Part shown: positions 1 to 59,471 of the stretch, one piece after another
How positions within the stretch are numbered: the stretch's first letter is position 1
How the letters are laid out: each line of letters opens with the position of its first letter
NCBI GenBank assembly: GCA_947174415.1
Contig: CAMWIW010000010.1
Span: 1 to 59,471, forward strand
Direction: 5' to 3'
Length of the DNA: 59,471 nt
Origin: an uncultured Clostridia bacterium
Lineage (GTDB): Bacteria; Bacillota; Clostridia; Christensenellales; Borkfalkiaceae
Translations under genes and position numbers: made by a program
Notes under the pieces: model-generated
The model's database searches: none
Seen by the model: only the letters and a program-made list of their open reading frames with translations
What the model was told of the DNA's origin: nothing

Positions 1-347
1 GCATACCAAAGGCTCGGCTTTGTAAAAACGGAAACTTAAATTTAAATGCAGAATCGAAAGATTCCAAAGTTATTGCTTTCCCCTCGTTCAGAGCGGCAGG
101 CGTAGCTTGCGCAGCGTAAATTTCGCTGTCCGTCGTAACTTTTTCACCGTTGGAAAGTTTTCGGCGTTAATTAAACGGTAAACTCTTATCCGCGTTTTGC
201 CGCGCGCGGGCAAGAGAATTTCAGCGGCATGCGCTATATCTTTCCCGTCCGTCGGGAAGGTAAGGTTAAGTTTAAAGGCGGAATAAGTATGTAGAAAGCT
301 CAAACAAAACTTGTAAGACTCGGGTGCAAGTCCCGACTCGTCCACCA
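1..347 (+). ncRNA. ssrA: tmRNA (transfer-messenger RNA), 5' end missing
   Basis: Trans-translation RNA that rescues stalled ribosomes. The 3' end is tRNA-like: a perfect 5-bp T stem (320-324/332-336) with loop TGCAAGT, a 7-nt acceptor strand (337-343), A344 and an encoded CCA (345-347). Position 70 of the acceptor strand is U, as expected for the G3:U70 alanine identity pair. At the left edge, a GCAU segment followed by a CAAAG/CTTTG hairpin and TAAAAAC resembles the PK1 region. A tag reading frame starts at resume codon GCA (48-50) and stops at TAA (117-119); the stop lies in a hairpin loop (CAGCG/CGCTG), as in helix H5 of other tmRNAs. The encoded tag has 23 residues and ends AGVACAA. About 40-45 nt of the 5' end, including the other acceptor strand, lie outside the window. 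Confidence 0.92.
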
Positions 348-357
348 TACGAAACGT

Positions 358-389
358 ATACGCACACTTAAAAGTGTGCGTATTTTTTT
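358..389 (+). terminator. Intrinsic terminator of ssrA
   Basis: Hairpin of 11 bp (ATACGCACACT paired with AGTGTGCGTAT, loop TAAA) running into seven T residues, directly after the tmRNA CCA end. Confidence 0.9.
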
Positions 390-404
390 GTTTTGTTCCA
401 CAAA

Positions 405-438
405 GTTCCGACGCCGCACAAAAAAGCGGCGTCGGAAC
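405..438. other. Perfect 13-bp inverted repeat in the ssrA to methyltransferase gap
   Basis: Arms 405-417 and 426-438 are perfectly complementary (GTTCCGACGCCGC), with an 8-nt A-rich loop. No T tract follows on either strand, so it is not a typical intrinsic terminator. The rest of 348-662 holds the ssrA terminator, this hairpin, an AT-rich stretch without a gene, the promoter at 538-566 and the methyltransferase leader. A role as an integration scar or protein site is possible but unsupported. Confidence 0.5.
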
Positions 439-537
439 TAATATGATGAAATTGGTTAAAGGTAGTTATTCTTTTTGCAAATAGTATTTAATAAAGATTT
501 TGTAAACCTGCGGTTTCATCTTACAGAAATTAAACGA

Positions 538-566
538 TTGACAAACGGCGGTATTTTTGATAGAAT
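538..566 (+). promoter_or_regulatory. Promoter of the restriction-modification genes
   Basis: TTGACA (538-543), a 17-nt spacer and TAGAAT (561-566) match the sigma-A consensus. The expected start near 573 gives a leader of about 90 nt before the methyltransferase ATG. The leader includes a GGAAATTTCC palindrome (632-641) of unknown meaning. Confidence 0.75.
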
Positions 567-662
567 TTTTATATAAAATTTGCAGAACGGGCTGATATCC
601 GTAAGCCTAATTATTATTGTGCATAGGTGAAGGAAATTTCCGTATAGCAATCGGAGTTAGTA

Positions 663-1784
663 ATGGATACAAATGTAATAATAAATGGGAATTGCATAGA
701 AGAACTCGAAAAACTTCCCACCGAGAGTGTTGACTTGATTTTTGCCGACCCACCTTATTGGTTGCGGGTAGAGGGGCAACTTGAAAGACCAAGTGGAACA
801 CAGTTCAAGGGCTGTGACGACGAATGGGATAAGCAGTTCAATTCGTTGGAAGATTATAAAAAATTTACCAAAAATTGGATAAGCGCGTGCCTTAGGGTGT
901 TAAAGCCGAATGGCTCATTTTGGGTTATAGGCGGAATGCAGTGTATTTATACCATAGGTGCAATAATGCAAGAGTTGGGTATGTGGTTTATTAACGATGT
1001 AGTTTGGTGGAAAACCAACCCTACACCCAACTTTAAGGGTACGCGGTTGAACAATGCCCACGAAACTTTGATTTGGGCGACGAAAAGCAAGAATGCAAAT
1101 TATACTTTCAATTATAAGACTGCAAAAGAGTTAAACAAGGATACCGTTTGGGAAAAAGATTTTGAAAACGGAATACGTAAACAGTTGGGTTCGGTTTGGA
1201 GAATAGGTGTTTGTCAAGGCGACGAAAGATTGAAAGATAATAGCGGCATTAAACTTCATTCTACGCAAAAACCTGAAAATATATTGTATCGCATAATTAC
1301 CATTAATTCCAAGTTTGGTGATATCGTTTTAGACCCATTTGGTGGAACGATGACTACGGGTGCGGTAGCCAAGCGGACGGGCAGAAGATATATTATGATA
1401 GAGAATAATAGGCGGTACTGCGAATACGGCGAAAAAAGAATTGCCGCCGTAGAAGAGAGTATAGGCGATATCGAGAAAGGCGTTTTTGATATAGCGCCGC
1501 CTCGCGTGACTTTTAAAGAAATGATTGAATCGGGATATTTTCAAGAGGGCGAGTATTTATATTATCAAGGTAGACCGTATGGGAATTTGCTCGCTGATGG
1601 AAAGTTTTACCGTGCTGATGCGGAAATTATGGATATACATACGGCGATAGCTTTGGTGAAAAACGCAAAAGCTACACGATTAAATGGTTGGGACTATTGG
1701 GAAGTCAAAAGAGGCGATGAAATTGTGCCAATAAAAAATGTTAGAAATCAATATTTAAAGGAAGTAAAAAATTACACAGGATAA
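663..1784 (+). CDS. Adenine-N6 DNA methyltransferase, CcrM/M.HinfI-like
   Basis: Transfers a methyl group from S-adenosylmethionine to adenine in DNA. The motif order is that of beta-class enzymes: catalytic DPPY (residues 29-32) comes before the AdoMet-binding DPFGGTMTTGAV segment (from residue 224). The stretches WVIGGMQCIYTIGAIMQ and NPTPNFKGTRLNNAHET match the CcrM/M.HinfI layout, and the last 90 residues form a RAMA-type domain (from PPRVTFKEMIE). This family usually methylates GANTC, so that specificity is inferred, not shown. The start has a GGAG site 6-8 nt upstream. The neighbouring gene, 4 nt downstream, is its likely restriction partner. The gene is AT-richer, with more AAA/ATA codons, than the genes from 8.3 kb onward, which suggests acquisition by transfer. 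Confidence 0.9.
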   Translation: MDTNVIINGNCIEELEKLPTESVDLIFADPPYWLRVEGQLERPSGTQFKGCDDEWDKQFNSLEDYKKFTKNWISACLRVLKPNGSFWVIGGMQCIYTIGAIMQELGMWFINDVVWWKTNPTPNFKGTRLNNAHETLIWATKSKNANYTFNYKTAKELNKDTVWEKDFENGIRKQLGSVWRIGVCQGDERLKDNSGIKLHSTQKPENILYRIITINSKFGDIVLDPFGGTMTTGAVAKRTGRRYIMIENNRRYCEYGEKRIAAVEESIGDIEKGVFDIAPPRVTFKEMIESGYFQEGEYLYYQGRPYGNLLADGKFYRADAEIMDIHTAIALVKNAKATRLNGWDYWEVKRGDEIVPIKNVRNQYLKEVKNYTG

Positions 1785-1788
1785 AACT

Positions 1789-2664
1789 ATGGCGCAAATT
1801 ATGTCTTATGAAAATTTTAAAGACAATCTTAATAGTAGATTGTTTGAAGGTAGTCGCAAGGGGCTATTGGAAAATATAGCCGATAAACCTGATAGATTTA
1901 TAGGGCTTTTTCGTCCTACGAAACCTAAAACTAAAATAATTCAAAATTTAACGCAGTCGCACGAAATAAAATTTGGCGATGCCTTGGAAAGTTTGTTTAC
2001 CGAATATTTTGCCTTGCTCGGCTACATAAATTTACCAAAAAAAATTATAGATACGCAGAGCGGCGACGAACTCAATATAGACCAACTTTTCTATTTTGAT
2101 GAAAACGTTATTTATATGATAGAGCAGAAGGTGCGTGACGATCACGATAGTACGAAAAAACGTGGACAATTTGCAAATTTTGAAAACAAATATTTTGAAG
2201 TCACAAGAAAATATAAAAAGACCGTTGTGCCTATAATGTGGTTTGTGGATGACAGTTTGGTTAAAAACAAAAACTACTATTTGGCGGAAATGAAAAAGAT
2301 GGGTGCAGATTATAAATGCGGACCCTGTTTATGTTATGGTGAGGAGTTGTTTACTAAGGGCATAATAAAAAATTTGAGTAAAGATATTTGGGAGGAAACA
2401 CTTTCTTATTTAAAAATTTGGAAAGATACACTTCCTGATATGCCCGAAATAAATTTTGATAGAGAGCCTAGAGATACTTTTGAAGAAATAATTTCTTTAA
2501 AGCCGATAGTTTTTAGGAAACTTTTCGGGAATGAAGAGATTCGCACTCAAATTTTGCCTATATTGTTCCCGACGGGTGATGTTTTCAAATTGCTGAAAGA
2601 ATATTTTAATACGCAGACTTTGCCAATTTATAAGACTTTAGCGGACGCTATGGGCGCAATTTAA
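1789..2664 (+). CDS. Type II restriction endonuclease, probable partner of the GANTC-type methylase
   Basis: Predicted cytoplasmic endonuclease of 291 residues. A PD-(D/E)XK-like core is visible: D98 in ELNIDQLF, then E112-x-K114 in IEQKVRDDHDSTKKRGQ. The run QKVRDDHDSTKKRGQ resembles conserved segments I associate with small type II enzymes; I cannot place it in a named family with certainty. Its place 4 nt after a CcrM/HinfI-like methylase with no other gene between makes a type II restriction-modification pair the simplest reading, so a GANTC-like target is inferred from the partner. An AGGA element lies about 8 nt before the start. Composition is AT-rich like the methylase. A stand-alone nuclease of other specificity cannot be excluded. 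Confidence 0.78.
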   Translation: MAQIMSYENFKDNLNSRLFEGSRKGLLENIADKPDRFIGLFRPTKPKTKIIQNLTQSHEIKFGDALESLFTEYFALLGYINLPKKIIDTQSGDELNIDQLFYFDENVIYMIEQKVRDDHDSTKKRGQFANFENKYFEVTRKYKKTVVPIMWFVDDSLVKNKNYYLAEMKKMGADYKCGPCLCYGEELFTKGIIKNLSKDIWEETLSYLKIWKDTLPDMPEINFDREPRDTFEEIISLKPIVFRKLFGNEEIRTQILPILFPTGDVFKLLKEYFNTQTLPIYKTLADAMGAI

Positions 2665-2712
2665 TTTAAAGCAGTTATATTAAATTAATAACATTCTAAG
2701 TACCACAGAATG

Positions 2713-2847
2713 TTAGCCCCTTGCGACTATCTGGTTGCCGTATAAGGTATATTCCGATAACGGCAATTCAACCGCGCAATAAAACTCTCGTCTGTCTACC
2801 TTATATATTTGGGTGTGCGTTTTTATCGTTTTCAGTTTAAACCAAAC
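2713..2847 (-). pseudogene. Possible 3' remnant of a minus-strand gene
   Basis: An open frame of 44 codons plus stop reads on the minus strand and ends in the peptide LYGNQIVARG. It has no start codon, and its upstream end runs into the hairpin at 2844-2875. Its composition looks protein-like (VDRREFYCAVELP), but the length is short enough to arise by chance. A 9-bp hairpin (2689-2697/2707-2715) abuts its stop. It could be debris from the insertion of the restriction-modification genes. I do not recognise the peptide. Confidence 0.3.
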
Positions 2848-2875
2848 GGAGCAGTGCTTTGGCACTGCTCCGTTT
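2844..2875. terminator. Bidirectional intrinsic terminator
   Basis: Stem of 14 bp (AAACGGAGCAGTGC, 2844-2857, with 2862-2875), loop TTTG, T-run on the plus side. It lies 23 nt beyond the stop of the minus-strand XRE gene and could also stop plus-strand read-through from the restriction genes. Confidence 0.75.
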
Positions 2876-2897
2876 TAGGCTCTTTGTAAATTGCAGT

Positions 2898-3107
2898 TTA
2901 TTCGTCGCTTAGTCCCAAAATATAATTTGCCGAAAGGTCAAGTTCTTTGCACAGTTTTGCAAACGTGTCAAGTTTAGGCAGCTTCTTCGTCGTAACGTAT
3001 TGGGTTATCATTTCGGGTGAAACGCCTATTTTTTTTGCAATCTCTATTTTTGTAAGTCTGCACGCATTCAGTTCTTCAATCAGTCGTTGTTTTATCAGTT
3101 CTTCCAT
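2898..3107 (-). CDS. XRE-family helix-turn-helix regulator
   Basis: Small DNA-binding repressor of 69 residues made almost entirely of one XRE/Cro-type HTH (KIEIAKKIGVSPEMITQYVTT followed by KLPKLDTFAKLCKELDLSA). The start was placed at the ATG at 3107, because an upstream in-frame ATG at 3167 lies inside the overlapping divergent promoters. The gene is divergent from the membrane-protein gene at 3217. The space between them carries a near-perfect inverted repeat and shared -35 region, so autoregulation plus control of the divergent gene is likely. The domain is well supported; the exact targets are inferred. Confidence 0.85.
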   Translation of the reverse strand: MEELIKQRLIEELNACRLTKIEIAKKIGVSPEMITQYVTTKKLPKLDTFAKLCKELDLSANYILGLSDE

Positions 3108-3138
3108 ATTCTTTTCTTTCCCTTTTTTTGAAAGTTTA

Positions 3139-3189
3139 TAACTAACGGTTAGTTTTTTGCTTGACAACTAACCAATAGTTAGCTATAAT
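3139..3189. promoter_or_regulatory. Back-to-back promoters with XRE operators
   Basis: Plus strand: TTGACA (3161-3166), 17-nt spacer, TATAAT (3184-3189). Minus strand: TTGTCA (3162-3167), 17-nt spacer, TAGTTA (3139-3144). The two promoters share almost the same -35 bases. A 15-bp inverted repeat AACTAACGGTTAGTT (3140-3154) overlaps the minus -10 box. A related site built from AACTA and TAGTT (3166-3180) fills the plus spacer. This is the layout of an autoregulated repressor switch. Confidence 0.75.
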
Positions 3190-3216
3190 AAGGGCAAATA
3201 AACAAAGGAGAAGATT

Positions 3217-3753
3217 ATGAAAGAAACCAAAACCGTACAGGTTTACCCCAGTGATTCCGTTGTAAATGCGACTATCAGAGAATACGGAAGTTTCGGCTGG
3301 GAAGTTATTAACAACCAACGCTGTCAGGAGTTTGACGGACAGACGCGCGGTATCGACGGCAGCGTCGTGAACAATTATTCAACGTTCAATAAAATCACTT
3401 TTACGCGTGAAAAAAATTCGGCGTGGTATGAAGAAGTATCGCAAATGGAAAAAGAATATTACGCTTTAAAGGATACGAGCAAAACTTATGCCGCCCAACA
3501 GTCCGTTTTAAGGAAGCCGAGTCCACAGGGAGCAATGGGTGTTTTGTTGGGAGTACTGCTATATTTTATGTATATTTTCCCCGGAATAATTTATACCGTC
3601 GTGCGCTGTTCGGCAAAGTCCAAATATAAAAAGCAGTACGAAAAAGAACTTGCGGACTTTGAAACGGTCTATCACGCGAAAATCAGGGAATTAAACGACA
3701 GGCAGGAAGAAATTATTGCGCAAGCAGAAAAGTGTATAAGAGAAAAATCATAA
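3217..3753 (+). CDS. Small membrane protein of unknown function, controlled by the divergent XRE
   Basis: A 178-residue protein I do not recognise. Residues 1-100 are soluble and contain a short segment (YGSFGWEVINNQ) that recalls DUF4177-like folds, but only weakly. One strongly hydrophobic segment (GVLLGVLLYFMYIFPGIIYTVV, around residues 108-130) should span the membrane. A charged helical tail rich in Lys and Glu (residues 135-178) may form a coiled coil. The start has a strong AAAGGAG site, and a perfect promoter sits upstream with XRE operator sequences, so expression is likely repressed by the adjacent regulator. A stress or mobile-element accessory role would fit, but no function can be assigned. 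Confidence 0.75.
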   Translation: MKETKTVQVYPSDSVVNATIREYGSFGWEVINNQRCQEFDGQTRGIDGSVVNNYSTFNKITFTREKNSAWYEEVSQMEKEYYALKDTSKTYAAQQSVLRKPSPQGAMGVLLGVLLYFMYIFPGIIYTVVRCSAKSKYKKQYEKELADFETVYHAKIRELNDRQEEIIAQAEKCIREKS

Positions 3754-3776
3754 CTTAATATAATTCTCTCCGTAAA

Positions 3777-3809
3777 AGCCCGCGCCCAAAGAGTATTTGG
3801 GCGCGGGCT
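3777..3809. terminator. Strong hairpin, probable terminator
   Basis: Stem of 14 bp (AGCCCGCGCCCAAA, 3777-3790, with 3796-3809), loop GAGTA. The following AAATCAT is a poor U-tail, so termination efficiency is uncertain. It separates the membrane-protein gene from the collagen-like gene. Confidence 0.55.
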
Positions 3810-3874
3810 AAATCATAAAATTATCCGATTGAATAAAATGTTAAAGGAGAGCTATTCTCTGAAAAGGTAATTTT

Positions 3875-4672
3875 ATGAATTGTTTTAATAATAACGACAG
3901 ATGTTGTTGTAATAACGGTATAAACGCATTTAATACGCAGGGAATTCAGATACAAAGAATAATTCCTACAGGTATAACAGGACCAACGGGCGCTACGGGC
4001 GCGACAGGCCCGAGAGGTAATACAGGGTGCACGGGTGCAACAGGTCCGAGAGGCGCAACGGGAGCTACGGGCTATACAGGCGCGACGGGTGTTACAGGAC
4101 CAACGGGCGCAACGGGCATAACCGGACCTACGGGTGCAAGAGGTTACACCGGCGCTACCGGTGCAACAGGACCAACAGGACCGATGGGCGCAACGGGCGC
4201 AACAGGTGCGACGGGTGTTACAGGGCCTACCGGCGCTACGGGTGCGACGGGCATTGCCGGAACGAGCGTAACGGACAATTCCGCATCGGCTTCAAACGCC
4301 ACGAACGCAACCATTCCCGTCGTTCTTGCGGGAACTAAAATTCCCCTTCCAAGCAGCCAAACTATACCTGCGGGCATAAGTATGAACGCTGATAACACGG
4401 CATTTACCATTAATGTTGCAGGTAAGTATTTTATCACTTACGAAGTTCACCTCACCACGCCGTTGGCAGTCGGAACGAGATTAGTGTTGAACGGCAGTGC
4501 GTATACACCGTCAACGATACAACCGCTCAATCCTATGACAAGCTTTAACAGTAGCATAATAGTAACGGTTGATGCGGGCGTTTCCGTTTCGCTTGAACTG
4601 TTTGGGCTGAATACTTCGGCAATCCTCCACACAGGAGCGGGTGCAAACCTTTCTATTATACAGTTGGCTTGA
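3875..4672 (+). CDS. Collagen-like, BclA-type surface or exosporium protein
   Basis: 265 residues in three parts. Residues 1-32 are a Cys- and Asn-rich head ([15 protein letters not shown]) without a signal peptide. Residues 33 to about 130 are an uninterrupted Gly-X-Y repeat, mostly G-X-T ([10 protein letters not shown]), which forms a collagen triple helix and is a common site of Thr glycosylation. The last 130 residues form a beta-rich domain like the C-terminal domain of BclA ([22 protein letters not shown]). In Bacillus and Clostridia such proteins decorate the exosporium; a spore coat role is inferred. The start has an AAAGG site. It stands alone between two terminators. The repeat DNA creates long false open frames on the minus strand. 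Confidence 0.85.
3971..4264 (+). repeat. Collagen-type codon repeat (9-bp periodicity)
   Basis: About 98 consecutive Gly-X-Y triplets' worth of DNA inside the collagen-like gene, dominated by GGN-GCN-ACN. Synonymous positions vary widely (ACG, ACA, ACC; GGC, GGT, GGA), so the array is old or under selection against slippage, not a fresh expansion. Confidence 0.85.
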
Positions 4673-4694
4673 TATTCACGTTTCTACAACAAAA

Positions 4695-4721
4695 AAGGAG
4701 ATTGGTTAATCCAATCTCCTT
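4695..4721. terminator. Bidirectional terminator
   Basis: Stem AAGGAGATTGG/CCAATCTCCTT with loop TTAAT. Six A residues precede it on the plus strand, which gives a U-run on the minus strand, so it best serves the minus-strand queuosine transporter gene ending at 4726. It also lies just after the collagen-like gene. Confidence 0.8.
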
Positions 4722-4725
4722 AAAT

Positions 4726-5454
4726 TTATTTATTTATGTTATCCGCAAGAGGCAGGGCTTTGGCTTTCTTTTTATCGCTTATCAGCCTTGCGACGTACAC
4801 GACGGGAGTGTCCAAAAGCGAGGTGAAAATGAAAATTATATAGCCCGAACCGAAAATGGAAAGTAGGGTCATAAAATCGTAAGTTCCGGCAAATGCGAGT
4901 GCGGTGAAAAGTATAGAGTTTATAAGTTGGCTGACGAGGGTTGAGCCGTTGTTTCTCAGCCACAGGAATTTGCGCTTGTTGCCGAACCTCTTTTCTGTAA
5001 ACGCCCACCACTTGTGATACAGCCACACGTCGAAGAGTTGGCTTACGGCGTATACGACGAGGGACGCCAAAATCATTCTCGGCGTGTTCGAGAAAATCGT
5101 CGTAATCGAAGGCATTGCGAAATCGCCCTCGCTCGGAACGTACAAAAGCCAGCTTTGGCTCAAAATAAGGAAGAATATCGACATAAAGATGCCGATTATT
5201 ACGGCTTTGTTCGCCGCTTTCTTGCCCTCACATTCCGAAAGAATATCCGTTGACAAAAACGTTACCGCAAACAGAATATTGCCAAGTGTTTGTTCAAGCC
5301 CGAACGCGTTTATTAAGATTACCACCTCGATGTTTGCAAACACCGTCGCAAACGCCGAGAAGCAGTAAAGTCCGCTTTTGCCGAACAGGAAATACGCAAA
5401 AAGCGCCAATCCGTAAATTACGATAACCGATAAAACAAGTAATAATTCGTTCAT
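4726..5454 (-). CDS. yhhQ: Queuosine precursor transporter, YhhQ/DUF165 family
   Basis: Integral membrane protein of 242 residues that imports a queuosine precursor (preQ0, preQ1 or queuine). Six or so hydrophobic helices are visible. The family-typical segments are present: VVYAVSQLFDVWLYHKW, LRNNGSTLVSQLINS and TSLLDTPVVY. Length matches the family. It overlaps the end of the upstream radical SAM gene by 4 nt (ATGA), with a GGGAG site just before the ATG, so the two are translationally coupled. A transporter beside a radical SAM enzyme of this type points to salvage of queuine rather than de novo synthesis; no queCDEF genes are in the window. Confidence 0.88.
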   Translation of the reverse strand: MNELLLVLSVIVIYGLALFAYFLFGKSGLYCFSAFATVFANIEVVILINAFGLEQTLGNILFAVTFLSTDILSECEGKKAANKAVIIGIFMSIFFLILSQSWLLYVPSEGDFAMPSITTIFSNTPRMILASLVVYAVSQLFDVWLYHKWWAFTEKRFGNKRKFLWLRNNGSTLVSQLINSILFTALAFAGTYDFMTLLSIFGSGYIIFIFTSLLDTPVVYVARLISDKKKAKALPLADNINK

Positions 5455-6146
5455 TCTCCCACCCCGAAATCCGTATTGTTTATAAGAATATCCACGCGAT
5501 AATCGTCCTTGTATTTCGGATACAGGTTTTGCAAAAACAATTCGATAACCTGCTTGTCGGGTTCAACGGGAGTGGAGTTGTCGCACATAAGATTAATACA
5601 AATACGCTCAAAATATTCAAGCCCAAGCTCGATATCGCGCTGCATAGAGGCAAGACTTTGACCTTCAAGCCCAAACAAGAAATTCGCTTCATCAAAGTTT
5701 TTGCTTATAATTTCAGGCTCGCACACGGGTATGCCTTTTTTATAAACGCCCTCGCGAAGTTCGTAGTCAAAGGTTTCGAGCCCGATTTTCATTTTCAGCG
5801 TAAAGTCTTTGAATTCTTCCCTCAGTGCAGGAATTTTTTCGTCGTAGAGGTAGTGCGCCTCGAAATGAATTGTTCGTATGCCCTTCTCGCGGCAAACTTT
5901 TTTTATGTATTCGACAGTTTGCTTGTCCAACTCGAACACAGAGCCGCTGTTGATAATTTCGACGTCTCCGTACTTGCCAGTGATTTTGTCGAGAACCGAT
6001 TTGTTAAGTTCGAAGTTCAGTCCGTCGTCTTCATGACAGTCAAGATGATAGTCGCAGAAAGTGCATTTACGGTAAGCGCAGCCGCGCCCGCGCAAAAGCA
6101 CTATTTCGCGCTTTGCTTTTTCAGTAATTTCAGAATATCTCTCCAT
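5451..6146 (-). CDS. Radical SAM enzyme, candidate queuine lyase (QueL-like)
   Basis: 231 residues from the ATG at 6146. An upstream TTG at 6197 would also be in frame but lies inside a leader hairpin. The iron-sulfur site is CAYRKCTFC, giving CX4CX2C spacing rather than the usual CX3CX2C. It is followed by family-like segments (INSGSVFELD, IHFEAHYLYDEKI, MKIGLETFDYE). In Clostridia, a radical SAM enzyme named QueL is known to cleave imported queuine to preQ1 and is often encoded beside queuosine transporters. The coupling to a YhhQ-type gene here makes that the leading hypothesis. Function is inferred from context; only the radical SAM assignment rests on sequence. Confidence 0.75.
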   Translation of the reverse strand: MERYSEITEKAKREIVLLRGRGCAYRKCTFCDYHLDCHEDDGLNFELNKSVLDKITGKYGDVEIINSGSVFELDKQTVEYIKKVCREKGIRTIHFEAHYLYDEKIPALREEFKDFTLKMKIGLETFDYELREGVYKKGIPVCEPEIISKNFDEANFLFGLEGQSLASMQRDIELGLEYFERICINLMCDNSTPVEPDKQVIELFLQNLYPKYKDDYRVDILINNTDFGVGE

Positions 6147-6190
6147 AAAAATAAAAGCGTTTTCAACTTCCGCAAAAGTCAAAAACGCAA

Positions 6191-6277
6191 GGCGCAAAAA
6201 ATGCGCCCCTTTTTCTCCCTAGTTTTGATTTTGCCGCTGCAAGGCAGGATGGTTACGAACTGCCCGTTTAGTTTTAC
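6191..6277 (-). promoter_or_regulatory. Structured 5' leader of the queuosine salvage operon, possible riboswitch
   Basis: Minus-strand leader of about 130 nt between the promoter and the radical SAM ATG. It begins almost at the predicted start with a stem GGCAG/CTGCC (6261-6265 region and 6243-6247) and a 12-nt loop that starts TTC and ends C, then a small TTGC/GCAA hairpin, an A-rich strand, and CTAGGGAG. A terminator-like hairpin GGCGCA/TGCGCC (6191-6207) follows, with T-rich sequence after it. The layout recalls preQ1-I riboswitches, but the loop-to-tail pseudoknot pairing does not match the class, so class assignment is open. Confidence 0.4.
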
Positions 6278-6283
6278 GGTAAT

Positions 6284-6312
6284 ATTCTATCACACGAATT
6301 TATAAAATGCAA
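6284..6312 (-). promoter_or_regulatory. Promoter of the queuosine salvage operon
   Basis: On the minus strand: TTGCAT (6307-6312), 17-nt spacer, TAGAAT (6284-6289). Transcription would start near 6277, immediately before the structured leader. Confidence 0.65.
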
Positions 6313-6402
6313 CGGATTTCGAGGTATTAAAAAAATTAATTTTAAACGCCGATTTTTTTGATTGCCCCCCAAATATGGCTCAAATAACGCACTTATAAGG
6401 GC

Positions 6403-6888
6403 TTATTCCTTTCTTACGCCGAGAATATGTATGCCGCGGGCTTGCGCAAAGTTATAGGAAGATAGAGGTTTGTTGAACGCGTCGTAGGAGTGCGCGGCAA
6501 CCAATATTTGCCCGCGGGAAAATCCAACCACCACGGGCGAATGATAGAAGTCGCCCGTTGCCGTTCCAAGTTGAACTATATCGCCTATCTCCACCTTGTC
6601 AAGCCCGACTTCCTCGGCAAACGGACCTATGCCCTCGTTGTGAACCATAAAGTTATAAAGATATTCAACGCCCGTCCAGGAAGGGGTGCGGTCGTTCACG
6701 CTCTCATAAAACCAACCGAAGGTGGGGGTAAAATTCATAACCTTTGCGCCTGCGTAAATACATTGAGAGGCAAAGTTAGTGCAATCTCCGCCTATTTTCG
6801 AAAAATCGTAAAATGCGGGATTTCTGCCGAAAGCCCACTTTTTAGCATAGGCAAAAGCCGCCTCTCTGTCATAGCTTAAAATTTCCAT
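6403..6888 (-). CDS. Amidase-domain protein (amidase_6 / PF12671 type)
   Basis: Papain-like peptidase or amidase of 161 residues. GGDCTNFASQC contains the probable catalytic Cys, and YHSPVVVGF the likely His; both segments are typical of the putative amidase domain found in Clostridia, usually acting on peptidoglycan or peptides. There is no signal peptide, so the protein is probably cytoplasmic or exported unconventionally. I chose the ATG at 6888, which has a GGGG run 4 nt upstream; an ATG at 6897 is also possible. It is the last gene of the TetR-flavoprotein-amidase run, starting within 25 nt of the previous stop, so it is likely under the same TetR control. Confidence 0.75.
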   Translation of the reverse strand: MEILSYDREAAFAYAKKWAFGRNPAFYDFSKIGGDCTNFASQCIYAGAKVMNFTPTFGWFYESVNDRTPSWTGVEYLYNFMVHNEGIGPFAEEVGLDKVEIGDIVQLGTATGDFYHSPVVVGFSRGQILVAAHSYDAFNKPLSSYNFAQARGIHILGVRKE

Positions 6889-6909
6889 ACACCCCATAAT
6901 ATGCGGTGA

Positions 6910-7629
6910 TTAAGCGGATTTGTTACGCTTCCAAGGGCGTTTTTTATCAAGCCAACCGTTTTCATGCCAATATTTTGCGTCATTATATTCGGGGTTCTTT
7001 TTATAAAGTGATTTTTGTATCATTCGGCAGATATAAAATTTAATTTTTACCGCTATCTTCGCGCGGGCGGGTTTAGCCTTGCAATTGCCCGAAAGTTTTT
7101 TTATCCCCAGTTCAAGTTTGCGGCGTGTCTTTTCAGGCAACTCGTTCCAAACTATACCGCTCATAAGTTTGCCGCAGAATACCTTTATGTCAGATATGCC
7201 CCACCAACTTAAACTGTGTTTTATATCTTTCGCCGCCGACTTTGCTCCGCTGCCCAGACACTGTGTAATAATGACGGCACGCTTGGAAAAAACCGCAGCA
7301 GACGGTCGGTGCGGCATCCAACGGTAAGAGAGGTGGTCCAAACATGCTTTCATTGCGCCCGTTACGTGAAAGACGTAGGAGGGAGAGGTAAAAACGAGCA
7401 AATCCGCCTCGTCAATAGCTTTGGCTATCGGCTGAACGAAAACGGCGTCCTTACAGTTCTCTTCGCCCGTAAGATGACAGCGCGTGCAACCCGTGCAAAA
7501 ATCGGGCAAATCTTTTGGTAGACAGAACTCTGTAATTTCGGCTTTATCTCTGAAATTTTCCAAGAAGATTTCTTTAAGCTTATAGGTTATGCCGTGCTTT
7601 TCTGTTCCGTTTATAACAGTGATTTTCAT
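6910..7629 (-). CDS. Iron-sulfur flavoprotein-like NAD(P)H-dependent reductase
   Basis: Flavodoxin-fold protein of 239 residues. It opens with a beta strand and phosphate loop (MKITVINGTEKHG), then has FTSPSYVFHVTGAMKACLD, which binds FMN in the NADPH-dependent FMN reductase family. A compact cysteine cluster C45-x2-C48-x2-C51-x7-C59 matches the CX2CX2CX4-7C motif of iron-sulfur flavoproteins, so a 4Fe-4S cluster is plausible. The basic C-terminal 60 residues go beyond the core fold. The start overlaps the TetR stop by 4 nt, which indicates coupling. Redox detoxification of a compound sensed by the TetR protein is the natural inference. Confidence 0.8.
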   Translation of the reverse strand: MKITVINGTEKHGITYKLKEIFLENFRDKAEITEFCLPKDLPDFCTGCTRCHLTGEENCKDAVFVQPIAKAIDEADLLVFTSPSYVFHVTGAMKACLDHLSYRWMPHRPSAAVFSKRAVIITQCLGSGAKSAAKDIKHSLSWWGISDIKVFCGKLMSGIVWNELPEKTRRKLELGIKKLSGNCKAKPARAKIAVKIKFYICRMIQKSLYKKNPEYNDAKYWHENGWLDKKRPWKRNKSA

Positions 7630-8201
7630 TCGGTTACCCCCAATATATGCCGCAACAAACGCGTATGGAAGTACTTTCTTTCGTCCGCGTTATTTAAGTT
7701 TATGCCTTGCGTTTTCAAAATTACCCCGTGTCTTATAAACGCCGTCTGCATTGAAGCGATAAGACAAAAGGTTCTGCTTTCGACTTCGCTTTCGCTCCAA
7801 TCGGGTCGGCACGCGGCGACGAGCGGAATAAAGGCGCGCAAAGTCCGCTGAGTGTTGTCCTCGGGTTTGGGCGCGCGCATATCCGTTAGCACAGATATTC
7901 GGCTTACTGCCTGATGCTCAATCAGAAAGGTAAGGGTCATATTCCCTAAATAGTCAAGCTTTTCAAACGGAGTCATTTCCGTGTTCGCGCCGATTGTAAC
8001 AAAATTTTCAACTATTCCGTTTATAATCCGCTCTACGCAAGTTTCTATAAGCGCGTCTTTACTTCCGAAATAGTAATTGATAAGTCCAAGCCCTACGCCA
8101 GCCCGCTTGCAAATTTCACGCATAGTTAGCTTTTCGATATTTTCTCCGCTTAAATTAATCAGTTCCGTGGTTGCTGCAATTATTTCTTCTTTTTTGTCCA
8201 T
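7626..8201 (-). CDS. TetR-family transcriptional repressor
   Basis: 191 residues from the ATG at 8201, which has an AGGGAG site 8 nt upstream; an in-frame ATG at 8234 lies in the promoter and is less likely. The N-terminal TetR helix-turn-helix is clear (LTMREICKRAGVGLGLINYYFGSKDALI, residues about 28-55). The remaining helices form the ligand-binding dimer domain. Two identical 15-bp palindromes flank its promoter and are the obvious operators, so it represses itself and the two downstream genes. One operator also lies 19 bp upstream of the divergent promoter for the LOG gene. The ligand is unknown. Confidence 0.88.
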   Translation of the reverse strand: MDKKEEIIAATTELINLSGENIEKLTMREICKRAGVGLGLINYYFGSKDALIETCVERIINGIVENFVTIGANTEMTPFEKLDYLGNMTLTFLIEHQAVSRISVLTDMRAPKPEDNTQRTLRAFIPLVAACRPDWSESEVESRTFCLIASMQTAFIRHGVILKTQGINLNNADERKYFHTRLLRHILGVTE

Positions 8202-8213
8202 TTTCGAACTCCC

Positions 8214-8228
8214 TTGAACACTGTTCAA
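8214..8228. promoter_or_regulatory. TetR operator, proximal copy
   Basis: Perfect palindrome TTGAACACTGTTCAA (7-bp arms around one base) between the TetR promoter and its start codon; identical to the copy at 8270. Confidence 0.8.
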
Positions 8229-8232
8229 TAAC

Positions 8233-8262
8233 ATAATAACGCATTCGTGATAACTTTGTCAA
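8233..8262 (-). promoter_or_regulatory. Promoter of the TetR-flavoprotein-amidase operon
   Basis: Minus strand: TTGACA (8257-8262), 18-nt spacer, TATTAT (8233-8238). It sits between the two TetR operators, so bound repressor would block or loop it. Confidence 0.65.
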
Positions 8263-8269
8263 GCAAAAA

Positions 8270-8284
8270 TTGAACACTGTTCAA
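8270..8284. promoter_or_regulatory. TetR operator, distal copy
   Basis: Second identical TTGAACACTGTTCAA palindrome, centred 56 bp from the first, upstream of the minus -35 box and 19 bp before the plus-strand -35 box of the LOG gene. Confidence 0.8.
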
Positions 8285-8303
8285 ACAGTTTTTAGGAACG
8301 CTG

Positions 8304-8332
8304 TTGACATTTTTCGCAAAAAAGACTATAAT
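8304..8332 (+). promoter_or_regulatory. Promoter of the LOG-phosphatase operon
   Basis: TTGACA (8304-8309), 17-nt spacer, TATAAT (8327-8332): a perfect sigma-A promoter, 30 nt before the first ATG. Confidence 0.85.
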
Positions 8333-8361
8333 AAAAGGGTACTTCAATTTACGAGGCGGTT

Positions 8362-8946
8362 ATGAGAATATGTATTTTCGGCGCTGCAAGCGCGCATATC
8401 GACAAAATTTATATCGAAAAGGTTGAAAAGCTTTCCGAAGAGCTTGCAAAGCGCGGGCACTCGCTTGTATTCGGCGCGGGAGCAACGGGACTTATGGGCG
8501 CGGCGGCGCGCGGCTTTAAAAAGGGCGGAGGTTTCATTCACGGCGTTATCCCCGAATTTTTCCGCGACGAGGGGGTCGAGGTTATTTACGACGAATGCGA
8601 CGAGCTTACTTTTACCAAAAATATGTCCGAAAGGAAGCAGAAAATGGAGGACGATTGCGATGCCTTTATAATCACGCCCGGCGGCATAGGCACTTTTGAG
8701 GAGTTTTTCGAGGTTCTCACCTTAAAACAGCTCGGCAGACATAAAAAAGCAATCGTAATCTACAATATCGAAAATTACTACGACGGGCTCGAAGATTTTA
8801 TGAAGACCGTCTATGAAAGAAAATTCATAAACTTTAAATGCTACGAAATGTACGAATATTTTGACGACGCCGAAAAACTTATCGAATACCTCGAAAGTTA
8901 TTCGCCCGACGCAACCCCTTGGCAAAAGCTGAAAATAGGTGATTAA
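8362..8946 (+). CDS. LOG-family nucleotide phosphoribohydrolase
   Basis: Cytosolic protein of 194 residues of the LOG (TIGR00730-type) family, whose members hydrolyse nucleoside 5'-monophosphates such as cytokinin ribotides to base and ribose 5-phosphate. The signature PGGIGTFEEFFE (near residue 112) is intact, as are a Rossmann-like GAGATGLMGAAA segment and the ERKQKM loop. An AGGCGG-like site precedes the ATG. The stop overlaps the start of the phosphatase gene (TAATG), so the two are co-translated. The true substrate in bacteria without cytokinin metabolism is unclear; older annotations call such proteins lysine decarboxylases, which is not supported. Confidence 0.88.
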   Translation: MRICIFGAASAHIDKIYIEKVEKLSEELAKRGHSLVFGAGATGLMGAAARGFKKGGGFIHGVIPEFFRDEGVEVIYDECDELTFTKNMSERKQKMEDDCDAFIITPGGIGTFEEFFEVLTLKQLGRHKKAIVIYNIENYYDGLEDFMKTVYERKFINFKCYEMYEYFDDAEKLIEYLESYSPDATPWQKLKIGD

Positions 8947-9431
8947 TGATTACGGTTTCTTTCGTTTGTCTCGGCAACATCTGCCGTTCGCCTATGGCGG
9001 AGCTTATTTTAAAACACCTCGTTAAAGAGCGGGGCATAGAGAACAGCTTCGATATTAAATCCTTCGGAACTTCGGACGAGGAGGAGGGTAACCCCATTTA
9101 TCCGCCCGCAAAGCGCACTTTAAGAGCGCACGGTATAGACGGCGAACATACCGCAAGACAACTTTCTTTAAGCGACGTAATAAACAGCGACTATATCCTC
9201 GTAATGAATTCGTCAAATCTTTTTGACGTTTTAAGGCTTACGGGCGGGGAATTCGGCAATAAAATTTTCAAGCTTTGCTCGTTCACGCCGCGCCCTCGCG
9301 ACGTTGCCGATCCTTGGTATACGGGGGACTTCGAAAAGGCGTTCAACGACATATATGAGGGGGTCAATTGCTTTTTGGAGTATATTTTAAAGGAGAAAAA
9401 ATTTACCCTCGATTACGACAGAAGGCATTAA
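8946..9431 (+). CDS. Low-molecular-weight protein tyrosine phosphatase
   Basis: 161-residue cytosolic phosphatase. The P-loop CLGNICRS (C8, R14) near the N-terminus is the CX5R catalytic motif, and DVADPWYTGDF supplies the general-acid Asp in the DPWY form usual for this family. Length is typical. It removes phosphate from phosphotyrosine proteins or acts as an arginine phosphatase in some Bacillota; the target is unknown here. It overlaps the LOG gene by one base and is followed by a strong terminator, giving a two-gene operon. Confidence 0.92.
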   Translation: MITVSFVCLGNICRSPMAELILKHLVKERGIENSFDIKSFGTSDEEEGNPIYPPAKRTLRAHGIDGEHTARQLSLSDVINSDYILVMNSSNLFDVLRLTGGEFGNKIFKLCSFTPRPRDVADPWYTGDFEKAFNDIYEGVNCFLEYILKEKKFTLDYDRRH

Positions 9432-9440
9432 AAAACAGAT

Positions 9441-9482
9441 AAAAAGCCGCCCGCGCTTTGAGCAAAGCGCGGGCGGCTTTTT
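9441..9482. terminator. Strong intrinsic terminator
   Basis: Stem of up to 19 bp (AAAAAGCCGCCCGCGCTTT, 9441-9459, with 9464-9482), loop GAGC, ending in five T. It insulates the 31-kb operon from upstream transcription. Confidence 0.92.
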
Positions 9483-9539
9483 GCACGGTTTTACAAATTT
9501 TTACAAAGTATTTTTTCGTCTTTCTACGGCCGTAATTCC

Positions 9540-9568
9540 TTGACACTCTCGCTTTTAACTATTATAAT
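9540..9568 (+). promoter_or_regulatory. Promoter of the 31-kb surface/AAA+ operon
   Basis: TTGACA (9540-9545), 17-nt spacer, TATAAT (9563-9568). Predicted start near 9575 and an 84-nt leader that can fold a CACGC/GCGTG stem. No other convincing promoter was seen between here and 40604. Confidence 0.85.
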
Positions 9569-9658
9569 AGTAAAACATTTATTATTTCACACACGCATTG
9601 CGCGGGTATGGCGCGCGTGCTTAGGCGGCAATTTATTTCGGCTAAAATGGAGGCGCAG

Positions 9659-12600
9659 ATGTTGGCGAACGAACGGCTCATCATCAAAATGTCAATCGAG
9701 CAGAAAGTCAAGCTTGTAACCAGCTTGAAATTATACGAAAGTTCTCCCGACGAGAATTACGAATTTCCGGTGTTTAAACTCACCCGCAATCCCTTAGAGG
9801 AAAGTGCGGGCGTTTACGCTACACAGTTCCCGTCGGATAAAGCCCTTGCGTCAAGTTGGAATATGCCGCTCATCTCCGAGGTTTATGCAAAACACGGTGA
9901 AGAGGTTGCCGCCGTCAAAAAGTATTCGTGCTTCAATTTAACGAATTCAAAAGAAAACGAAAACATTTCGGAAGATTATTTCTTAACTTCAAGAACCCTT
10001 TTAAGCAAGCTTAAAGGCCTTTCGCGGTCAAGACAGTTTACGAGCTTCGAAGAATTTGCCGACTGCGACGGGCAGCCTGTAAGAAACTTGCAGGACGTCG
10101 TTTTATCGGGCTCTTCGCCCCGTTCGGTATTCTTGAAGTCCCCGCAAAGCATTGAAAAATATTCTAAGCAGAAAGAGGACGGCAGTCTGTTTTTCGGCGT
10201 GGCAAAGAGCGCGGAAGAGGCGCTCAGATACTTTTTTAACGGCTTCACTCTCGTATTTTTGGAAGAGGATTTTACCGAAAATCTTATAGAACTTTTAAAA
10301 CGTCTTACTGTCGCATACAGAGCGGCTTACGCGGATTACCGTTCGGAAGATATTTCCATAACCGAGCTCGACAGGCGCTGCCAATCGCTTGAAATTTTCG
10401 ACGAGGAAATTTTAAATACCGCCTGCGACAGGCTTATTTCAACCCTTTTGGAAATGCGCAAGCGCGGTCAGGAAACGATACCGGCAGCGTGCGGTATAAA
10501 TACCAACCACGCCGCAGTATTCGACGAGGTTACGGACGACGCGCTTTCGATAACCGCTGCAAGGCAGTCCGCGGTATTACTTAAAAACAGCGGGGTTCTT
10601 CCCCTTTCCAACACCGCAAAGGTTGCCGTGCTCGGCGAGTGCGCAAAGGAATTTTCATATCAAGCCGACTTTTTCAGCGGAAAAGCTACGTCGGAGCGCG
10701 TGCCGTTCTACGCAATAAACAACTACGAAATTAACGCAACGGGCTTCGCGAGCGGTTACGCCAAGGGTGAAAGCGGTCGGCGCGATTTGATAGAAACAGC
10801 CTTAGACCTCGGCAAGGAAGCAGATTTTACGCTTCTGTATTTAAGCGCGGAAAAAGATGCGAAAACCTTACCCGAAGGACAGACGGAGCTTATCGACGAG
10901 CTTTTCAAACACGGCGTAAAAATTATAGCCGTCGTTGCGTCCGACGGCGTTATCGACTGCGCATTTGCGGAAAAGTGTGCTGCCGTGCTTTTGACTTATC
11001 GCGGCGGACAGAGCGCTACGCGAGCCGTTCTCGATATTTTAAAGGGGCTTGCAACCCCGTCGGGAAGACTTGCCGACGCAATTCCCGTTGACGTTGAAAA
11101 AGAAATTAACTTCGTTACAGCACCCCGCAGCGAAGTGCGTTATCCTTTCGGGTACGGGCTGTCCTATACGCAATTCGAGTATTCGAACCTTAAAATCAAC
11201 GAGCGCGGTATAAGCTGCACCGTAAAGAACACGGGTAATTTTGACGGCTTTGCCGTTCCGCAGTTCTATCTTAAAAAGGCAAACTCGCAAGGCATTTTCA
11301 AGGATAAAATTCTTCGCGGCTTTGCAAAAGTATACGTAAAAAAGAAGGACGCCGTCCGCGTTGAAATACCCTTTGACGAAAACACGTTCAAGGTGTTCGA
11401 TAGGGAAAAAGGGCTTTACGTAATCGAGGGCGGCGAGTACTCCGTTACCGTTGCCGAAAACTATTACGACGATAAGCTTACGGGCACGGTAACACTTTCG
11501 GAATACGTCTTTAAGGAAAAATATTCGGGCGAGGTAGTCGAAAGCGTTGCAAACGGCGACGGCACGGCTATCAAGTTCGACCCTAACCAAGAACCGCCCG
11601 AAGTGAGAAAAGCTAAAAAACAGCTTTCTTTCGGCTTAAAGCTTTTCGTTGCCATACTGTTATCTCTCTATTACGAAGGCATTATGGCGGTGCTTGCTTT
11701 CACCGATATAGTTTCGGGCAAGGATATAATTTTTTACAGCGTAATAGGCGTGCTTGCCGCCGTCTGTCTCGTACTGTTTATAACGTACGTTGCAATTATC
11801 GCAAGAAAGCGGAAAAAACAGCATTACGTTCCCGTCAACGACGTTTTGACCGACCTTGTAGAAAACGTCAAAGAGTTTGACGAAATCGCAAAAGTTACGT
11901 ACGCAGAGCCTTTGGCTAATGAGCCCAAAGAGGAAGAACCCGAATTCGATACGGAAGAGGTTCAGGCGGAAAAGACGTACGACGTATCGGTCGGTGAAGA
12001 CCTCGAAGAGGTAGACCTGACCGAGCAAATCACGTTAAACGAAATCTGCAACAACTTCCAATCTTACGCCCAAAGCCGCGGCGTTGTTGTGGACGTAACG
12101 TCCGTAAGGGCGTTGTTTGCCGCAATTTCGGCAAGCAAGATAGTTATAGTTACCACCAAAAACACCGACGTTATGCCCGACTTTTTGGCGGCGCTAAACG
12201 GCTATTTCAACGGCCGCGAGCTGACGGTTACTGGCAGTGAATGGAACGCGCTTTCAGACGCTTTATGGAAACAACAGGGCGAAAAATTCGTTCTGTCCGA
12301 CTTTGCAAACGCGGTTTACTCGGCTACGAAATCCGCCGATAAGCTTTGCGGCGTTGCAATCGGTGAGATAACCGACAACATAAACAAGTGGTTCGCGCCC
12401 TTTATTAAGTACGCCAACCACCCCACGGAAGAGCATATTCTCACCTTGAACGAAGAGCTTTCTTTCCGACTTCCCGACAACTTCCGCTATATCCTTTCCC
12501 CCGCGGAAGGGTGCGATAAATTCTCCCGCGACGTTGCGGACGCGTCTTTACAGCTTGATTTGGTTTTAAGCAGGTGCGACGCAGGCGACGCGGTCGAGCC

Positions 12601-12964
12601 CGTCAATATTTCTGTTAACGCGCTTTGCGACCTCGTAAAAGAGGCAAGGGAAAACTACTATCTTTCCGAAAAGTTTTGGAAGAAGCTTGACGAGCTTTTC
12701 GAAACCGTGCGCGCAACCGATAAAATCCGCTTGGGCAATAAGAATACTTTGCAGCTTGAAAAGTTCTCGTCCGTAATTTTGGAGTGCGGTGGAGACGAGG
12801 CGGAGTGCGTAACGGATATTTTCCTTGCGAAAATAGTTCCCGTTTTGAAACTTACCAAAACCTACTCGCAAGACGGCGGAGAAAAGACTTTATTCGGCAT
12901 AATCGAAAAACTGTTTAACGAGGAAGAGCTTACTAAAATTCAAAGGGCACTTTCAAAGGCGTAA
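9659..12964 (+). CDS. GH3-like pseudoenzyme fused to two membrane helices and a degenerate McrB-like AAA+ domain
   Basis: 1,101 residues from the ATG at 9659, which has GGAGG 5 nt upstream; an in-frame ATG at 9608 lacks a site. Residues 10 to about 630 follow the plan of glycoside hydrolase family 3: an opening like SLEEKISLLTG (here SIEQKVKLVTS), ATQFPSDKALASSWN, AARQSAVLLKNSGVLPLS, and an Fn3-like end starting YPFGYGLSYTQF. The usual SDW nucleophile region is not recognisable, so activity is doubtful. Two hydrophobic helices (about 660-682 and 692-714) follow, so both flanks lie on one side, presumably the cytoplasm. Residues from about 785 align with the neighbouring AAA+ proteins (ITLNEICNNF; RLPDNFRYIL), but the Walker A site is replaced by TTKNTDVMP and Walker B by AIGEIT. 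First gene of the operon. Confidence 0.75.
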   Translation: MLANERLIIKMSIEQKVKLVTSLKLYESSPDENYEFPVFKLTRNPLEESAGVYATQFPSDKALASSWNMPLISEVYAKHGEEVAAVKKYSCFNLTNSKENENISEDYFLTSRTLLSKLKGLSRSRQFTSFEEFADCDGQPVRNLQDVVLSGSSPRSVFLKSPQSIEKYSKQKEDGSLFFGVAKSAEEALRYFFNGFTLVFLEEDFTENLIELLKRLTVAYRAAYADYRSEDISITELDRRCQSLEIFDEEILNTACDRLISTLLEMRKRGQETIPAACGINTNHAAVFDEVTDDALSITAARQSAVLLKNSGVLPLSNTAKVAVLGECAKEFSYQADFFSGKATSERVPFYAINNYEINATGFASGYAKGESGRRDLIETALDLGKEADFTLLYLSAEKDAKTLPEGQTELIDELFKHGVKIIAVVASDGVIDCAFAEKCAAVLLTYRGGQSATRAVLDILKGLATPSGRLADAIPVDVEKEINFVTAPRSEVRYPFGYGLSYTQFEYSNLKINERGISCTVKNTGNFDGFAVPQFYLKKANSQGIFKDKILRGFAKVYVKKKDAVRVEIPFDENTFKVFDREKGLYVIEGGEYSVTVAENYYDDKLTGTVTLSEYVFKEKYSGEVVESVANGDGTAIKFDPNQEPPEVRKAKKQLSFGLKLFVAILLSLYYEGIMAVLAFTDIVSGKDIIFYSVIGVLAAVCLVLFITYVAIIARKRKKQHYVPVNDVLTDLVENVKEFDEIAKVTYAEPLANEPKEEEPEFDTEEVQAEKTYDVSVGEDLEEVDLTEQITLNEICNNFQSYAQSRGVVVDVTSVRALFAAISASKIVIVTTKNTDVMPDFLAALNGYFNGRELTVTGSEWNALSDALWKQQGEKFVLSDFANAVYSATKSADKLCGVAIGEITDNINKWFAPFIKYANHPTEEHILTLNEELSFRLPDNFRYILSPAEGCDKFSRDVADASLQLDLVLSRCDAGDAVEPVNISVNALCDLVKEARENYYLSEKFWKKLDELFETVRATDKIRLGNKNTLQLEKFSSVILECGGDEAECVTDIFLAKIVPVLKLTKTYSQDGGEKTLFGIIEKLFNEEELTKIQRALSKA

Positions 12965-12984
12965 CCCGAAAGGAGAAAAAAATT

Positions 12985-14445
12985 ATGGCAAACTTAATAG
13001 CTGCGTTCTCCTTTACCGAATTTATGGGTAACGTGTGGGACGCGCTGACAAGCAAAATCGCGCTTATAGTCTACGCGGCAATAATCCTCGTTTTAATCCT
13101 CGTACTCGTAATCAGGGTAATCGTTAACGAGCATAAACGGGTATCCGAAATTGCCGAAAGCGACGCAAGGCGTCAGGAAGTTCACGAGAACGAGCAGCTT
13201 GAAACCGTAAGGGCGGAGCTCGACCGTAAAATGAACAAAATCAGTCTTGACGTTGCCGCCGTAAGAAAGAGCGTGGCTTACGCGCCCTACGGCGCACCCG
13301 CTTCTGCTTTGCCCGCGAAGCGCGCAGGCGAGAAGACGGAAGGCACGGAGGAAGTAAACGAGGGCGGCTCGCGTTTCTATATGCTGACCGAAATAGACAA
13401 GGAGTACGAAAATTACGTCCGTCCCGACTACGACGACGAGATAGAGTTAAAGGAGCTTTGCGAAGAGTTCCGTAATTTCTCCGCAGGTAAGTTGAAGCTA
13501 TACTATGACATTGAGGACATAAGAAGGTTCATAGGCGCTTTGGCGGTAACGAAGCTGATAATACTGCAAGGTATGTCTGGTACGGGTAAAACCTCGCTTG
13601 CGTACGCGTTCGGCGAGTTTTTGGAAAACAAGACGGTAGTCGTGCCCATACAGCCTATGTGGAAGGAAAGAACGGACTTAGTCGGATATTACAACGAGTT
13701 CACGAAACGGTTCAACGAAACGACGCTGTTGTACAAGATGTACGAAGCGAACAACAACGAAGAGATATACGTAACGGTGTTGGACGAAATGAACATAGCG
13801 CGAGTAGAGTATTACTTTGCGGAGTTTCTGTCATTGTTGGAAATCCCCAATCCCGACGGAAGAAATCTTGACGTAGTAGCGGACAGGTGGGAGGACGACC
13901 CTAAGCTGTTACAGCACAACGGAAAGTTAAGACTGCCGACGAATATGTGGTTCGTAGGCACGGCGAACAACGACGACAGTACGTTCTCGATATCGGATAA
14001 GGTATACGATAGAGCAATGGTATTGAACTTGGATAAGAAGGCGACGCCGTTCGAGGCGGAGGGCAATTACCGAAAAATATCAGCAACGCATTTGGAAGAG
14101 TTAATGACAAAGGCGCAGCGCGAGTACGATATAAGCGACCGAAATCTGCGACGGATAAAGAAGTTAGACGAGTATATGATAAAGACGTTCCATATCACGT
14201 TCGGAAACCGAATAATGAAACAGATACGCTGTTACGTGCCGGTGTTAGTAGCGTGCGGCGGAACGGAGCTCGAAGCTTTGGACGATATACTTGCGAGGAA
14301 AGTATTCCGCAAGCTCGAAAGCAAGAACCCCGTACACGTCAAACAGATGGCGGACGGAGTGTGTGCTTATTTGGACGAACTCTTCGGCGAAGACAAACTT
14401 CCGCTTTGTAAGGAAACCATAAGATTAATTGAGCAGAACGTATAA
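12985..14445 (+). CDS. Membrane-anchored McrB-like AAA+ ATPase, copy 1
   Basis: 486 residues. A single N-terminal membrane helix (about 25-46, ALIVYAAIILVLILVLVIRV) is followed by a charged, probably coiled-coil linker (50-95). From residue about 155 comes a complete AAA+ domain: Walker A GMSGTGKTS (196-204), Walker B VTVLDEMN (D267, E268), RLPTNMWFVGTANNDDS with sensor 1 N328, and DKVYDRAM with a likely arginine finger. LDEMN followed by VEYYFAEFLSLLE is typical of the McrB branch of translocating NTPases. An AAAGGAG site precedes the start. It begins 20 nt after the pseudo-AAA gene, and its catalytic module is almost identical in DNA to the one at 16671. ATP- versus GTP-use cannot be told. 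Confidence 0.88.
   Translation: MANLIAAFSFTEFMGNVWDALTSKIALIVYAAIILVLILVLVIRVIVNEHKRVSEIAESDARRQEVHENEQLETVRAELDRKMNKISLDVAAVRKSVAYAPYGAPASALPAKRAGEKTEGTEEVNEGGSRFYMLTEIDKEYENYVRPDYDDEIELKELCEEFRNFSAGKLKLYYDIEDIRRFIGALAVTKLIILQGMSGTGKTSLAYAFGEFLENKTVVVPIQPMWKERTDLVGYYNEFTKRFNETTLLYKMYEANNNEEIYVTVLDEMNIARVEYYFAEFLSLLEIPNPDGRNLDVVADRWEDDPKLLQHNGKLRLPTNMWFVGTANNDDSTFSISDKVYDRAMVLNLDKKATPFEAEGNYRKISATHLEELMTKAQREYDISDRNLRRIKKLDEYMIKTFHITFGNRIMKQIRCYVPVLVACGGTELEALDDILARKVFRKLESKNPVHVKQMADGVCAYLDELFGEDKLPLCKETIRLIEQNV
13311..14417 (+). repeat. Near-identical AAA+ module, repeat copy A
   Basis: Direct repeat of 1,107 bp with 16671-17777 (offset exactly 3,360 bp). By eye I see four mismatches, at 13345, 13368, 13422 and 14364; only the first changes a residue (Thr versus Ala). 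The flanking sequences are unrelated on both sides. Confidence 0.95.
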
Positions 14446-14448
14446 TTT

Positions 14449-16299
14449 ATGACACTTTTAGATATTTACTATCGCGCATTCAAGGGCTATCGCAAGCAGA
14501 CGGCGGACAACACCGGCTGCGAAAAGGACAGACGCGCCATTGCGGAAGCCAACGTTGATGAGGATAGGTTACAGTCAACTAAATATCTGTGCAAAATCGA
14601 AGAAGATTGGATAAAAGCCATAGAGGAAGGACTGACTTTCGTTGAAAAGGCTGTTGCCGAAGAGCGGCAGTTCATTAGAACGAACGGCGAAGTAGTGCCT
14701 ATCGAAAAGGTCAGAAAGATTTCCAAGGACTCTGTCGAGCATCTTGCCAAGCACAGCGATATGATAACGCACGTTCCCGAAGAAGAGGACGATTTGCTCG
14801 TGCCCGACAAGCTGTATATGGTCGAAAAGCTTTCGGACTACGCCGTTTACGAAAACCGTTTCCTCTATATGATGCTTAGCTACGTAAAGGCGTTTATAGA
14901 ATACAGGCTCGAAAAGATTGAAAATCTCCGCCGCAAGTACGTCGGCGATATGTCGATTTCGAAGGACATTGTTACTAAAAAACGCACTTTAAGGATAAAA
15001 GCCTCGGTCTATGAAGAACGGACGGATAACCCGTTCCCCATTCCCGACGAAAATTCGAACAAGCTTGTTCAGAGAATTAAGGACTGTCAAAGCATAATAA
15101 ACGCGCTTTTAAACACGGATTTGATGTTGCAGGTTGCGAAATCTCCTATGATTAAGCCGCCTATAGTCAAGACCAACGTTTTAAAGATGAACAACAACTT
15201 CAAGCACGCCTTGGCGCTTTACGACTATATCGCGTCCTACAAGGGGCAAGGGTTTGACTATGAAGAAGTAGTATTCAACTTCGCGCCTTTCACAGACAAG
15301 ATTGCCGACGAAATCGCGGAGGCGGCAAACCTCACTTCCTTTATTGCTTACAAGGTCGGTAACGACATAGAGAGTATTCTCGAAATGGAGTACGAGGCTG
15401 AGGAAAGACGGCTTAAAGAGGAAGAGGAAAAAAAGACGCTTCAACGCTTGAAACGGTTAAAAAAGCGGGCTTTGGAATCCAACAAAACGATGGAAGAATA
15501 TATGCTTTTGTTGGAAGAACGAAACCGTCAGCTCGAAAAGGACGGTGAAGAGCTTGTAAGCCTCCGTCAGGAAGTCGTTGCTTTAAACGAAAAGATTGAC
15601 GGTATTAACCGCGAAAAGGAAGAGCTGAACAGACAGGTAACTCTTTTGACCGAAACTTTGGAAGAGAAAGAGCGGGAAATCGTAGAGCTCAACCAAAAAT
15701 ACATAGAGGATATGGCGGCTGTAAAAGCCGAACACGTTCAGGAAATTGCAGAGCTGAACGAGGCGCACGACGGCGAAATTACCGAGCTTAAAGCGCAGTT
15801 CGCCGACGAGCTTGCTCAAAAAATAGAAGAACACGAAACGCGCGTATCCGAACTCACCGACCAGATAGACGGGTTAAACGAGCAGCTTCGGCAAACCGTT
15901 GCGGAGTTCGAAGAAAAGGGCAAAGAGCTTGACAGACAGTTAAACGATTTAGACGCCGCAAAACAGCGTGTCGTTGACGAATGTCAGGCAAAAATCAAGG
16001 AAGTCGAAGAGGGCTTTAAAAAGGACGTCGAAAAGCTCGAAAGGACGCAGCGCATAGAATTGAAGAAGGCGCGGGACGAAAACGCGCTTATCCGCGGCGA
16101 GCTTGACGGTATCCGCGCACAGCAGGGCAAGCTTACGCCCAGCATCGACTACACCTCGCGCGACAGATTTATCGAACTCGAAGAAGAGTATATGGCTTAC
16201 CACAGATTTTTCAAGTCGCAGTGGGAATTCACTAAAAAAGAAATCAGAAAAACAATTCTTTGGACGAAACAGGAAAAGAAAGACAAAAAGCGCAGTTAA
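14449..16299 (+). CDS. DUF2357-like (McrC-type) protein with long coiled coil and no nuclease domain
   Basis: 616 residues. The first 330 are globular and include YAVYENRFLYMMLSYVKAF, which resembles the DUF2357 region found at the N-terminus of McrC-like partners of McrB ATPases. Residues about 340-590 are a long heptad-rich coiled coil (LEERNRQLEKDGEELVSLRQ and onward). McrC proteins normally end in a PD-(D/E)XK nuclease; none is visible here. No membrane segment or signal peptide is present. It starts 3 nt after one McrB-like gene and ends 9 nt before the other, so it is probably their activator or adaptor. The DUF2357 relation is a motif-level impression and needs a profile search. The coiled coil could tether filaments, DNA or the membrane proteins. 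Confidence 0.65.
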   Translation: MTLLDIYYRAFKGYRKQTADNTGCEKDRRAIAEANVDEDRLQSTKYLCKIEEDWIKAIEEGLTFVEKAVAEERQFIRTNGEVVPIEKVRKISKDSVEHLAKHSDMITHVPEEEDDLLVPDKLYMVEKLSDYAVYENRFLYMMLSYVKAFIEYRLEKIENLRRKYVGDMSISKDIVTKKRTLRIKASVYEERTDNPFPIPDENSNKLVQRIKDCQSIINALLNTDLMLQVAKSPMIKPPIVKTNVLKMNNNFKHALALYDYIASYKGQGFDYEEVVFNFAPFTDKIADEIAEAANLTSFIAYKVGNDIESILEMEYEAEERRLKEEEEKKTLQRLKRLKKRALESNKTMEEYMLLLEERNRQLEKDGEELVSLRQEVVALNEKIDGINREKEELNRQVTLLTETLEEKEREIVELNQKYIEDMAAVKAEHVQEIAELNEAHDGEITELKAQFADELAQKIEEHETRVSELTDQIDGLNEQLRQTVAEFEEKGKELDRQLNDLDAAKQRVVDECQAKIKEVEEGFKKDVEKLERTQRIELKKARDENALIRGELDGIRAQQGKLTPSIDYTSRDRFIELEEEYMAYHRFFKSQWEFTKKEIRKTILWTKQEKKDKKRS

Positions 16300-16308
16300 G
16301 GGTTATTT

Positions 16309-17805
16309 ATGAAGAAAGGCGACGGCAAAAACAGAATAGCAAGAGCTATCGTGCTGATTATTTTGATAGTCGGCGTTTTTGCGCTGTTCGTCCTTGCTCT
16401 TTTGCGACAGTACCAAATTTACAGCGGCAAATTTCCCGCAATTTCTTCGGGCATAAAATATCTTTATATCTTGCTTCTGGTGCTGTTGCCCGTATTGCTG
16501 ATTTTGCTGATTCGCGTAACCTTTTCAAAGCGCGGCAACACCGACCTTATAACCCCTCAGTATTTCGACGTTGACTTTAAAAAGGCGGAAAGCGAAAAGC
16601 AGGCTCTTCAAAGCTACGACGCGCCCAAGCTCGCCAACGTTGACCCGTCTTTTCATATTAATAACCGCGCGCCCGCGAAGCGCGCAGGCGAGAAGACGGA
16701 AGGCGCGGAGGAAGTAAACGAGGGCGGTTCGCGTTTCTATATGCTGACCGAAATAGACAAGGAGTACGAAAATTACGTCCGCCCCGACTACGACGACGAG
16801 ATAGAGTTAAAGGAGCTTTGCGAAGAGTTCCGTAATTTCTCCGCAGGTAAGTTGAAGCTATACTATGACATTGAGGACATAAGAAGGTTCATAGGCGCTT
16901 TGGCGGTAACGAAGCTGATAATACTGCAAGGTATGTCTGGTACGGGTAAAACCTCGCTTGCGTACGCGTTCGGCGAGTTTTTGGAAAACAAGACGGTAGT
17001 CGTGCCCATACAGCCTATGTGGAAGGAAAGAACGGACTTAGTCGGATATTACAACGAGTTCACGAAACGGTTCAACGAAACGACGCTGTTGTACAAGATG
17101 TACGAAGCGAACAACAACGAAGAGATATACGTAACGGTGTTGGACGAAATGAACATAGCGCGAGTAGAGTATTACTTTGCGGAGTTTCTGTCATTGTTGG
17201 AAATCCCCAATCCCGACGGAAGAAATCTTGACGTAGTAGCGGACAGGTGGGAGGACGACCCTAAGCTGTTACAGCACAACGGAAAGTTAAGACTGCCGAC
17301 GAATATGTGGTTCGTAGGCACGGCGAACAACGACGACAGTACGTTCTCGATATCGGATAAGGTATACGATAGAGCAATGGTATTGAACTTGGATAAGAAG
17401 GCGACGCCGTTCGAGGCGGAGGGCAATTACCGAAAAATATCAGCAACGCATTTGGAAGAGTTAATGACAAAGGCGCAGCGCGAGTACGATATAAGCGACC
17501 GAAATCTGCGACGGATAAAGAAGTTAGACGAGTATATGATAAAGACGTTCCATATCACGTTCGGAAACCGAATAATGAAACAGATACGCTGTTACGTGCC
17601 GGTGTTAGTAGCGTGCGGCGGAACGGAGCTCGAAGCTTTGGACGATATACTTGCGAGGAAAGTATTCCGCAAGCTCGAAAGCAAGAACCCCGTACACGTC
17701 AAACAGATGGCGGACGGAGTGTGCGCTTATTTGGACGAACTCTTCGGCGAAGACAAACTTCCGCTTTGTAAGGAAACTATCCGTCTTATAGAACAAAACG
17801 TATAA
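16309..17805 (+). CDS. Membrane-anchored McrB-like AAA+ ATPase, copy 2
   Basis: 498 residues. The N-terminus differs from copy 1: two membrane helices (about 8-29 and 42-64) with a short loop between, then a linker. From residue about 122 onward the protein is the same as copy 1 except for one residue in the linker. Walker A GMSGTGKTS begins at residue 208, Walker B D279/E280, sensor 1 at 337-341. An AAGGG element lies upstream of the ATG. It follows the coiled-coil gene by 9 nt. Two ATPases with one shared catalytic module but different anchors suggest a mixed hexamer, or two machines that use the same partner but sit at different membrane sites. Confidence 0.88.
   Translation: MKKGDGKNRIARAIVLIILIVGVFALFVLALLRQYQIYSGKFPAISSGIKYLYILLLVLLPVLLILLIRVTFSKRGNTDLITPQYFDVDFKKAESEKQALQSYDAPKLANVDPSFHINNRAPAKRAGEKTEGAEEVNEGGSRFYMLTEIDKEYENYVRPDYDDEIELKELCEEFRNFSAGKLKLYYDIEDIRRFIGALAVTKLIILQGMSGTGKTSLAYAFGEFLENKTVVVPIQPMWKERTDLVGYYNEFTKRFNETTLLYKMYEANNNEEIYVTVLDEMNIARVEYYFAEFLSLLEIPNPDGRNLDVVADRWEDDPKLLQHNGKLRLPTNMWFVGTANNDDSTFSISDKVYDRAMVLNLDKKATPFEAEGNYRKISATHLEELMTKAQREYDISDRNLRRIKKLDEYMIKTFHITFGNRIMKQIRCYVPVLVACGGTELEALDDILARKVFRKLESKNPVHVKQMADGVCAYLDELFGEDKLPLCKETIRLIEQNV
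16671..17777 (+). repeat. Near-identical AAA+ module, repeat copy B
   Basis: Partner of 13311-14417. Identity stops abruptly one codon after GGAAAC at the 3' end, where both genes still encode the same last residues (IRLIEQNV) with different codons. This shows that the genes had diverged at synonymous sites and that the module was homogenised later. Confidence 0.95.
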
Positions 17806-17844
17806 ATAATTTACAACGATTTCTCCCTTGAATTGGAGTTGAAT

Positions 17845-20088
17845 ATGTCTAAATTCAGAAACTTGATTTTAATAACAGGATTACTTCTTATCGCCGTGGC
17901 GGCTGCGCTTTTGACGGTGCTTATTCTCTATGCAACGGGAACGATTAAAACCGACCCTATTGAGCTCGTTTATTCGGTTGCAAGCGCCGAAAAAGATTAC
18001 GACGGCACGCCCTTGACCGTGGAAGATTACACCCTCGACAGCGGCAAACTTCTCGAAGGACATACCGCAAGCGTACAGGTAATAGGCGCTCAGACGGACG
18101 TCGGTTCGAGCGAAAGTACCCTGCAAGTTAAAATCTGCGATAAAAACGGCTTTGACGTTTCGGACGAATACGCCGTAAAAGTCAACGCGGGCACGCTCAC
18201 GGTAGACCCGAAAAACATCTCCGTCGTTATTCCAGATTCAACCGTTATATACAGCGGTAAAGAAGTATACTTCAACGACTTTGAAATTATTGACGGCGAG
18301 CTTGCGAAAGGGCATAAGCTTGCGGGATTAAACACGACGCTTTTGAACGCAGGCGACACCCTTCCCAACGACATAGAACCGTTGGTTTACGACCCATTCG
18401 ATAACCCCGTAACCGAAAACTATAACATCACGTTCGAGATGGGCACGGTAAAAGTTCTTGCCCGCACCATAACCGTAAAACCCAAGGATATAACCAAAAT
18501 ATACGACGGTATTACCCTGACGGCAACCGAGTTTGAAATTTCCGACGGCTCTCTCGTTGCCGGACAGACCGCAAGAGCCAAGATTGTAAGCGAGGCGGGC
18601 TTTGCGGCAAGCGCAGTTAACTGCGTTTACGAACAGCGTATTTTAATCGACGAATTGAGCTTTGAAATTTATGCCGACGACGGCGTAACGCCCGTAAGTC
18701 AAAATTACAACATCTATTTCGACACGGCGTTTATGACCATTCAGCAGCGCCCCCTAAAAATAACCACTTTATCCGAAACGTTCACTTACGACGGCGAGGA
18801 GCACTATAACGACGCGTATATAGACGAAGGCGATTACGCACCCAATCAGATATTAAACGTTAAAAGCTTCCCTAAGGTTTGCGACGTAACGGACGGCGAG
18901 GGTACTAAAAACGAGATAAGATTTGAAATTCTATCGGGCGAAAACGACGTCATAAGCAACTATTCCGTACAGTACGTATACGGCACGCTTAAAGTCGCGC
19001 CCTTTGAGATAACCGTTCAAACTAACTCTTACGAAAAGGTTTACGACGGTAACGAGCTCGGTAACTACATTATAGCGCAGGGCAATACCTACACGACCGT
19101 TCCCGAGCTTCCAAGAAAGTTTAATTTAACGGCTTCGATTTCCACCGAAGTATCTTCACAGGTCAACGTCAACAGCGGCACGTTTTCCCTTATTAACGTC
19201 AGTATTCAAATGAACGGGACTGACTGCACGGGCAATTTCACGGTAGACGTAAAGGAAGGAGCGTACGCAATAACTCCCAAACCCTTTACGGTAACGCTTA
19301 ATGACTTAAAAAATACGAACAAATTTATCTACGGCGAAACTTTCGTTATAGAAAGCGACGAGGCGTTCGGCGAAGCTTTTATAGATACGGACTTTACCTA
19401 TAACGATTTCCAAATCATTCAGCCCCAAGATTTAACGGCGGGCGTTCACAGCTATTCTGCAAAATGTATAAAAGCGGACTTAACCAATTACGAACTGAAA
19501 ATTATCGACGGCAGCGTTACGATAGAGAAGAGAAAGGTCGATTTGGTTTTAAGCTCGAAAGCTCCCCAAGCGTTCAGTATGACTTATAACGGTCTTAACA
19601 GCTTCTACGACGTCAAAACCGATTACCTTGCAATAAAAGACGAGACCGATTACGCTATATCTTCGGCAGAGTTTAATAATATTTTCAACGTTGCGGGCAA
19701 AACGCAAAACATAACCGTTAAGAGCGTTGAAGTTTCTTCGAAAGGCGAGGATATAACGTCTAACCTCGAAATAAATTACGCGGGCGTAAATATAAGGGTA
19801 ACCGTAACTCCCCGACTTATTTCATTTACTTATAAGCCGTACAATTACGTCGGCTATTGGGAAGGCGCTAACCCCGATTACAGCGTTCTTGCGGGACTTG
19901 TGGACGTATCCGCAGGTACTCCGTTAGCAAACGGCGACGCTATCGTGGAAACCGAAGTTTCGGTAATTAACGAAGATTGGTACGTCGTCAGTTCCGTTTC
20001 CGTGGTTTGCGGCGGCGTGGACGTATCCGGACTGTACGAAATAAACGAAGATTATTACGGTCAGGTAATAATTCCCGCTCAACCGTAA
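17845..20088 (+). CDS. MBG-type beta-repeat surface protein with N-terminal membrane anchor
   Basis: 747 residues from the ATG at 17845 (GGAG 6 nt upstream; an in-frame TTG at 17833 is less likely). Residues 6-31 are a hydrophobic signal-anchor. The rest is a tandem array of about eight beta-rich units of 75-100 residues. Units open near K-x-YDGT and close with GTL-x-V-x-PK-x-I-x-V, as in MBG (mostly beta grooved) repeats of bacterial adhesins. No LPXTG motif, S-layer domain or C-terminal anchor is seen, so the N-terminal helix likely holds it with the repeats outside. It lies 39 nt after the second AAA+ gene and is a shorter relative of the giant protein that follows. Confidence 0.8.
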   Translation: MSKFRNLILITGLLLIAVAAALLTVLILYATGTIKTDPIELVYSVASAEKDYDGTPLTVEDYTLDSGKLLEGHTASVQVIGAQTDVGSSESTLQVKICDKNGFDVSDEYAVKVNAGTLTVDPKNISVVIPDSTVIYSGKEVYFNDFEIIDGELAKGHKLAGLNTTLLNAGDTLPNDIEPLVYDPFDNPVTENYNITFEMGTVKVLARTITVKPKDITKIYDGITLTATEFEISDGSLVAGQTARAKIVSEAGFAASAVNCVYEQRILIDELSFEIYADDGVTPVSQNYNIYFDTAFMTIQQRPLKITTLSETFTYDGEEHYNDAYIDEGDYAPNQILNVKSFPKVCDVTDGEGTKNEIRFEILSGENDVISNYSVQYVYGTLKVAPFEITVQTNSYEKVYDGNELGNYIIAQGNTYTTVPELPRKFNLTASISTEVSSQVNVNSGTFSLINVSIQMNGTDCTGNFTVDVKEGAYAITPKPFTVTLNDLKNTNKFIYGETFVIESDEAFGEAFIDTDFTYNDFQIIQPQDLTAGVHSYSAKCIKADLTNYELKIIDGSVTIEKRKVDLVLSSKAPQAFSMTYNGLNSFYDVKTDYLAIKDETDYAISSAEFNNIFNVAGKTQNITVKSVEVSSKGEDITSNLEINYAGVNIRVTVTPRLISFTYKPYNYVGYWEGANPDYSVLAGLVDVSAGTPLANGDAIVETEVSVINEDWYVVSSVSVVCGGVDVSGLYEINEDYYGQVIIPAQP

Positions 20089-20161
20089 CCCCCCGTTATT
20101 TAAAGCATATATAGGCACTAATTAAAAATTTTAAGGCAAAACAGACGGATTTGTAAAGCGT

Positions 20162-23100
20162 ATGATTTCTTACGATAATTACATAAACCGAATACAGAAA
20201 GTAGCTAAGTTCAAGAACTTCGTAGTAAAATTCAAGTTCTTGATTATAGGCGTGCTTGCAGTCATTATCGCGGGTATAACCGCCCTTCTCGTAATGAAGG
20301 GTACGATTACCTCCGATATGGTTTTGCCTGCCCAAATAACCTACGGCGACAGCTATGCGCCCGCGCAGGCTTCGGCATTTTTAAGCGGCGTAACCTACGA
20401 ATATTCCTTAAAAGGCACGGACGAGTGGACGGAAGAAAAACCCGTCAAAGCGGGCGAATACCTCGTAAGAACCGTAACCAGCAAAGCAATAGGCAAGGGC
20501 TACGGCGACCCCGTGGAGTTCGAAATTCTTCCCAAGCAGTTGGATTTCGTTCTCAAAGAGGGCCAGACCGTAACCTACGGCTTTACCCCCGAATACACCG
20601 TAACGGGGCTTGTCAGCTCTTATTCGGACAGGGTAGAGGGAATAGATTTCGATTACGCTTACCCCACCTCCGACGACGAAAGCGAGTGGACGGTTGGAGT
20701 TACCCTGAACGCAGGCGGAATACGCATCGTTGACAAAAACGGCAACGACTTATCCGATTGCTATACTTACGATACGGTAAGCGGGGATTTCGCCTTCGCA
20801 AAGCGTTCGGTTGCGGTTAAGCTCAAAAACGCAAGCGACGTCTATTGCGGCACGGCTATCTCCTATAAGGCCGAAGCGATAGCCGACCTTGCATTCGACG
20901 ACGAAATTAAATTCGATACCGTAATAACCCAATACGGCAGCGCCGCAACTTTATCGGACGCGGGCTCGTACGACCTTGCCGTGAACGAAAACTCCGTCAG
21001 GATTTTGAGCGGCTCTGCGGACGTTACCAAGTACTATAATATTATTTCGTACTCGGGCGCGACCTTTACAGTAAACAGACGACCCGTTACGGTGCTTTCG
21101 GATTCGAACGAATGGACTTACGACGGCGCGGAGCACACGGAAAACGGCTATACCGTAGTTGACGGCTCGCTCGCACCCAACCAAAGAATAGAATCGTCTT
21201 CCCAAACGGCCGTCAGGAACTATAACTATTCGGGCGAAGACAACTACTTAATTTATAAAATTTACGACGCTTCGGGCAAGGAAGTAACAGCCAACTACTT
21301 ATTGACCGAAAGGTACGGCACGCTTAAAATCAAGCAACGCTCCGTAACCTTAACCACAACAGACGGCGAGTGGACCTATAACGGCTATGCACGCAGCACG
21401 AACGGCGCGTACGAGCTTACGGGTTCGTTGGCAAACGGACAACGGTTCGAAGTTTTAAGGTATACCGAAGTTATTAACTACACCTCAGGCACGCCCAACG
21501 AACTGTACTATAAAATCATGGACGGCTACGGCTTAGACGTTACTCCCAACTACGCAGTAACCGAACGGTTCGGCACGCTGAAAATAAACAAGCTCGCGAT
21601 AACGGTTCAAACGGGTTCGGACTCTTTCGAGTACGACGGGAATTCACATTCTTTCAATTATAATTCAATCGACCTTTCAACCCTAATTACGAACGGCTCG
21701 CTTGCGCTTTCAAGCCATTCGCTTGCGCTTAACGGCTCGGCGACTTCCGTTTCGGACGTTGCGGATACCAAAACCGAAAACAACACCACCAAGTTCAAAG
21801 TGGTAAGCGGAAGCGGTTGGTATCAGACGGACGAAACCGAAAACTATCAGATAAACTACCGTTACGGCACTTTGACGGTAACTCCCCGCCCCATAACGGT
21901 TATTATCAAAAATGCCGAAAAGGTATATGACGGCACGCCCCTTTCGAGCACGGCGTACGATACGTGTTATTACGGAAATCCTTACGCAAGCGGACTTTTA
22001 AAATACTCAGACGTTTTAACGCCCGTGCAAGGCTCGGCAACCGAAATAACGGACGTCGGCAGCAGGACGAACGGGGTTACGTTCACTGCAAACTCCAACT
22101 ACGAAATTAAGGGCTACGACCGCACGAACGCAACCTTGACGGTAACTCCCCGTCCCATTACGGTGGTTATCGGATACGCCGAAAAGGACTACGACGGCAC
22201 GCCCCTTTCGAGCACGGCTTACACGACGCATTACTACGGCAGACCGTACGAACAGGGACTTGTAAAGGCAACCGACACTTTAACGCCCGTACAGAGCAAG
22301 GTAAACTCGATAACCAATGCGGGCAGTATCCCCAATACGGTTGAGTTTACTTCGGGCAGCAACTACGAAATTAAGGACTACGACCGTACAAACGCCACTT
22401 TAAAGGTAAACCACCTTTCGATTACTTTCAAACTGAACGATATAGGTAAAGTAACTTACGGCGAAGAGATAAAGTATTCGTACGGCAACGAAAAAATCAC
22501 CTCGGGCTATCTTGCAAACGGTGAAAAACTCATAGTTTTGGGCGTATCGTTTACATTCGGTGAAGACCCGCTTCCGAACGTCGGCAATCACTTCGTCAAT
22601 TCGAGCAATTACCGAATAGAAAAGACTGACGGCACGGAAACTACTTCCAACTACATAGCAACCGTTACCCCCGGCAATATCGAGATAACTCCCCGTCCCG
22701 TAACGCTTACTTCCGCCGATAACGAGTGGACTTACGACGGGTACGCTTATTTCGAAGAAGGCTTTACGCGCACGGGCAGCCTTGCCGCCCAAACGCACTT
22801 AGTCGTTGCAACCCACATAACGGAAGTTATGGACTACACGGCAGGCGTTGACAACGTTTTAAGCTATGCGATTTACGACGTTAACGGCGCGACCGTAACG
22901 GGTAACTACGCAATCACGCCCGTTTGCGGCAAACTCAAAATAAACAAACGTCAAATTACCGTTCAGCTCAATAGCTACGAAATAGTTTACGGCAACTCCG
23001 TTGCATATCAGGGCGGAGAGGAGGAAATAACTTCCTCGCTCAAGCTTGCCGATAACGAAACCTTGACGGTTCATAACGCCGCACCCGTCTGCTCGGCTTT

Positions 23101-26100
23101 GCCTGATATAGGCAATTACAAAGTAACCTGCGTTCAAGCCGCTAACCAGATTTCAAAGGCGGACGGCACGGACAGCACGGGCAACTACGTAATTACGTTC
23201 TTAAACGGCGAAATGACCGTAACCGTACGGGAAATTACTATAACTTCCAATGACAGTACTTGGACTTACGACGGCGCAGTACACTTCGAAGAGGGCAATT
23301 CGGTAACCGTCGGCAGTCTTGCTTCCGTCAACCATACCGTAAAAGTTACGTCAAACACCAAAGTAACCGACTATAACGGCGAAAACGGCGAAGACAACGT
23401 GCTTGCCTACGAAATATACGAGGGCACGCGTAGAGTTACTGCAAACTATCAAATCACGCCCGTATGCGGCACGCTTAAAATCACCAAGCGCGCAATGACG
23501 GTTACTCTCAACAGCTTTGAAGTAACTTACGGCAACGCAATAGTTTACCCCGCGGGCGGCGAAGAGGTAGGTTGGGCGCAGTTCAAAACCCTTGGTCAAA
23601 AGGTATCCATTGACAAGGCGCGCGTATCTTACAGCCCCTCTTACAGTCTCTCAGCCACGTTCCCTGACGCGGGCACTTATGATATAAATTACTCCGCATC
23701 CGACGTCGTAATATTGAGCGGCACGAAGGACGTAACGTTCAACTACGATATATCCGTTTTGGCGGGCACGCTTACTATTGAACAGCGCGAAATAACCGTA
23801 ACCCTCAACGATATTGACGACGTAACGTACGGCGACGCAGTCAACTACGTTGCGGGCGGCGAAAATATAGAAAACGCTATCGGCGTATGCACGGTAGAAT
23901 TCAATAAAAATAACCTCGCCTTCAATCCTCTTGGCAATTATTCTTACCCCGACGCGGGCAACTACGAAGTAACTTGCGACAGACGGAATATTACGGTACT
24001 TAGCGGCGGCGCGGACGTTACGGGCAATTATTCCGTAACCGTTAAAAGCGGCTCGCTTACTATAACTCCGCGTGAAATAACCGTTCAACTTTTGTCATAC
24101 GAAAGGGAGTACGGCGAAAATTACGCATACCCCACGGAAGCGGGCAACTATGCAAACACTCCCGACCTTATAGGAATCGACAGGCTTACCGTAACGGCAA
24201 GCATAGAGTTTACGGGTTCTCACCCCGCGGTTGGCAACCATAAGATTACGGGTCAGTCGATTAAAGTAACCAAAAACGGCGCTGACTGCACTTACAACTA
24301 TACCGTAAGCTACGTTGACGGTAATTTAAAGGTATCTCCTAAGTCGATAACCCTTGCACCCGACGGTACGGTTAGTTTCTCATACGGAGACGACGAATAT
24401 TACGGCAAAAGCTACGCGGAATTATTCGCGGCGAAAATTTCTGCCGTTGAGTTGCCTTACGGTGAAAAGCTTTTATTCACAGTCGGCTTTACGCAATACG
24501 GCGTGTCCGTCGAGCCTAAAAATATAGGCACGTACGATGTAACGGTTGCCGACGTTGAAATACGAAATTCCGAAAGCGGAGAATATGCGGCGGATAATTA
24601 TATTATCAAAATTGCCTCCTCAATGGATATAGCGGTTAGGCAGATTAATATTATTCCCACGCGCATAAGTGCAGTTTACGGCGAAGAGTTCGAATATCCG
24701 GCGAAAAATACGAACTTCGAATATAGACCCATTAGCTCGCAAGCAAATTATAATTTGCCGCAATACGGCGAAGAAATAGAAATTTTCGTTGAGTACGATT
24801 TGCAAAATCAGGCTATGCCCGACGTAGGCTTATACAACGCGGAAATATCCTATATCGAATTACACTATCCGGACGGCTCGTCCGAAAGAACCAATCTCGA
24901 TTGGAAAGACAGTGAACTTGTTGTATTCGAAGTAAGCGGATATCAGATAATTTGCTACACGGCAGATTTACAAAAAATACTTGAAATAACCAAACGCAAA
25001 ATTACCGTAAAGCTGAGCGATATGACCGCAGCTTACGGCGACCCCGTAATTTACTCTGCTGATTTCGGAAACTACGAGGAAATTACCGAAGGCTCTCTTG
25101 CCGACGGGGACAGATTGCGTGTTATAACTATTGCGGATTTCAGTTACTATAAGTACAGCGTAGGCGAGCACGAATTAGACGCTCTCGGCTGCGGAATTTA
25201 CAAGTTTAACGGAACAGCAAGCACGGGTAATTACGAGATAAATTATGAAAGCGGTATCCTCACTGTAACGCCGAGAAAAATCACCGTTTCGTTGGAACGG
25301 AATATCGAAAGCGTTTACGGCGAAACCGTTCCCACGCCAAAAGTCGTAATATCGGGAGAAAACGGCAAGGACGGATTGGTATATTCCGACCAATTCAATC
25401 CTTATTTCGTATATCTTAACGGGGACGGCAATTCTCCCGTGTATTTCGACGCGGGTAATTACACCGTTTCGCTTAATGAGGCAAACAGTTACTTCGTCTA
25501 TACAAACGGCTCGCCCTCGACAACCGAAAACTACGAAATAGTCGGCGAAATCGCGCCTTGCAACCTTGAAATAACAAAACGCCGCATCACCTTAACTTTA
25601 AACGGCTTTGAAAAAGTCTACGGAGAATTAGATAACTCTTTGTTGCTTTGGAGAAAAGGCAGCGCGCAGTCAAGTCAGGAAGTCTTATCGGGTATGAACA
25701 TAGACGACCTGATTACAATCGACGGCTTGGCGCAAAATGAGGGCGTATTCAGTCTGACTTTGAGCGTTTACAAGTCGGGTACGGTCGTTAACGCCAAAAA
25801 CGTAGGCGAATACGAAGTCGGCTTATCGGCACTTAACTTCTGCTATTCCGACGGCAAAATACAAAATATAGATAAAAACTACGACTATGATTTGCCCGAA
25901 AAAGCAATCCTCGAAATAACCAAAAAAGCCGTAACGGTAAACGTGGGCGATTATGAATTCACCTACGGCGACGAAGAAGAGGGCTGGGGCGATTTCAGTG
26001 TTTACGCTATAGAAGGGTTCGTATTCGGCGAATACGTATCCGTTTCGGATTTCGTTTTGGCGGGAGTTAATAAGTATCCCCTTAACGCAAGCAAAACGCC

Positions 26101-29100
26101 TTATACTATCAACGACGCGTTAACAAAAACCGTTTACAATAACGGCGTTGAGGTAGAAAACGGCGCAGACAATTATGAAGTTACGGTTACAGGAACTGTA
26201 ACGGTAAATCCCAAGAATATCACTCTTATTTCCGAAGCCGTTGAAAGCGTTTACTACGGCAACTCATTAATCTATCCCACGGGCGACGGTTTCCTTAACG
26301 GCAAGTTTACGGTAGAGGAAGGCGGATTTGCCTACGGCGAAATACTCTGTCTCGTAACGAATTGGAACAACGATCCTGCATGCAACCCCATAAACGCAGG
26401 AGTTTATTCAACTTCGATTGACAAGGATAACAGTAAAATTTTCGCAAACGACGGCGTAACCGAAGTTGAAGGCGGAATAGAAAACTATTCGTTTACTTGG
26501 TTAAAGGCGTTGGGAATGATTATGGTAAAGCCCGTAACCGTTACGCTCTATTCGTACACGGACGAAAACGCGCATACGTACGACGGCAAGCCTTTCGGTT
26601 ATCCCTCGGGCTACGGCAATTACTTCAACATTGCAGAGGGCTTGGAGTACGGCGAAGAAATCGCAGTTACCGTAGCTTATTCTCCTGTCGGCGCAACGGA
26701 CGCGGGCTTATACGATATCGTTGCAAGCGGCGCAACGCTTAAAAAGGGCTCTAACCCTTCGGCAGTTCTAAATAACTACAAAGTAAGCTACGAAAACGGC
26801 AAGCTTGAAATTGTAAAGCGCGAGATGTTCGTTTCGGTAGAGGACGAAGAAATAATTTACGGCGACTCCGTTTCCACGGTAAAAACGCCTGTAACGTATA
26901 ACCTTGCAAGCGGGCAAACCCTTTCCGTTTCTTCGTACGAGTACTACGATTCAGACGGCAATCTTATAGACGGCGTTCCCGCGGACGCAGGCGAGTACAG
27001 CGTACAGATCACGGGCATAAGGATAGTTTCGGACGACGGCAAAGTAATCGACGTTGACAAAAACTACGTTGTTCATTACGTTTTGGGCACGCTCACGATT
27101 TCGCCCCGAGAAATTACCCTTAGAACTAACGACCACACTTGGGAATACGACGGCAAAGAACACTACGATACGGGCTTCACGCTGAGTTTGCAGGACGGAA
27201 GAGTGCTTACTCTCACGGACGAGGAGCTTGAGCTTGTTGAAATCAGCAACCCCACGGTTGTAAAAGCAGCGAACGGAAACGGCGTTTCAAACGAAGTTAC
27301 TTACGATTTCTCGAAGACGAACTACTCTATTTTATATACGACGTACGGCACGCTTAAAGTTAACAAGCGCGCAGTTACCTTAGTAGCGGAGTCTGAGACG
27401 TGGACTTACGACGGCGAAGAGCATTCCAAAGAAGAGGGAAAGGTTAGTAACGCTATCGACGGGCACGAGTATGAAATAGATTGGCGGCCCGCCGTAACAG
27501 AAGCGGGAGAATACTTCAACTACGCCGATATCGTCGGCATAACTGACGAAGAGGGCAAATCCGTAATTGAAAACTACGTAATCCGCGATTGCGTGAGCGG
27601 CAAGCTTATCATAAATAAACGCCCCATCACGGTAATTACGGGCGACAGCTTGGGCAATATCTACGACGGAAAAGAGCACTCGAACGTCGAATACGACACC
27701 TATCTATACGGTGAACCCGACGAAGCGGGACTTTTAAACGGCGACACCCTGACCGTTTACTTTAAGGACAGTTTGGTTAACGTCGGAGAAAAGCTTAACG
27801 AAACTCTGTTTGTTCCCGTTTCTTCGAACTATGTAATCGCTGACTACGATTGCGGCACGCTCGAAGTCGTTCCCCTGCGCATTTCGATTAAGCTTATAGG
27901 CAACCCCGACTTAATCTACGGCGAAGAAACTTATTCTTCGGACTACGGCAACTTCGAATATTTTGAAAGCTCCGAAAAAATCGTTGCAACCGATAAGCTC
28001 AAAATAATAGTAGCATACTACGAAACCGACCCGGCCGAGCTTTTGGACGAGGTGAAAAACGTTGGCACTTATAACGTTAAAATGGTTGACTATATGGTAC
28101 TGACAGGCAACGGCACGAAAGGAAACGACAACTACGAAATATACTGCGCCGAGTGTCAGATTACCATAAGCCCCAAAGAAGTTTCCGTATTGCCCAAAAA
28201 CCTGAATAACGGGATTTACGGAGAAGCTTTCGCGGGATACCCCACGGGCAGATACAACTATAAAACGGACGACGGCAGCAGCGTTGAAGACTTGTTGGCA
28301 TACGGCGAGGGCTTGGAAATTCACGTTAATTTCTCGCTCGGCGGTGAAGACGTGGAAATTACCGACAGAACCTCTACGGGCACTTACGACGTCAATATCT
28401 CTTATCTTACCATAAGGGACGCAAACAACTTTGCAACCGATTTCTACGCAACCGTTGCAGGCAAAGATAACGTCTTCGACTGCGGAAATTACCTGATTAC
28501 CGTTTCCGCCAACACCTATACGGTTGACCCCCGTCCCTTGACGGTAGTTACGGGCGGCGGCGAATGGGAGTACGACGGCGAATACCATTCCAACACCGAT
28601 TTCGTAAAAACTTACTATAACGGCAACCTTGACAAAGTCGGCATTTTGGACGGCGACGAAAACGTTCTCGCCTACGTCGAAGGCTCGGCAAATTCAATAA
28701 TAGCCGCTAACTGCAAGACCTTTGCGGAAGCGGGTACGTCGAACACTGCGGAGTTTGAAAGCGTTTCAGCAAACTATACGGTAAAGTATCACGACCAAGG
28801 CGCGCTTAAAATCAAGCAGCGCGAAATTACGATAGTCTTAAACGAGATTAACTCCGTATATTACAGCGGCAAACCCGTAGCTTACGAAAGCGGTGCAGAT
28901 AACTTTGAATACGCTTACGGCTCGAAAGAGTTAATAGACGGAGAACAGCTCACTATTGCAGTAGAGTTCTTCGCAGACGCATCGTGCACAACGATTGCAA
29001 CACCCGTCAATGCGGCAACGTACTATTTCGCGTTTGATTTGGCAAACAGCTTCGTTACGGGCAGCAAGAGCGGACTTGAAAACGGCATTGCAAACTACAA

Positions 29101-31573
29101 TATCCATTGCTACGACCCCGCTTCGTTTACCGTAAACAAGCTGACCGTTACTATCAGCCTGAACCCTTGGACGGCTATAACGTACGACGGAAACGAGCAG
29201 TATTTCGACGCGAACGGCTACGCAGTCGTAAACGGCGGATTTGCCGAAGGCGAAAGCCTGTCCGTCGCAGTGGACTACTTCAAGGTTAAAGGCGGCGTAA
29301 AAACGCCCGTATCCTCCGCGCCCAGAAACGCGGGAGAGTACGTTGCGGCGTTCAACGCGGATAACAGCACCGTCAACGGCTTATCCTCCACAGTAAACTA
29401 TATTATAGAATTCACGGACGATAAGGACGAGATTTCCTTTACTATTCTGCAAAAAAATATTACAATATCAATGGATACAGAGGAGCGCGTCTACAACGGC
29501 ACGGGTTACGATTACGTTGCCGAAGGGGCTGAATTCAAGGCAGACGGCGCGGTTAACTATGAATTTATAGTTCCCGAGGTTATCTACCTTGACGCAGACG
29601 GCGCGGAAGTTTCTTCACCCGTTAACGCGGGCAGCTATACCGTAGTGTTTAAGTCTTTTAAAGTCGAAGGCACTAACGACGTTGCCGAAAACTATAACCT
29701 GACAACCGACGTTTCTTCTTTGACCTGCGCTCTTAAGATACAGCAAAGGGACGTAACGGTGGAAGTGGTTTCGAGAACTATAGAAAGACCCGAAATCACG
29801 GCAACACCGCTGTTTGACGAGGATTTCACGGACGAATTCGTCGGAAACGACAGAGATATAGCAGAATATTATTACACTTACTTTAACGAAAACGGCGAAG
29901 AGGTTACGGACGTTGCGACGAAAGGCGTTTACACCGTAAAGATTACCTTTACCGGCAGTGCGCTTATCCTTAACAACTACGATATAACCGCCAAGGACGG
30001 CAAGCTTACGATAACCGCAAGGCAAGTAGGCGCAACACCCGTTTATTCGGGCGGCGAAGTGGTATACAGCGGCGTCGCGGTTGACCCCGCAGACTGTTTC
30101 GGATATGAGGATTGGCACGCAACCGACCCTTCCGAAAAGGGCTTTGCGGAGGACTATAATCCTACCCCGAGGTTCGTATTCACCGACGAAAAGGGCAATA
30201 CGACCTACGCGCCCGTAAATGCGGGAACGTACACGGTTACGGTAGAATTCCCCGACCTTGACGAAGACGAGTATTATTTCACGGGTTCTGACGAAATCAC
30301 GTTCACGATTAAACAAAAAACCGTCAGCGTATCCGTAAGCTACGACCCGAGCGAATACGAAAATCTCGTTTACGGTTACAACAAGTTGCCCGTGGGCAGC
30401 ATAACGGTTACGGAAGAAGGTATTTTACCCGAAGACGAAGATTTGTATTCGGTAAAATCGTTCTTCTACAACTTAACGCAGGATAAGGAAACGGTTTACG
30501 ACCTTGCAGGCGACTATGAAATCAGAGCGCGCCTCAACAACGAATACGGCAACTACGTAATTGACGAAGACACCGTTTGGGACGCAATCTTCACCGTTCA
30601 GAAGGCTACGCTTTACGTCAAGCCCGTTTCAAAGACTGCACCTTACGACGGTAAAACGCTCTCTTTGGGCGCAAACGATTACGTAATCTTCGACGGCGAC
30701 GACGGCGCGGATTCCAAGCCCGCCCAAGGCGATACGCTGAGAATAACGAGCGCGGACTCGCTTGCGTCGAACAAACTCAGCACTCTTGCAAGCATACGCA
30801 CCGTTTCCATAACCCGCGGAGGCACGGACGTTTCGGCTAACTACACGGTTTACCTTTCATATCAGGACTTTATGAAGGATATGGGCTATCTGACGGTTTC
30901 GTTCAAGGCCACGCTTACGCACACACAGCTTACTTTCAGCTTCAATCAGTACGACAAACTTGCAAGCTATAACTTCGTATATACGGGCGAGGAAATCGAT
31001 TTGGGCGTTCAGGTAAGCAACGAACTTATCTCATACGACGGCGCAACTTGCGGACTTCTCGACGGCGACAGGGTCGAAGTTTACAAATTAAGCACCATAA
31101 AAAATCCTATGACGACAAATCAATGGGTGCAGATAAGAATTTACAATTCGGCTAACGAACTCGTTACGAATATGTACAAATTGAACGTTCTGAACCTTGA
31201 AAGCACCAAAATCACCGTTTCGAAGAGAACCTTGAACCTCGAAATCAACGTGGACGAAGATACTCTTCAAAGCGCGTGGGAGGTTGCGGCGGAAAGCGGA
31301 TACGACGGCTATCGCGTGCTTGACAAAGCGTACTACGCACTCGTAAACGGCGAAGCCTCGGGCTTGCTCTCAGGCACTGACGTAGAAGTGCTCGTAAAAG
31401 AAGAGGACGGCAAGCTTTCGTTAAGCGTTATCGTCTACGCGTTGAGCTCACTCGGCAAGCGTTCCGACAGAAGTATTTACTACAACCTAAACGTTGTATC
31501 CAACGCATCGGGCGCAAGCGTAACGCTTGTAAACGTCGCTGCGTTAAACGTACCTACTACAACAAATATCTAA
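20162..31573 (+). CDS. Giant MBG-repeat surface protein (3,803 residues)
   Basis: The N-terminus has about 25 residues, then a membrane helix (about 26-45, FLIIGVLAVIIAGITALLV), placing the remaining 3,750 residues outside. They form about 37 beta-rich repeats of 75-110 residues. Units are joined by an I-x-x-R-x-ITV linker and open with EWTYDG, KVYDG or SVYG, as in MBG-type adhesin repeats. Related units alternate between YDG and YG types, and some pairs (around 21890-22400) are close to identical, which indicates internal duplication. No LPXTG, choline-binding or SLH domain is present. No strong ribosome site was found before the ATG. The frame is open throughout 11.4 kb, so it is intact. 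A fibrous adhesin or cell-surface stalk is likely; binding target unknown. Confidence 0.85.
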   Translation: MISYDNYINRIQKVAKFKNFVVKFKFLIIGVLAVIIAGITALLVMKGTITSDMVLPAQITYGDSYAPAQASAFLSGVTYEYSLKGTDEWTEEKPVKAGEYLVRTVTSKAIGKGYGDPVEFEILPKQLDFVLKEGQTVTYGFTPEYTVTGLVSSYSDRVEGIDFDYAYPTSDDESEWTVGVTLNAGGIRIVDKNGNDLSDCYTYDTVSGDFAFAKRSVAVKLKNASDVYCGTAISYKAEAIADLAFDDEIKFDTVITQYGSAATLSDAGSYDLAVNENSVRILSGSADVTKYYNIISYSGATFTVNRRPVTVLSDSNEWTYDGAEHTENGYTVVDGSLAPNQRIESSSQTAVRNYNYSGEDNYLIYKIYDASGKEVTANYLLTERYGTLKIKQRSVTLTTTDGEWTYNGYARSTNGAYELTGSLANGQRFEVLRYTEVINYTSGTPNELYYKIMDGYGLDVTPNYAVTERFGTLKINKLAITVQTGSDSFEYDGNSHSFNYNSIDLSTLITNGSLALSSHSLALNGSATSVSDVADTKTENNTTKFKVVSGSGWYQTDETENYQINYRYGTLTVTPRPITVIIKNAEKVYDGTPLSSTAYDTCYYGNPYASGLLKYSDVLTPVQGSATEITDVGSRTNGVTFTANSNYEIKGYDRTNATLTVTPRPITVVIGYAEKDYDGTPLSSTAYTTHYYGRPYEQGLVKATDTLTPVQSKVNSITNAGSIPNTVEFTSGSNYEIKDYDRTNATLKVNHLSITFKLNDIGKVTYGEEIKYSYGNEKITSGYLANGEKLIVLGVSFTFGEDPLPNVGNHFVNSSNYRIEKTDGTETTSNYIATVTPGNIEITPRPVTLTSADNEWTYDGYAYFEEGFTRTGSLAAQTHLVVATHITEVMDYTAGVDNVLSYAIYDVNGATVTGNYAITPVCGKLKINKRQITVQLNSYEIVYGNSVAYQGGEEEITSSLKLADNETLTVHNAAPVCSALPDIGNYKVTCVQAANQISKADGTDSTGNYVITFLNGEMTVTVREITITSNDSTWTYDGAVHFEEGNSVTVGSLASVNHTVKVTSNTKVTDYNGENGEDNVLAYEIYEGTRRVTANYQITPVCGTLKITKRAMTVTLNSFEVTYGNAIVYPAGGEEVGWAQFKTLGQKVSIDKARVSYSPSYSLSATFPDAGTYDINYSASDVVILSGTKDVTFNYDISVLAGTLTIEQREITVTLNDIDDVTYGDAVNYVAGGENIENAIGVCTVEFNKNNLAFNPLGNYSYPDAGNYEVTCDRRNITVLSGGADVTGNYSVTVKSGSLTITPREITVQLLSYEREYGENYAYPTEAGNYANTPDLIGIDRLTVTASIEFTGSHPAVGNHKITGQSIKVTKNGADCTYNYTVSYVDGNLKVSPKSITLAPDGTVSFSYGDDEYYGKSYAELFAAKISAVELPYGEKLLFTVGFTQYGVSVEPKNIGTYDVTVADVEIRNSESGEYAADNYIIKIASSMDIAVRQINIIPTRISAVYGEEFEYPAKNTNFEYRPISSQANYNLPQYGEEIEIFVEYDLQNQAMPDVGLYNAEISYIELHYPDGSSERTNLDWKDSELVVFEVSGYQIICYTADLQKILEITKRKITVKLSDMTAAYGDPVIYSADFGNYEEITEGSLADGDRLRVITIADFSYYKYSVGEHELDALGCGIYKFNGTASTGNYEINYESGILTVTPRKITVSLERNIESVYGETVPTPKVVISGENGKDGLVYSDQFNPYFVYLNGDGNSPVYFDAGNYTVSLNEANSYFVYTNGSPSTTENYEIVGEIAPCNLEITKRRITLTLNGFEKVYGELDNSLLLWRKGSAQSSQEVLSGMNIDDLITIDGLAQNEGVFSLTLSVYKSGTVVNAKNVGEYEVGLSALNFCYSDGKIQNIDKNYDYDLPEKAILEITKKAVTVNVGDYEFTYGDEEEGWGDFSVYAIEGFVFGEYVSVSDFVLAGVNKYPLNASKTPYTINDALTKTVYNNGVEVENGADNYEVTVTGTVTVNPKNITLISEAVESVYYGNSLIYPTGDGFLNGKFTVEEGGFAYGEILCLVTNWNNDPACNPINAGVYSTSIDKDNSKIFANDGVTEVEGGIENYSFTWLKALGMIMVKPVTVTLYSYTDENAHTYDGKPFGYPSGYGNYFNIAEGLEYGEEIAVTVAYSPVGATDAGLYDIVASGATLKKGSNPSAVLNNYKVSYENGKLEIVKREMFVSVEDEEIIYGDSVSTVKTPVTYNLASGQTLSVSSYEYYDSDGNLIDGVPADAGEYSVQITGIRIVSDDGKVIDVDKNYVVHYVLGTLTISPREITLRTNDHTWEYDGKEHYDTGFTLSLQDGRVLTLTDEELELVEISNPTVVKAANGNGVSNEVTYDFSKTNYSILYTTYGTLKVNKRAVTLVAESETWTYDGEEHSKEEGKVSNAIDGHEYEIDWRPAVTEAGEYFNYADIVGITDEEGKSVIENYVIRDCVSGKLIINKRPITVITGDSLGNIYDGKEHSNVEYDTYLYGEPDEAGLLNGDTLTVYFKDSLVNVGEKLNETLFVPVSSNYVIADYDCGTLEVVPLRISIKLIGNPDLIYGEETYSSDYGNFEYFESSEKIVATDKLKIIVAYYETDPAELLDEVKNVGTYNVKMVDYMVLTGNGTKGNDNYEIYCAECQITISPKEVSVLPKNLNNGIYGEAFAGYPTGRYNYKTDDGSSVEDLLAYGEGLEIHVNFSLGGEDVEITDRTSTGTYDVNISYLTIRDANNFATDFYATVAGKDNVFDCGNYLITVSANTYTVDPRPLTVVTGGGEWEYDGEYHSNTDFVKTYYNGNLDKVGILDGDENVLAYVEGSANSIIAANCKTFAEAGTSNTAEFESVSANYTVKYHDQGALKIKQREITIVLNEINSVYYSGKPVAYESGADNFEYAYGSKELIDGEQLTIAVEFFADASCTTIATPVNAATYYFAFDLANSFVTGSKSGLENGIANYNIHCYDPASFTVNKLTVTISLNPWTAITYDGNEQYFDANGYAVVNGGFAEGESLSVAVDYFKVKGGVKTPVSSAPRNAGEYVAAFNADNSTVNGLSSTVNYIIEFTDDKDEISFTILQKNITISMDTEERVYNGTGYDYVAEGAEFKADGAVNYEFIVPEVIYLDADGAEVSSPVNAGSYTVVFKSFKVEGTNDVAENYNLTTDVSSLTCALKIQQRDVTVEVVSRTIERPEITATPLFDEDFTDEFVGNDRDIAEYYYTYFNENGEEVTDVATKGVYTVKITFTGSALILNNYDITAKDGKLTITARQVGATPVYSGGEVVYSGVAVDPADCFGYEDWHATDPSEKGFAEDYNPTPRFVFTDEKGNTTYAPVNAGTYTVTVEFPDLDEDEYYFTGSDEITFTIKQKTVSVSVSYDPSEYENLVYGYNKLPVGSITVTEEGILPEDEDLYSVKSFFYNLTQDKETVYDLAGDYEIRARLNNEYGNYVIDEDTVWDAIFTVQKATLYVKPVSKTAPYDGKTLSLGANDYVIFDGDDGADSKPAQGDTLRITSADSLASNKLSTLASIRTVSITRGGTDVSANYTVYLSYQDFMKDMGYLTVSFKATLTHTQLTFSFNQYDKLASYNFVYTGEEIDLGVQVSNELISYDGATCGLLDGDRVEVYKLSTIKNPMTTNQWVQIRIYNSANELVTNMYKLNVLNLESTKITVSKRTLNLEINVDEDTLQSAWEVAAESGYDGYRVLDKAYYALVNGEASGLLSGTDVEVLVKEEDGKLSLSVIVYALSSLGKRSDRSIYYNLNVVSNASGASVTLVNVAALNVPTTTNI

Positions 31574-31606
31574 GCTGAATTCAGCTTTATTCGGAGGTTA
31601 ATCAAT

Positions 31607-33169
31607 ATGAACCGCGGTTTCGGTTTCTATTTCGGGCACGCAATGAGGTCGTCTGTAACGACTCTTTGGCATAAGGGCAATTTATTGAAATATTTTGCTT
31701 GGGTAATAATGGAGCTAATAGCGTCTGTAACTTTCGTTCTTCCCGCAATGTTTTCGCTCGCCAACGTAAGGCAGGCAAAAATAGCGCAGAGGGAGAATAC
31801 GGTTGACGTGCCTCAATCTTTCAAGGTTGCGTGCCGTGCTAAACCGTTCTGGACTATGTTTTTAGCGGTAGTTCTCGAAGCGCTTATATTTATTGCGGGG
31901 CTTATGCTGATAGGCGTTGCAAGCGCGCTTTTGGGCGCTGTCGGCTACGTAATCGCGCTGTTCGTGAGCACGGTCGAGCCTTTGATTATTATCTTGATTT
32001 TCCTTGCTCCAGGCGCGCTTGTTTCGTTGGTGTATTGCATAATTATGCCGATACTTCTCGCGCCCACGGCGTACGTAATCGAAACAAATCCCGAAATAGG
32101 CGCGGCTGACGCAATTTCCATCTGTTTCAATACAATGAAAAGCCGCGGCAAGTTCACTTGCTTTTTAAACGTGTTTATTCCCGCGCTCGTCGAATGTGCA
32201 ATCATAGGCTTGTGCGCGGCAATAGAATTAGTTTTGGCGATTTTCATAACCGATATACGGCTCGGCGTTGTGCTCGGAATTTTAGTCGCATTGATATTCT
32301 TCGTAGCGTTCGTGCTTATTGCGCCTATGTTCGCGCTTGCAAGAAAAATCGCAAACCAAAGTCTTTTCGAGGATATAGTGTTAGACCCCGTCAATGCGTC
32401 CAAACGCACGAGCGGCGTCAATATCAGAAAGTGCAAGGGCGTCAAGTTCGACCCCGCCGAGTACGAAAACGAGCTGTCCCTTTTATTCGACGAAACCTAC
32501 GGCGACAGAGTGCCTATGCCCGAAAGTCCCTCGGCGCAAAGAAAGCGCGAGCGTGAGGAAAGGCAAGCGGCAAAGGCGAGAAATGCGGTTTTATCAGAGC
32601 CTTTGCGCGCAGTGCCCGCATACGTTCCTCCCGAAACGGCTTCATCGGGTGAAGAGGAGGACGGCGAGCTTTTGACGGTAAGCGACCTTATCCGCGACGT
32701 CGAAACGGCTGACGGCGAAAACAAAGAGCAGCCTGCAACGCCAGCGGAAGTTCCCGCCGAAGAACCCGCAGCTCCTGAGGAGAAAGCGGAAGAGCCTGTA
32801 AAAGCGGAAGAGCCTGCGCAGCCCGAACCCGAGGCAAAGACGGAAGAGCCCGTAAAAGAAGAGCCTGTACCTGAGGCGGAAGAACCCAAAACCGAAGAAC
32901 CCGTAAAGGAAGAGCCCGCCCCCAAGGCGGAAGAGCCCGCAGCTCCCGAGGAGAAAGAGGAAGAGCCCGCTCCTAAGGCGGCTGCAAAGACTACGGTCAA
33001 GGTAACGACAAAGGTTGCGGCAAAGCCCGCGGCGACCAAGACGACTACAACCGTCAAGGCAAAGACGGCGGAAAAGTCCGCCGCATCGACTACGGCAGCG
33101 AAGACGACCGTAAAAGCAAAACCCAAAACTACGGCTGCAAAAAAGCCCGCGGACGGCGATAAAGAGTAA
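31607..33169 (+). CDS. Polytopic membrane protein with acidic EEP repeats and a histone H1-like tail
   Basis: 520 residues with GGAGG before the start. Residues 1-245 contain about five or six membrane helices and resemble DUF975-type proteins (VIETNPEIGAADAISICFNTMKSRGK). A cytoplasmic region (245-350) includes a highly charged RKREREERQAAKAR stretch. Residues about 355-455 are an irregular repeat of EEP, KAEEP and KTEEPVKEEP units. The final 65 residues are Lys/Ala/Thr-rich (KTTVKVTTKVAAKPAATK), like the tails of bacterial histone H1-like proteins, and could bind nucleic acid or acidic polymer. The gene is within the 31-kb operon, 33 nt after the giant protein. I cannot assign a function. 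Confidence 0.7.
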   Translation: MNRGFGFYFGHAMRSSVTTLWHKGNLLKYFAWVIMELIASVTFVLPAMFSLANVRQAKIAQRENTVDVPQSFKVACRAKPFWTMFLAVVLEALIFIAGLMLIGVASALLGAVGYVIALFVSTVEPLIIILIFLAPGALVSLVYCIIMPILLAPTAYVIETNPEIGAADAISICFNTMKSRGKFTCFLNVFIPALVECAIIGLCAAIELVLAIFITDIRLGVVLGILVALIFFVAFVLIAPMFALARKIANQSLFEDIVLDPVNASKRTSGVNIRKCKGVKFDPAEYENELSLLFDETYGDRVPMPESPSAQRKREREERQAAKARNAVLSEPLRAVPAYVPPETASSGEEEDGELLTVSDLIRDVETADGENKEQPATPAEVPAEEPAAPEEKAEEPVKAEEPAQPEPEAKTEEPVKEEPVPEAEEPKTEEPVKEEPAPKAEEPAAPEEKEEEPAPKAAAKTTVKVTTKVAAKPAATKTTTTVKAKTAEKSAASTTAAKTTVKAKPKTTAAKKPADGDKE

Positions 33170-33202
33170 TTTTTACACCGGCTTGTAATCAAGAGGACAG
33201 TT

Positions 33203-33916
33203 ATGACAATGCATGTATGGAGAATTTTAAGTGCCGTATCCGTCGGCGTGTTTATTCTCGGTTTAATATTATTGCTGGCTTTAAGGCTACTTAAAAACGG
33301 CTATTACCACGAATATACACAGGACGAACTTTTAAAGAAGGTTAAAGCGGCAAACTCCAAAAATTCGATTTATTTCACTTCGGGTGAAACCAAAAATTTC
33401 ATTAAAAAATACGTTATCTGCAAAACGCTGTACGATAAATATTTGGTATGCAACTATACTAAAAGCTTTGAAGATATTTCTTACTTCGTCGTGCAATATT
33501 CCCGTTTGAAAAGGGTAATAGGCGTAATAAACGTAACCCACCGCGATACGGGCGACAGCTCTAAGGTTATCGCGCTTAAAAAGGGCTGCGCTTCGGTTAA
33601 CGTAGTTATCGGCACTGCCGACGGAATAACCGTCAACTCCAACGTTATCCGTCCCCTGCCTATGAGCAAGGTCCGTATCCACGCCGCCTTAAAAAGCTTG
33701 GTGCTGTTCACCTTTTTATTCGCCGTGCGCCACGCCGCGGTAGAGCTTTTCAGCGGTGTCTACACCCTGCAATTTTTGGATAACTTTTTAAATTACGGCA
33801 TCATAGCCGCAAGTTTCGTCCTCGCGCTTTTAAGCTATCTTATAACCGCGCTCTGTTTCAGAAGAAGAAACGCAAAAATAAGAAACGGAGGTGCGCTTGA
33901 ATATGAGTTCCTATAA
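33203..33916 (+). CDS. Membrane protein of unknown function
   Basis: 237 residues with one N-terminal helix (about 8-29), a soluble beta-rich middle (30-160) and two C-terminal helices (about 163-185 and 195-220). By the positive-inside rule, the short basic C-terminus (RRRNAKIRNGG) is cytoplasmic. An AGAGGA element precedes the ATG. It overlaps the following leucine-rich-repeat gene by 14 nt, so their expression is coupled and the proteins may act together. No family was recognised. All its neighbours in the operon are also membrane-linked. Confidence 0.7.
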   Translation: MTMHVWRILSAVSVGVFILGLILLLALRLLKNGYYHEYTQDELLKKVKAANSKNSIYFTSGETKNFIKKYVICKTLYDKYLVCNYTKSFEDISYFVVQYSRLKRVIGVINVTHRDTGDSSKVIALKKGCASVNVVIGTADGITVNSNVIRPLPMSKVRIHAALKSLVLFTFLFAVRHAAVELFSGVYTLQFLDNFLNYGIIAASFVLALLSYLITALCFRRRNAKIRNGGALEYEFL

Positions 33917-35951
33917 TAATATAGAAAAAATCAAGTACGCCTCGGCTGACTGCGTCGTTACTTTGCGCGAATACATAGTGTTCGAGGACGAACGCGCCGA
34001 AGAAAAGTTCGTCGTATTCAAGTTCTCTAACAACGTAAGCCAACAGCTTCTCGGTATGGAGTTTGAGGTAAGCCAATACGATATCGACGGAAACTTGGTT
34101 GAAAAGTCTGTAGTTATCTACAACAAATTCCTTGCAAAGCCCGACCAACCTTTCGTTCCCAACGCGAAGTTGAAAGTAAACTATCTTTGCAAGACCTTAT
34201 CCGTAAGGCTCGTGCAAGCGGCTTTCGACAGGTTTATATGGAAAGAGGGCAAGTACCTCGACAACAGCTACAAGTTCGAGCATTACGCCCGCGACGAGGA
34301 TACGGAAGCGGCTAAGTACGCCGCGCCCGTAAAACAGGTTAAGGTTAAAGAACCTAAGCCCGACCCCGCACCGAAAAGGCGCAAGGGCAAGCTTCCTTTT
34401 ACCGCCAAAAATTCGATGCGCAAAAACATCGCAAGGTTTCCGGGCGTATTCAACTTCTTCGTATGTATTCTTATCTTCGTTGCAATAGGTCTTTCAATCT
34501 ATTTCTTCAACGACAGGTCAACTTCGTTTACTCTCGATAATTACGATTTAAAAATTCTCGACGCCAACACCAACACCGTTACCGTAACGGGTTACGAGGG
34601 GGACGGAAAAAACATAACAATTCCCGCGACCATAGGCGAGTATACCGTTGTAAGAATTAGCGGCGACGCCTTCAAAAATTCGGAGATTACAAGCGTAAAA
34701 TTCAATTCGCCTTCGCTCTATATCGAAAGCTCGGCGTTCGAGGGCTGTAAGAGCCTTAAAACGGTTTCTTCTTCGGGCGAAATAACCGTTACGGGTTACG
34801 CCTTTAAGGACTGTACACGACTTGAAAGCATTACCCTTCCCAATTCGATACTGTTTACAAACAGCCTTGCAAACTGCACCAAGGTGTCGTATCTGGAATT
34901 CGGCAAGACCAGCGCGGTAACTTTATCCGCTCTTTTCGGCGGGAACGCTCCCGCAACCGTGCCCGTAATCATAACCAACGAGGATAATCTTCCTTACGGC
35001 TTTTTCGAAGACGGAGGTTCAACGGGATTTATCTACGACGCAAACAAAACTTACGCTTACGGCGAGCTTTACGGCAAGGGCGTTGCGGGTTATACCCGTT
35101 ATAACGATTTCGAAACGGTTGACGGGATTATTATTACGGTAAATCCCGCCGCGTCTGAAGACCTCGTCATTTCGAACGAGGTAAAAGGGATAAGCGAAAA
35201 GGTTATTTCTGATTTGTACCGTTTCAGATCTCTCAAAGTGGAGGGCGAAACGGTTATAACACCCGACATTGCCGTAGGATTTGCAAACGTAACCTCGATT
35301 GACGTTGCAAACGAGATAAGCGTACAGTACAGTTTATCTTATTTCGGAAACGCCCGTTATCTGTCGTTGCCGTGCTATAAGGAAGCGCCTTTAAATCACC
35401 AATACGATTTTAGCGCCGGCAGTTATTACGTTCAGATTACGCTTAAACCGACGGACGGTTGTAAGACTGTTCCGAGTGCGGCGTTCTCGGGCGTATACGT
35501 CTCAACGATAGTAATAGAAGCAGGCTTTACGGATTGCGGAAGTAATATAGTAAGTTACGACAGTTTCTTGACAAGTATCACTCTTCCGAAGGGCATAACT
35601 TACGGATATTACAACACCGTTATAGGCGACGGCTGTACTAATCTTGAAACCGTGGACGTGTATTTGGATAATTTCAATAGTTACGAATATTTTAACCGCT
35701 CTTACAAATATACGAAAACGCTGATTATAAGAACCGAATATTTATCAGGTTACAACTATTTACAAAACTCTTATTATTATATTGACTGTCTTGAAATCCA
35801 CGCAACGGCTTATTCGATTAATTTGCGCGATTTCATAAGTTATGACGACTTCTACGTTTACGTAAATACTTTGAAAATATATATTGAAAATCTATACGAT
35901 ACCACCGCGTTTTTGAGCGGAGTAGGGTACGGTACACTGTATCTTAATTGA
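33903..35951 (+). CDS. BspA-type leucine-rich-repeat protein with cytoplasmic domain and one membrane helix
   Basis: 682 residues from the ATG at 33903 (GGAGG about 10 nt upstream; a GTG four codons earlier is possible). Residues 1-160 form a soluble domain (FKFSNNVSQQLLGMEFEV, VIYNKFLAKPDQPF). A basic, Pro-rich linker leads to a membrane helix at about 184-203. Outside lies a BspA-like LRR_5 array (ITIPATIGEYTVVRISGDAF, AFKDCTRLESITLP). The array becomes irregular after about residue 350, and the last 150 residues are Tyr- and Asn-rich. BspA repeats usually mediate adhesion. A single protein with a conserved inner domain and outer repeats could link the cytoplasmic AAA+ machinery to the surface; that link is inference. 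Confidence 0.8.
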   Translation: MSSYNNIEKIKYASADCVVTLREYIVFEDERAEEKFVVFKFSNNVSQQLLGMEFEVSQYDIDGNLVEKSVVIYNKFLAKPDQPFVPNAKLKVNYLCKTLSVRLVQAAFDRFIWKEGKYLDNSYKFEHYARDEDTEAAKYAAPVKQVKVKEPKPDPAPKRRKGKLPFTAKNSMRKNIARFPGVFNFFVCILIFVAIGLSIYFFNDRSTSFTLDNYDLKILDANTNTVTVTGYEGDGKNITIPATIGEYTVVRISGDAFKNSEITSVKFNSPSLYIESSAFEGCKSLKTVSSSGEITVTGYAFKDCTRLESITLPNSILFTNSLANCTKVSYLEFGKTSAVTLSALFGGNAPATVPVIITNEDNLPYGFFEDGGSTGFIYDANKTYAYGELYGKGVAGYTRYNDFETVDGIIITVNPAASEDLVISNEVKGISEKVISDLYRFRSLKVEGETVITPDIAVGFANVTSIDVANEISVQYSLSYFGNARYLSLPCYKEAPLNHQYDFSAGSYYVQITLKPTDGCKTVPSAAFSGVYVSTIVIEAGFTDCGSNIVSYDSFLTSITLPKGITYGYYNTVIGDGCTNLETVDVYLDNFNSYEYFNRSYKYTKTLIIRTEYLSGYNYLQNSYYYIDCLEIHATAYSINLRDFISYDDFYVYVNTLKIYIENLYDTTAFLSGVGYGTLYLN

Positions 35952-35988
35952 ATCAGACTTTAAAAAATCTTAAAAGGAGGTGATTGGT

Positions 35989-38900
35989 ATGAATAACGTT
36001 TTAACGGCTTTATGCGGCGCAATGAGCTTTATGCCGCCTTGGATAATGCTGGGCGTTTTCGGTGCAATCATTCTCCTTATAGTTGTCTTTATAGTTTTTA
36101 AAGGTATAAAGCGGGGCGTCAAGTTCATAATTCTCGGGCTTATCTTAATGGCGGCGGCGTATCTTGGGTATCTCGTGTATCAAATCGCGTGTTGGGAGCT
36201 TTCAGAGATTATTGCCTTTGCGATAGCCTATGGACCTACGGTTCTGTTCGTACTTATCGTAATGACGGCAACCTTCGTCAACGCGAAGAGAGGGCTAAGA
36301 AAGTCCCTCATTCTCGCCCTTCACGCGTTCTGCGCGGGCGCGTTGTGCGTTGCGTTCTTCTTCATTATGGTAAGCGTAAAGGAAGTGGACGAGGGCACGC
36401 TGAACTTTATCAATTTCTTAATTGGCGGCGACGGCGCGCTTCAACGCGCTTTGGGCGTTCCCGAAAGCTGCTCCACCTTAAAGGAAGTGCTTGCCGAATG
36501 TGTTCCCGTACTCGTCGGCGCTGATACGGACGCGGGCATTATTTTAAAGGATAACACCGCGTATATCCTCACCCTCGTGGATATGGCATACCGCCTTATT
36601 TTCGCGGTTATCTCAACGCTGTTCTATTTCTTTATTATCTTCGTTCTCTATATCGTTTATATTCTCTGCTATTCGCAGCGCAAGTACAAAAAGATGAGAA
36701 CGGCGGAGTTCTTAAACGGCAAAACCGACAGAAGCTACCGTAAGCACCACTTAGGCGGCGGCGCGGTCGGGCTCGTCCGCGGAATGGCGGTTGGACTTCT
36801 GTCCCTGTCCTTTATCGGCAGCGCGTTCTTCGCGGTTGCGGGCGGCAAGGGCGAAGGAAAGCTCGAAGACTACGACTTCGGCAACGACGATATAAATTAT
36901 TATTATCAGATTTACCGCTCGATAGAGGGATACGGCTCGCAAGGAATATTCAAAATTTTAAATGCATTGTCCGACGCGACCGACACTCCGTATTATCTGT
37001 TCGCCGCAGATTTGATTTTCTCGGGCGAGCTGAACGACGAAGAATTCGGCGTTTCAGACAATATCAAATTCAGAGAAGAAATAGCCGCGTTCACTGGCTT
37101 TGCAAAGGATACTCTGGACCTTATGATGAAGTACGGTTCAGAGGAGCTTAATGCAATCGTCGGCGGCGAAGTTACCGATAACGCTTTCGATACGGTAGTC
37201 GAGGTTATGACGAGAACGGGCTTTCAGGAAGAGTTCAACGCCCTGATTGACGCGTTCGATTCGCAAACCTATATAATTAACCTTTCGATGTCCTTCATAA
37301 ATTCTGTCGTCCGCAACGTTGACGATATCTCGTTTGCGTCGTCGGCAATAGGCGAGGGCGAAAGGGAGCTTATAAAGCTAATTTTCAAAAAGGGCTTCCT
37401 GACCGAAAATATCCCCGACGAGCGCGACTTAATCGCGACAAGCGGCAAAGAGATAGCGGAGGGGGAGAATATACGTCCCTACCTTACTGTAAACCACATA
37501 CTCAACAAGAGCGATATTAAGACCGTTTTAAACGTCGTGCTTTCAATTCTTGCTGGCGAAGAGACGGGAGATACGTTGCAGCTTGTAAGGCGCGTAATAC
37601 CCGAACTCGGCAAGCTGTCCATTTTGGGCACTGAAAGGAAGTCCGAGCTTAACCCCGTATTCGCGAGAATGTACTGCCTGTTTGAAAACCTATATCTTAC
37701 AGACGACGGCGAGGACGGTGTTTCGTACACCGAGCTTTACGAGGACGGCATAGACTGGATAGGCGAAATCAACACCCTTCTGGACGTTTCCGAGGATACG
37801 GTTACTCTCTACGAAAACGTATACGACGAGAGCGCCGAAGCCCTCGATATAGTCAGAAATCTGTTCGACGACAAAAATGTAAACTACGCAGAAAATATGC
37901 GCATCTACGACAGGCTTTGCTCGTTTTTGACGGACAGCAGGGTTTTGGGTAAAGCCCTTTCAACGAGCTTCGTTTACAGAACGCTGTATTCGGCGCTTAC
38001 GGGCGTGCACGAGGACGTGTATCTGCCGAGGGATTTGAATTTCGGCAACGTTTACGATAAGTACGGCAACGTAGTTTCCTACGGCGAAATATACCAACTG
38101 TTCTACGGCGTAAAGCTTCTTTTCACGGGCGAAAACAAGGACGCCTTCGACACCATATTAAATCTTGCGGACAACTCGCAGATTGACGAGCTTTTGGACG
38201 TTTTGGCGTCGGTAATCAAATCAACGGACGGACGCAACACCCTTGCGGGATACATTACGGAATCCCAAATTCTCCGTTCGGTCATTTCGGTGGAACTTAT
38301 ATCGGCGAGCAAAAACGGTAACACTTTCTACGTTCCGTTAGCCGCTCTCGAAAAAGACGGCGGGGAATACGTAAACTTTATTATCAAGCAGGAATTAAGT
38401 CAGCTAATGGAAAATATGGACGAACTCGTGCGGTTCGTCAAGCCGTTCGAAGGCGACAGCACCGAATGGGAAACCAGCGTTGACGGATTTATAAACGACG
38501 ATAATTTCTATTCATTAGTTAGGACGAACAGAATTTTCGAAGGCACGGTTGCACAGCTTCTCAACCTGAAATTGCAGGATAACCTCTTGACAGTTCCCGC
38601 AGCTATAAAAGACGATATAGACGGCTGGATAACGATAGACGGCAAACAGGGCGAGCTGATAAACCTTATTGACGCGTTGCGCGTTGCTAACTTCCAAGTA
38701 TCCGATATTCTGAACGTCGGTTCTTCTGGGGACGGCAATGGTTCATTCGAAGAAAACGTTTTAAACAGCATAACCGAAATGAGTGAGGAAGAGCTTGAAA
38801 TATTCTTTAATTCGAGCGTTCTGCACTATACCGTATCCGATTATATTCTTTATAAAGACTCAAAAATCGACGGTATCGTTTTAGTCGTGCCTTACATTTC

Positions 38901-40596
38901 CCGTCAGGTTTTAAGCGGCGACGTCATTGCAAGCGTTATCAAAAAGAACGAGTTAATTTCCGTATTAAAGGAAATTTCCGCCCTTAACCTTTCGGAAGAG
39001 GACGGCGTGGACATAATGAAGCTCATTATTAAAATTGCGCGCAATAAGGAAATAATTACGGGCAGTTATATAATTTCGGCTTCGGTCGTAGCTACTATGG
39101 TTGAGGACGAATATATTTCCCAAACCTTGCTTTCCGTCCCCGACGAGCTGTTGGCTATGGGCGTGAAAGCGGAACTCGAATATTACAACTCAAATAATAA
39201 GTGGACGGAAGAGCTTCCCGCGCTTATCGACGCGCTTAAAGAAATTCTCGGCATAAACGAAGAAACGCCCGACGACTACGAAATAACGGAAGAAGAGTTG
39301 GACGGTAAAATTTCCGAACTTCTGACCACTGTTAACGACGCGTCAACGGTTAACCCGTCGCAGTCAAAGCTCAACGTTCTTTACACCTCGTTGGTGTTCC
39401 GTAACAAAATCACGGTAGAAATCGACGGCGCTATATCGGATAAGGATATAGTCGAAAACACCGTTATAAACTACGTTAAAATCGACGGCTATTACAGATA
39501 CGAAGAACTTCAAGCCCTCTGCAACGCGGCTAACGCCCTCGGGATAAAATCCTTTGACGGTTTGGCTGAGTTCGATTTCGAAAGCGTATCCGACTTCAAC
39601 GAAGTTATAAGCGGCACGCAAACCCGTCTTGACGTGGTTTACGAATCGGTCTTGGCGCAGGGCATCATTACCAAATCGGTTAAAAAATCGATAGCAAACT
39701 TCAACGCCGATGCAAGCGCTACTAAAATTTACGACGAACACCCGCTGTCTTACAGAAGAGAGTTGCCCGTCGTATATAACAAGAGCGAAGTGGAAACGCT
39801 TATAAAGCTTTTCGGCTCGCTCAGCGCGGACGAAGTCAATTACGACGAGATAGGCGAATATATTTACGATAACGACGGTGTAACCAAGTCGTATATCCTC
39901 GTAGCGTCGGTATCGAAAGAGCTTTTAAAGAGCAACAAAACGGTAATTCCACGCACGATAACAGAAACTGCCGACGGCGAGCTTTACGTCAAGCCGAGCG
40001 AAATCAGGGCGTTCATTGACGCTTTCAACGCGATAAAGAGAGATTACGGCTACGACGACGTAACGGACATCGAGTGGGACGAAAACACTCCCATAAAAAT
40101 TCCTCAAAGCAGCGTTCGCGGCACGGTGTTCGGAAGCGAAATTCTCCGCGCAACCATAACCTGTCAGCTTGTAAATCTGAGCGTAAAGGAAGGGCAGAAA
40201 CTGTTTGCGGACGAAAGCAACGTAACGAGAATTTTCGACGCGCGACCCGCCGAATACGACGGCAACAAGTACAGGGCAATGCTGAATTCCGCACAGCTCG
40301 AAGCGCTTTCCGTCGCGCTTGAAATAATCAGCGGTTCGGAGGAAGCAGAGTTCGATATTCCGACGATAACGAGCGTACAGCAGGTAATTGACCTTAACGA
40401 TTACCTTGACGAAATTTTCGAGTCGGATATAATGCGTTACAGAATTTGCGAGTTCTTATCCGATAAAATCGATATTTACAGACAAGACGCATACGATATC
40501 ATAACTATGCAAACGCCCGTTTCGGTTTACTCCGCTTCTGCGGCAGAGGTAAGGGCGGCTCTTCAGGAAAGGTACGGATATTTGTTTGAATTTTAA
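35989..40596 (+). CDS. Very large membrane protein with C-terminal helical domain, unknown
   Basis: 1,535 residues from the ATG at 35989, which has an ideal AAAGGAGG site; a GTG at 35980 overlaps that site. The first 310 residues contain about seven membrane helices, with a loose likeness to CvpA-type proteins. The remaining 1,220 residues are mostly helical and acidic, with recurring elements such as LRSVISVELIS, ILRATITCQLV and a leucine-rich spacing that suggests degenerate helical repeats of about 90-110 residues. The frame is intact. It is the last gene of the operon and is followed by a strong terminator. No function or family was recognised; it could be a scaffold or export-related partner of the giant surface protein. 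Confidence 0.75.
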   Translation: MNNVLTALCGAMSFMPPWIMLGVFGAIILLIVVFIVFKGIKRGVKFIILGLILMAAAYLGYLVYQIACWELSEIIAFAIAYGPTVLFVLIVMTATFVNAKRGLRKSLILALHAFCAGALCVAFFFIMVSVKEVDEGTLNFINFLIGGDGALQRALGVPESCSTLKEVLAECVPVLVGADTDAGIILKDNTAYILTLVDMAYRLIFAVISTLFYFFIIFVLYIVYILCYSQRKYKKMRTAEFLNGKTDRSYRKHHLGGGAVGLVRGMAVGLLSLSFIGSAFFAVAGGKGEGKLEDYDFGNDDINYYYQIYRSIEGYGSQGIFKILNALSDATDTPYYLFAADLIFSGELNDEEFGVSDNIKFREEIAAFTGFAKDTLDLMMKYGSEELNAIVGGEVTDNAFDTVVEVMTRTGFQEEFNALIDAFDSQTYIINLSMSFINSVVRNVDDISFASSAIGEGERELIKLIFKKGFLTENIPDERDLIATSGKEIAEGENIRPYLTVNHILNKSDIKTVLNVVLSILAGEETGDTLQLVRRVIPELGKLSILGTERKSELNPVFARMYCLFENLYLTDDGEDGVSYTELYEDGIDWIGEINTLLDVSEDTVTLYENVYDESAEALDIVRNLFDDKNVNYAENMRIYDRLCSFLTDSRVLGKALSTSFVYRTLYSALTGVHEDVYLPRDLNFGNVYDKYGNVVSYGEIYQLFYGVKLLFTGENKDAFDTILNLADNSQIDELLDVLASVIKSTDGRNTLAGYITESQILRSVISVELISASKNGNTFYVPLAALEKDGGEYVNFIIKQELSQLMENMDELVRFVKPFEGDSTEWETSVDGFINDDNFYSLVRTNRIFEGTVAQLLNLKLQDNLLTVPAAIKDDIDGWITIDGKQGELINLIDALRVANFQVSDILNVGSSGDGNGSFEENVLNSITEMSEEELEIFFNSSVLHYTVSDYILYKDSKIDGIVLVVPYISRQVLSGDVIASVIKKNELISVLKEISALNLSEEDGVDIMKLIIKIARNKEIITGSYIISASVVATMVEDEYISQTLLSVPDELLAMGVKAELEYYNSNNKWTEELPALIDALKEILGINEETPDDYEITEEELDGKISELLTTVNDASTVNPSQSKLNVLYTSLVFRNKITVEIDGAISDKDIVENTVINYVKIDGYYRYEELQALCNAANALGIKSFDGLAEFDFESVSDFNEVISGTQTRLDVVYESVLAQGIITKSVKKSIANFNADASATKIYDEHPLSYRRELPVVYNKSEVETLIKLFGSLSADEVNYDEIGEYIYDNDGVTKSYILVASVSKELLKSNKTVIPRTITETADGELYVKPSEIRAFIDAFNAIKRDYGYDDVTDIEWDENTPIKIPQSSVRGTVFGSEILRATITCQLVNLSVKEGQKLFADESNVTRIFDARPAEYDGNKYRAMLNSAQLEALSVALEIISGSEEAEFDIPTITSVQQVIDLNDYLDEIFESDIMRYRICEFLSDKIDIYRQDAYDIITMQTPVSVYSASAAEVRAALQERYGYLFEF

Positions 40597-40603
40597 AAAG
40601 CAA

Positions 40604-40640
40604 AAAATCCCGCCCGCGTTTCAAACGCGGGCGGGATTTT
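40604..40640. terminator. Bidirectional terminator closing the 31-kb operon
   Basis: Long GC-rich stem (AAAATCCCGCCCGCG paired with CGCGGGCGGGATTTT, small loop) flanked by A-rich and T-rich sequence. It serves both the plus-strand operon and the convergent DegV gene. Confidence 0.92.
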
Positions 40641-40654
40641 ATTTATTTAACCGG

Positions 40655-41593
40655 TTATTCGGGTTTGCGGCTTTTAAAAAGAATTTTTTTCTGCGCGTCT
40701 TCAACCTTAGCGCGTCTGTCTTTACCGAAGAAGAAGAGGGCGACAGTACCCGGACCTGCGTGTGCGCCCGTGCAAAGGTCGTAGTACTCCGTTATAATAT
40801 TTTTCACCCCGCGTTCGTTCAGCGCTTTGATAAGTTCGTTCACGTCTTCTTCGCTGTCGGCGTGCGCAATCGCAACCGTCTGCGTGTCTGCGTTTTCCAC
40901 GTTGTCGTCAAACGCTTTCATGATGGCAGCCATAGCCTTTTTCTTGCCGCGCTCCTTGCAGAAAACCGCAAGCTTTGCGGGGGCTGTGTCGTTGGCCCAA
41001 AGCACGGGCTTTATGTTTAAAAGCGTTCCCGCGATTGCCGCTACGGCTGAAACTCTTCCGCCCTTTCTCAGATACTTCAAATCGTCTACGTAAACGTAGC
41101 TGTTTACCTTGTAAACGTTGTCCTGCGCCCAAGCCGCGCACTCTGACGCGCCAAGCCCCGTTTCGCGAAGCTCAGCAACTTTTAAAACCGTAAGGCAAGA
41201 GCCCATCGAAGCGTTCGCCGTATCTATAACGAAAACTTTATTGTCAGGGAATTTCTTTTCAAGCTCTTCCTTTGCGGCAACTGCCTGAGCGTGCGTTCCG
41301 CTGATACCAGAAGAAATAGTAAAAAGAATTGCGCCCTTGCCTGCCTGCAAAGCGGAGGTGAGATATTCTTCGAATCTTGCTTCGCCTATAAGCGAAGTCT
41401 TTGTTTCAGCTCCTGCGCGCATATCCGCGTAAAACTTCTTTGCCATGTCCGCGAAGTCCGCGCCTTTTTCGTAGCAAGGTCTTTCAACACCGTTAACCGT
41501 GCAAAGATAGGGTATTACGGTTATTCCGTATTTATCTATAATTGAGTTGGGAATATTGCAGCCTGAGTCGGCGAAAATATCGAATTTATTCAT
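40655..41593 (-). CDS. DegV-family fatty-acid-binding protein (FakB-like)
   Basis: 312 residues, normal length for DegV proteins, which bind a fatty acid and present it to the kinase FakA for phosphorylation and incorporation into phospholipid. The family signatures are present: DSGCNIP at the start, TKTSLIGEARFEEYL, the TISSGISGTHAQA loop, YVYVDDLKYLRKGGRVS, and C-terminal GAHAGPGTVALFF, whose His contacts the ligand carboxylate. A GGAG site lies about 12 nt before the ATG. It stands alone, convergent to the large operon. No fakA gene is within the window, so the partner must be elsewhere. Confidence 0.93.
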   Translation of the reverse strand: MNKFDIFADSGCNIPNSIIDKYGITVIPYLCTVNGVERPCYEKGADFADMAKKFYADMRAGAETKTSLIGEARFEEYLTSALQAGKGAILFTISSGISGTHAQAVAAKEELEKKFPDNKVFVIDTANASMGSCLTVLKVAELRETGLGASECAAWAQDNVYKVNSYVYVDDLKYLRKGGRVSAVAAIAGTLLNIKPVLWANDTAPAKLAVFCKERGKKKAMAAIMKAFDDNVENADTQTVAIAHADSEEDVNELIKALNERGVKNIITEYYDLCTGAHAGPGTVALFFFGKDRRAKVEDAQKKILFKSRKPE

Positions 41594-41743
41594 TTAAATT
41601 ATCTCCGATAACGATTTTTTTACTTATAATTAGATTATTACACTTTTACCGAAAATTACAACCTTTTAATACTTGGTTTTACTCCACGGTTTATTTTTAC
41701 GGTCAACCGCATAAATTTTCGACTCTACCATTGAATTTTCACG

Positions 41744-41802
41744 CTCTACTCACAGTAGAGTTGTACATTTTTGTTGTATTTTTAGCTAAAATATGCTACA
41801 AT
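41744..41802 (+). promoter_or_regulatory. Promoter and candidate operator of the XRE-gltX operon
   Basis: TTGTAT (41774-41779), 17-nt spacer, TACAAT (41797-41802). The -10 box ends 6 nt before the ATG at 41809 and there is no Shine-Dalgarno site, so the transcript appears leaderless. An inverted repeat CTCTAC-TCACA-GTAGAG (41744-41760) and a further CTCTAC (41723-41728) upstream are likely operator sites, perhaps for the encoded XRE protein. Confidence 0.65.
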
Positions 41803-41808
41803 GCCGCT

Positions 41809-42456
41809 ATGGAAGATTTAAAGGACGTTATCGCAAAGAAGCTTGTAGAGCTACGCACACAGGCTAAGCTTACGCAGCTTCAACTTGCGGAAAAGCTGAA
41901 TTATTCGGATAAAGCCGTATCCAAATGGGAGCGGGGGGAGGCAATTCCCGATATCCGCGTGCTTATTAAAATAGCTGAAATTTACGGCGTTACCCTTGAC
42001 GATATAGTAAAGGAAGAAAACCTTACGACCCCCGTTCAGCGCAAAAAGCAAATTAACGGCAAGCACATTTTCATAACCGCTCTTGCCGCCGTCCTCGTTT
42101 GGTTTATCGCCACGGGAATATTTATGGTGTTTTACTTTATATCACCTACGGAAAAGTATTCGTATCTCGTGTTCGTGGTAGCGCCTCTTCCTACGGCAAT
42201 AGTCTTGTTGGTATTTTCCGCGATATGGGGCAACAGGATTACAAACGCAATTTCAAGTTCCCTCGTCGTTTGGTCTTGCGCGGTAATCTTCCATATATTC
42301 GTTGAAACTTTTGCCCCCGAATTTATTAAAATCTATTTTATCTATATAGTTGCCGCCGTGTTCGAACTTCTCTTGATTTTGTGGTTCGTGTACCGTTGGT
42401 ACGTTGCAAAGCACGGCAAATTCAAAATAAATTTCCATCTTAAAAGAGGTGAATAG
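41809..42456 (+). CDS. XRE-family regulator with C-terminal membrane domain
   Basis: 215 residues. Residues 1-65 form a classical XRE helix-turn-helix (TQLQLAEKLNYSDKAVSKWERG). Four membrane helices follow (from about residue 85 to 205), so the regulator is tethered and may sense a membrane or extracellular signal. The start was placed at 41809 because the frame upstream has no conserved content and the promoter -10 box is 6 nt away. It is one base ahead of gltX and in the same operon as a CmpB-like protein and a MacB-like ABC transporter. It probably controls the operon through the CTCTAC repeats. The signal is unknown. Confidence 0.85.
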   Translation: MEDLKDVIAKKLVELRTQAKLTQLQLAEKLNYSDKAVSKWERGEAIPDIRVLIKIAEIYGVTLDDIVKEENLTTPVQRKKQINGKHIFITALAAVLVWFIATGIFMVFYFISPTEKYSYLVFVVAPLPTAIVLLVFSAIWGNRITNAISSSLVVWSCAVIFHIFVETFAPEFIKIYFIYIVAAVFELLLILWFVYRWYVAKHGKFKINFHLKRGE

Positions 42457-42457
42457 A

Positions 42458-44104
42458 ATGGACTTGAAAAAATTAGCAGCGGCGTTAATTCCGGACAGCG
42501 ATTTACTCGAACCCGAAAAATACGAAGAAATTTTTCCGCCCCGCACCGTCCCTAACGGCGCGGAGGTAACCCGCCTTGCGCCCTCGCCCACGGGCTTTAT
42601 ACATTTGGGCAACCTCTATTCCGCGCTTGCGGACGAAAGGACGGCGCACACGACGGGCGGCGTGTTCTATCTGAGAATTGAGGACACCGACGAAAAGCGC
42701 AAAGTAGAGGGCGCGGTTGAAAGCGTTATCCGCTCGCTCAAATACTTCGGCATAAAGTTTGACGAAGGCGCTGAAATAGAAAGCCCGTTAAATATTTACG
42801 GACCTTACTACCAGCGTCAGCGCGCAAAGATTTACCGCAGTTTCGTCAAAAAACTTTTGGAAGAGGGCTTGGCGTATCCCTGTTTCTGTACCGCCGAAGA
42901 GCTTGACGAAGTGCGCTCCATGCAGACCGAAAACAAGGAAACGACGGGCTATTACGGCAAGTACGCAAAGTGCAGAAACCTCTCCGAAGAAGAAATATAT
43001 AACAATTTAAAGGCGGGCAAGCCATTCGTTATCCGCCTGAAATCGCAGGGCAGCATTGAAAACAAAACCACCTTCCGCGACGCAATAAAGGGAGATATTA
43101 CGGTTACCGAAAACGATCAGGACGTTGTAATTTTGAAGTCCGACGGAATACCCACTTACCACTTCGCCCACGCGATAGATGACCACTTTATGCGCACCAC
43201 GCTCGTTATCCGCGGCGAGGAATGGCTTTCGAGCCTGCCCGTCCATATCGAGCTTCACAAGGTTTTGGGCTTCAAGCCACCGAGATACGCGCACACCTGT
43301 TCGCTTATGAAAATGGACGGCGGCACTAAGCGCAAGCTTTCGAAAAGAAAAGACCCCGAGCTTTCTTTGGACTATTACAGAAAGGCAGGCTATTATCCGC
43401 AGGCAGTCGTCAAATATCTTATGACCGTATTGAATTCCAACTTTGAGGAATGGACGTTAAAAAACCCCGACGGCGACTATAAGGACTTTAAATTCAAAAT
43501 CGACAAAATGGGCAAGAGCGGCGCACTGTTCGATTTGGATAAACTCAACGACACTTCCAAGACGGAAATATCCAAGCTCTCAGCCGAGCAATGCTTCGCA
43601 TTTTTGAAGGGTTGGGTTGACGAGTTCGGCAGCGACGCGGACAAAGCCCACTTTGAAAACGAAGAGTATTTAACTAAAATTCTTACCCTTATTATGGGTA
43701 TAGGCGGCAAAAAGAGGAGAAAAGATATCGAGCGCGCGGAACAGGGCGTCCGTCTTTTGGATTATTTCTTCGATGACACTTTCAAGCCCGAGTATGCTTA
43801 CAGGTTCGATAAAGAAACGGTTAACACCGTTTTAGATAAATTTGCGCAGGCTTACGACCCCGCCGACGACAATCAGGCGTGGTTTGCAAAGGTCAAGTCA
43901 ATCGCGCCCGAAGTGGGATTTGCAGCAGAGATGAGCGAGTATAAAGCAAACCCCGATAAGTTCAAAGGGAACGTTTCCGACGTTGCGGAGATACTTCGCG
44001 TTGCGATAACGGGCAGCCCCAATTCGCCCGATTTATGCACGATAATGTCTATCCTCGGCAAAGACCGCGCTGTGGCAAGATTACTAAACGGCAGAATAAA
44101 ATAA
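42458..44104 (+). CDS. gltX: Glutamyl-tRNA synthetase
   Basis: Class I aminoacyl-tRNA synthetase of 548 residues that charges tRNA-Glu (and tRNA-Gln in organisms using the amidotransferase route). The HIGH-type motif is in LAPSPTGFIHLGNLYSAL and the KMSKS-type motif is KLSKRKD. YLRIEDTDEKR and FCTAEELDEVR are also typical. A 38-residue extension before the first motif is longer than usual. The start ATG at 42458 has an AGAGGTG site; a GTG three codons earlier overlaps the previous gene. Sitting in a four-gene operon behind a membrane-tethered regulator is unusual for a housekeeping synthetase, so a second, specialised copy is possible. Confidence 0.93.
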   Translation: MDLKKLAAALIPDSDLLEPEKYEEIFPPRTVPNGAEVTRLAPSPTGFIHLGNLYSALADERTAHTTGGVFYLRIEDTDEKRKVEGAVESVIRSLKYFGIKFDEGAEIESPLNIYGPYYQRQRAKIYRSFVKKLLEEGLAYPCFCTAEELDEVRSMQTENKETTGYYGKYAKCRNLSEEEIYNNLKAGKPFVIRLKSQGSIENKTTFRDAIKGDITVTENDQDVVILKSDGIPTYHFAHAIDDHFMRTTLVIRGEEWLSSLPVHIELHKVLGFKPPRYAHTCSLMKMDGGTKRKLSKRKDPELSLDYYRKAGYYPQAVVKYLMTVLNSNFEEWTLKNPDGDYKDFKFKIDKMGKSGALFDLDKLNDTSKTEISKLSAEQCFAFLKGWVDEFGSDADKAHFENEEYLTKILTLIMGIGGKKRRKDIERAEQGVRLLDYFFDDTFKPEYAYRFDKETVNTVLDKFAQAYDPADDNQAWFAKVKSIAPEVGFAAEMSEYKANPDKFKGNVSDVAEILRVAITGSPNSPDLCTIMSILGKDRAVARLLNGRIK

Positions 44105-44120
44105 GAGAGACTTTTCACAA

Positions 44121-44858
44121 ATGAATTGGGTAGACGCTTTACTCGTTGCGGCGTTTCTGTTCTTCGTAGGCAGCGTTATCGGCTGGTGTACGGAAGTTAT
44201 TTTCAGAAGATGCTTCACCGCAAAAAAATGGATTAATCCCGGTTTTCTCACAGGTCCTTATCTGCCCCTATACGGGTTCGGCGTTGCGGGGCTGTTCGGA
44301 ATATCTCTTATCCCCATCGATACGGGCAGCGCGGCGTGGGACGCCGTTATCGTAATTCTCGTTATGGGCGTGGCGATGACGGTTATTGAATATATAGCGG
44401 GGCTGATTTTTATTAAAGGAATGAAAATCCGCCTTTGGGACTATTCTGACCGTTGGGGCAATATCCAAGGCATAATTTGCCCGCTTTTTTCCCTGTTCTG
44501 GCTTATAGTTTCGGCGTTTTTCTATTTCGTTATTTCGCCGTTCGTAATCGACGCCGTAGTTTGGTTTGTCAATCATATGGCGTTTGCTTTCGTCGTCGGG
44601 CTTTTCTTCGGCGTGTTTATAATCGACTTTGCACATTCCGTCAATCTTTCGGCAAAAATCCGAGCGTTCGCAAAGAAGCACGACGTTGTGGTTTCCTTTG
44701 AAAAGCTCAAAGAAAGCATAAAAGAAAAAATAGAAAAGAAGCACAAGAAATCAAGTTTCATTTTTCCGTTTAAATCGGAACGCGGCTTGACCGTCGAACT
44801 TGAAAATTACACAAATAAACAAGACAACGATTTAAAAGACGAAGAGGAAGTTTCCTGA
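44121..44858 (+). CDS. CmpB-like putative ABC transporter permease (PF06541 type)
   Basis: 245 residues with about five membrane helices. The segments GSVIGWCTEVIFRRCFTAKKW, NPGFLTGPYLPLYGFG and LWDYSDRWGNIQGIICPLFS are the hallmarks of the ABC_trans_CmpB family of Bacillota. The last 70 residues are a charged cytoplasmic tail. The name permease is traditional; no biochemical role is established for the family. It starts 16 nt after gltX, and its stop overlaps the ATG of the ABC transporter gene (TGATG), so the two products may act together. Confidence 0.85.
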   Translation: MNWVDALLVAAFLFFVGSVIGWCTEVIFRRCFTAKKWINPGFLTGPYLPLYGFGVAGLFGISLIPIDTGSAAWDAVIVILVMGVAMTVIEYIAGLIFIKGMKIRLWDYSDRWGNIQGIICPLFSLFWLIVSAFFYFVISPFVIDAVVWFVNHMAFAFVVGLFFGVFIIDFAHSVNLSAKIRAFAKKHDVVVSFEKLKESIKEKIEKKHKKSSFIFPFKSERGLTVELENYTNKQDNDLKDEEEVS

Positions 44859-47695
44859 TGTTAGAATTAATCGATATAAAAAAGGACTATCCCGTCGCAG
44901 GCGGCGTCGTAAGCGCGTTGAAAGGCGTAAGCATAAAATTCCGCAGGAACGAACTCGTTTCGATCCTCGGCGCGTCGGGATGCGGCAAGACCACGCTTTT
45001 GAACATAATAGGCGGGTTGGACAAATATACCTCGGGCGACCTTATAATCGAGGGCAAGTCCACAAAACAGTATAAAGACGGCGATTGGGATACATACCGC
45101 AATCACTCGATAGGCTTCATATTCCAAAGCTATCATTTAATCCCCCATCAGACGGTTTTGCAGAACGTAGAGCTTGCTCTGTTGATTTCGGGCGTAAGCA
45201 AGGAAGAGCGCCGTCGGCGCGCAATAGCCGCGTTAGAGCGCGTGGGGTTAGGCGATAAATTAAAGAACCGTCCCAACCAGCTTTCGGGCGGTCAGGCACA
45301 GCGTGTAGCAATTGCGCGTGCACTGATAAACGACCCCGAAATAGTTCTCGCGGACGAACCCACGGGCGCGCTTGACAGCAAGACGAGCGTTCAGATAATG
45401 GAACTCTTGAAAGAGATTGCAAAAGACCGCCTCGTCATAATGGTAACCCACAACCCCGAGCTTGCCGAAGAGTATTCTACCCGCATTATCCGACTCTTGG
45501 ACGGCGAAGTGGTGGACGACACGAAGCCTTACGACGGCGTTGAAGAAACCGTGCCTGCAGCCGACGCGACGGAGGTTCAACCCAAAAAGACAAACAAGGG
45601 CAAGAAGAAAAAGGCGTCTATGTCCGTGGGAATGGCAATGTCGCTTTCCATGAAAAACCTTTTGTCAAAGCGTAAGCGCACCGCGCTCGTTTCCGTTGCG
45701 GGCAGTATAGGTATTATAGGCGTATCTATGGTTCTCGCCATTTCGGCGGGAGTAAAATCATATATTGCGGATATGGAAAACGATATGCTTTCGGGCTATC
45801 CGTTGTCGGTAACCGAAACGGCAATAGACTTTGACGCGCTAATGAACTTCGCTTCGTCGCAAAACGTCAAGGTTGACCCCACGAGGCTGAACGATAAAAT
45901 ATACGTTGACAGTTTAATTGAAACTCTTATGGGCTTTGGCGAAACTATGACGACGAATACGATAACGCCTGCCTATTTGGATTACGTTTCAAAAATGCCC
46001 GCAGAGTATTACAATGCTTTGCAGTACGATTACGGCATAAATCCCGCAAACAATATTTACGCCAACTTTAAACTTGACGCAGAGGACGATGGCGAAGAGG
46101 TATCGATAACGGGCATACGCACTATGTACACTGCGGTTTTGAACGAAGTGGGCAAAAAAGAAGGTAACGAAAAGTACGCTCAGTTTGCGCAGGTCATTCC
46201 CACCGTCAGTACTTTTGAAGAGCTGCCCGATAATTATAATTTCATTTTGAGTCAATACGATATTTTGGCAACGACTTTGGGTAAGACCGAAAAACTTACC
46301 GAAAACGAACTCGAAGAAATTTTCAACTGTAAGGACAGCGTTATTATGGTCGTAAACGACCACGCTACGACCGACCTCGTTCTGGGACAGTACGGATACT
46401 TTACGCAGGAAGAGTTTTTGGAATACGCCGAGCGTGCGGACGATATTTCCCAAGGTGAAATAGACAAGGACGCTCCCAACGAACTTCTGTCCGAATATCT
46501 TAACGGCAAAGACTACGGTTTCTTTTTGGACGAAGGGGAGGAAAGTACGTTCAAGTGGTATCCCAACGACACGATTTACCGCGAAGCTTCAGCGGGATTA
46601 GTCGTTCCCGCGGCGGGCGGAATCGGAAATTACGAGCCCGCAGTCTACGAGTACTTGCCGTACGCCGAAAATTTTGCCGACAGCGAGGACGATATAGACC
46701 TGAAAGTCAAAATAATTTTGCAGAAGAAAGAGGGAGTATCCTACGGTTGCCTTACGACGGGAATGTATTACACGAAAGCCCTTACCGAGCATGCTTTGGA
46801 GACGGGCAGGCGGAGCGATATAGTAAAGTATATAAACGAACAAACAACCACGGGACAACTTGACGGCGTACCTTTCAAATACCATTACTTTTACGACGAA
46901 CTGCACGAAACGGGCGCAAACGGTTATCCGTTGGTTTCCTATCTGACCGCGGCAAGCGGCGGAATGATGTCCACCATGATGAGCAGTATGATGGGCGGAA
47001 TGTTAGGTGGGGGCAACAGCGACGAATACGCTTCCATAAGAATTAAGCCGTCCGTTCTCGGCGGAGGGGAGCTGCCGCTCGGGTTATATATTTATCCGCT
47101 CGACTTCGACAGTAAAGATTCGGTTACGGATTATTTGGATAAATGGAACGATTTGTGTGCTGAAAAGCAAACCTACGTATGGACGGACGCGGACGGCGCG
47201 GAGCAGTCCGTTACCCTTGACGAACAAGATAAGGTGAATTACACCGATCAGGTGGGGCTTATCATAACCATGGTAAACACCATGATTGAAATGATAACGA
47301 TTGCCTTGATTGCGTTTACGGCGCTGTCGCTCGTCGTTTCAACGGTTATGATAGGAATTATAACTTACGTATCAGTAGTTGAAAGGATAAAGGAAATAGG
47401 CATTTTACGCGCAGTCGGTGCAAGGAAGAAGGATATAAAACGGCTGTTTAACGCTGAGACGTTCATTATCGGTCTTGCCGCGGGTATAGTAGGAATAGTG
47501 GTAACTTATATAATATCACTGATTTTGAACCTTATTTTGGGCGCGCTCGTCGGCATATTCACGATAGCCTCGCTACCTATATGGCAAGCGCTTATAATGA
47601 TTTGCGTGAGTGTGGTGTTAACGCTGATTTCGGGACTTATTCCCGCCGCCGCTGCGGCAAAGAAAGACCCCGTAGTCGCACTCCGAACGGAATAA
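44858..47695 (+). CDS. MacB-like ABC transporter, ATP-binding domain fused to FtsX-type permease
   Basis: 945 residues. Residues 1-230 are an ABC ATPase with Walker A GASGCGKTT (38-46), the signature LSGGQAQRVAIARAL and Walker B VLADEPTGALD. After a charged linker, one membrane helix (about 275-300) leads into a large extracytoplasmic domain of 450 residues that includes a Met/Gly-rich stretch (GGMMSTMMSSMMGGM). Three C-terminal helices carry the FtsX pattern (VVERIKEIGILRAVGARKKDI). Mechanotransmission exporters of this type drive peptide, lipoprotein or antibiotic export, or control cell-wall hydrolases. The Met-rich loop could bind metal but may simply be flexible. A strong terminator follows. 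Confidence 0.9.
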   Translation: MLELIDIKKDYPVAGGVVSALKGVSIKFRRNELVSILGASGCGKTTLLNIIGGLDKYTSGDLIIEGKSTKQYKDGDWDTYRNHSIGFIFQSYHLIPHQTVLQNVELALLISGVSKEERRRRAIAALERVGLGDKLKNRPNQLSGGQAQRVAIARALINDPEIVLADEPTGALDSKTSVQIMELLKEIAKDRLVIMVTHNPELAEEYSTRIIRLLDGEVVDDTKPYDGVEETVPAADATEVQPKKTNKGKKKKASMSVGMAMSLSMKNLLSKRKRTALVSVAGSIGIIGVSMVLAISAGVKSYIADMENDMLSGYPLSVTETAIDFDALMNFASSQNVKVDPTRLNDKIYVDSLIETLMGFGETMTTNTITPAYLDYVSKMPAEYYNALQYDYGINPANNIYANFKLDAEDDGEEVSITGIRTMYTAVLNEVGKKEGNEKYAQFAQVIPTVSTFEELPDNYNFILSQYDILATTLGKTEKLTENELEEIFNCKDSVIMVVNDHATTDLVLGQYGYFTQEEFLEYAERADDISQGEIDKDAPNELLSEYLNGKDYGFFLDEGEESTFKWYPNDTIYREASAGLVVPAAGGIGNYEPAVYEYLPYAENFADSEDDIDLKVKIILQKKEGVSYGCLTTGMYYTKALTEHALETGRRSDIVKYINEQTTTGQLDGVPFKYHYFYDELHETGANGYPLVSYLTAASGGMMSTMMSSMMGGMLGGGNSDEYASIRIKPSVLGGGELPLGLYIYPLDFDSKDSVTDYLDKWNDLCAEKQTYVWTDADGAEQSVTLDEQDKVNYTDQVGLIITMVNTMIEMITIALIAFTALSLVVSTVMIGIITYVSVVERIKEIGILRAVGARKKDIKRLFNAETFIIGLAAGIVGIVVTYIISLILNLILGALVGIFTIASLPIWQALIMICVSVVLTLISGLIPAAAAAKKDPVVALRTE

Positions 47696-47697
47696 TA

Positions 47698-47732
47698 AAA
47701 ACCGCCGCATAGGAATACCGTGCGGCGGTTTT
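47698..47732 (+). terminator. Intrinsic terminator after the ABC transporter
   Basis: Stem AAAACCGCCGCA/TGCGGCGGTTTT with an 11-nt loop, followed by more T. Confidence 0.92.
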
Positions 47733-47776
47733 TTACCATAATTATACATTTTAAGGTAATAAAATTATAAAAACGG

Positions 47777-47805
47777 TTGACACGGTTTTACAACTGTGTT
47801 AAACT
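47777..47805 (+). promoter_or_regulatory. Promoter of the FMN-binding lipoprotein gene
   Basis: TTGACA (47777-47782), 17-nt spacer, TAAACT (47800-47805). The spacer and its edges contain an imperfect inverted repeat (ACACGGTT and AACTGTGT) that could be an operator. Confidence 0.7.
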
Positions 47806-47836
47806 TAAAAAGTAGTTAAAAACATTGAGGTTAGTT

Positions 47837-48502
47837 ATGAAAAAGATTTTTAAAGGCTTATCGGTTTTGGTTGCTTCAACCGCTCTTTGCGCAGGTATCG
47901 CTACGGCTACGGCTTGCTCCGGCGGCTACAACGGCACTTATACTGGCGAATATCATTATATAGGTGGACACAGCGCTACGCCTTACGGTATGGTTGTTGA
48001 AGTTGAGGTAAACAACAATATAATTGTTAGTGTTAAAAATATCACCAACACCGAAGCTTCTAAAAACATTCAAACGTACAAAGACGTTATCGACGGAAAG
48101 GAAGCTGCCGAAGCTACTTATCACCAATGGACGGTTGTAAGTCCTGGTTGGGGAGAGTATAGCCAAAATATAGGTATGGGCGGTCAGCCTCAACCCGATT
48201 GGTATGGGTGGTCTGATAACAATTCGTCTAATTGGACTGACCACGAAAGTTGGCTTTTACAGCAGTATGTAGGTTGGTCGGTGGCAGACGTTCTTGCGAT
48301 AGAAGTATATACCGATTACGGTTATACTTTGGTTACTACGGAAGACGGGAAAATAGGTCAAGCGTCTGATAAGAACTCAAAGGGTGAGCCTTACGGCACA
48401 AGCTTTAACGCCGGACTTAACACAAGCGGACTTCTTATAAGCGGTGCAACCCAAGGTAGCGGCAGACTTCTTCTTGCCGTTCAGGATGCGCTTAAAAAGT
48501 AA
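47837..48502 (+). CDS. Secreted FMN-binding-domain lipoprotein
   Basis: 221 residues from the ATG at 47837 (GAGG 6 nt upstream; an in-frame TTG at 47825 is less likely). A lipoprotein signal peptide ends in ATATAC with the lipidated Cys near residue 27. The rest is an FMN-binding-type domain with C-terminal LLISGATQGSGRLLLAVQDAL, in which the Thr of SGAT is the expected covalent flavin acceptor. The middle is rich in Trp, Asn and Gly (QPDWYGWSDNNSSNW), unusual for this fold. The next gene encodes ApbE, the enzyme that attaches FMN to such a Thr. The protein is probably an electron carrier on the outer face of the membrane, perhaps fed by the Rnf complex encoded nearby. Confidence 0.8.
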   Translation: MKKIFKGLSVLVASTALCAGIATATACSGGYNGTYTGEYHYIGGHSATPYGMVVEVEVNNNIIVSVKNITNTEASKNIQTYKDVIDGKEAAEATYHQWTVVSPGWGEYSQNIGMGGQPQPDWYGWSDNNSSNWTDHESWLLQQYVGWSVADVLAIEVYTDYGYTLVTTEDGKIGQASDKNSKGEPYGTSFNAGLNTSGLLISGATQGSGRLLLAVQDALKK

Positions 48503-48516
48503 TTAAATAAATAATT

Positions 48517-48544
48517 AACCCGCTATCTTGTAGCGGGTTTTTTT
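48517..48544 (+). terminator. Intrinsic terminator after the lipoprotein gene
   Basis: Stem AACCCGCTA/TAGCGGGTT, loop TCTTG, then a run of T. Confidence 0.9.
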
Positions 48545-48545
48545 C

Positions 48546-48574
48546 TTGCTATTTATCTTAAATTATTTTATAAT
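48546..48574 (+). promoter_or_regulatory. Promoter of apbE, leaderless
   Basis: TTGCTA (48546-48551), 17-nt spacer, TATAAT (48569-48574). Only 6 nt separate the -10 box from the ATG at 48581, and no ribosome binding site exists. Confidence 0.7.
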
Positions 48575-48580
48575 TAAGCT

Positions 48581-49768
48581 ATGAAATTACTTAAAAAAGC
48601 TTTGTCCGCGCTTGCGGTTATTTTTGCTGTGGTGTGCGCGGCGGGCTGTAATAATAAAACTTACGAATTGTACACCAATATGCCGGACGGCTACGAGCTT
48701 TTGGATAAAAGCTTTAAAACCAACCTGATTGACGGTTACGTTCCTACTGAACGCGGCGGTGAAGCCCCTGACAGTACGGGCTACACCACGAAAGGCATAA
48801 CCTATTTTTCAATGTATACCGACGCCACCATAGCAGTGTCAGACGACTTTAAAGAAGATACGGATAAAGAAAAATTTGCAGATTTTACCACAGAAGAGGG
48901 TAAAAAATTTATAAGTTTCACCCAAGCCGTTAAACAACAGTTGGACGATATTGACAAAGCGCTTTCAACCTCGGTAATAAACTCCGACGTGTCTAAATTC
49001 AACGCCGCTGATGCGGGCGAAAAGGTGCAGATTTCCAAAACTGCGTACGAGGTAATAAGCGAGGCTAAGCGCATTTACGAAATGACTGAGGGTTACTATA
49101 ACCCCGCGCTGTATTATAATGTTCTGGCGTACGGCTTCGGCGATAACCACCGCGTTATGACAAAGGAAGAGCTACCAAGCGACGAGATTATCGCAACATA
49201 CACCGACCTTGCTTCGCACTTTGAAGAGGTACAGTTAATTCAGGAGGGCGAAACACACTACGTTGTAAAACCCGAATACACCGTTGTTGTTGAGGATGAA
49301 ACACTGACGCTGCATATCGATTTGAGCGGTATAGGCAAGGGGTACGCCGTCGACAAGGTAGAAAAACTGTTTAACGACTACGGCTACGAATTCGGATATT
49401 TCAGCTTCGGTTCAAGTAGTATGCTTGTTAAAAGGCATTTAGACGGCGCGTATAATCTGGGCTTGTCTAACCCGCGTTCCCCGTCAAGAGATACGTACGT
49501 TAAGACCGCTATTTTAAACGAAAAGCTTTCCACGAGCGGCGATAACGAGCAGTTTTACGTTATTGACGGCGTGCGTTATTGCCACGTAATCGATCCTACG
49601 ACAGGCAAACCCGTTCAGACTGGTATAATGTCGGCAACCGTCATAGGCGGCAGCGCAGCCGAGGACGACGCGCTTACAACGGCGATTATGGCAATGGGTA
49701 AGGAAAAGGCGATTTCGTTCGTAAAAGAAAAATTGAACGACAGAAGAGTAGTTTTTACCTGTGAATAA
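48581..49768 (+). CDS. apbE: FAD:protein FMN transferase lipoprotein
   Basis: 395 residues. A lipoprotein signal (CAAGC, lipidated Cys about residue 23) puts the enzyme on the outer membrane face. It transfers FMN from FAD to Thr in SGAT-type motifs. Conserved ApbE elements are present: DIDKALSTSVINSDVSKFN, IDLSGIGKGYAVDKV, and CHVIDPTTGKPVQTG followed by SATVIGGSAAEDDALTTA, with the His-Asp metal and flavin-site residues. The likely substrates are in the window: the lipoprotein at 47837, RnfG and possibly RnfD. The gene has its own promoter and appears leaderless. The downstream NusG-II gene starts 2 nt after its stop. Confidence 0.93.
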   Translation: MKLLKKALSALAVIFAVVCAAGCNNKTYELYTNMPDGYELLDKSFKTNLIDGYVPTERGGEAPDSTGYTTKGITYFSMYTDATIAVSDDFKEDTDKEKFADFTTEEGKKFISFTQAVKQQLDDIDKALSTSVINSDVSKFNAADAGEKVQISKTAYEVISEAKRIYEMTEGYYNPALYYNVLAYGFGDNHRVMTKEELPSDEIIATYTDLASHFEEVQLIQEGETHYVVKPEYTVVVEDETLTLHIDLSGIGKGYAVDKVEKLFNDYGYEFGYFSFGSSSMLVKRHLDGAYNLGLSNPRSPSRDTYVKTAILNEKLSTSGDNEQFYVIDGVRYCHVIDPTTGKPVQTGIMSATVIGGSAAEDDALTTAIMAMGKEKAISFVKEKLNDRRVVFTCE

Positions 49769-49770
49769 AT

Positions 49771-50241
49771 ATGTCTTTAAAAAAAGTAGAACAAGTAAAA
49801 GTCGATAAGGGCTTTAGAATATGGGACTTAATAATCTATGGGGCAATTGCTGTAATAGTTGCCGTGCTGTTTATAGTAATTTTCGTAACCAAAGACGAAA
49901 GTCCGCTCACGGGAGTAAGGGTATTCGTTGAAGGGCAAACGGTGTTTGAATACGAGTTCAACGGCGAACCCATGTATTCCGAAACCGTAAAGGCGGAGCA
50001 TGTAAAAGAGGACGACAGCGGATTGACGGTTACTGTGAACAGTTCCGATGGCGGCGTAAACGTTATTTATATAGATAAATCCGCAAAAACCGTAAAGGTT
50101 ACAGAAGCGAATTGCAACGGTAAACAGTGCGTTTACTTTCACGCGATAGACGACAATAATAAGTTAATTTACTGCAGTCCCCACGGTCTCAGAATAGAAC
50201 CGCTCTCAAGGGATTATAGCGACCCGAATTTAACGATGTAA
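49771..50241 (+). CDS. NusG domain II-containing membrane-anchored protein
   Basis: 156 residues. A short cytoplasmic N-terminus and one membrane helix (about 20-41) are followed by an extracellular beta domain with the NusG-II family pattern (CNGKQCVYFHAIDDNN, then IYCSPHGLRIEPL). The family is often encoded next to rnf, apbE and Gx-family genes in Clostridia, which is the context here. The paired Cys residues (about 112 and 117, plus one in YCSPH) may form a disulfide or bind a cofactor. Its role is unknown; it may help assemble or couple extracytoplasmic electron carriers. It is almost fused in an operon with apbE (2-nt gap). Confidence 0.85.
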   Translation: MSLKKVEQVKVDKGFRIWDLIIYGAIAVIVAVLFIVIFVTKDESPLTGVRVFVEGQTVFEYEFNGEPMYSETVKAEHVKEDDSGLTVTVNSSDGGVNVIYIDKSAKTVKVTEANCNGKQCVYFHAIDDNNKLIYCSPHGLRIEPLSRDYSDPNLTM

Positions 50242-50255
50242 GCGTTATATAAACT

Positions 50256-50287
50256 AAAATTCCCCGCGCAACCGCGCGGGGAATTTT
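50256..50287. terminator. Bidirectional terminator between the apbE operon and rnfB
   Basis: Stem of 14 bp (AAAATTCCCCGCGC, 50256-50269, with 50274-50287), loop AACC, T-rich on both outgoing sides. Confidence 0.9.
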
Positions 50288-50299
50288 CTATTTTAAATT

Positions 50300-51166
50300 T
50301 TATTCAGCCGCTTTTTCTTCTTTTGCGGGCGTTTCTTCCGCAACTACCTTTCGGCTTATTATTATATGCCTCGGGCACTTGGCAACGCAGGTTAAGCAAC
50401 CCGTGCATTTTGAATAATCTATTTCGGGCAAATTGTCCTTCATAGTTATCGCGCCGTGGGGGCAAGACTTCGCACAGATACCGCACGCAATACAGCCAAC
50501 TTTGCAAACGCTTGTAACTTCCTTTCCGCGGCATTTCGAGGAACAAGCCACGAACACGGGCGCGGAGGAGGGGATACGGTCGATTATGCCCTTGGGGCAA
50601 GTCGAAATGCACGCCCCGCACGATACGCATCTGTCAGGGTCTACTTGCGCAAGCCTTCCCGTAACCTCGATAGCATTTTCGGGGCAAACGGCTTTGCAAT
50701 CTCCGCAGCCGAGGCAAGCAAACGAGCAAGCCTTGTTTCCGCCTAAGAGCGAATTGTTTGCCGCGCAGGTGGGGTTTCCCTTATATTCGAATTTATCCGC
50801 ACAGTTCTCGATACCGCCGTTGCAGTGCACGACCGCAACCGTAGGTTCTTCGTCTTTGAGTTCGATACCCAAAAGTTTAGCGATTTCGGCTTTCTTTTCG
50901 GGTGAAGTTACGTGGCAGTCAGCAAGGTTACCGCTACCGTCGGCAAGCTTTGAAGCAAAGCCGCTACAACCTGAACAGCCGCAGCCGCCGCAGTTCGCAC
51001 CCGCAAGGTTTTCCATGATTTTGGTAATCTTTTCGTCAACGTCAACTTTAAATAATTTGCCAACGATAAGAATTAACACGCCGATAAGAAGCGCCGTTCC
51101 TGCAAATATGCCCGCAACTATTCCTACGGTTATCCAGGTCTGATTAGTAATTTCAAGTAAATTCAT
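50300..51166 (-). CDS. rnfB: Rnf complex subunit RnfB, polyferredoxin
   Basis: 288 residues. One N-terminal membrane helix (about 12-36) is followed by a CX2CX4CX16C cluster site (C59, C62, C67, C84) typical of RnfB, then four further CX2CX2CX3C-like sets (CLGCGDCKAVC, CVSCGACISTC, CIACGICAKSC, CTGCLTCVAKC). RnfB takes electrons from reduced ferredoxin on the cytoplasmic side. The extra ferredoxin modules make it longer than the Gammaproteobacterial form and are typical of Clostridia. Last gene of the rnfCDGEAB order, 12 nt after rnfA. Confidence 0.96.
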   Translation of the reverse strand: MNLLEITNQTWITVGIVAGIFAGTALLIGVLILIVGKLFKVDVDEKITKIMENLAGANCGGCGCSGCSGFASKLADGSGNLADCHVTSPEKKAEIAKLLGIELKDEEPTVAVVHCNGGIENCADKFEYKGNPTCAANNSLLGGNKACSFACLGCGDCKAVCPENAIEVTGRLAQVDPDRCVSCGACISTCPKGIIDRIPSSAPVFVACSSKCRGKEVTSVCKVGCIACGICAKSCPHGAITMKDNLPEIDYSKCTGCLTCVAKCPRHIIISRKVVAEETPAKEEKAAE

Positions 51167-51178
51167 AACGCTTCCTCC

Positions 51179-51784
51179 TTAACCCAAGCTGATATAGCTG
51201 AACACGGTGAACGCCATACAGATAAAGCAAGCAGTTACCATTGCAATGGGGAAGCCCGCAAGAGCCTTAGCCGTCTTGTAGTAATTCAGCTTTTCGCGCA
51301 TACCGCTCATTATAATCATAACGAGGGTAAAGCCCAAGCCCGCAAACAGCGCGTATAAAACAGCCCAGCCGATGTTCATTGACGCGTCGCCGATGTACGC
51401 CGACATATCGCCTATAACAAGCTCCGTAACGCCGAGCACTGCGCAGTTAGTGGTGATAAGGGGAAGGTAGATGCCCATTGCACCGTAAAGCGAGGGTGAG
51501 ATTTTCTGAATAATCTTTTCAAGCATCTGAACGAGGGACGCTATTATGAATATGAAGAAGATTATCTCCAAAAATTCAATCCCGAGAGGTATCATAACGT
51601 AAGTGTAAATGGGATACGTTACGAGGGTTGCAATAACCATAACGAGAGTAACCGCAACGCCCATACCCGCAGCAGACGACGTCTTTTTGGAAACGCCGAG
51701 GAAGGGGCAGATACCGTAGGTTTTAACCGTAATGAAGTTGTTCGTCAGAACAGCCGCAAGAACTATCGCAATAAAAGTACCCAT
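51179..51784 (-). CDS. rnfA: Rnf complex subunit RnfA
   Basis: 201 residues, six membrane helices, family length. C26 (in YGICPFLG) and C114 (in TTNCAVLG) are the conserved cysteines which, with the matching pair in RnfE, ligate the intramembrane 2Fe-2S cluster in Rnf/Nqr complexes. It forms the membrane core that passes electrons between the two faces and drives Na+ or H+ translocation. Starts 3 nt after rnfE stops. Confidence 0.96.
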   Translation of the reverse strand: MGTFIAIVLAAVLTNNFITVKTYGICPFLGVSKKTSSAAGMGVAVTLVMVIATLVTYPIYTYVMIPLGIEFLEIIFFIFIIASLVQMLEKIIQKISPSLYGAMGIYLPLITTNCAVLGVTELVIGDMSAYIGDASMNIGWAVLYALFAGLGFTLVMIIMSGMREKLNYYKTAKALAGFPIAMVTACFICMAFTVFSYISLG

Positions 51785-51787
51785 AGT

Positions 51788-52435
51788 TTACGCTACCTCC
51801 CTTAAAAGATTTTCACGCGCAATTTTGTTTGCTTTTACGCGTCTTGCACGCTCTATGCAGTCTATCACGTAGGTGAACACCGCAATGCACAGTCCGTAGA
51901 CAAGGAACGCACCTGCGGGCTTTGCAAGCATACTGATTTTGAATTCCATAATCTGCAATCCGAAGAGCGAACCTTTGCCGAAGAACTCGCAGATAATTCC
52001 CATAAGGGTGAGTGCAACGGTAAAGCCCAAGCCCTGCATTACGCCGTCAACCGCAGCTTCGGGAACGGTGTGCTTGTTTGCAAACGCTTCCGCTCTACCG
52101 AGTATTATGCAGTTTACTACTATGAGTGCAAGGAAGCCGCCCAAGCTGTCGTAGAGGTCGGGAACGAACTTTTCAAGGAACATTCTCGCAAATGTAACCA
52201 AAGTTGCGATAATAACGATATAGCAGGGGATACGCACCGCGTTGGGAATAACCTTCCTCAGAGCCGATATTAAGATATTGCTCAAAGTGAGGATAACAAC
52301 TACGGTAAGTCCCATACCCATAGCCGAGAACGCAGAGGAGATAAGTCCGAGAGTGGGGCAAGTACCGAGAACCAACATAAAGGTGGGGTTCTGATAAATA
52401 AGTCCGTCTAAGGTAATCTTTTTGTACTTATTCAT
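51788..52435 (-). CDS. rnfE: Rnf complex subunit RnfE
   Basis: 215 residues, six membrane helices, homologous to RnfA. C26 (LGTCPTLG) and C109 (VVNCIILGRAEAF) complete the four-Cys 2Fe-2S site with RnfA. NPTFMLVLGTCPTLG is diagnostic for the RnfE side. A GGAGG-type site precedes its ATG inside the rnfG end; the genes overlap by a single base. Confidence 0.96.
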   Translation of the reverse strand: MNKYKKITLDGLIYQNPTFMLVLGTCPTLGLISSAFSAMGMGLTVVVILTLSNILISALRKVIPNAVRIPCYIVIIATLVTFARMFLEKFVPDLYDSLGGFLALIVVNCIILGRAEAFANKHTVPEAAVDGVMQGLGFTVALTLMGIICEFFGKGSLFGLQIMEFKISMLAKPAGAFLVYGLCIAVFTYVIDCIERARRVKANKIARENLLREVA

Positions 52436-53604
52436 TATGCATTACCTCCTTCGCCGTTTTCATCACTGTCGTTGCCGCTGTCTTCGCCTTCGCCCTCTTC
52501 GGGTTCTTCGGGTTCGGACGTTTCGAACTTCACAGTTTTAATATAGCTTACCGCGCCGTTTACTGCGTTCACAATAGCCGTTGATGATTTGGTTGCTCCC
52601 GACGTCAAGAAGTCGCCCGCAGGTGCAAATTCAAATCCGTCTGCCGTGATGTCTACGTTAGAGTAGTTGCCCATATGCTTAATATCGTTGATATAGGACT
52701 GACCTACGTTGCCCGTTATCGCTGCGTTGTAAATAGTGGTGGGCTTTCCGCCGACGATAGCAATGGTAACTCTGCAGGTAACCGTACCGTCCTGATATCC
52801 GCCGTTACCCGTAGAAGAAATCAGGTAGTGAAGAATATCCTTTTCACCGTCGTTGTATTTAAGCTTGTAGTACTCAGTTACGGTCGCGTTGCCGTGCTTT
52901 TCGTCTACCTTAAAGCCCGTTACAGTTTCGTCTTCCTTGGTTATCAGCTTTTCAGCGCCCGTTTCGTCAGTGCCGTAAACGGATATAACGTTTTCTCCGT
53001 AAGCCTTCTGAATTTCTTCAAGGAACCTTTCGCCCAACGCCCTTACTTTACCGAACGCGTTGTTTACGTAGTCCAAAGCGCCGTTTACCGCGTTACAGAT
53101 AGCGGTTTTAGTACCCTTTACGGTAGCGTTGGTTATCATATCTTCAGTGTAGCCTTTCTCGTTCACCTCGCTACTGTAAAGCTCGCTGAACTGGTTCAAC
53201 GCTTTTTCACCCACTCTGTCGATATAGCTTTGGTTTTTGTTGCTGTCAATTACGACTTTACCGATGCCGCATACTGCGCCGTTTTTGTATTCGACCACTA
53301 CCCAGCAGGTAACAGTTCCGTTTTCGTAACCGCCCTTGCCCGTAGATTTTACGAGGTAGTTGCCGTCCTCAACTTTATACGCTTCTTCAATAGTAGCGTT
53401 GGTGTTATAGTCTGCAACCGCAACGGGCGTCGTTGCTACGCTTTTGCCGTAAATTTTACTTATTGCTCTTGCAAAGCGTTCCTCGTCGGATATTGCAAGC
53501 AGTCCGTTCATAATCGTAAGGAATATTCCGCTTACGAGCAGTACGCACAGAAGGGTTACAAGACACTTGAAAACGTTGCTTTTGAAAAATCCTTTAACAG
53601 TCAT
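52435..53604 (-). CDS. rnfG: Rnf complex subunit RnfG with two tandem FMN-binding domains
   Basis: 389 residues from the ATG at 53604, where GGAGG lies 8 nt upstream; the start is 1 nt beyond the rnfD stop. One N-terminal membrane helix (about 11-36) leads to two related extracytoplasmic domains. The second ends in TSGATKSSTAIVNAVNGA, with Thr338 as expected FMN acceptor. The first has the matching TNATVKGTKTAICNAVNGA but carries TNAT (Thr161) instead of SGAT. Most RnfG proteins have one such domain, so this is a tandem form, possibly with two flavins or one lost site. The C-terminus is an acidic, Glu/Asp/Gly-rich tail of about 30 residues. Confidence 0.9.
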   Translation of the reverse strand: MTVKGFFKSNVFKCLVTLLCVLLVSGIFLTIMNGLLAISDEERFARAISKIYGKSVATTPVAVADYNTNATIEEAYKVEDGNYLVKSTGKGGYENGTVTCWVVVEYKNGAVCGIGKVVIDSNKNQSYIDRVGEKALNQFSELYSSEVNEKGYTEDMITNATVKGTKTAICNAVNGALDYVNNAFGKVRALGERFLEEIQKAYGENVISVYGTDETGAEKLITKEDETVTGFKVDEKHGNATVTEYYKLKYNDGEKDILHYLISSTGNGGYQDGTVTCRVTIAIVGGKPTTIYNAAITGNVGQSYINDIKHMGNYSNVDITADGFEFAPAGDFLTSGATKSSTAIVNAVNGAVSYIKTVKFETSEPEEPEEGEGEDSGNDSDENGEGGNA

Positions 53605-53605
53605 T

Positions 53606-54817
53606 TTACGCTTCCTCCTTATCGGATTTAACGTCGCCCGCATTCACGCTCTGAACGCTTGCCGCAGGGCTTTTTTCTTCGTTTTCCAAACTTTCGCCGT
53701 CCTTTACTTTTGCCGACGCAGTTTCGTCAACTTTGAGCGCGTCTACCGCTTCTTTAACCCTTTCGTCGGGCGTTTTCTTTTCTTTCTTTACTTTAACGTA
53801 TCCGAAGGGCCTTCTGATCAGGTACTTATCGATTAGCGGTACGAACAGGTTCATTAAGATAATTACGTAAGAGGTAACTTCCATTTTAGTGAAGTATCTT
53901 AACACCGCTACCAAAACCGCCGCAAGGACGTAATATAAAATCTGACCGTAAACGCCTTTGGGCGAAGTTACGTAATCTGGGAACATAAACACCGCGCCGA
54001 ACAGCACGCCGCCTGAGAAGATGTGAGGGAGGAACAGCTTCATGTCGAATATGTAGCCGCCCGTCGCAATAAATCCGAAGCCGCTCATAAAGACTGCCGC
54101 AAACCCGAACACGACTATAAACAGAAGCGGTTGCCACCATTTGATAACGTTTCTTGCGCAAAGGTAGATATATCCTACGATTATAGCAAGCTTACAGGTT
54201 TCGCCGATACAGCCGGCAACGCCCGTGCCGAGGAATAAATCGAGAACGGTAACTTTCGTTTCGGGGTAAGCGGAAAGCAACCACGAAAGGTTCGTTGCGT
54301 CTGTAAAAATTCCGCTTTCGAAATTCAACGCGGGGATATTCGCCGCAGTGTAGGTAGAAACCGCTGCAAAGCTAATCGCCATAAATACGCGTCCCGTTGA
54401 CGCGGGGTTAACCAAGTTCTTGCCCGTGCCGCCGAAAAGCATTTTTACTATCGCGATAGAGAAGATGCTGCCGATAAGTATTTCGTACCACTGCGTAGTG
54501 GCGGGAAGTATCAGCGCAAGAATTAAACCCGTTACGACGGAAGTGAAATCAAACTGTTTCCACCATCTTAAACAAACCTTGCCCGCGTCTTTGCACTTGT
54601 GCGAAAAACCCTTGTTGGCAATGAAGAAGTAAACGAACTCCGTAGCCACGCACGATACTACGGCGACGATTTCCAGCATAAACGCCAGAACGCCGAAGTA
54701 AACTATACCCGCAACCGCGCAAGGCAGGAGCGCGATGCACACGTCGAGCATAATGCCGCGGGTCGTTCTTTTTGATTTTACGTGGGGAGGAGTGGAAATT
54801 ACGATACTGTTATCCAT
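53606..54817 (-). CDS. rnfD: Rnf complex subunit RnfD
   Basis: 403 residues with about nine membrane helices (STPPHVKSKRTTRGIMLDV at the start, GGTGKNLVNPASTGRVF in the middle, HIFSGGVLFGAVFMFPDYVTSP near the end). RnfD/NqrB proteins usually carry a covalent FMN on the Thr of an SGAT motif. At the matching place this protein has FTDATN (Thr175), so the Gly is replaced. A charged C-terminal tail of about 65 residues, not part of the family core, extends into the cytoplasm. It lies between rnfC and rnfG in the usual order. Confidence 0.93.
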   Translation of the reverse strand: MDNSIVISTPPHVKSKRTTRGIMLDVCIALLPCAVAGIVYFGVLAFMLEIVAVVSCVATEFVYFFIANKGFSHKCKDAGKVCLRWWKQFDFTSVVTGLILALILPATTQWYEILIGSIFSIAIVKMLFGGTGKNLVNPASTGRVFMAISFAAVSTYTAANIPALNFESGIFTDATNLSWLLSAYPETKVTVLDLFLGTGVAGCIGETCKLAIIVGYIYLCARNVIKWWQPLLFIVVFGFAAVFMSGFGFIATGGYIFDMKLFLPHIFSGGVLFGAVFMFPDYVTSPKGVYGQILYYVLAAVLVAVLRYFTKMEVTSYVIILMNLFVPLIDKYLIRRPFGYVKVKKEKKTPDERVKEAVDALKVDETASAKVKDGESLENEEKSPAASVQSVNAGDVKSDKEEA

Positions 54818-54829
54818 TCTTAAATCTCC

Positions 54830-56122
54830 TTAGCTTTTTTGACGAAGCGCAGCCTTCGTCTTTCTTATTGCCTGAATTAACGGACGCTTTGCGGGGCAGA
54901 TATACTCGCACGCGCCGCACTCTATGCAAGCGTTAACGTTCCCGTACTTCGCCGCCGCCTCGAAATCGCCTGCTGCCGAGTAGAACGCTGTGTTCATCGG
55001 CATAAGATGCATGGGGCAAACGTCCGCACACTTTCCGCAGTTGAGGCAGGGCGTAGGTTCGTCTGCCGCCGCCTCTTTTTCGGAAAGAAGTAATATTCCG
55101 GAAGTGGTTTTATGTGTGTAGTTGTCGTAGCTTGCAATCGCAACGCCCGTCATAGGCCCGCCTTGAACGACCTTTTTCGGGTTAGCCGCTTCGCCGCCGC
55201 AGTAGTCTACGATGTCCTTGACCGCCGTGCCGACCCTAACCAACAGGTTTTTCGGCTCTTTTACGGCTGTGCCCGAAACGGTTATGACCTTCTCGTACAA
55301 GGGCTTGCCCAGCTCGACCGCCTCGCAAACGGCAAAGCAGGTTGCAACGTTCTGCACGACAACGCCGTATTCCGCGGGAATTTTTCCCTGCGGGATTTTG
55401 CGCCCCGTAACGGAATATGCAAGCTGTCTCTCTCCGCCGAGCGGATATTTCTTGCCGAGAACGACGACCTTAATATCCTCGTAAGGCTCGAATGCGGCAA
55501 TCGCGTCGGGCTTATTCTTCTCGATACCTATCGCGATATTCGTAACGCCCAAGGCTTTTGCAATAAGCCGCGCGCCGCGCACGATTTCGTCAGTCTTTTC
55601 AATCATAAGACGGTAATCGCAGGTAAGGTACGGCTCGCACTCCGCGCCGTTCACGATAAGCGTGTCCACCGTCGTTTTCGGCGCAAGCTTAACGGCGGTG
55701 GGGAAGCCCGCTCCGCCAAGCCCTACGATACCGCAGTCCCTCACGCGCGCCTTAATCTCTTCCGCCGTGGGTGAAGAGAGGGCGGGGAAACGGAATTTAT
55801 CCTCACCGTCGGCTTTAATAACTATAAAAGTTTCTTTCGCGCCGCTTGCACCCGTTTGCTCTTTAATCTCCGAAACCGTTCCCGCAACGCTTGCAAACAC
55901 GTCGGAAGAAACCGCTCCGTCCGCTTTTGCAATCAGTTCGCCTTCCTTCACTTTCTGCCCGACGCTAACCGCAACGACTGCGGGCTTGCCGATAGACTGT
56001 GAAGTGGAAACGGCAACGACTTCGGGCGTAGGCAAAACCTCAATCGGCGCGTTTGCCGAAAGCTCTTTCTTGCCTTTGGGGTGAACCCCGCCGAAGTAGT
56101 ACTTTCCTTTAACTGCCTTCAA
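54830..56122 (-). CDS. rnfC: Rnf complex subunit RnfC, NADH-oxidising/reducing peripheral subunit
   Basis: 430 residues. It has an N-terminal barrel domain (FGGVHPKGKKELSANAPI), the FMN/NADH-binding GIVGLGGAGFPTAVK loop, and two 4Fe-4S motifs (CLNCGKCADVCPM and CIECGACEYICPA). RnfC exchanges electrons with NAD at the membrane surface. The start is a TTG at 56122: GGAGG lies 6 nt upstream, and the nearby ATG is out of frame. It follows the Gx-family gene by 48 nt, so that gene and rnfCDGEAB form one operon. Confidence 0.95.
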   Translation of the reverse strand: MKAVKGKYYFGGVHPKGKKELSANAPIEVLPTPEVVAVSTSQSIGKPAVVAVSVGQKVKEGELIAKADGAVSSDVFASVAGTVSEIKEQTGASGAKETFIVIKADGEDKFRFPALSSPTAEEIKARVRDCGIVGLGGAGFPTAVKLAPKTTVDTLIVNGAECEPYLTCDYRLMIEKTDEIVRGARLIAKALGVTNIAIGIEKNKPDAIAAFEPYEDIKVVVLGKKYPLGGERQLAYSVTGRKIPQGKIPAEYGVVVQNVATCFAVCEAVELGKPLYEKVITVSGTAVKEPKNLLVRVGTAVKDIVDYCGGEAANPKKVVQGGPMTGVAIASYDNYTHKTTSGILLLSEKEAAADEPTPCLNCGKCADVCPMHLMPMNTAFYSAAGDFEAAAKYGNVNACIECGACEYICPAKRPLIQAIRKTKAALRQKS

Positions 56123-56170
56123 ACCATACCTCCGTTAAAACGCTGATGTGCGTTTCAGTTTTTATATTAA

Positions 56171-56722
56171 TTAATTTTTAACTTTTTTCTTTCTCTCGAA
56201 AATAACTTTCTCGAACGCGCTTTTCGGTACGCCGCGGAAAATAAGCATGGATACTCCGCCCACGATTGCGCCCGACAGTATTCCCAAAAGAATTAAATAG
56301 GGCATATACCCGAACATAAGATACGAGCCCGACAAAAACACGAACACGATATTTTGCGTAATATTGTGCGCAACAGCCGCCGCGACCGACACAGCCATAA
56401 CCGAAATACGCGGATAAGCGGTGTAAAAAAGAACGGACGAAACCGCCATTGAAACCACGCCGCCCGTGAAGCTGTACAAGACGGCGGAGAAGTTCCCCGC
56501 ATATACAGCGCCGAGAACGGTCCGAATCGCAACGACCGCAAACGCCTCTACTGGCGAGTACATAATAAGCGCGGCAAAAGAGAACACGTTAGCAAGCCCC
56601 ATTTTCGCGCCGGGGATAATCAGCGGCGGAAATAAACTTTCGATTATAAAGGTTATTAAGCTTAAAGCCGTCAGTATTGCGAGAACCGCAATCTTTTTGG
56701 CGGCGTTTTTGCCCGCACTCAT
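56171..56722 (-). CDS. Gx-family membrane protein (heptaprenyl diphosphate synthase component I-like)
   Basis: 183 residues, five or six membrane helices, with the family pattern VLAILTALSLITFIIESLFP, PGAKMGLANVFSFAAL and VAAAVAHNITQN. Members are annotated either as Gx transporters or as heptaprenyl diphosphate synthase component I, and they commonly precede rnf genes in Clostridia, sometimes with NusG-II and apbE, all of which are present here. The start was placed at the ATG at 56722, 7 nt after a TATAAT box, with no ribosome site; an ATG at 56731 lies inside the -10 box. First gene of the rnf operon. Its substrate is not known; a precursor for the Rnf cofactor or a quinone is conceivable. 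Confidence 0.82.
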   Translation of the reverse strand: MSAGKNAAKKIAVLAILTALSLITFIIESLFPPLIIPGAKMGLANVFSFAALIMYSPVEAFAVVAIRTVLGAVYAGNFSAVLYSFTGGVVSMAVSSVLFYTAYPRISVMAVSVAAAVAHNITQNIVFVFLSGSYLMFGYMPYLILLGILSGAIVGGVSMLIFRGVPKSAFEKVIFERKKKVKN

Positions 56723-56729
56723 AACATAC

Positions 56730-56758
56730 ATTATACAACAATTTATATAATTAGTAAA
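56730..56758 (-). promoter_or_regulatory. Promoter of the Gx-rnf operon, leaderless
   Basis: Minus strand: TTTACT (56753-56758), 17-nt spacer, TATAAT (56730-56735). The predicted transcript start falls on the ATG at 56722. Confidence 0.6.
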
Positions 56759-56801
56759 TAGATAAAAGCATTTTTATTTGCGATTTTTGAAAAATTTTTT
56801 A

Positions 56802-56839
56802 AAGAAAAACCCGCCCCCGCACGTTAAGCGCGGGGGCGG
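56802..56839 (-). terminator. Intrinsic terminator of the XRE transcription unit
   Basis: Stem CCGCCCCCGC/GCGGGGGCGG. On the minus strand it runs into GTTTTTCTTT, so it stops leftward transcription from the XRE gene before the Gx-rnf promoter. Confidence 0.8.
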
Positions 56840-56841
56840 TA

Positions 56842-56894
56842 CACAAAGTGGTTCGGGGCGGATACGCCGAAAACTCGGCGCAAGCCCGTTTGTG
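56842..56894. other. Extended stem-loop containing GTGGTTCGGGGCGGATA
   Basis: Nested pairings: CACAAA (56842-56847) with TTTGTG (56889-56894), GGGC with GCCC, and CGCCGA (56865-56870) with TCGGCG (56875-56880). It contains a 17-nt sequence found again at 57582. No coding potential. It may be an RNA element or a small mobile repeat. Confidence 0.4.
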
Positions 56895-56972
56895 GTCGGA
56901 ATTTATGATTAAAGAGCGGTTTACGGATAAATGCGGTTGAATTAAATTATTGTTAAATTTGGGAATAGTTTA

Positions 56973-57019
56973 ATGCTCAATTTAATAGTATATAAAAAAT
57001 GCTCAATTTCGTAGTATAT
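56973..57019. repeat. Two 21-bp direct repeats (ATGCTCAATTT-nn-TAGTATAT)
   Basis: Copies at 56973-56993 and 56999-57019 differ only in two central bases (AA or CG). A degenerate TTGCTCAAAAAC occurs at 57031. Too few and too close to be a CRISPR array; they could be binding sites of the adjacent XRE protein. Confidence 0.7.
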
Positions 57020-57044
57020 TCGGGGTCTAATTTGCTCAAAAACG

Positions 57045-57362
57045 TTAATTTTGTATGCTCGGTACGGTGTTAACTATGGTTGCTATTGAAAACCTTACGC
57101 TTTCGGGCAGTTTACGGTAGTTATTCATTAGTAATTGCTCTTGCGGGGTGAGGTCCATTTGCACCTCGTCAACGGTGAAAAACTGCGCCAAAGTGCACCC
57201 CAAAGCCTCACAAAGTAGCTCTAAATTGCGTATAGATGGCACTGTACCGCGCGTAAATGTGTTGGCAAGCGTGCTCTGGCTCAGACCCGAAAGTTCGGCA
57301 AGGCGATAGACGCTCATATTCCGCTCTAACCGCATAGTATTAAGCTTTTTTATAACGTCCAT
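57045..57362 (-). CDS. XRE-family helix-turn-helix regulator
   Basis: 105 residues from the ATG at 57362; the GGGGG run about 10 nt upstream supports it over an ATG at 57389. Residues 1-65 are an XRE/Cro domain (MSVYRLAELSGLSQSTLANTF, then PSIRNLELLCEALGCTLAQFF). The short C-terminal part (LTPQEQLLMNNYRKLPESVR) is like that of phage-type repressors in Clostridia. The gene is divergent from a promoter that drives a gene-free, structured transcript. Identical TTTAACTATAA sites overlap the -10 boxes of both promoters, so the protein probably represses itself and the divergent RNA. Confidence 0.87.
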   Translation of the reverse strand: MDVIKKLNTMRLERNMSVYRLAELSGLSQSTLANTFTRGTVPSIRNLELLCEALGCTLAQFFTVDEVQMDLTPQEQLLMNNYRKLPESVRFSIATIVNTVPSIQN

Positions 57363-57401
57363 TTCACGTTGACCCCCTAATATCTTCATTTTACACCAAA
57401 A

Positions 57402-57457
57402 TTTAACTATAAAACATACAAAATTGAGTTGACAAGCAAGTTAAATTTAACTATAAT
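57402..57457. promoter_or_regulatory. Back-to-back promoters with duplicated XRE operator
   Basis: Plus: TTGACA (57429-57434), 17-nt spacer, TATAAT (57452-57457). Minus: TTGTCA (57430-57435), 18-nt spacer, TATAGT (57406-57411). TTTAACTATAA occurs at 57402-57412 and 57446-57456, covering both -10 boxes. The perfect palindrome AGTTAAATTTAACT (57439-57452) lies in the plus spacer. Confidence 0.75.
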
Positions 57458-57463
57458 AAAGCT

Positions 57464-57624
57464 ACCGACCACGAAAAAACTGAATTATATCCGTCTTGAA
57501 TTTTATTTAAGAACTGCGGGTCTAAAAGTTTGCGCGTGGTCTTTTACTTTACGGTTATTCCGCGATAAAAAGCGAAATAATGTGGTTCGGGGCGGATAAG
57601 GGAATTTTCTCTTATCCGCTTTTT
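57464..57624 (+). ncRNA. Candidate structured non-coding RNA divergent from the XRE gene
   Basis: A perfect promoter fires into about 160 nt with no open frame. The predicted RNA opens with a long-range stem, GACCACG (57467-57473) with CGTGGTC (57535-57541), that encloses 60 nt. It ends in an intrinsic terminator, GCGGATAAG (57592-57600) with CTTATCCGC (57611-57619) and five T. It could be a free sRNA, an antitoxin-type RNA, or a long leader that sometimes reads through into the beta-helix gene at 57832. Confidence 0.5.
57582..57598 (+). repeat. GTGGTTCGGGGCGGATA, second copy
   Basis: Identical 17-nt sequence to 56848-56864, in the same orientation 734 bp away. Here it forms the 5' arm of the ncRNA terminator, there part of a stem-loop. 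An inverted partial copy (CCCGAACCAC) lies at 57739-57748. Confidence 0.75.
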
Positions 57625-57676
57625 CCGTAGCCGTATATACATAATATATATATCCAACCGAACCGCCTTTTAAAAT

Positions 57677-57700
57677 AAAAAAGCCTTCCCCCTTGGGAAG
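57677..57700 (-). terminator. Possible minus-strand terminator
   Basis: Stem CTTCCC/GGGAAG followed on the minus strand by GC and six T. The stem is short. It would stop antisense transcription out of the beta-helix gene before the XRE operators. Confidence 0.4.
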
Positions 57701-57831
57701 CGCGAAATATTTGTGAACCCTTTTAAAACTTAATACCTCCCGAACCACCTTTTTAAATTTGTTAAATGCCGCATATGCGCAAGTGTAGCGGGATTTTAAA
57801 TAAATCTCTTGAAAGAGAGGAGGTATACGAT

Positions 57832-59471
57832 ATGTATAAAATCAAAAATAGGAACAAAGGAGTAAAGATAAGCTTAATAGTTGCGTTTGTCGCGGTTTTA
57901 GTCGGTTGCTTGATTGCTTTTGCGGGCAACCCTTTTTCAGTTGCAGACGCTGAAAGCAGCGAAACGGTTGCAATCGTTTCGGAACATTCGCAAACCGACG
58001 AAGTTTCGGCACAGTCTGCCGAAAGCTTAGCGGAAGCGTGGAACGCAGCCGTTGAAGAAAGTATAGCAACGGGCAAACAGGTTACGTTCACTTTAACCGA
58101 AGACTGGACTTTAAACAGCGGAATTAGCATACCCGCAAACGCTGATATTATTTTAGACCTTAACGGCCACACTGTCAACGGAAAAACAGGTATTAGCGTG
58201 TTTATTAACGTTTTGGGTACTTTGGAACTGCAAGATAGCACGGGCGGCGGCAAAATAACAGGTGCGAACAGTTCGGCTTATGGTAGCGCTGTGAGCGTTT
58301 ATGGCACGTTTATAATGAATGGCGGTGAGATAAGCGGAAACGTTTCCGGCGGCGGTAGCGTCGCCACTGAACATAAGGACGCGGAGTTTATAATGAACGG
58401 CGGCGTTATAAAAAATAACAGAGCTGACGGTGCGGATAATGACGGCTATGGCGGCGGCGTTATAGTATATAATGGCACGTTTGAAATGAACGGAGGTGAA
58501 ATAAGCGAAAATACTGCTGATTACGAAGGCGGCGGTGTATGGAGTAGCTTATACAGCACGTTTATAATGAACGGCGGTAAAATAAGCAATAACAACGTGA
58601 TTGGTAACAGCGGTGGCGGCGGCGTTGTATCATACGGTAAGTTTATAATGAACGGAGGTGAAATCAGCGGAAATACTTCTCCGTCAATTGGCGGCGGCGT
58701 TATGGTTTATTCAGGTTCTGTTGTAATCAACAACGGTGAGATATACGACAATGAAGCAACTCAAGGCGGCGGCGTGCATGTCTACACCAACGGCACGTTT
58801 GAAATGAGCGGCGGCACAATAAGTGACAACACGGCAACTTATGGCGGCGGCGTGTACGGTTACGACAGCACGTTTAAAATGAGCGGCGGAGAGATAAGCG
58901 GCAACACTGCAACGACAAACGGCGGCGGCGTGTACGGTTACGGTACCAGCACCGTTGGCTTTACCTTTAATATGACGGGCGGCACGATTACCAACAACAA
59001 GTCGGAAGGTGCCTCCGGCGGGGTATATTGCGGGTCATACAGCACGTTTGAAATGAGTGGGAGTGCAACCATCAGCAGCAACACTTCGACAACTTTTGCT
59101 GCCGGTGTGCAAGTAAGCAATTCAACGGCTATATTCACAATGAGCGGCGGCACTATAAGCGGCAACACAGCAACAACTTACGGCGGCGGCGTTTGTGTTT
59201 TCAGCGGCAGCACGTTTGAAATGAGCGGCGGAGAGATAAGCGGCAATAAAGCAACAACATACAGCGGCGGCGTGTATGTCCACAACGGCGGTACGTTTGA
59301 AATGAACGGCGGAGAGATAAGCGGCAACATTGCATCGACAAACGTCGGCGGTGGCGTGTATGTAAACGGCAGCACGTTTGTAATGAACGGCGGCGCTATC
59401 AGTGACAACACGGCAGGTTCATTCGGCGGCGGCGTGTATGCACTCAGCGGCACGTTTGAAATGAGCGGCGG
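57832..59471 (+). CDS. Secreted beta-helix repeat protein (PMP-like), 3' end outside the window
   Basis: The first 546 codons are open and run off the window. A signal peptide or anchor (VKISLIVAFVAVLVGCLIAF, then cleavage near SVADA) follows a basic N-terminus. After a 100-residue lead, residues from about 140 are a tandem array of units of about 20-30 residues built on TFEMNGGEISGNTA and YGGGVYV. This is the pattern of right-handed beta-helix surface proteins, reminiscent of chlamydial PMP repeats (GGxI, FxxN). A strong GGAGG site precedes the ATG. Repeat units differ by few bases, so phase-variable length change is possible. The anchoring end is not seen. Probable adhesin; ligand unknown. 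Confidence 0.87.
   Translation, partial: MYKIKNRNKGVKISLIVAFVAVLVGCLIAFAGNPFSVADAESSETVAIVSEHSQTDEVSAQSAESLAEAWNAAVEESIATGKQVTFTLTEDWTLNSGISIPANADIILDLNGHTVNGKTGISVFINVLGTLELQDSTGGGKITGANSSAYGSAVSVYGTFIMNGGEISGNVSGGGSVATEHKDAEFIMNGGVIKNNRADGADNDGYGGGVIVYNGTFEMNGGEISENTADYEGGGVWSSLYSTFIMNGGKISNNNVIGNSGGGGVVSYGKFIMNGGEISGNTSPSIGGGVMVYSGSVVINNGEIYDNEATQGGGVHVYTNGTFEMSGGTISDNTATYGGGVYGYDSTFKMSGGEISGNTATTNGGGVYGYGTSTVGFTFNMTGGTITNNKSEGASGGVYCGSYSTFEMSGSATISSNTSTTFAAGVQVSNSTAIFTMSGGTISGNTATTYGGGVCVFSGSTFEMSGGEISGNKATTYSGGVYVHNGGTFEMNGGEISGNIASTNVGGGVYVNGSTFVMNGGAISDNTAGSFGGGVYALSGTFEMSG

Follow-up and report, generated by a model that had tools for sequence, protein, structure and literature searches.

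Why McrB-like AAA+ ATPases should be encoded in one run of genes with giant repeat proteins of the cell surface is the question raised by this locus, and it is also worth asking whether the run is a unit at all. Within the window, by which we mean the whole 59,471-nucleotide stretch that was analysed, ten co-oriented plus-strand genes occupy positions 9608-40596 in the order P1-AAA-U-P3-AAA-D-MBG-S-MBG-L-P7-P8-P9-P10 (Table 1), with ORF lengths of 1118, 486, 616, 498, 751, 3803, 520, 237, 686 and 1538 aa. The gaps at the nine junctions are, in gene order, 20, 3, 9, 27, 73, 33, 33, -26 and 28 nt. A preliminary description of the sequence had placed here ten plus-strand genes with short gaps or overlaps between one consensus promoter and one strong terminator, and all three were found again in their places, the last as a terminator-like stem. 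The operons of relatives G480 and G008 have the same promoter followed by AGTAAAACA, and the promoter core common to these two and the window is TTGACA-17-TATAATAGTAAAACA. A scan for internal sites over two stretches that together hold all nine gene junctions found 11 terminator-like sites in 12900-20300 against 10.5 expected and 12 in 31500-36100 against 7.2 expected, none of them with more than 10 pairs. One promoter-like site with 11 of 12 matches lies inside P10 at 40406-40433. Membrane segments of all proteins were located using a simple hydropathy scan, and topology is therefore predicted throughout.

Table 1. Operon features and their positions in the window, with the evidence for each; membrane helices and topology are predicted.
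Feature	Positions	Strand	Basis
Promoter, TTGACA-17 nt-TATAAT	9540..9568	+	perfect sigma-70, 12/12 consensus matches; conserved upstream of the operon in G480 and G008
P1: degenerate GH3 (weak N-terminal part; GH3_C and Fn3-like domains), membrane hairpin of two helices, AAA+ without Walker A	9608..12964	+	Pfam, PDB, hydropathy, AAA profile
AAA-U: McrB-like AAA+ NTPase, one N-terminal membrane helix	12985..14445	+	AAA_5 1.6e-7 (Pfam); family profile against PDB
Direct repeat copy 1, homogenised motor segment	13311..14417	+	4 mismatches in 1107 nt against copy 2
P3: McrC-like DUF2357-family N-terminal domain and long coiled coil, no nuclease recognised	14449..16299	+	DUF2357 in relatives; family alignment
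AAA-D: McrB-like AAA+ NTPase, two N-terminal membrane helices	16309..17805	+	Pfam, hydropathy
Direct repeat copy 2, homogenised motor segment	16671..17777	+	4 mismatches in 1107 nt against copy 1
MBG-S: single-helix membrane protein, MBG/YDG-like repeats; likelier start ATG 17845	17833..20088	+	8 repeat matches, 5 below E 0.01 (window-built profile)
MBG-L: 3803-aa membrane protein, MBG/YDG-like repeats, short cytoplasmic N-tail (predicted)	20162..31573	+	35 repeat matches, 28 below E 0.01 (window-built profile)
P7: membrane protein, weak DUF975 similarity	31607..33169	+	DUF975 2.6e-6, below Pfam cut-off; after MBG-L in relatives
P8: membrane protein, three predicted helices	33203..33916	+	hydropathy; 17 proteins across the locus set, counting duplicates
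P9: cytoplasmic domain, one helix, BspA-type LRR outside (predicted); likelier start ATG 33903	33891..35951	+	LRR_5 9.2e-18
P10: N-terminal membrane helices and soluble part of ~1200 aa; likelier start ATG 35989	35980..40596	+	no Pfam match; hydropathy
Intrinsic terminator	40604..40640	+	17-bp stem, 10 G-C pairs

The two McrB-like ATPases with membrane anchors that had been proposed are confirmed as AAA_5/McrB-like, with their anchors predicted by hydropathy, and the ATPase family profile returned only McrB entries from the PDB at E 0.001. What had been overlooked is the near-identity of the two motors. In the window, about 1.1 kb of motor DNA is nearly the same in AAA-U and AAA-D (3 mismatches in 1073 nt by another repeat rule than that of Table 1) and the anchors differ. 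The motors are at least 97% identical in 25 of the 44 loci that have both ATPases, 70-90% identical in 2 and below 70% in 17, and in 27 of the 44 no AAA-U from elsewhere is as close as the copy alongside. Anchors are 34-53% identical in the 11 loci, out of 23, that allowed the measurement, and the DNA of both motors is alike over more than 300 nt in 22 loci, at 95.8-100% identity. We attribute the identity of motor DNA within a locus to gene conversion between nearby copies, and selection for one shared ring would explain its persistence, though the 17 loci with diverged motors indicate that two identical copies are not required everywhere. The near-identical motor repeat probably also accounts for the contig breaks seen at the operon. 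Walker B and N-x-D-D are kept in 159 of 159 active ATPases of this clade and its sister clade (below), Walker A being the selection criterion. Because this string fits NxxD as well, and E. coli McrB aligns to it without a gap, the deletion behind the NxD type is putative. The PADLOC candidate family PDC-M26A matches both ATPases (3.3e-44 and 7.1e-46).

P3 was described earlier as a DUF2357-like coiled-coil protein, an assignment that holds through its relatives but not by a match of its own: DUF2357 was matched in 8 of the 13 P3 family members scanned (best 8e-9) and, in Pfam, not by window P3, in which PADLOC and NCBIfam gave coiled-coil type matches. On this kinship we take P3 to be a member of the DUF2357 family. 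A single match to a solved structure, at E 0.49, was taken as chance.

The dead AAA+ domain of the preliminary description is present at the C-terminus of P1, where it has no Walker A and is found by the AAA profile at E 8e-26, but the GH3_C and Fn3-like domains of the same protein had been missed. P1 runs from GH3_C (2.3e-25, residues 323-520) through an Fn3-like domain (8.4e-11, residues 550-617) and two predicted membrane helices to the AAA+ domain. Against the PDB it matches GH3 enzymes (best 1.2e-33), one of which is also weakly matched by its N-terminal part. Pfam did not recognise the catalytic GH3 N domain PF00933 in window P1; it was found in 4 of 24 P1 family members (best 2.9e-5), all 24 of which have GH3_C. 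The hydropathy scan gave no N-terminal helix for the GH3-like half; its expected place is the cytoplasm, and a surface role leaves this unaccounted for. The GH3 part is dispensable in some lineages, as L164 and L170, both from Anaeroplasmataceae bins, carry a dead AAA+ protein without it. An AAA-like subunit selected for lacking Walker A lies upstream in 44 loci; active and dead ATPases were split by presence of the Walker A pattern, and 23 of the 44 dead ones are unaligned at those columns.

For the two proposed MBG-repeat proteins, YDG, MBG and MBG_2 are matched in homologous relatives but not in the window pair, in which Pfam found no MBG when both were scanned whole. Among 23 family proteins or pieces, a set that includes P0005 (no match) and a piece of P0006, YDG was found in 7, MBG in 5 and MBG_2 in 3; AgI/II C2 domain matches occur in 12 and a transglutaminase domain in 6 (best 2.5e-22). 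The transglutaminase motif had 27 matches in 106 MBG proteins of relatives and is absent from the window's own MBG proteins. These transglutaminase, AgI/II C2 and YDG domains of relatives are surface features. In 49 of 55 loci with MBG genes, one MBG protein begins with a tail of M, up to 8 residues and Y-x-x-Y-x-x-[KRS]-[LMIV], a pattern written after the sequences had been seen. The MBG-L tail is no better conserved than the first ectodomain (mean pairwise identity of 32.0% against 34.7%), with 25.3% for the membrane helix and 26-28% for later repeats. No MBG protein matched a solved structure at 0.01. Transglutaminase-like domains embedded in MBG proteins were seen in G009, G482, G485, L167, L173, L210, L218, L220 and L233, among others.

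Beyond the MBG genes, the LRR_5 match in P9 bears out the BspA-type LRR protein that had been proposed. The P9 N-terminal domain occurs in 24 proteins of the locus set, duplicates included, and gave just two single weak Pfam matches, above 0.03; PADLOC PDC-M42C also weakly matches P9 (0.0014). P10 was found in 17 of 93 genus genomes, the window's included, and adjoins P9 in seven relatives' stretches. The order P7 to P10 is also kept in G481, G486 and G455, whereas G479 (P7 unrecognised), G453 (P8 uncalled) and G008 (split over contigs) show it in part. All ten genes are kept in the same order on one contig in G480. In other lineages, P8- and P9-like genes lie upstream of P1.

Whether the ATPase block and the surface block belong together was judged from P3 loci. 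A P3 gene of any type was found in 41 of 93 genus, 100 of 396 order and 15 of 398 phylum genomes, the phylum-level matches apart from the window's genome being weak and in frames of 662-926 aa. The 134 loci with a P3 gene reduce to 123 distinct ones at 97% identity, drawn from a locus set for which MBG was not a collection criterion, selection was partly manual and named loci lean to the window's lineage. With relatives' genes called using a simple in-house caller, MBG genes lie downstream together with a second ATPase in 49 of the 123 and, with no second ATPase called, in 6 more; in another 8 a second ATPase is present but no MBG gene was recognised (three end there and five have further genes called). 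A further 50 carry SipW-like genes, by a profile started from 8 seeds picked by pattern, 10 have neither, and MBG and SipW-like genes occur together in none of the 123. MBG-type genes are thus downstream in 55 of 123 P3 loci, including 49 of the 57 with a second ATPase downstream, and loci with MBG genes come from bins named Clostridia, Lachnospiraceae, Oscillospiraceae, Anaeroplasma and Bacilli.

The converse count agrees. MBG matches were obtained in 34 genus genomes, and by our own typing a type-1 DUF2357-like gene is present in 21 of these. Of the remaining 13, which would be counter-examples at face value, 12 run out at a contig edge within or immediately ahead of the MBG genes, and in seven of the 12 the very edge holds an ATPase piece. 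These 12 are probably assembly breaks at the repeat; the exception is G448, which is contiguous without P3. Independent and rarely joint occurrence of the two blocks had been named as what would speak against the preliminary description; the neighbourhoods instead show conserved linkage, which comes out in its favour. In L244 (G448 C12, 4759-17501 in the locus), P1, an ATPase and two MBG genes are contiguous without P3 and a second ATPase; the gap is either an assembly collapse or a true deletion between identical repeats. Parts or all of the operon core were also seen in L164, L165, L166, L170 and L193, from bins Anaeroplasma, Anaeroplasmataceae and Acholeplasmatales, groups that lack a cell wall, and P7 follows MBG-L in L164 and L165.

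In the window, the operon lies between a convergent pair of genes, LMWPc (8946-9431) and DegV (40655-41593). We scored 48 genus genomes in which the two are convergent on one contig: the spacing is at most 500 bp in 32 and 501-2500 bp in 11, and reaches 31.2 kb in the window and 32.6 kb in G480, so the block is gained or lost here in one piece. In G464, G469 and G500 the spacing is 54-75 kb. The LMWPc/DegV site is present without the operon in fourteen genomes whose operon is confirmed by P3 (own typing; five such sites were read), and the operon therefore lies elsewhere in them. Eight of the ten flanking genes scanned have housekeeping-type families, e.g., LMWPc, DegV, tRNA synthetase and ApbE. 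A phage origin was rejected, as the two phage records found are 33.7% and 30.1% identical (best E 3e-54, with 67% of the query covered), and none of 64 pattern matches on viral contigs was confirmed by tblastn. So was a plasmid origin, with all 266 plasmid records below 60% identity and short of 80% query coverage; 161 of these records, which hold distant McrB-like relatives, are from Klebsiella.

The 50 loci with SipW-like genes lead to the closest described system. In a FastTree phylogeny of the ATPases, all 57 AAA-D and 49 AAA-U (106) form a type-1 clade with 0.99 support, plus two unassigned sequences, and all 47 of the SipW group form another with 0.998 support, again plus two unassigned. 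None of the 63 type-1 loci matches the SipW-like profile, compared with 50 loci on the other side. Two-helix neighbours in two loci of the SipW clade match SipW NF046067 at 9.6e-10, 2e-18 and 2.8e-12, below the curated cut-off, and one of three checked SipW-like proteins passes the cut-off of signal peptidase I TIGR02228 (NCBIfam). Exported proteins with a SipW-type signal occur in 36 of 50 loci of the clade by a loose pattern, and 43 of 86 listed one-helix neighbours carry a TxAWF consensus when aligned. TasA homology of these exported proteins is not supported, as Pfam found no TasA family in the 43 and just the SipW-type signal is seen. Four loci of the group, G637_C6 (L132), G791_C10 (L136), G654_C11 (L137) and G730_C20 (L148), also encode, close to the ATPase, giants of 2241-3684 aa that begin with a helix.

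As far as its published account goes, the SipW clade fits the CoCoPALM systems, which are given one paragraph in the 2024 CoCoNuT paper with a fuller treatment promised elsewhere (PMC11090510); among the papers listed for the term, that paper and its preprint are the only ones on CoCoPALM. The paragraph defines them by signal-peptidase partners, and describes an NxD-type McrB GTPase motif, mostly followed by E/D, and fusion of the GTPase to an FtsB-like transmembrane/coiled-coil region (PMC11090510). The window operon resembles this outline in its McrB-like NTPases with N-terminal membrane segments, its DUF2357/McrC-like coiled-coil partner, the N-x-D-D motif and its extracytoplasmic partners, and the predicted N-terminal helices of its ATPases can be set beside the FtsB-like fusion by description alone. 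However, in the loci that fit CoCoPALM a single NTPase was called next to P3. The window lineage has two and a dead third, MBG giants and no SipW-like gene, and no signal-peptidase family was matched among the window's ten genes (Pfam; NCBIfam on nine). With no signal peptidase, three AAA+ paralogues and MBG proteins that look membrane-anchored, we file the window lineage beside CoCoPALM and not as a member. The earlier statement that no such system had been described therefore needs correcting for the sister clade, which fits a published system, but stands for the window's own clade, which we found in no paper; no open-licence PMC paper was found that describes a McrB and MBG combination by its title or the start of its abstract.

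Other known systems are more distant. The operon shares with McrBC type IV restriction a neighbouring pair of McrB AAA+ and DUF2357-family domains, but differs in having membrane anchors and surface partners and no recognised nuclease or DNA-binding domain. The nuclease had been reported as missing, and indeed no PD-(D/E)xK or other nuclease family was matched in the ten proteins (Pfam on all ten; PADLOC and NCBIfam on nine) or in the ten flanking genes scanned; on this result a restriction system was rejected as the family assignment. The same result separates the operon from the CoCoNuTs, which it resembles in the N-x-D-type McrB motif, coiled coils and McrC-like partner: those without an active McrC nuclease are stated always to have another nuclease nearby (PMC11090510). 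Likeness to TapA-SipW-TasA fibres is limited to the SipW clade, with its SipW-like peptidases and SipW-type signals; the window has no SipW or TasA match. PcdA of S. aureus is a precedent for a McrB-family NTPase co-opted away from restriction, being described as a division-plane factor that binds FtsZ and DivIVA in cell division, though a DUF2357 partner and surface giants are absent from that description (PMC10602043).

From gene content and kinship we cautiously favour a reading in which the product of the operon is a mixed NTPase of McrBC descent, anchored in the membrane, and a surface fibre is what it assembles, exports or drives. AAA-U and AAA-D, with the same motor on different anchors, would join the dead P1 in a mixed ring at the inner face of the membrane, with P3 as its activator or stalk. 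NTP hydrolysis would power the ring in assembling, exporting, pulling or releasing the giant MBG proteins, which would be anchored in the membrane and reach outward as repeat chains; a candidate handle for the ring is the cytoplasmic N-tail of MBG-L. P8, P9 with its LRR, and P10 may be membrane partners. The gene set, its conservation as a unit, the McrB and DUF2357 kinship, the lack of a nuclease match, the coupled MBG genes and the homogenised motors are features of the sequences themselves; the topology, ring composition, action on surface proteins and surface function are what we infer from them. Assembly or adhesion is likelier than motility as the surface function, and the function first proposed for the operon, in building, moving or exporting a surface apparatus, is plausible. 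Patchy presence, such as that of P3 in the genus, is as in defence or adhesion genes and counts against the surface-machine reading, as do the cytoplasmic place expected for the GH3-like half of P1, the conservation of the MBG-L tail at no more than ectodomain level, the missing transglutaminase motif in the window, the loci with diverged motors and the 8 loci in which a second ATPase goes with no recognised MBG gene.

The main rival is a membrane-bound sensor of phage or other intruders, in which MBG or LRR ectodomains or the GH3-like domain would sense attack and a McrBC-type ring would respond in the cytoplasm without cutting DNA. Restriction is the best-known role of the McrB and DUF2357 families (PMC11090510), PADLOC candidate families match both ATPases (PDC-M26A) and, weakly, P9 (PDC-M42C), and the block is patchy in its presence and inserted as a unit at one site. 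We nevertheless consider this unlikely given that no nuclease or other toxic effector family was matched in the ten proteins, the flanking families are housekeeping, the sister clade is tied to signal peptidases and no relative was confirmed on viral contigs. Another possibility is a device that works on contact between cells, in adhesion, cross-linking or antagonism, with the AAA+ ring timing the display of an MBG/transglutaminase arm. It would agree with the transglutaminase domains and AgI/II C2 matches of relatives' MBG proteins; it is improbable for the operon at hand, whose own MBG proteins lack the transglutaminase motif and whose ten proteins matched no immunity or toxin family.

Still less probable is a gliding or surface-crawling motor, with the cytoplasmic NTPase moving long MBG legs via their N-tails. 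Giant membrane-anchored repeat proteins are indeed coupled to a cytoplasmic NTPase, also in Anaeroplasma bins, and the MBG-L tail pattern would suit such a motor, but the likeness to leg proteins of known gliders is one of analogy only and AAA+ rings typically thread or remodel their substrates and do not drive legs. It is highly improbable that these are unrelated neighbouring operons sharing a direction by chance, a reading refuted for the core. The position of P8 and P9 upstream of P1 in other lineages and the promoter-like site inside P10 would allow it, yet the whole order is kept in G480, MBG genes follow P3 in 55 loci, the promoter upstream of the operon is conserved and the block is inserted as a unit between LMWPc and DegV.

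The favoured surface-fibre reading, if true, would give the McrB/McrC motor, so far associated with the cutting of foreign nucleic acid, a large cell-surface branch in gut bacteria, and the uncharacterised CoCoPALM branch would gain a sister lineage with clear partners. More tentatively, and as a possibility somewhat short of even, the operon may represent an undescribed class of surface machine, in which a hetero-oligomeric membrane McrBC-type ring would mechanically handle giant repeat fibres from inside the cell, with a gene-converted pair of active paralogues and a dead paralogue fused to a pseudo-glycosidase, in gut Clostridia and wall-less Anaeroplasma. A natural test of mixed AAA+ rings is offered by two motor genes that evolve in concert in one operon, and a cultured carrier of the operon exists in Anaerocaecibacter muris.

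Two further arrangements were seen among the relatives. In G016 (C5, 9725-27228), a same-strand run of large membrane proteins, one of 2211 aa, continues beyond the MBG genes. L216 and L217 have neither an MBG nor a SipW-like gene and carry beside P3 a 1115-aa ATPase-domain protein with predicted helices near residues 4 and 721.
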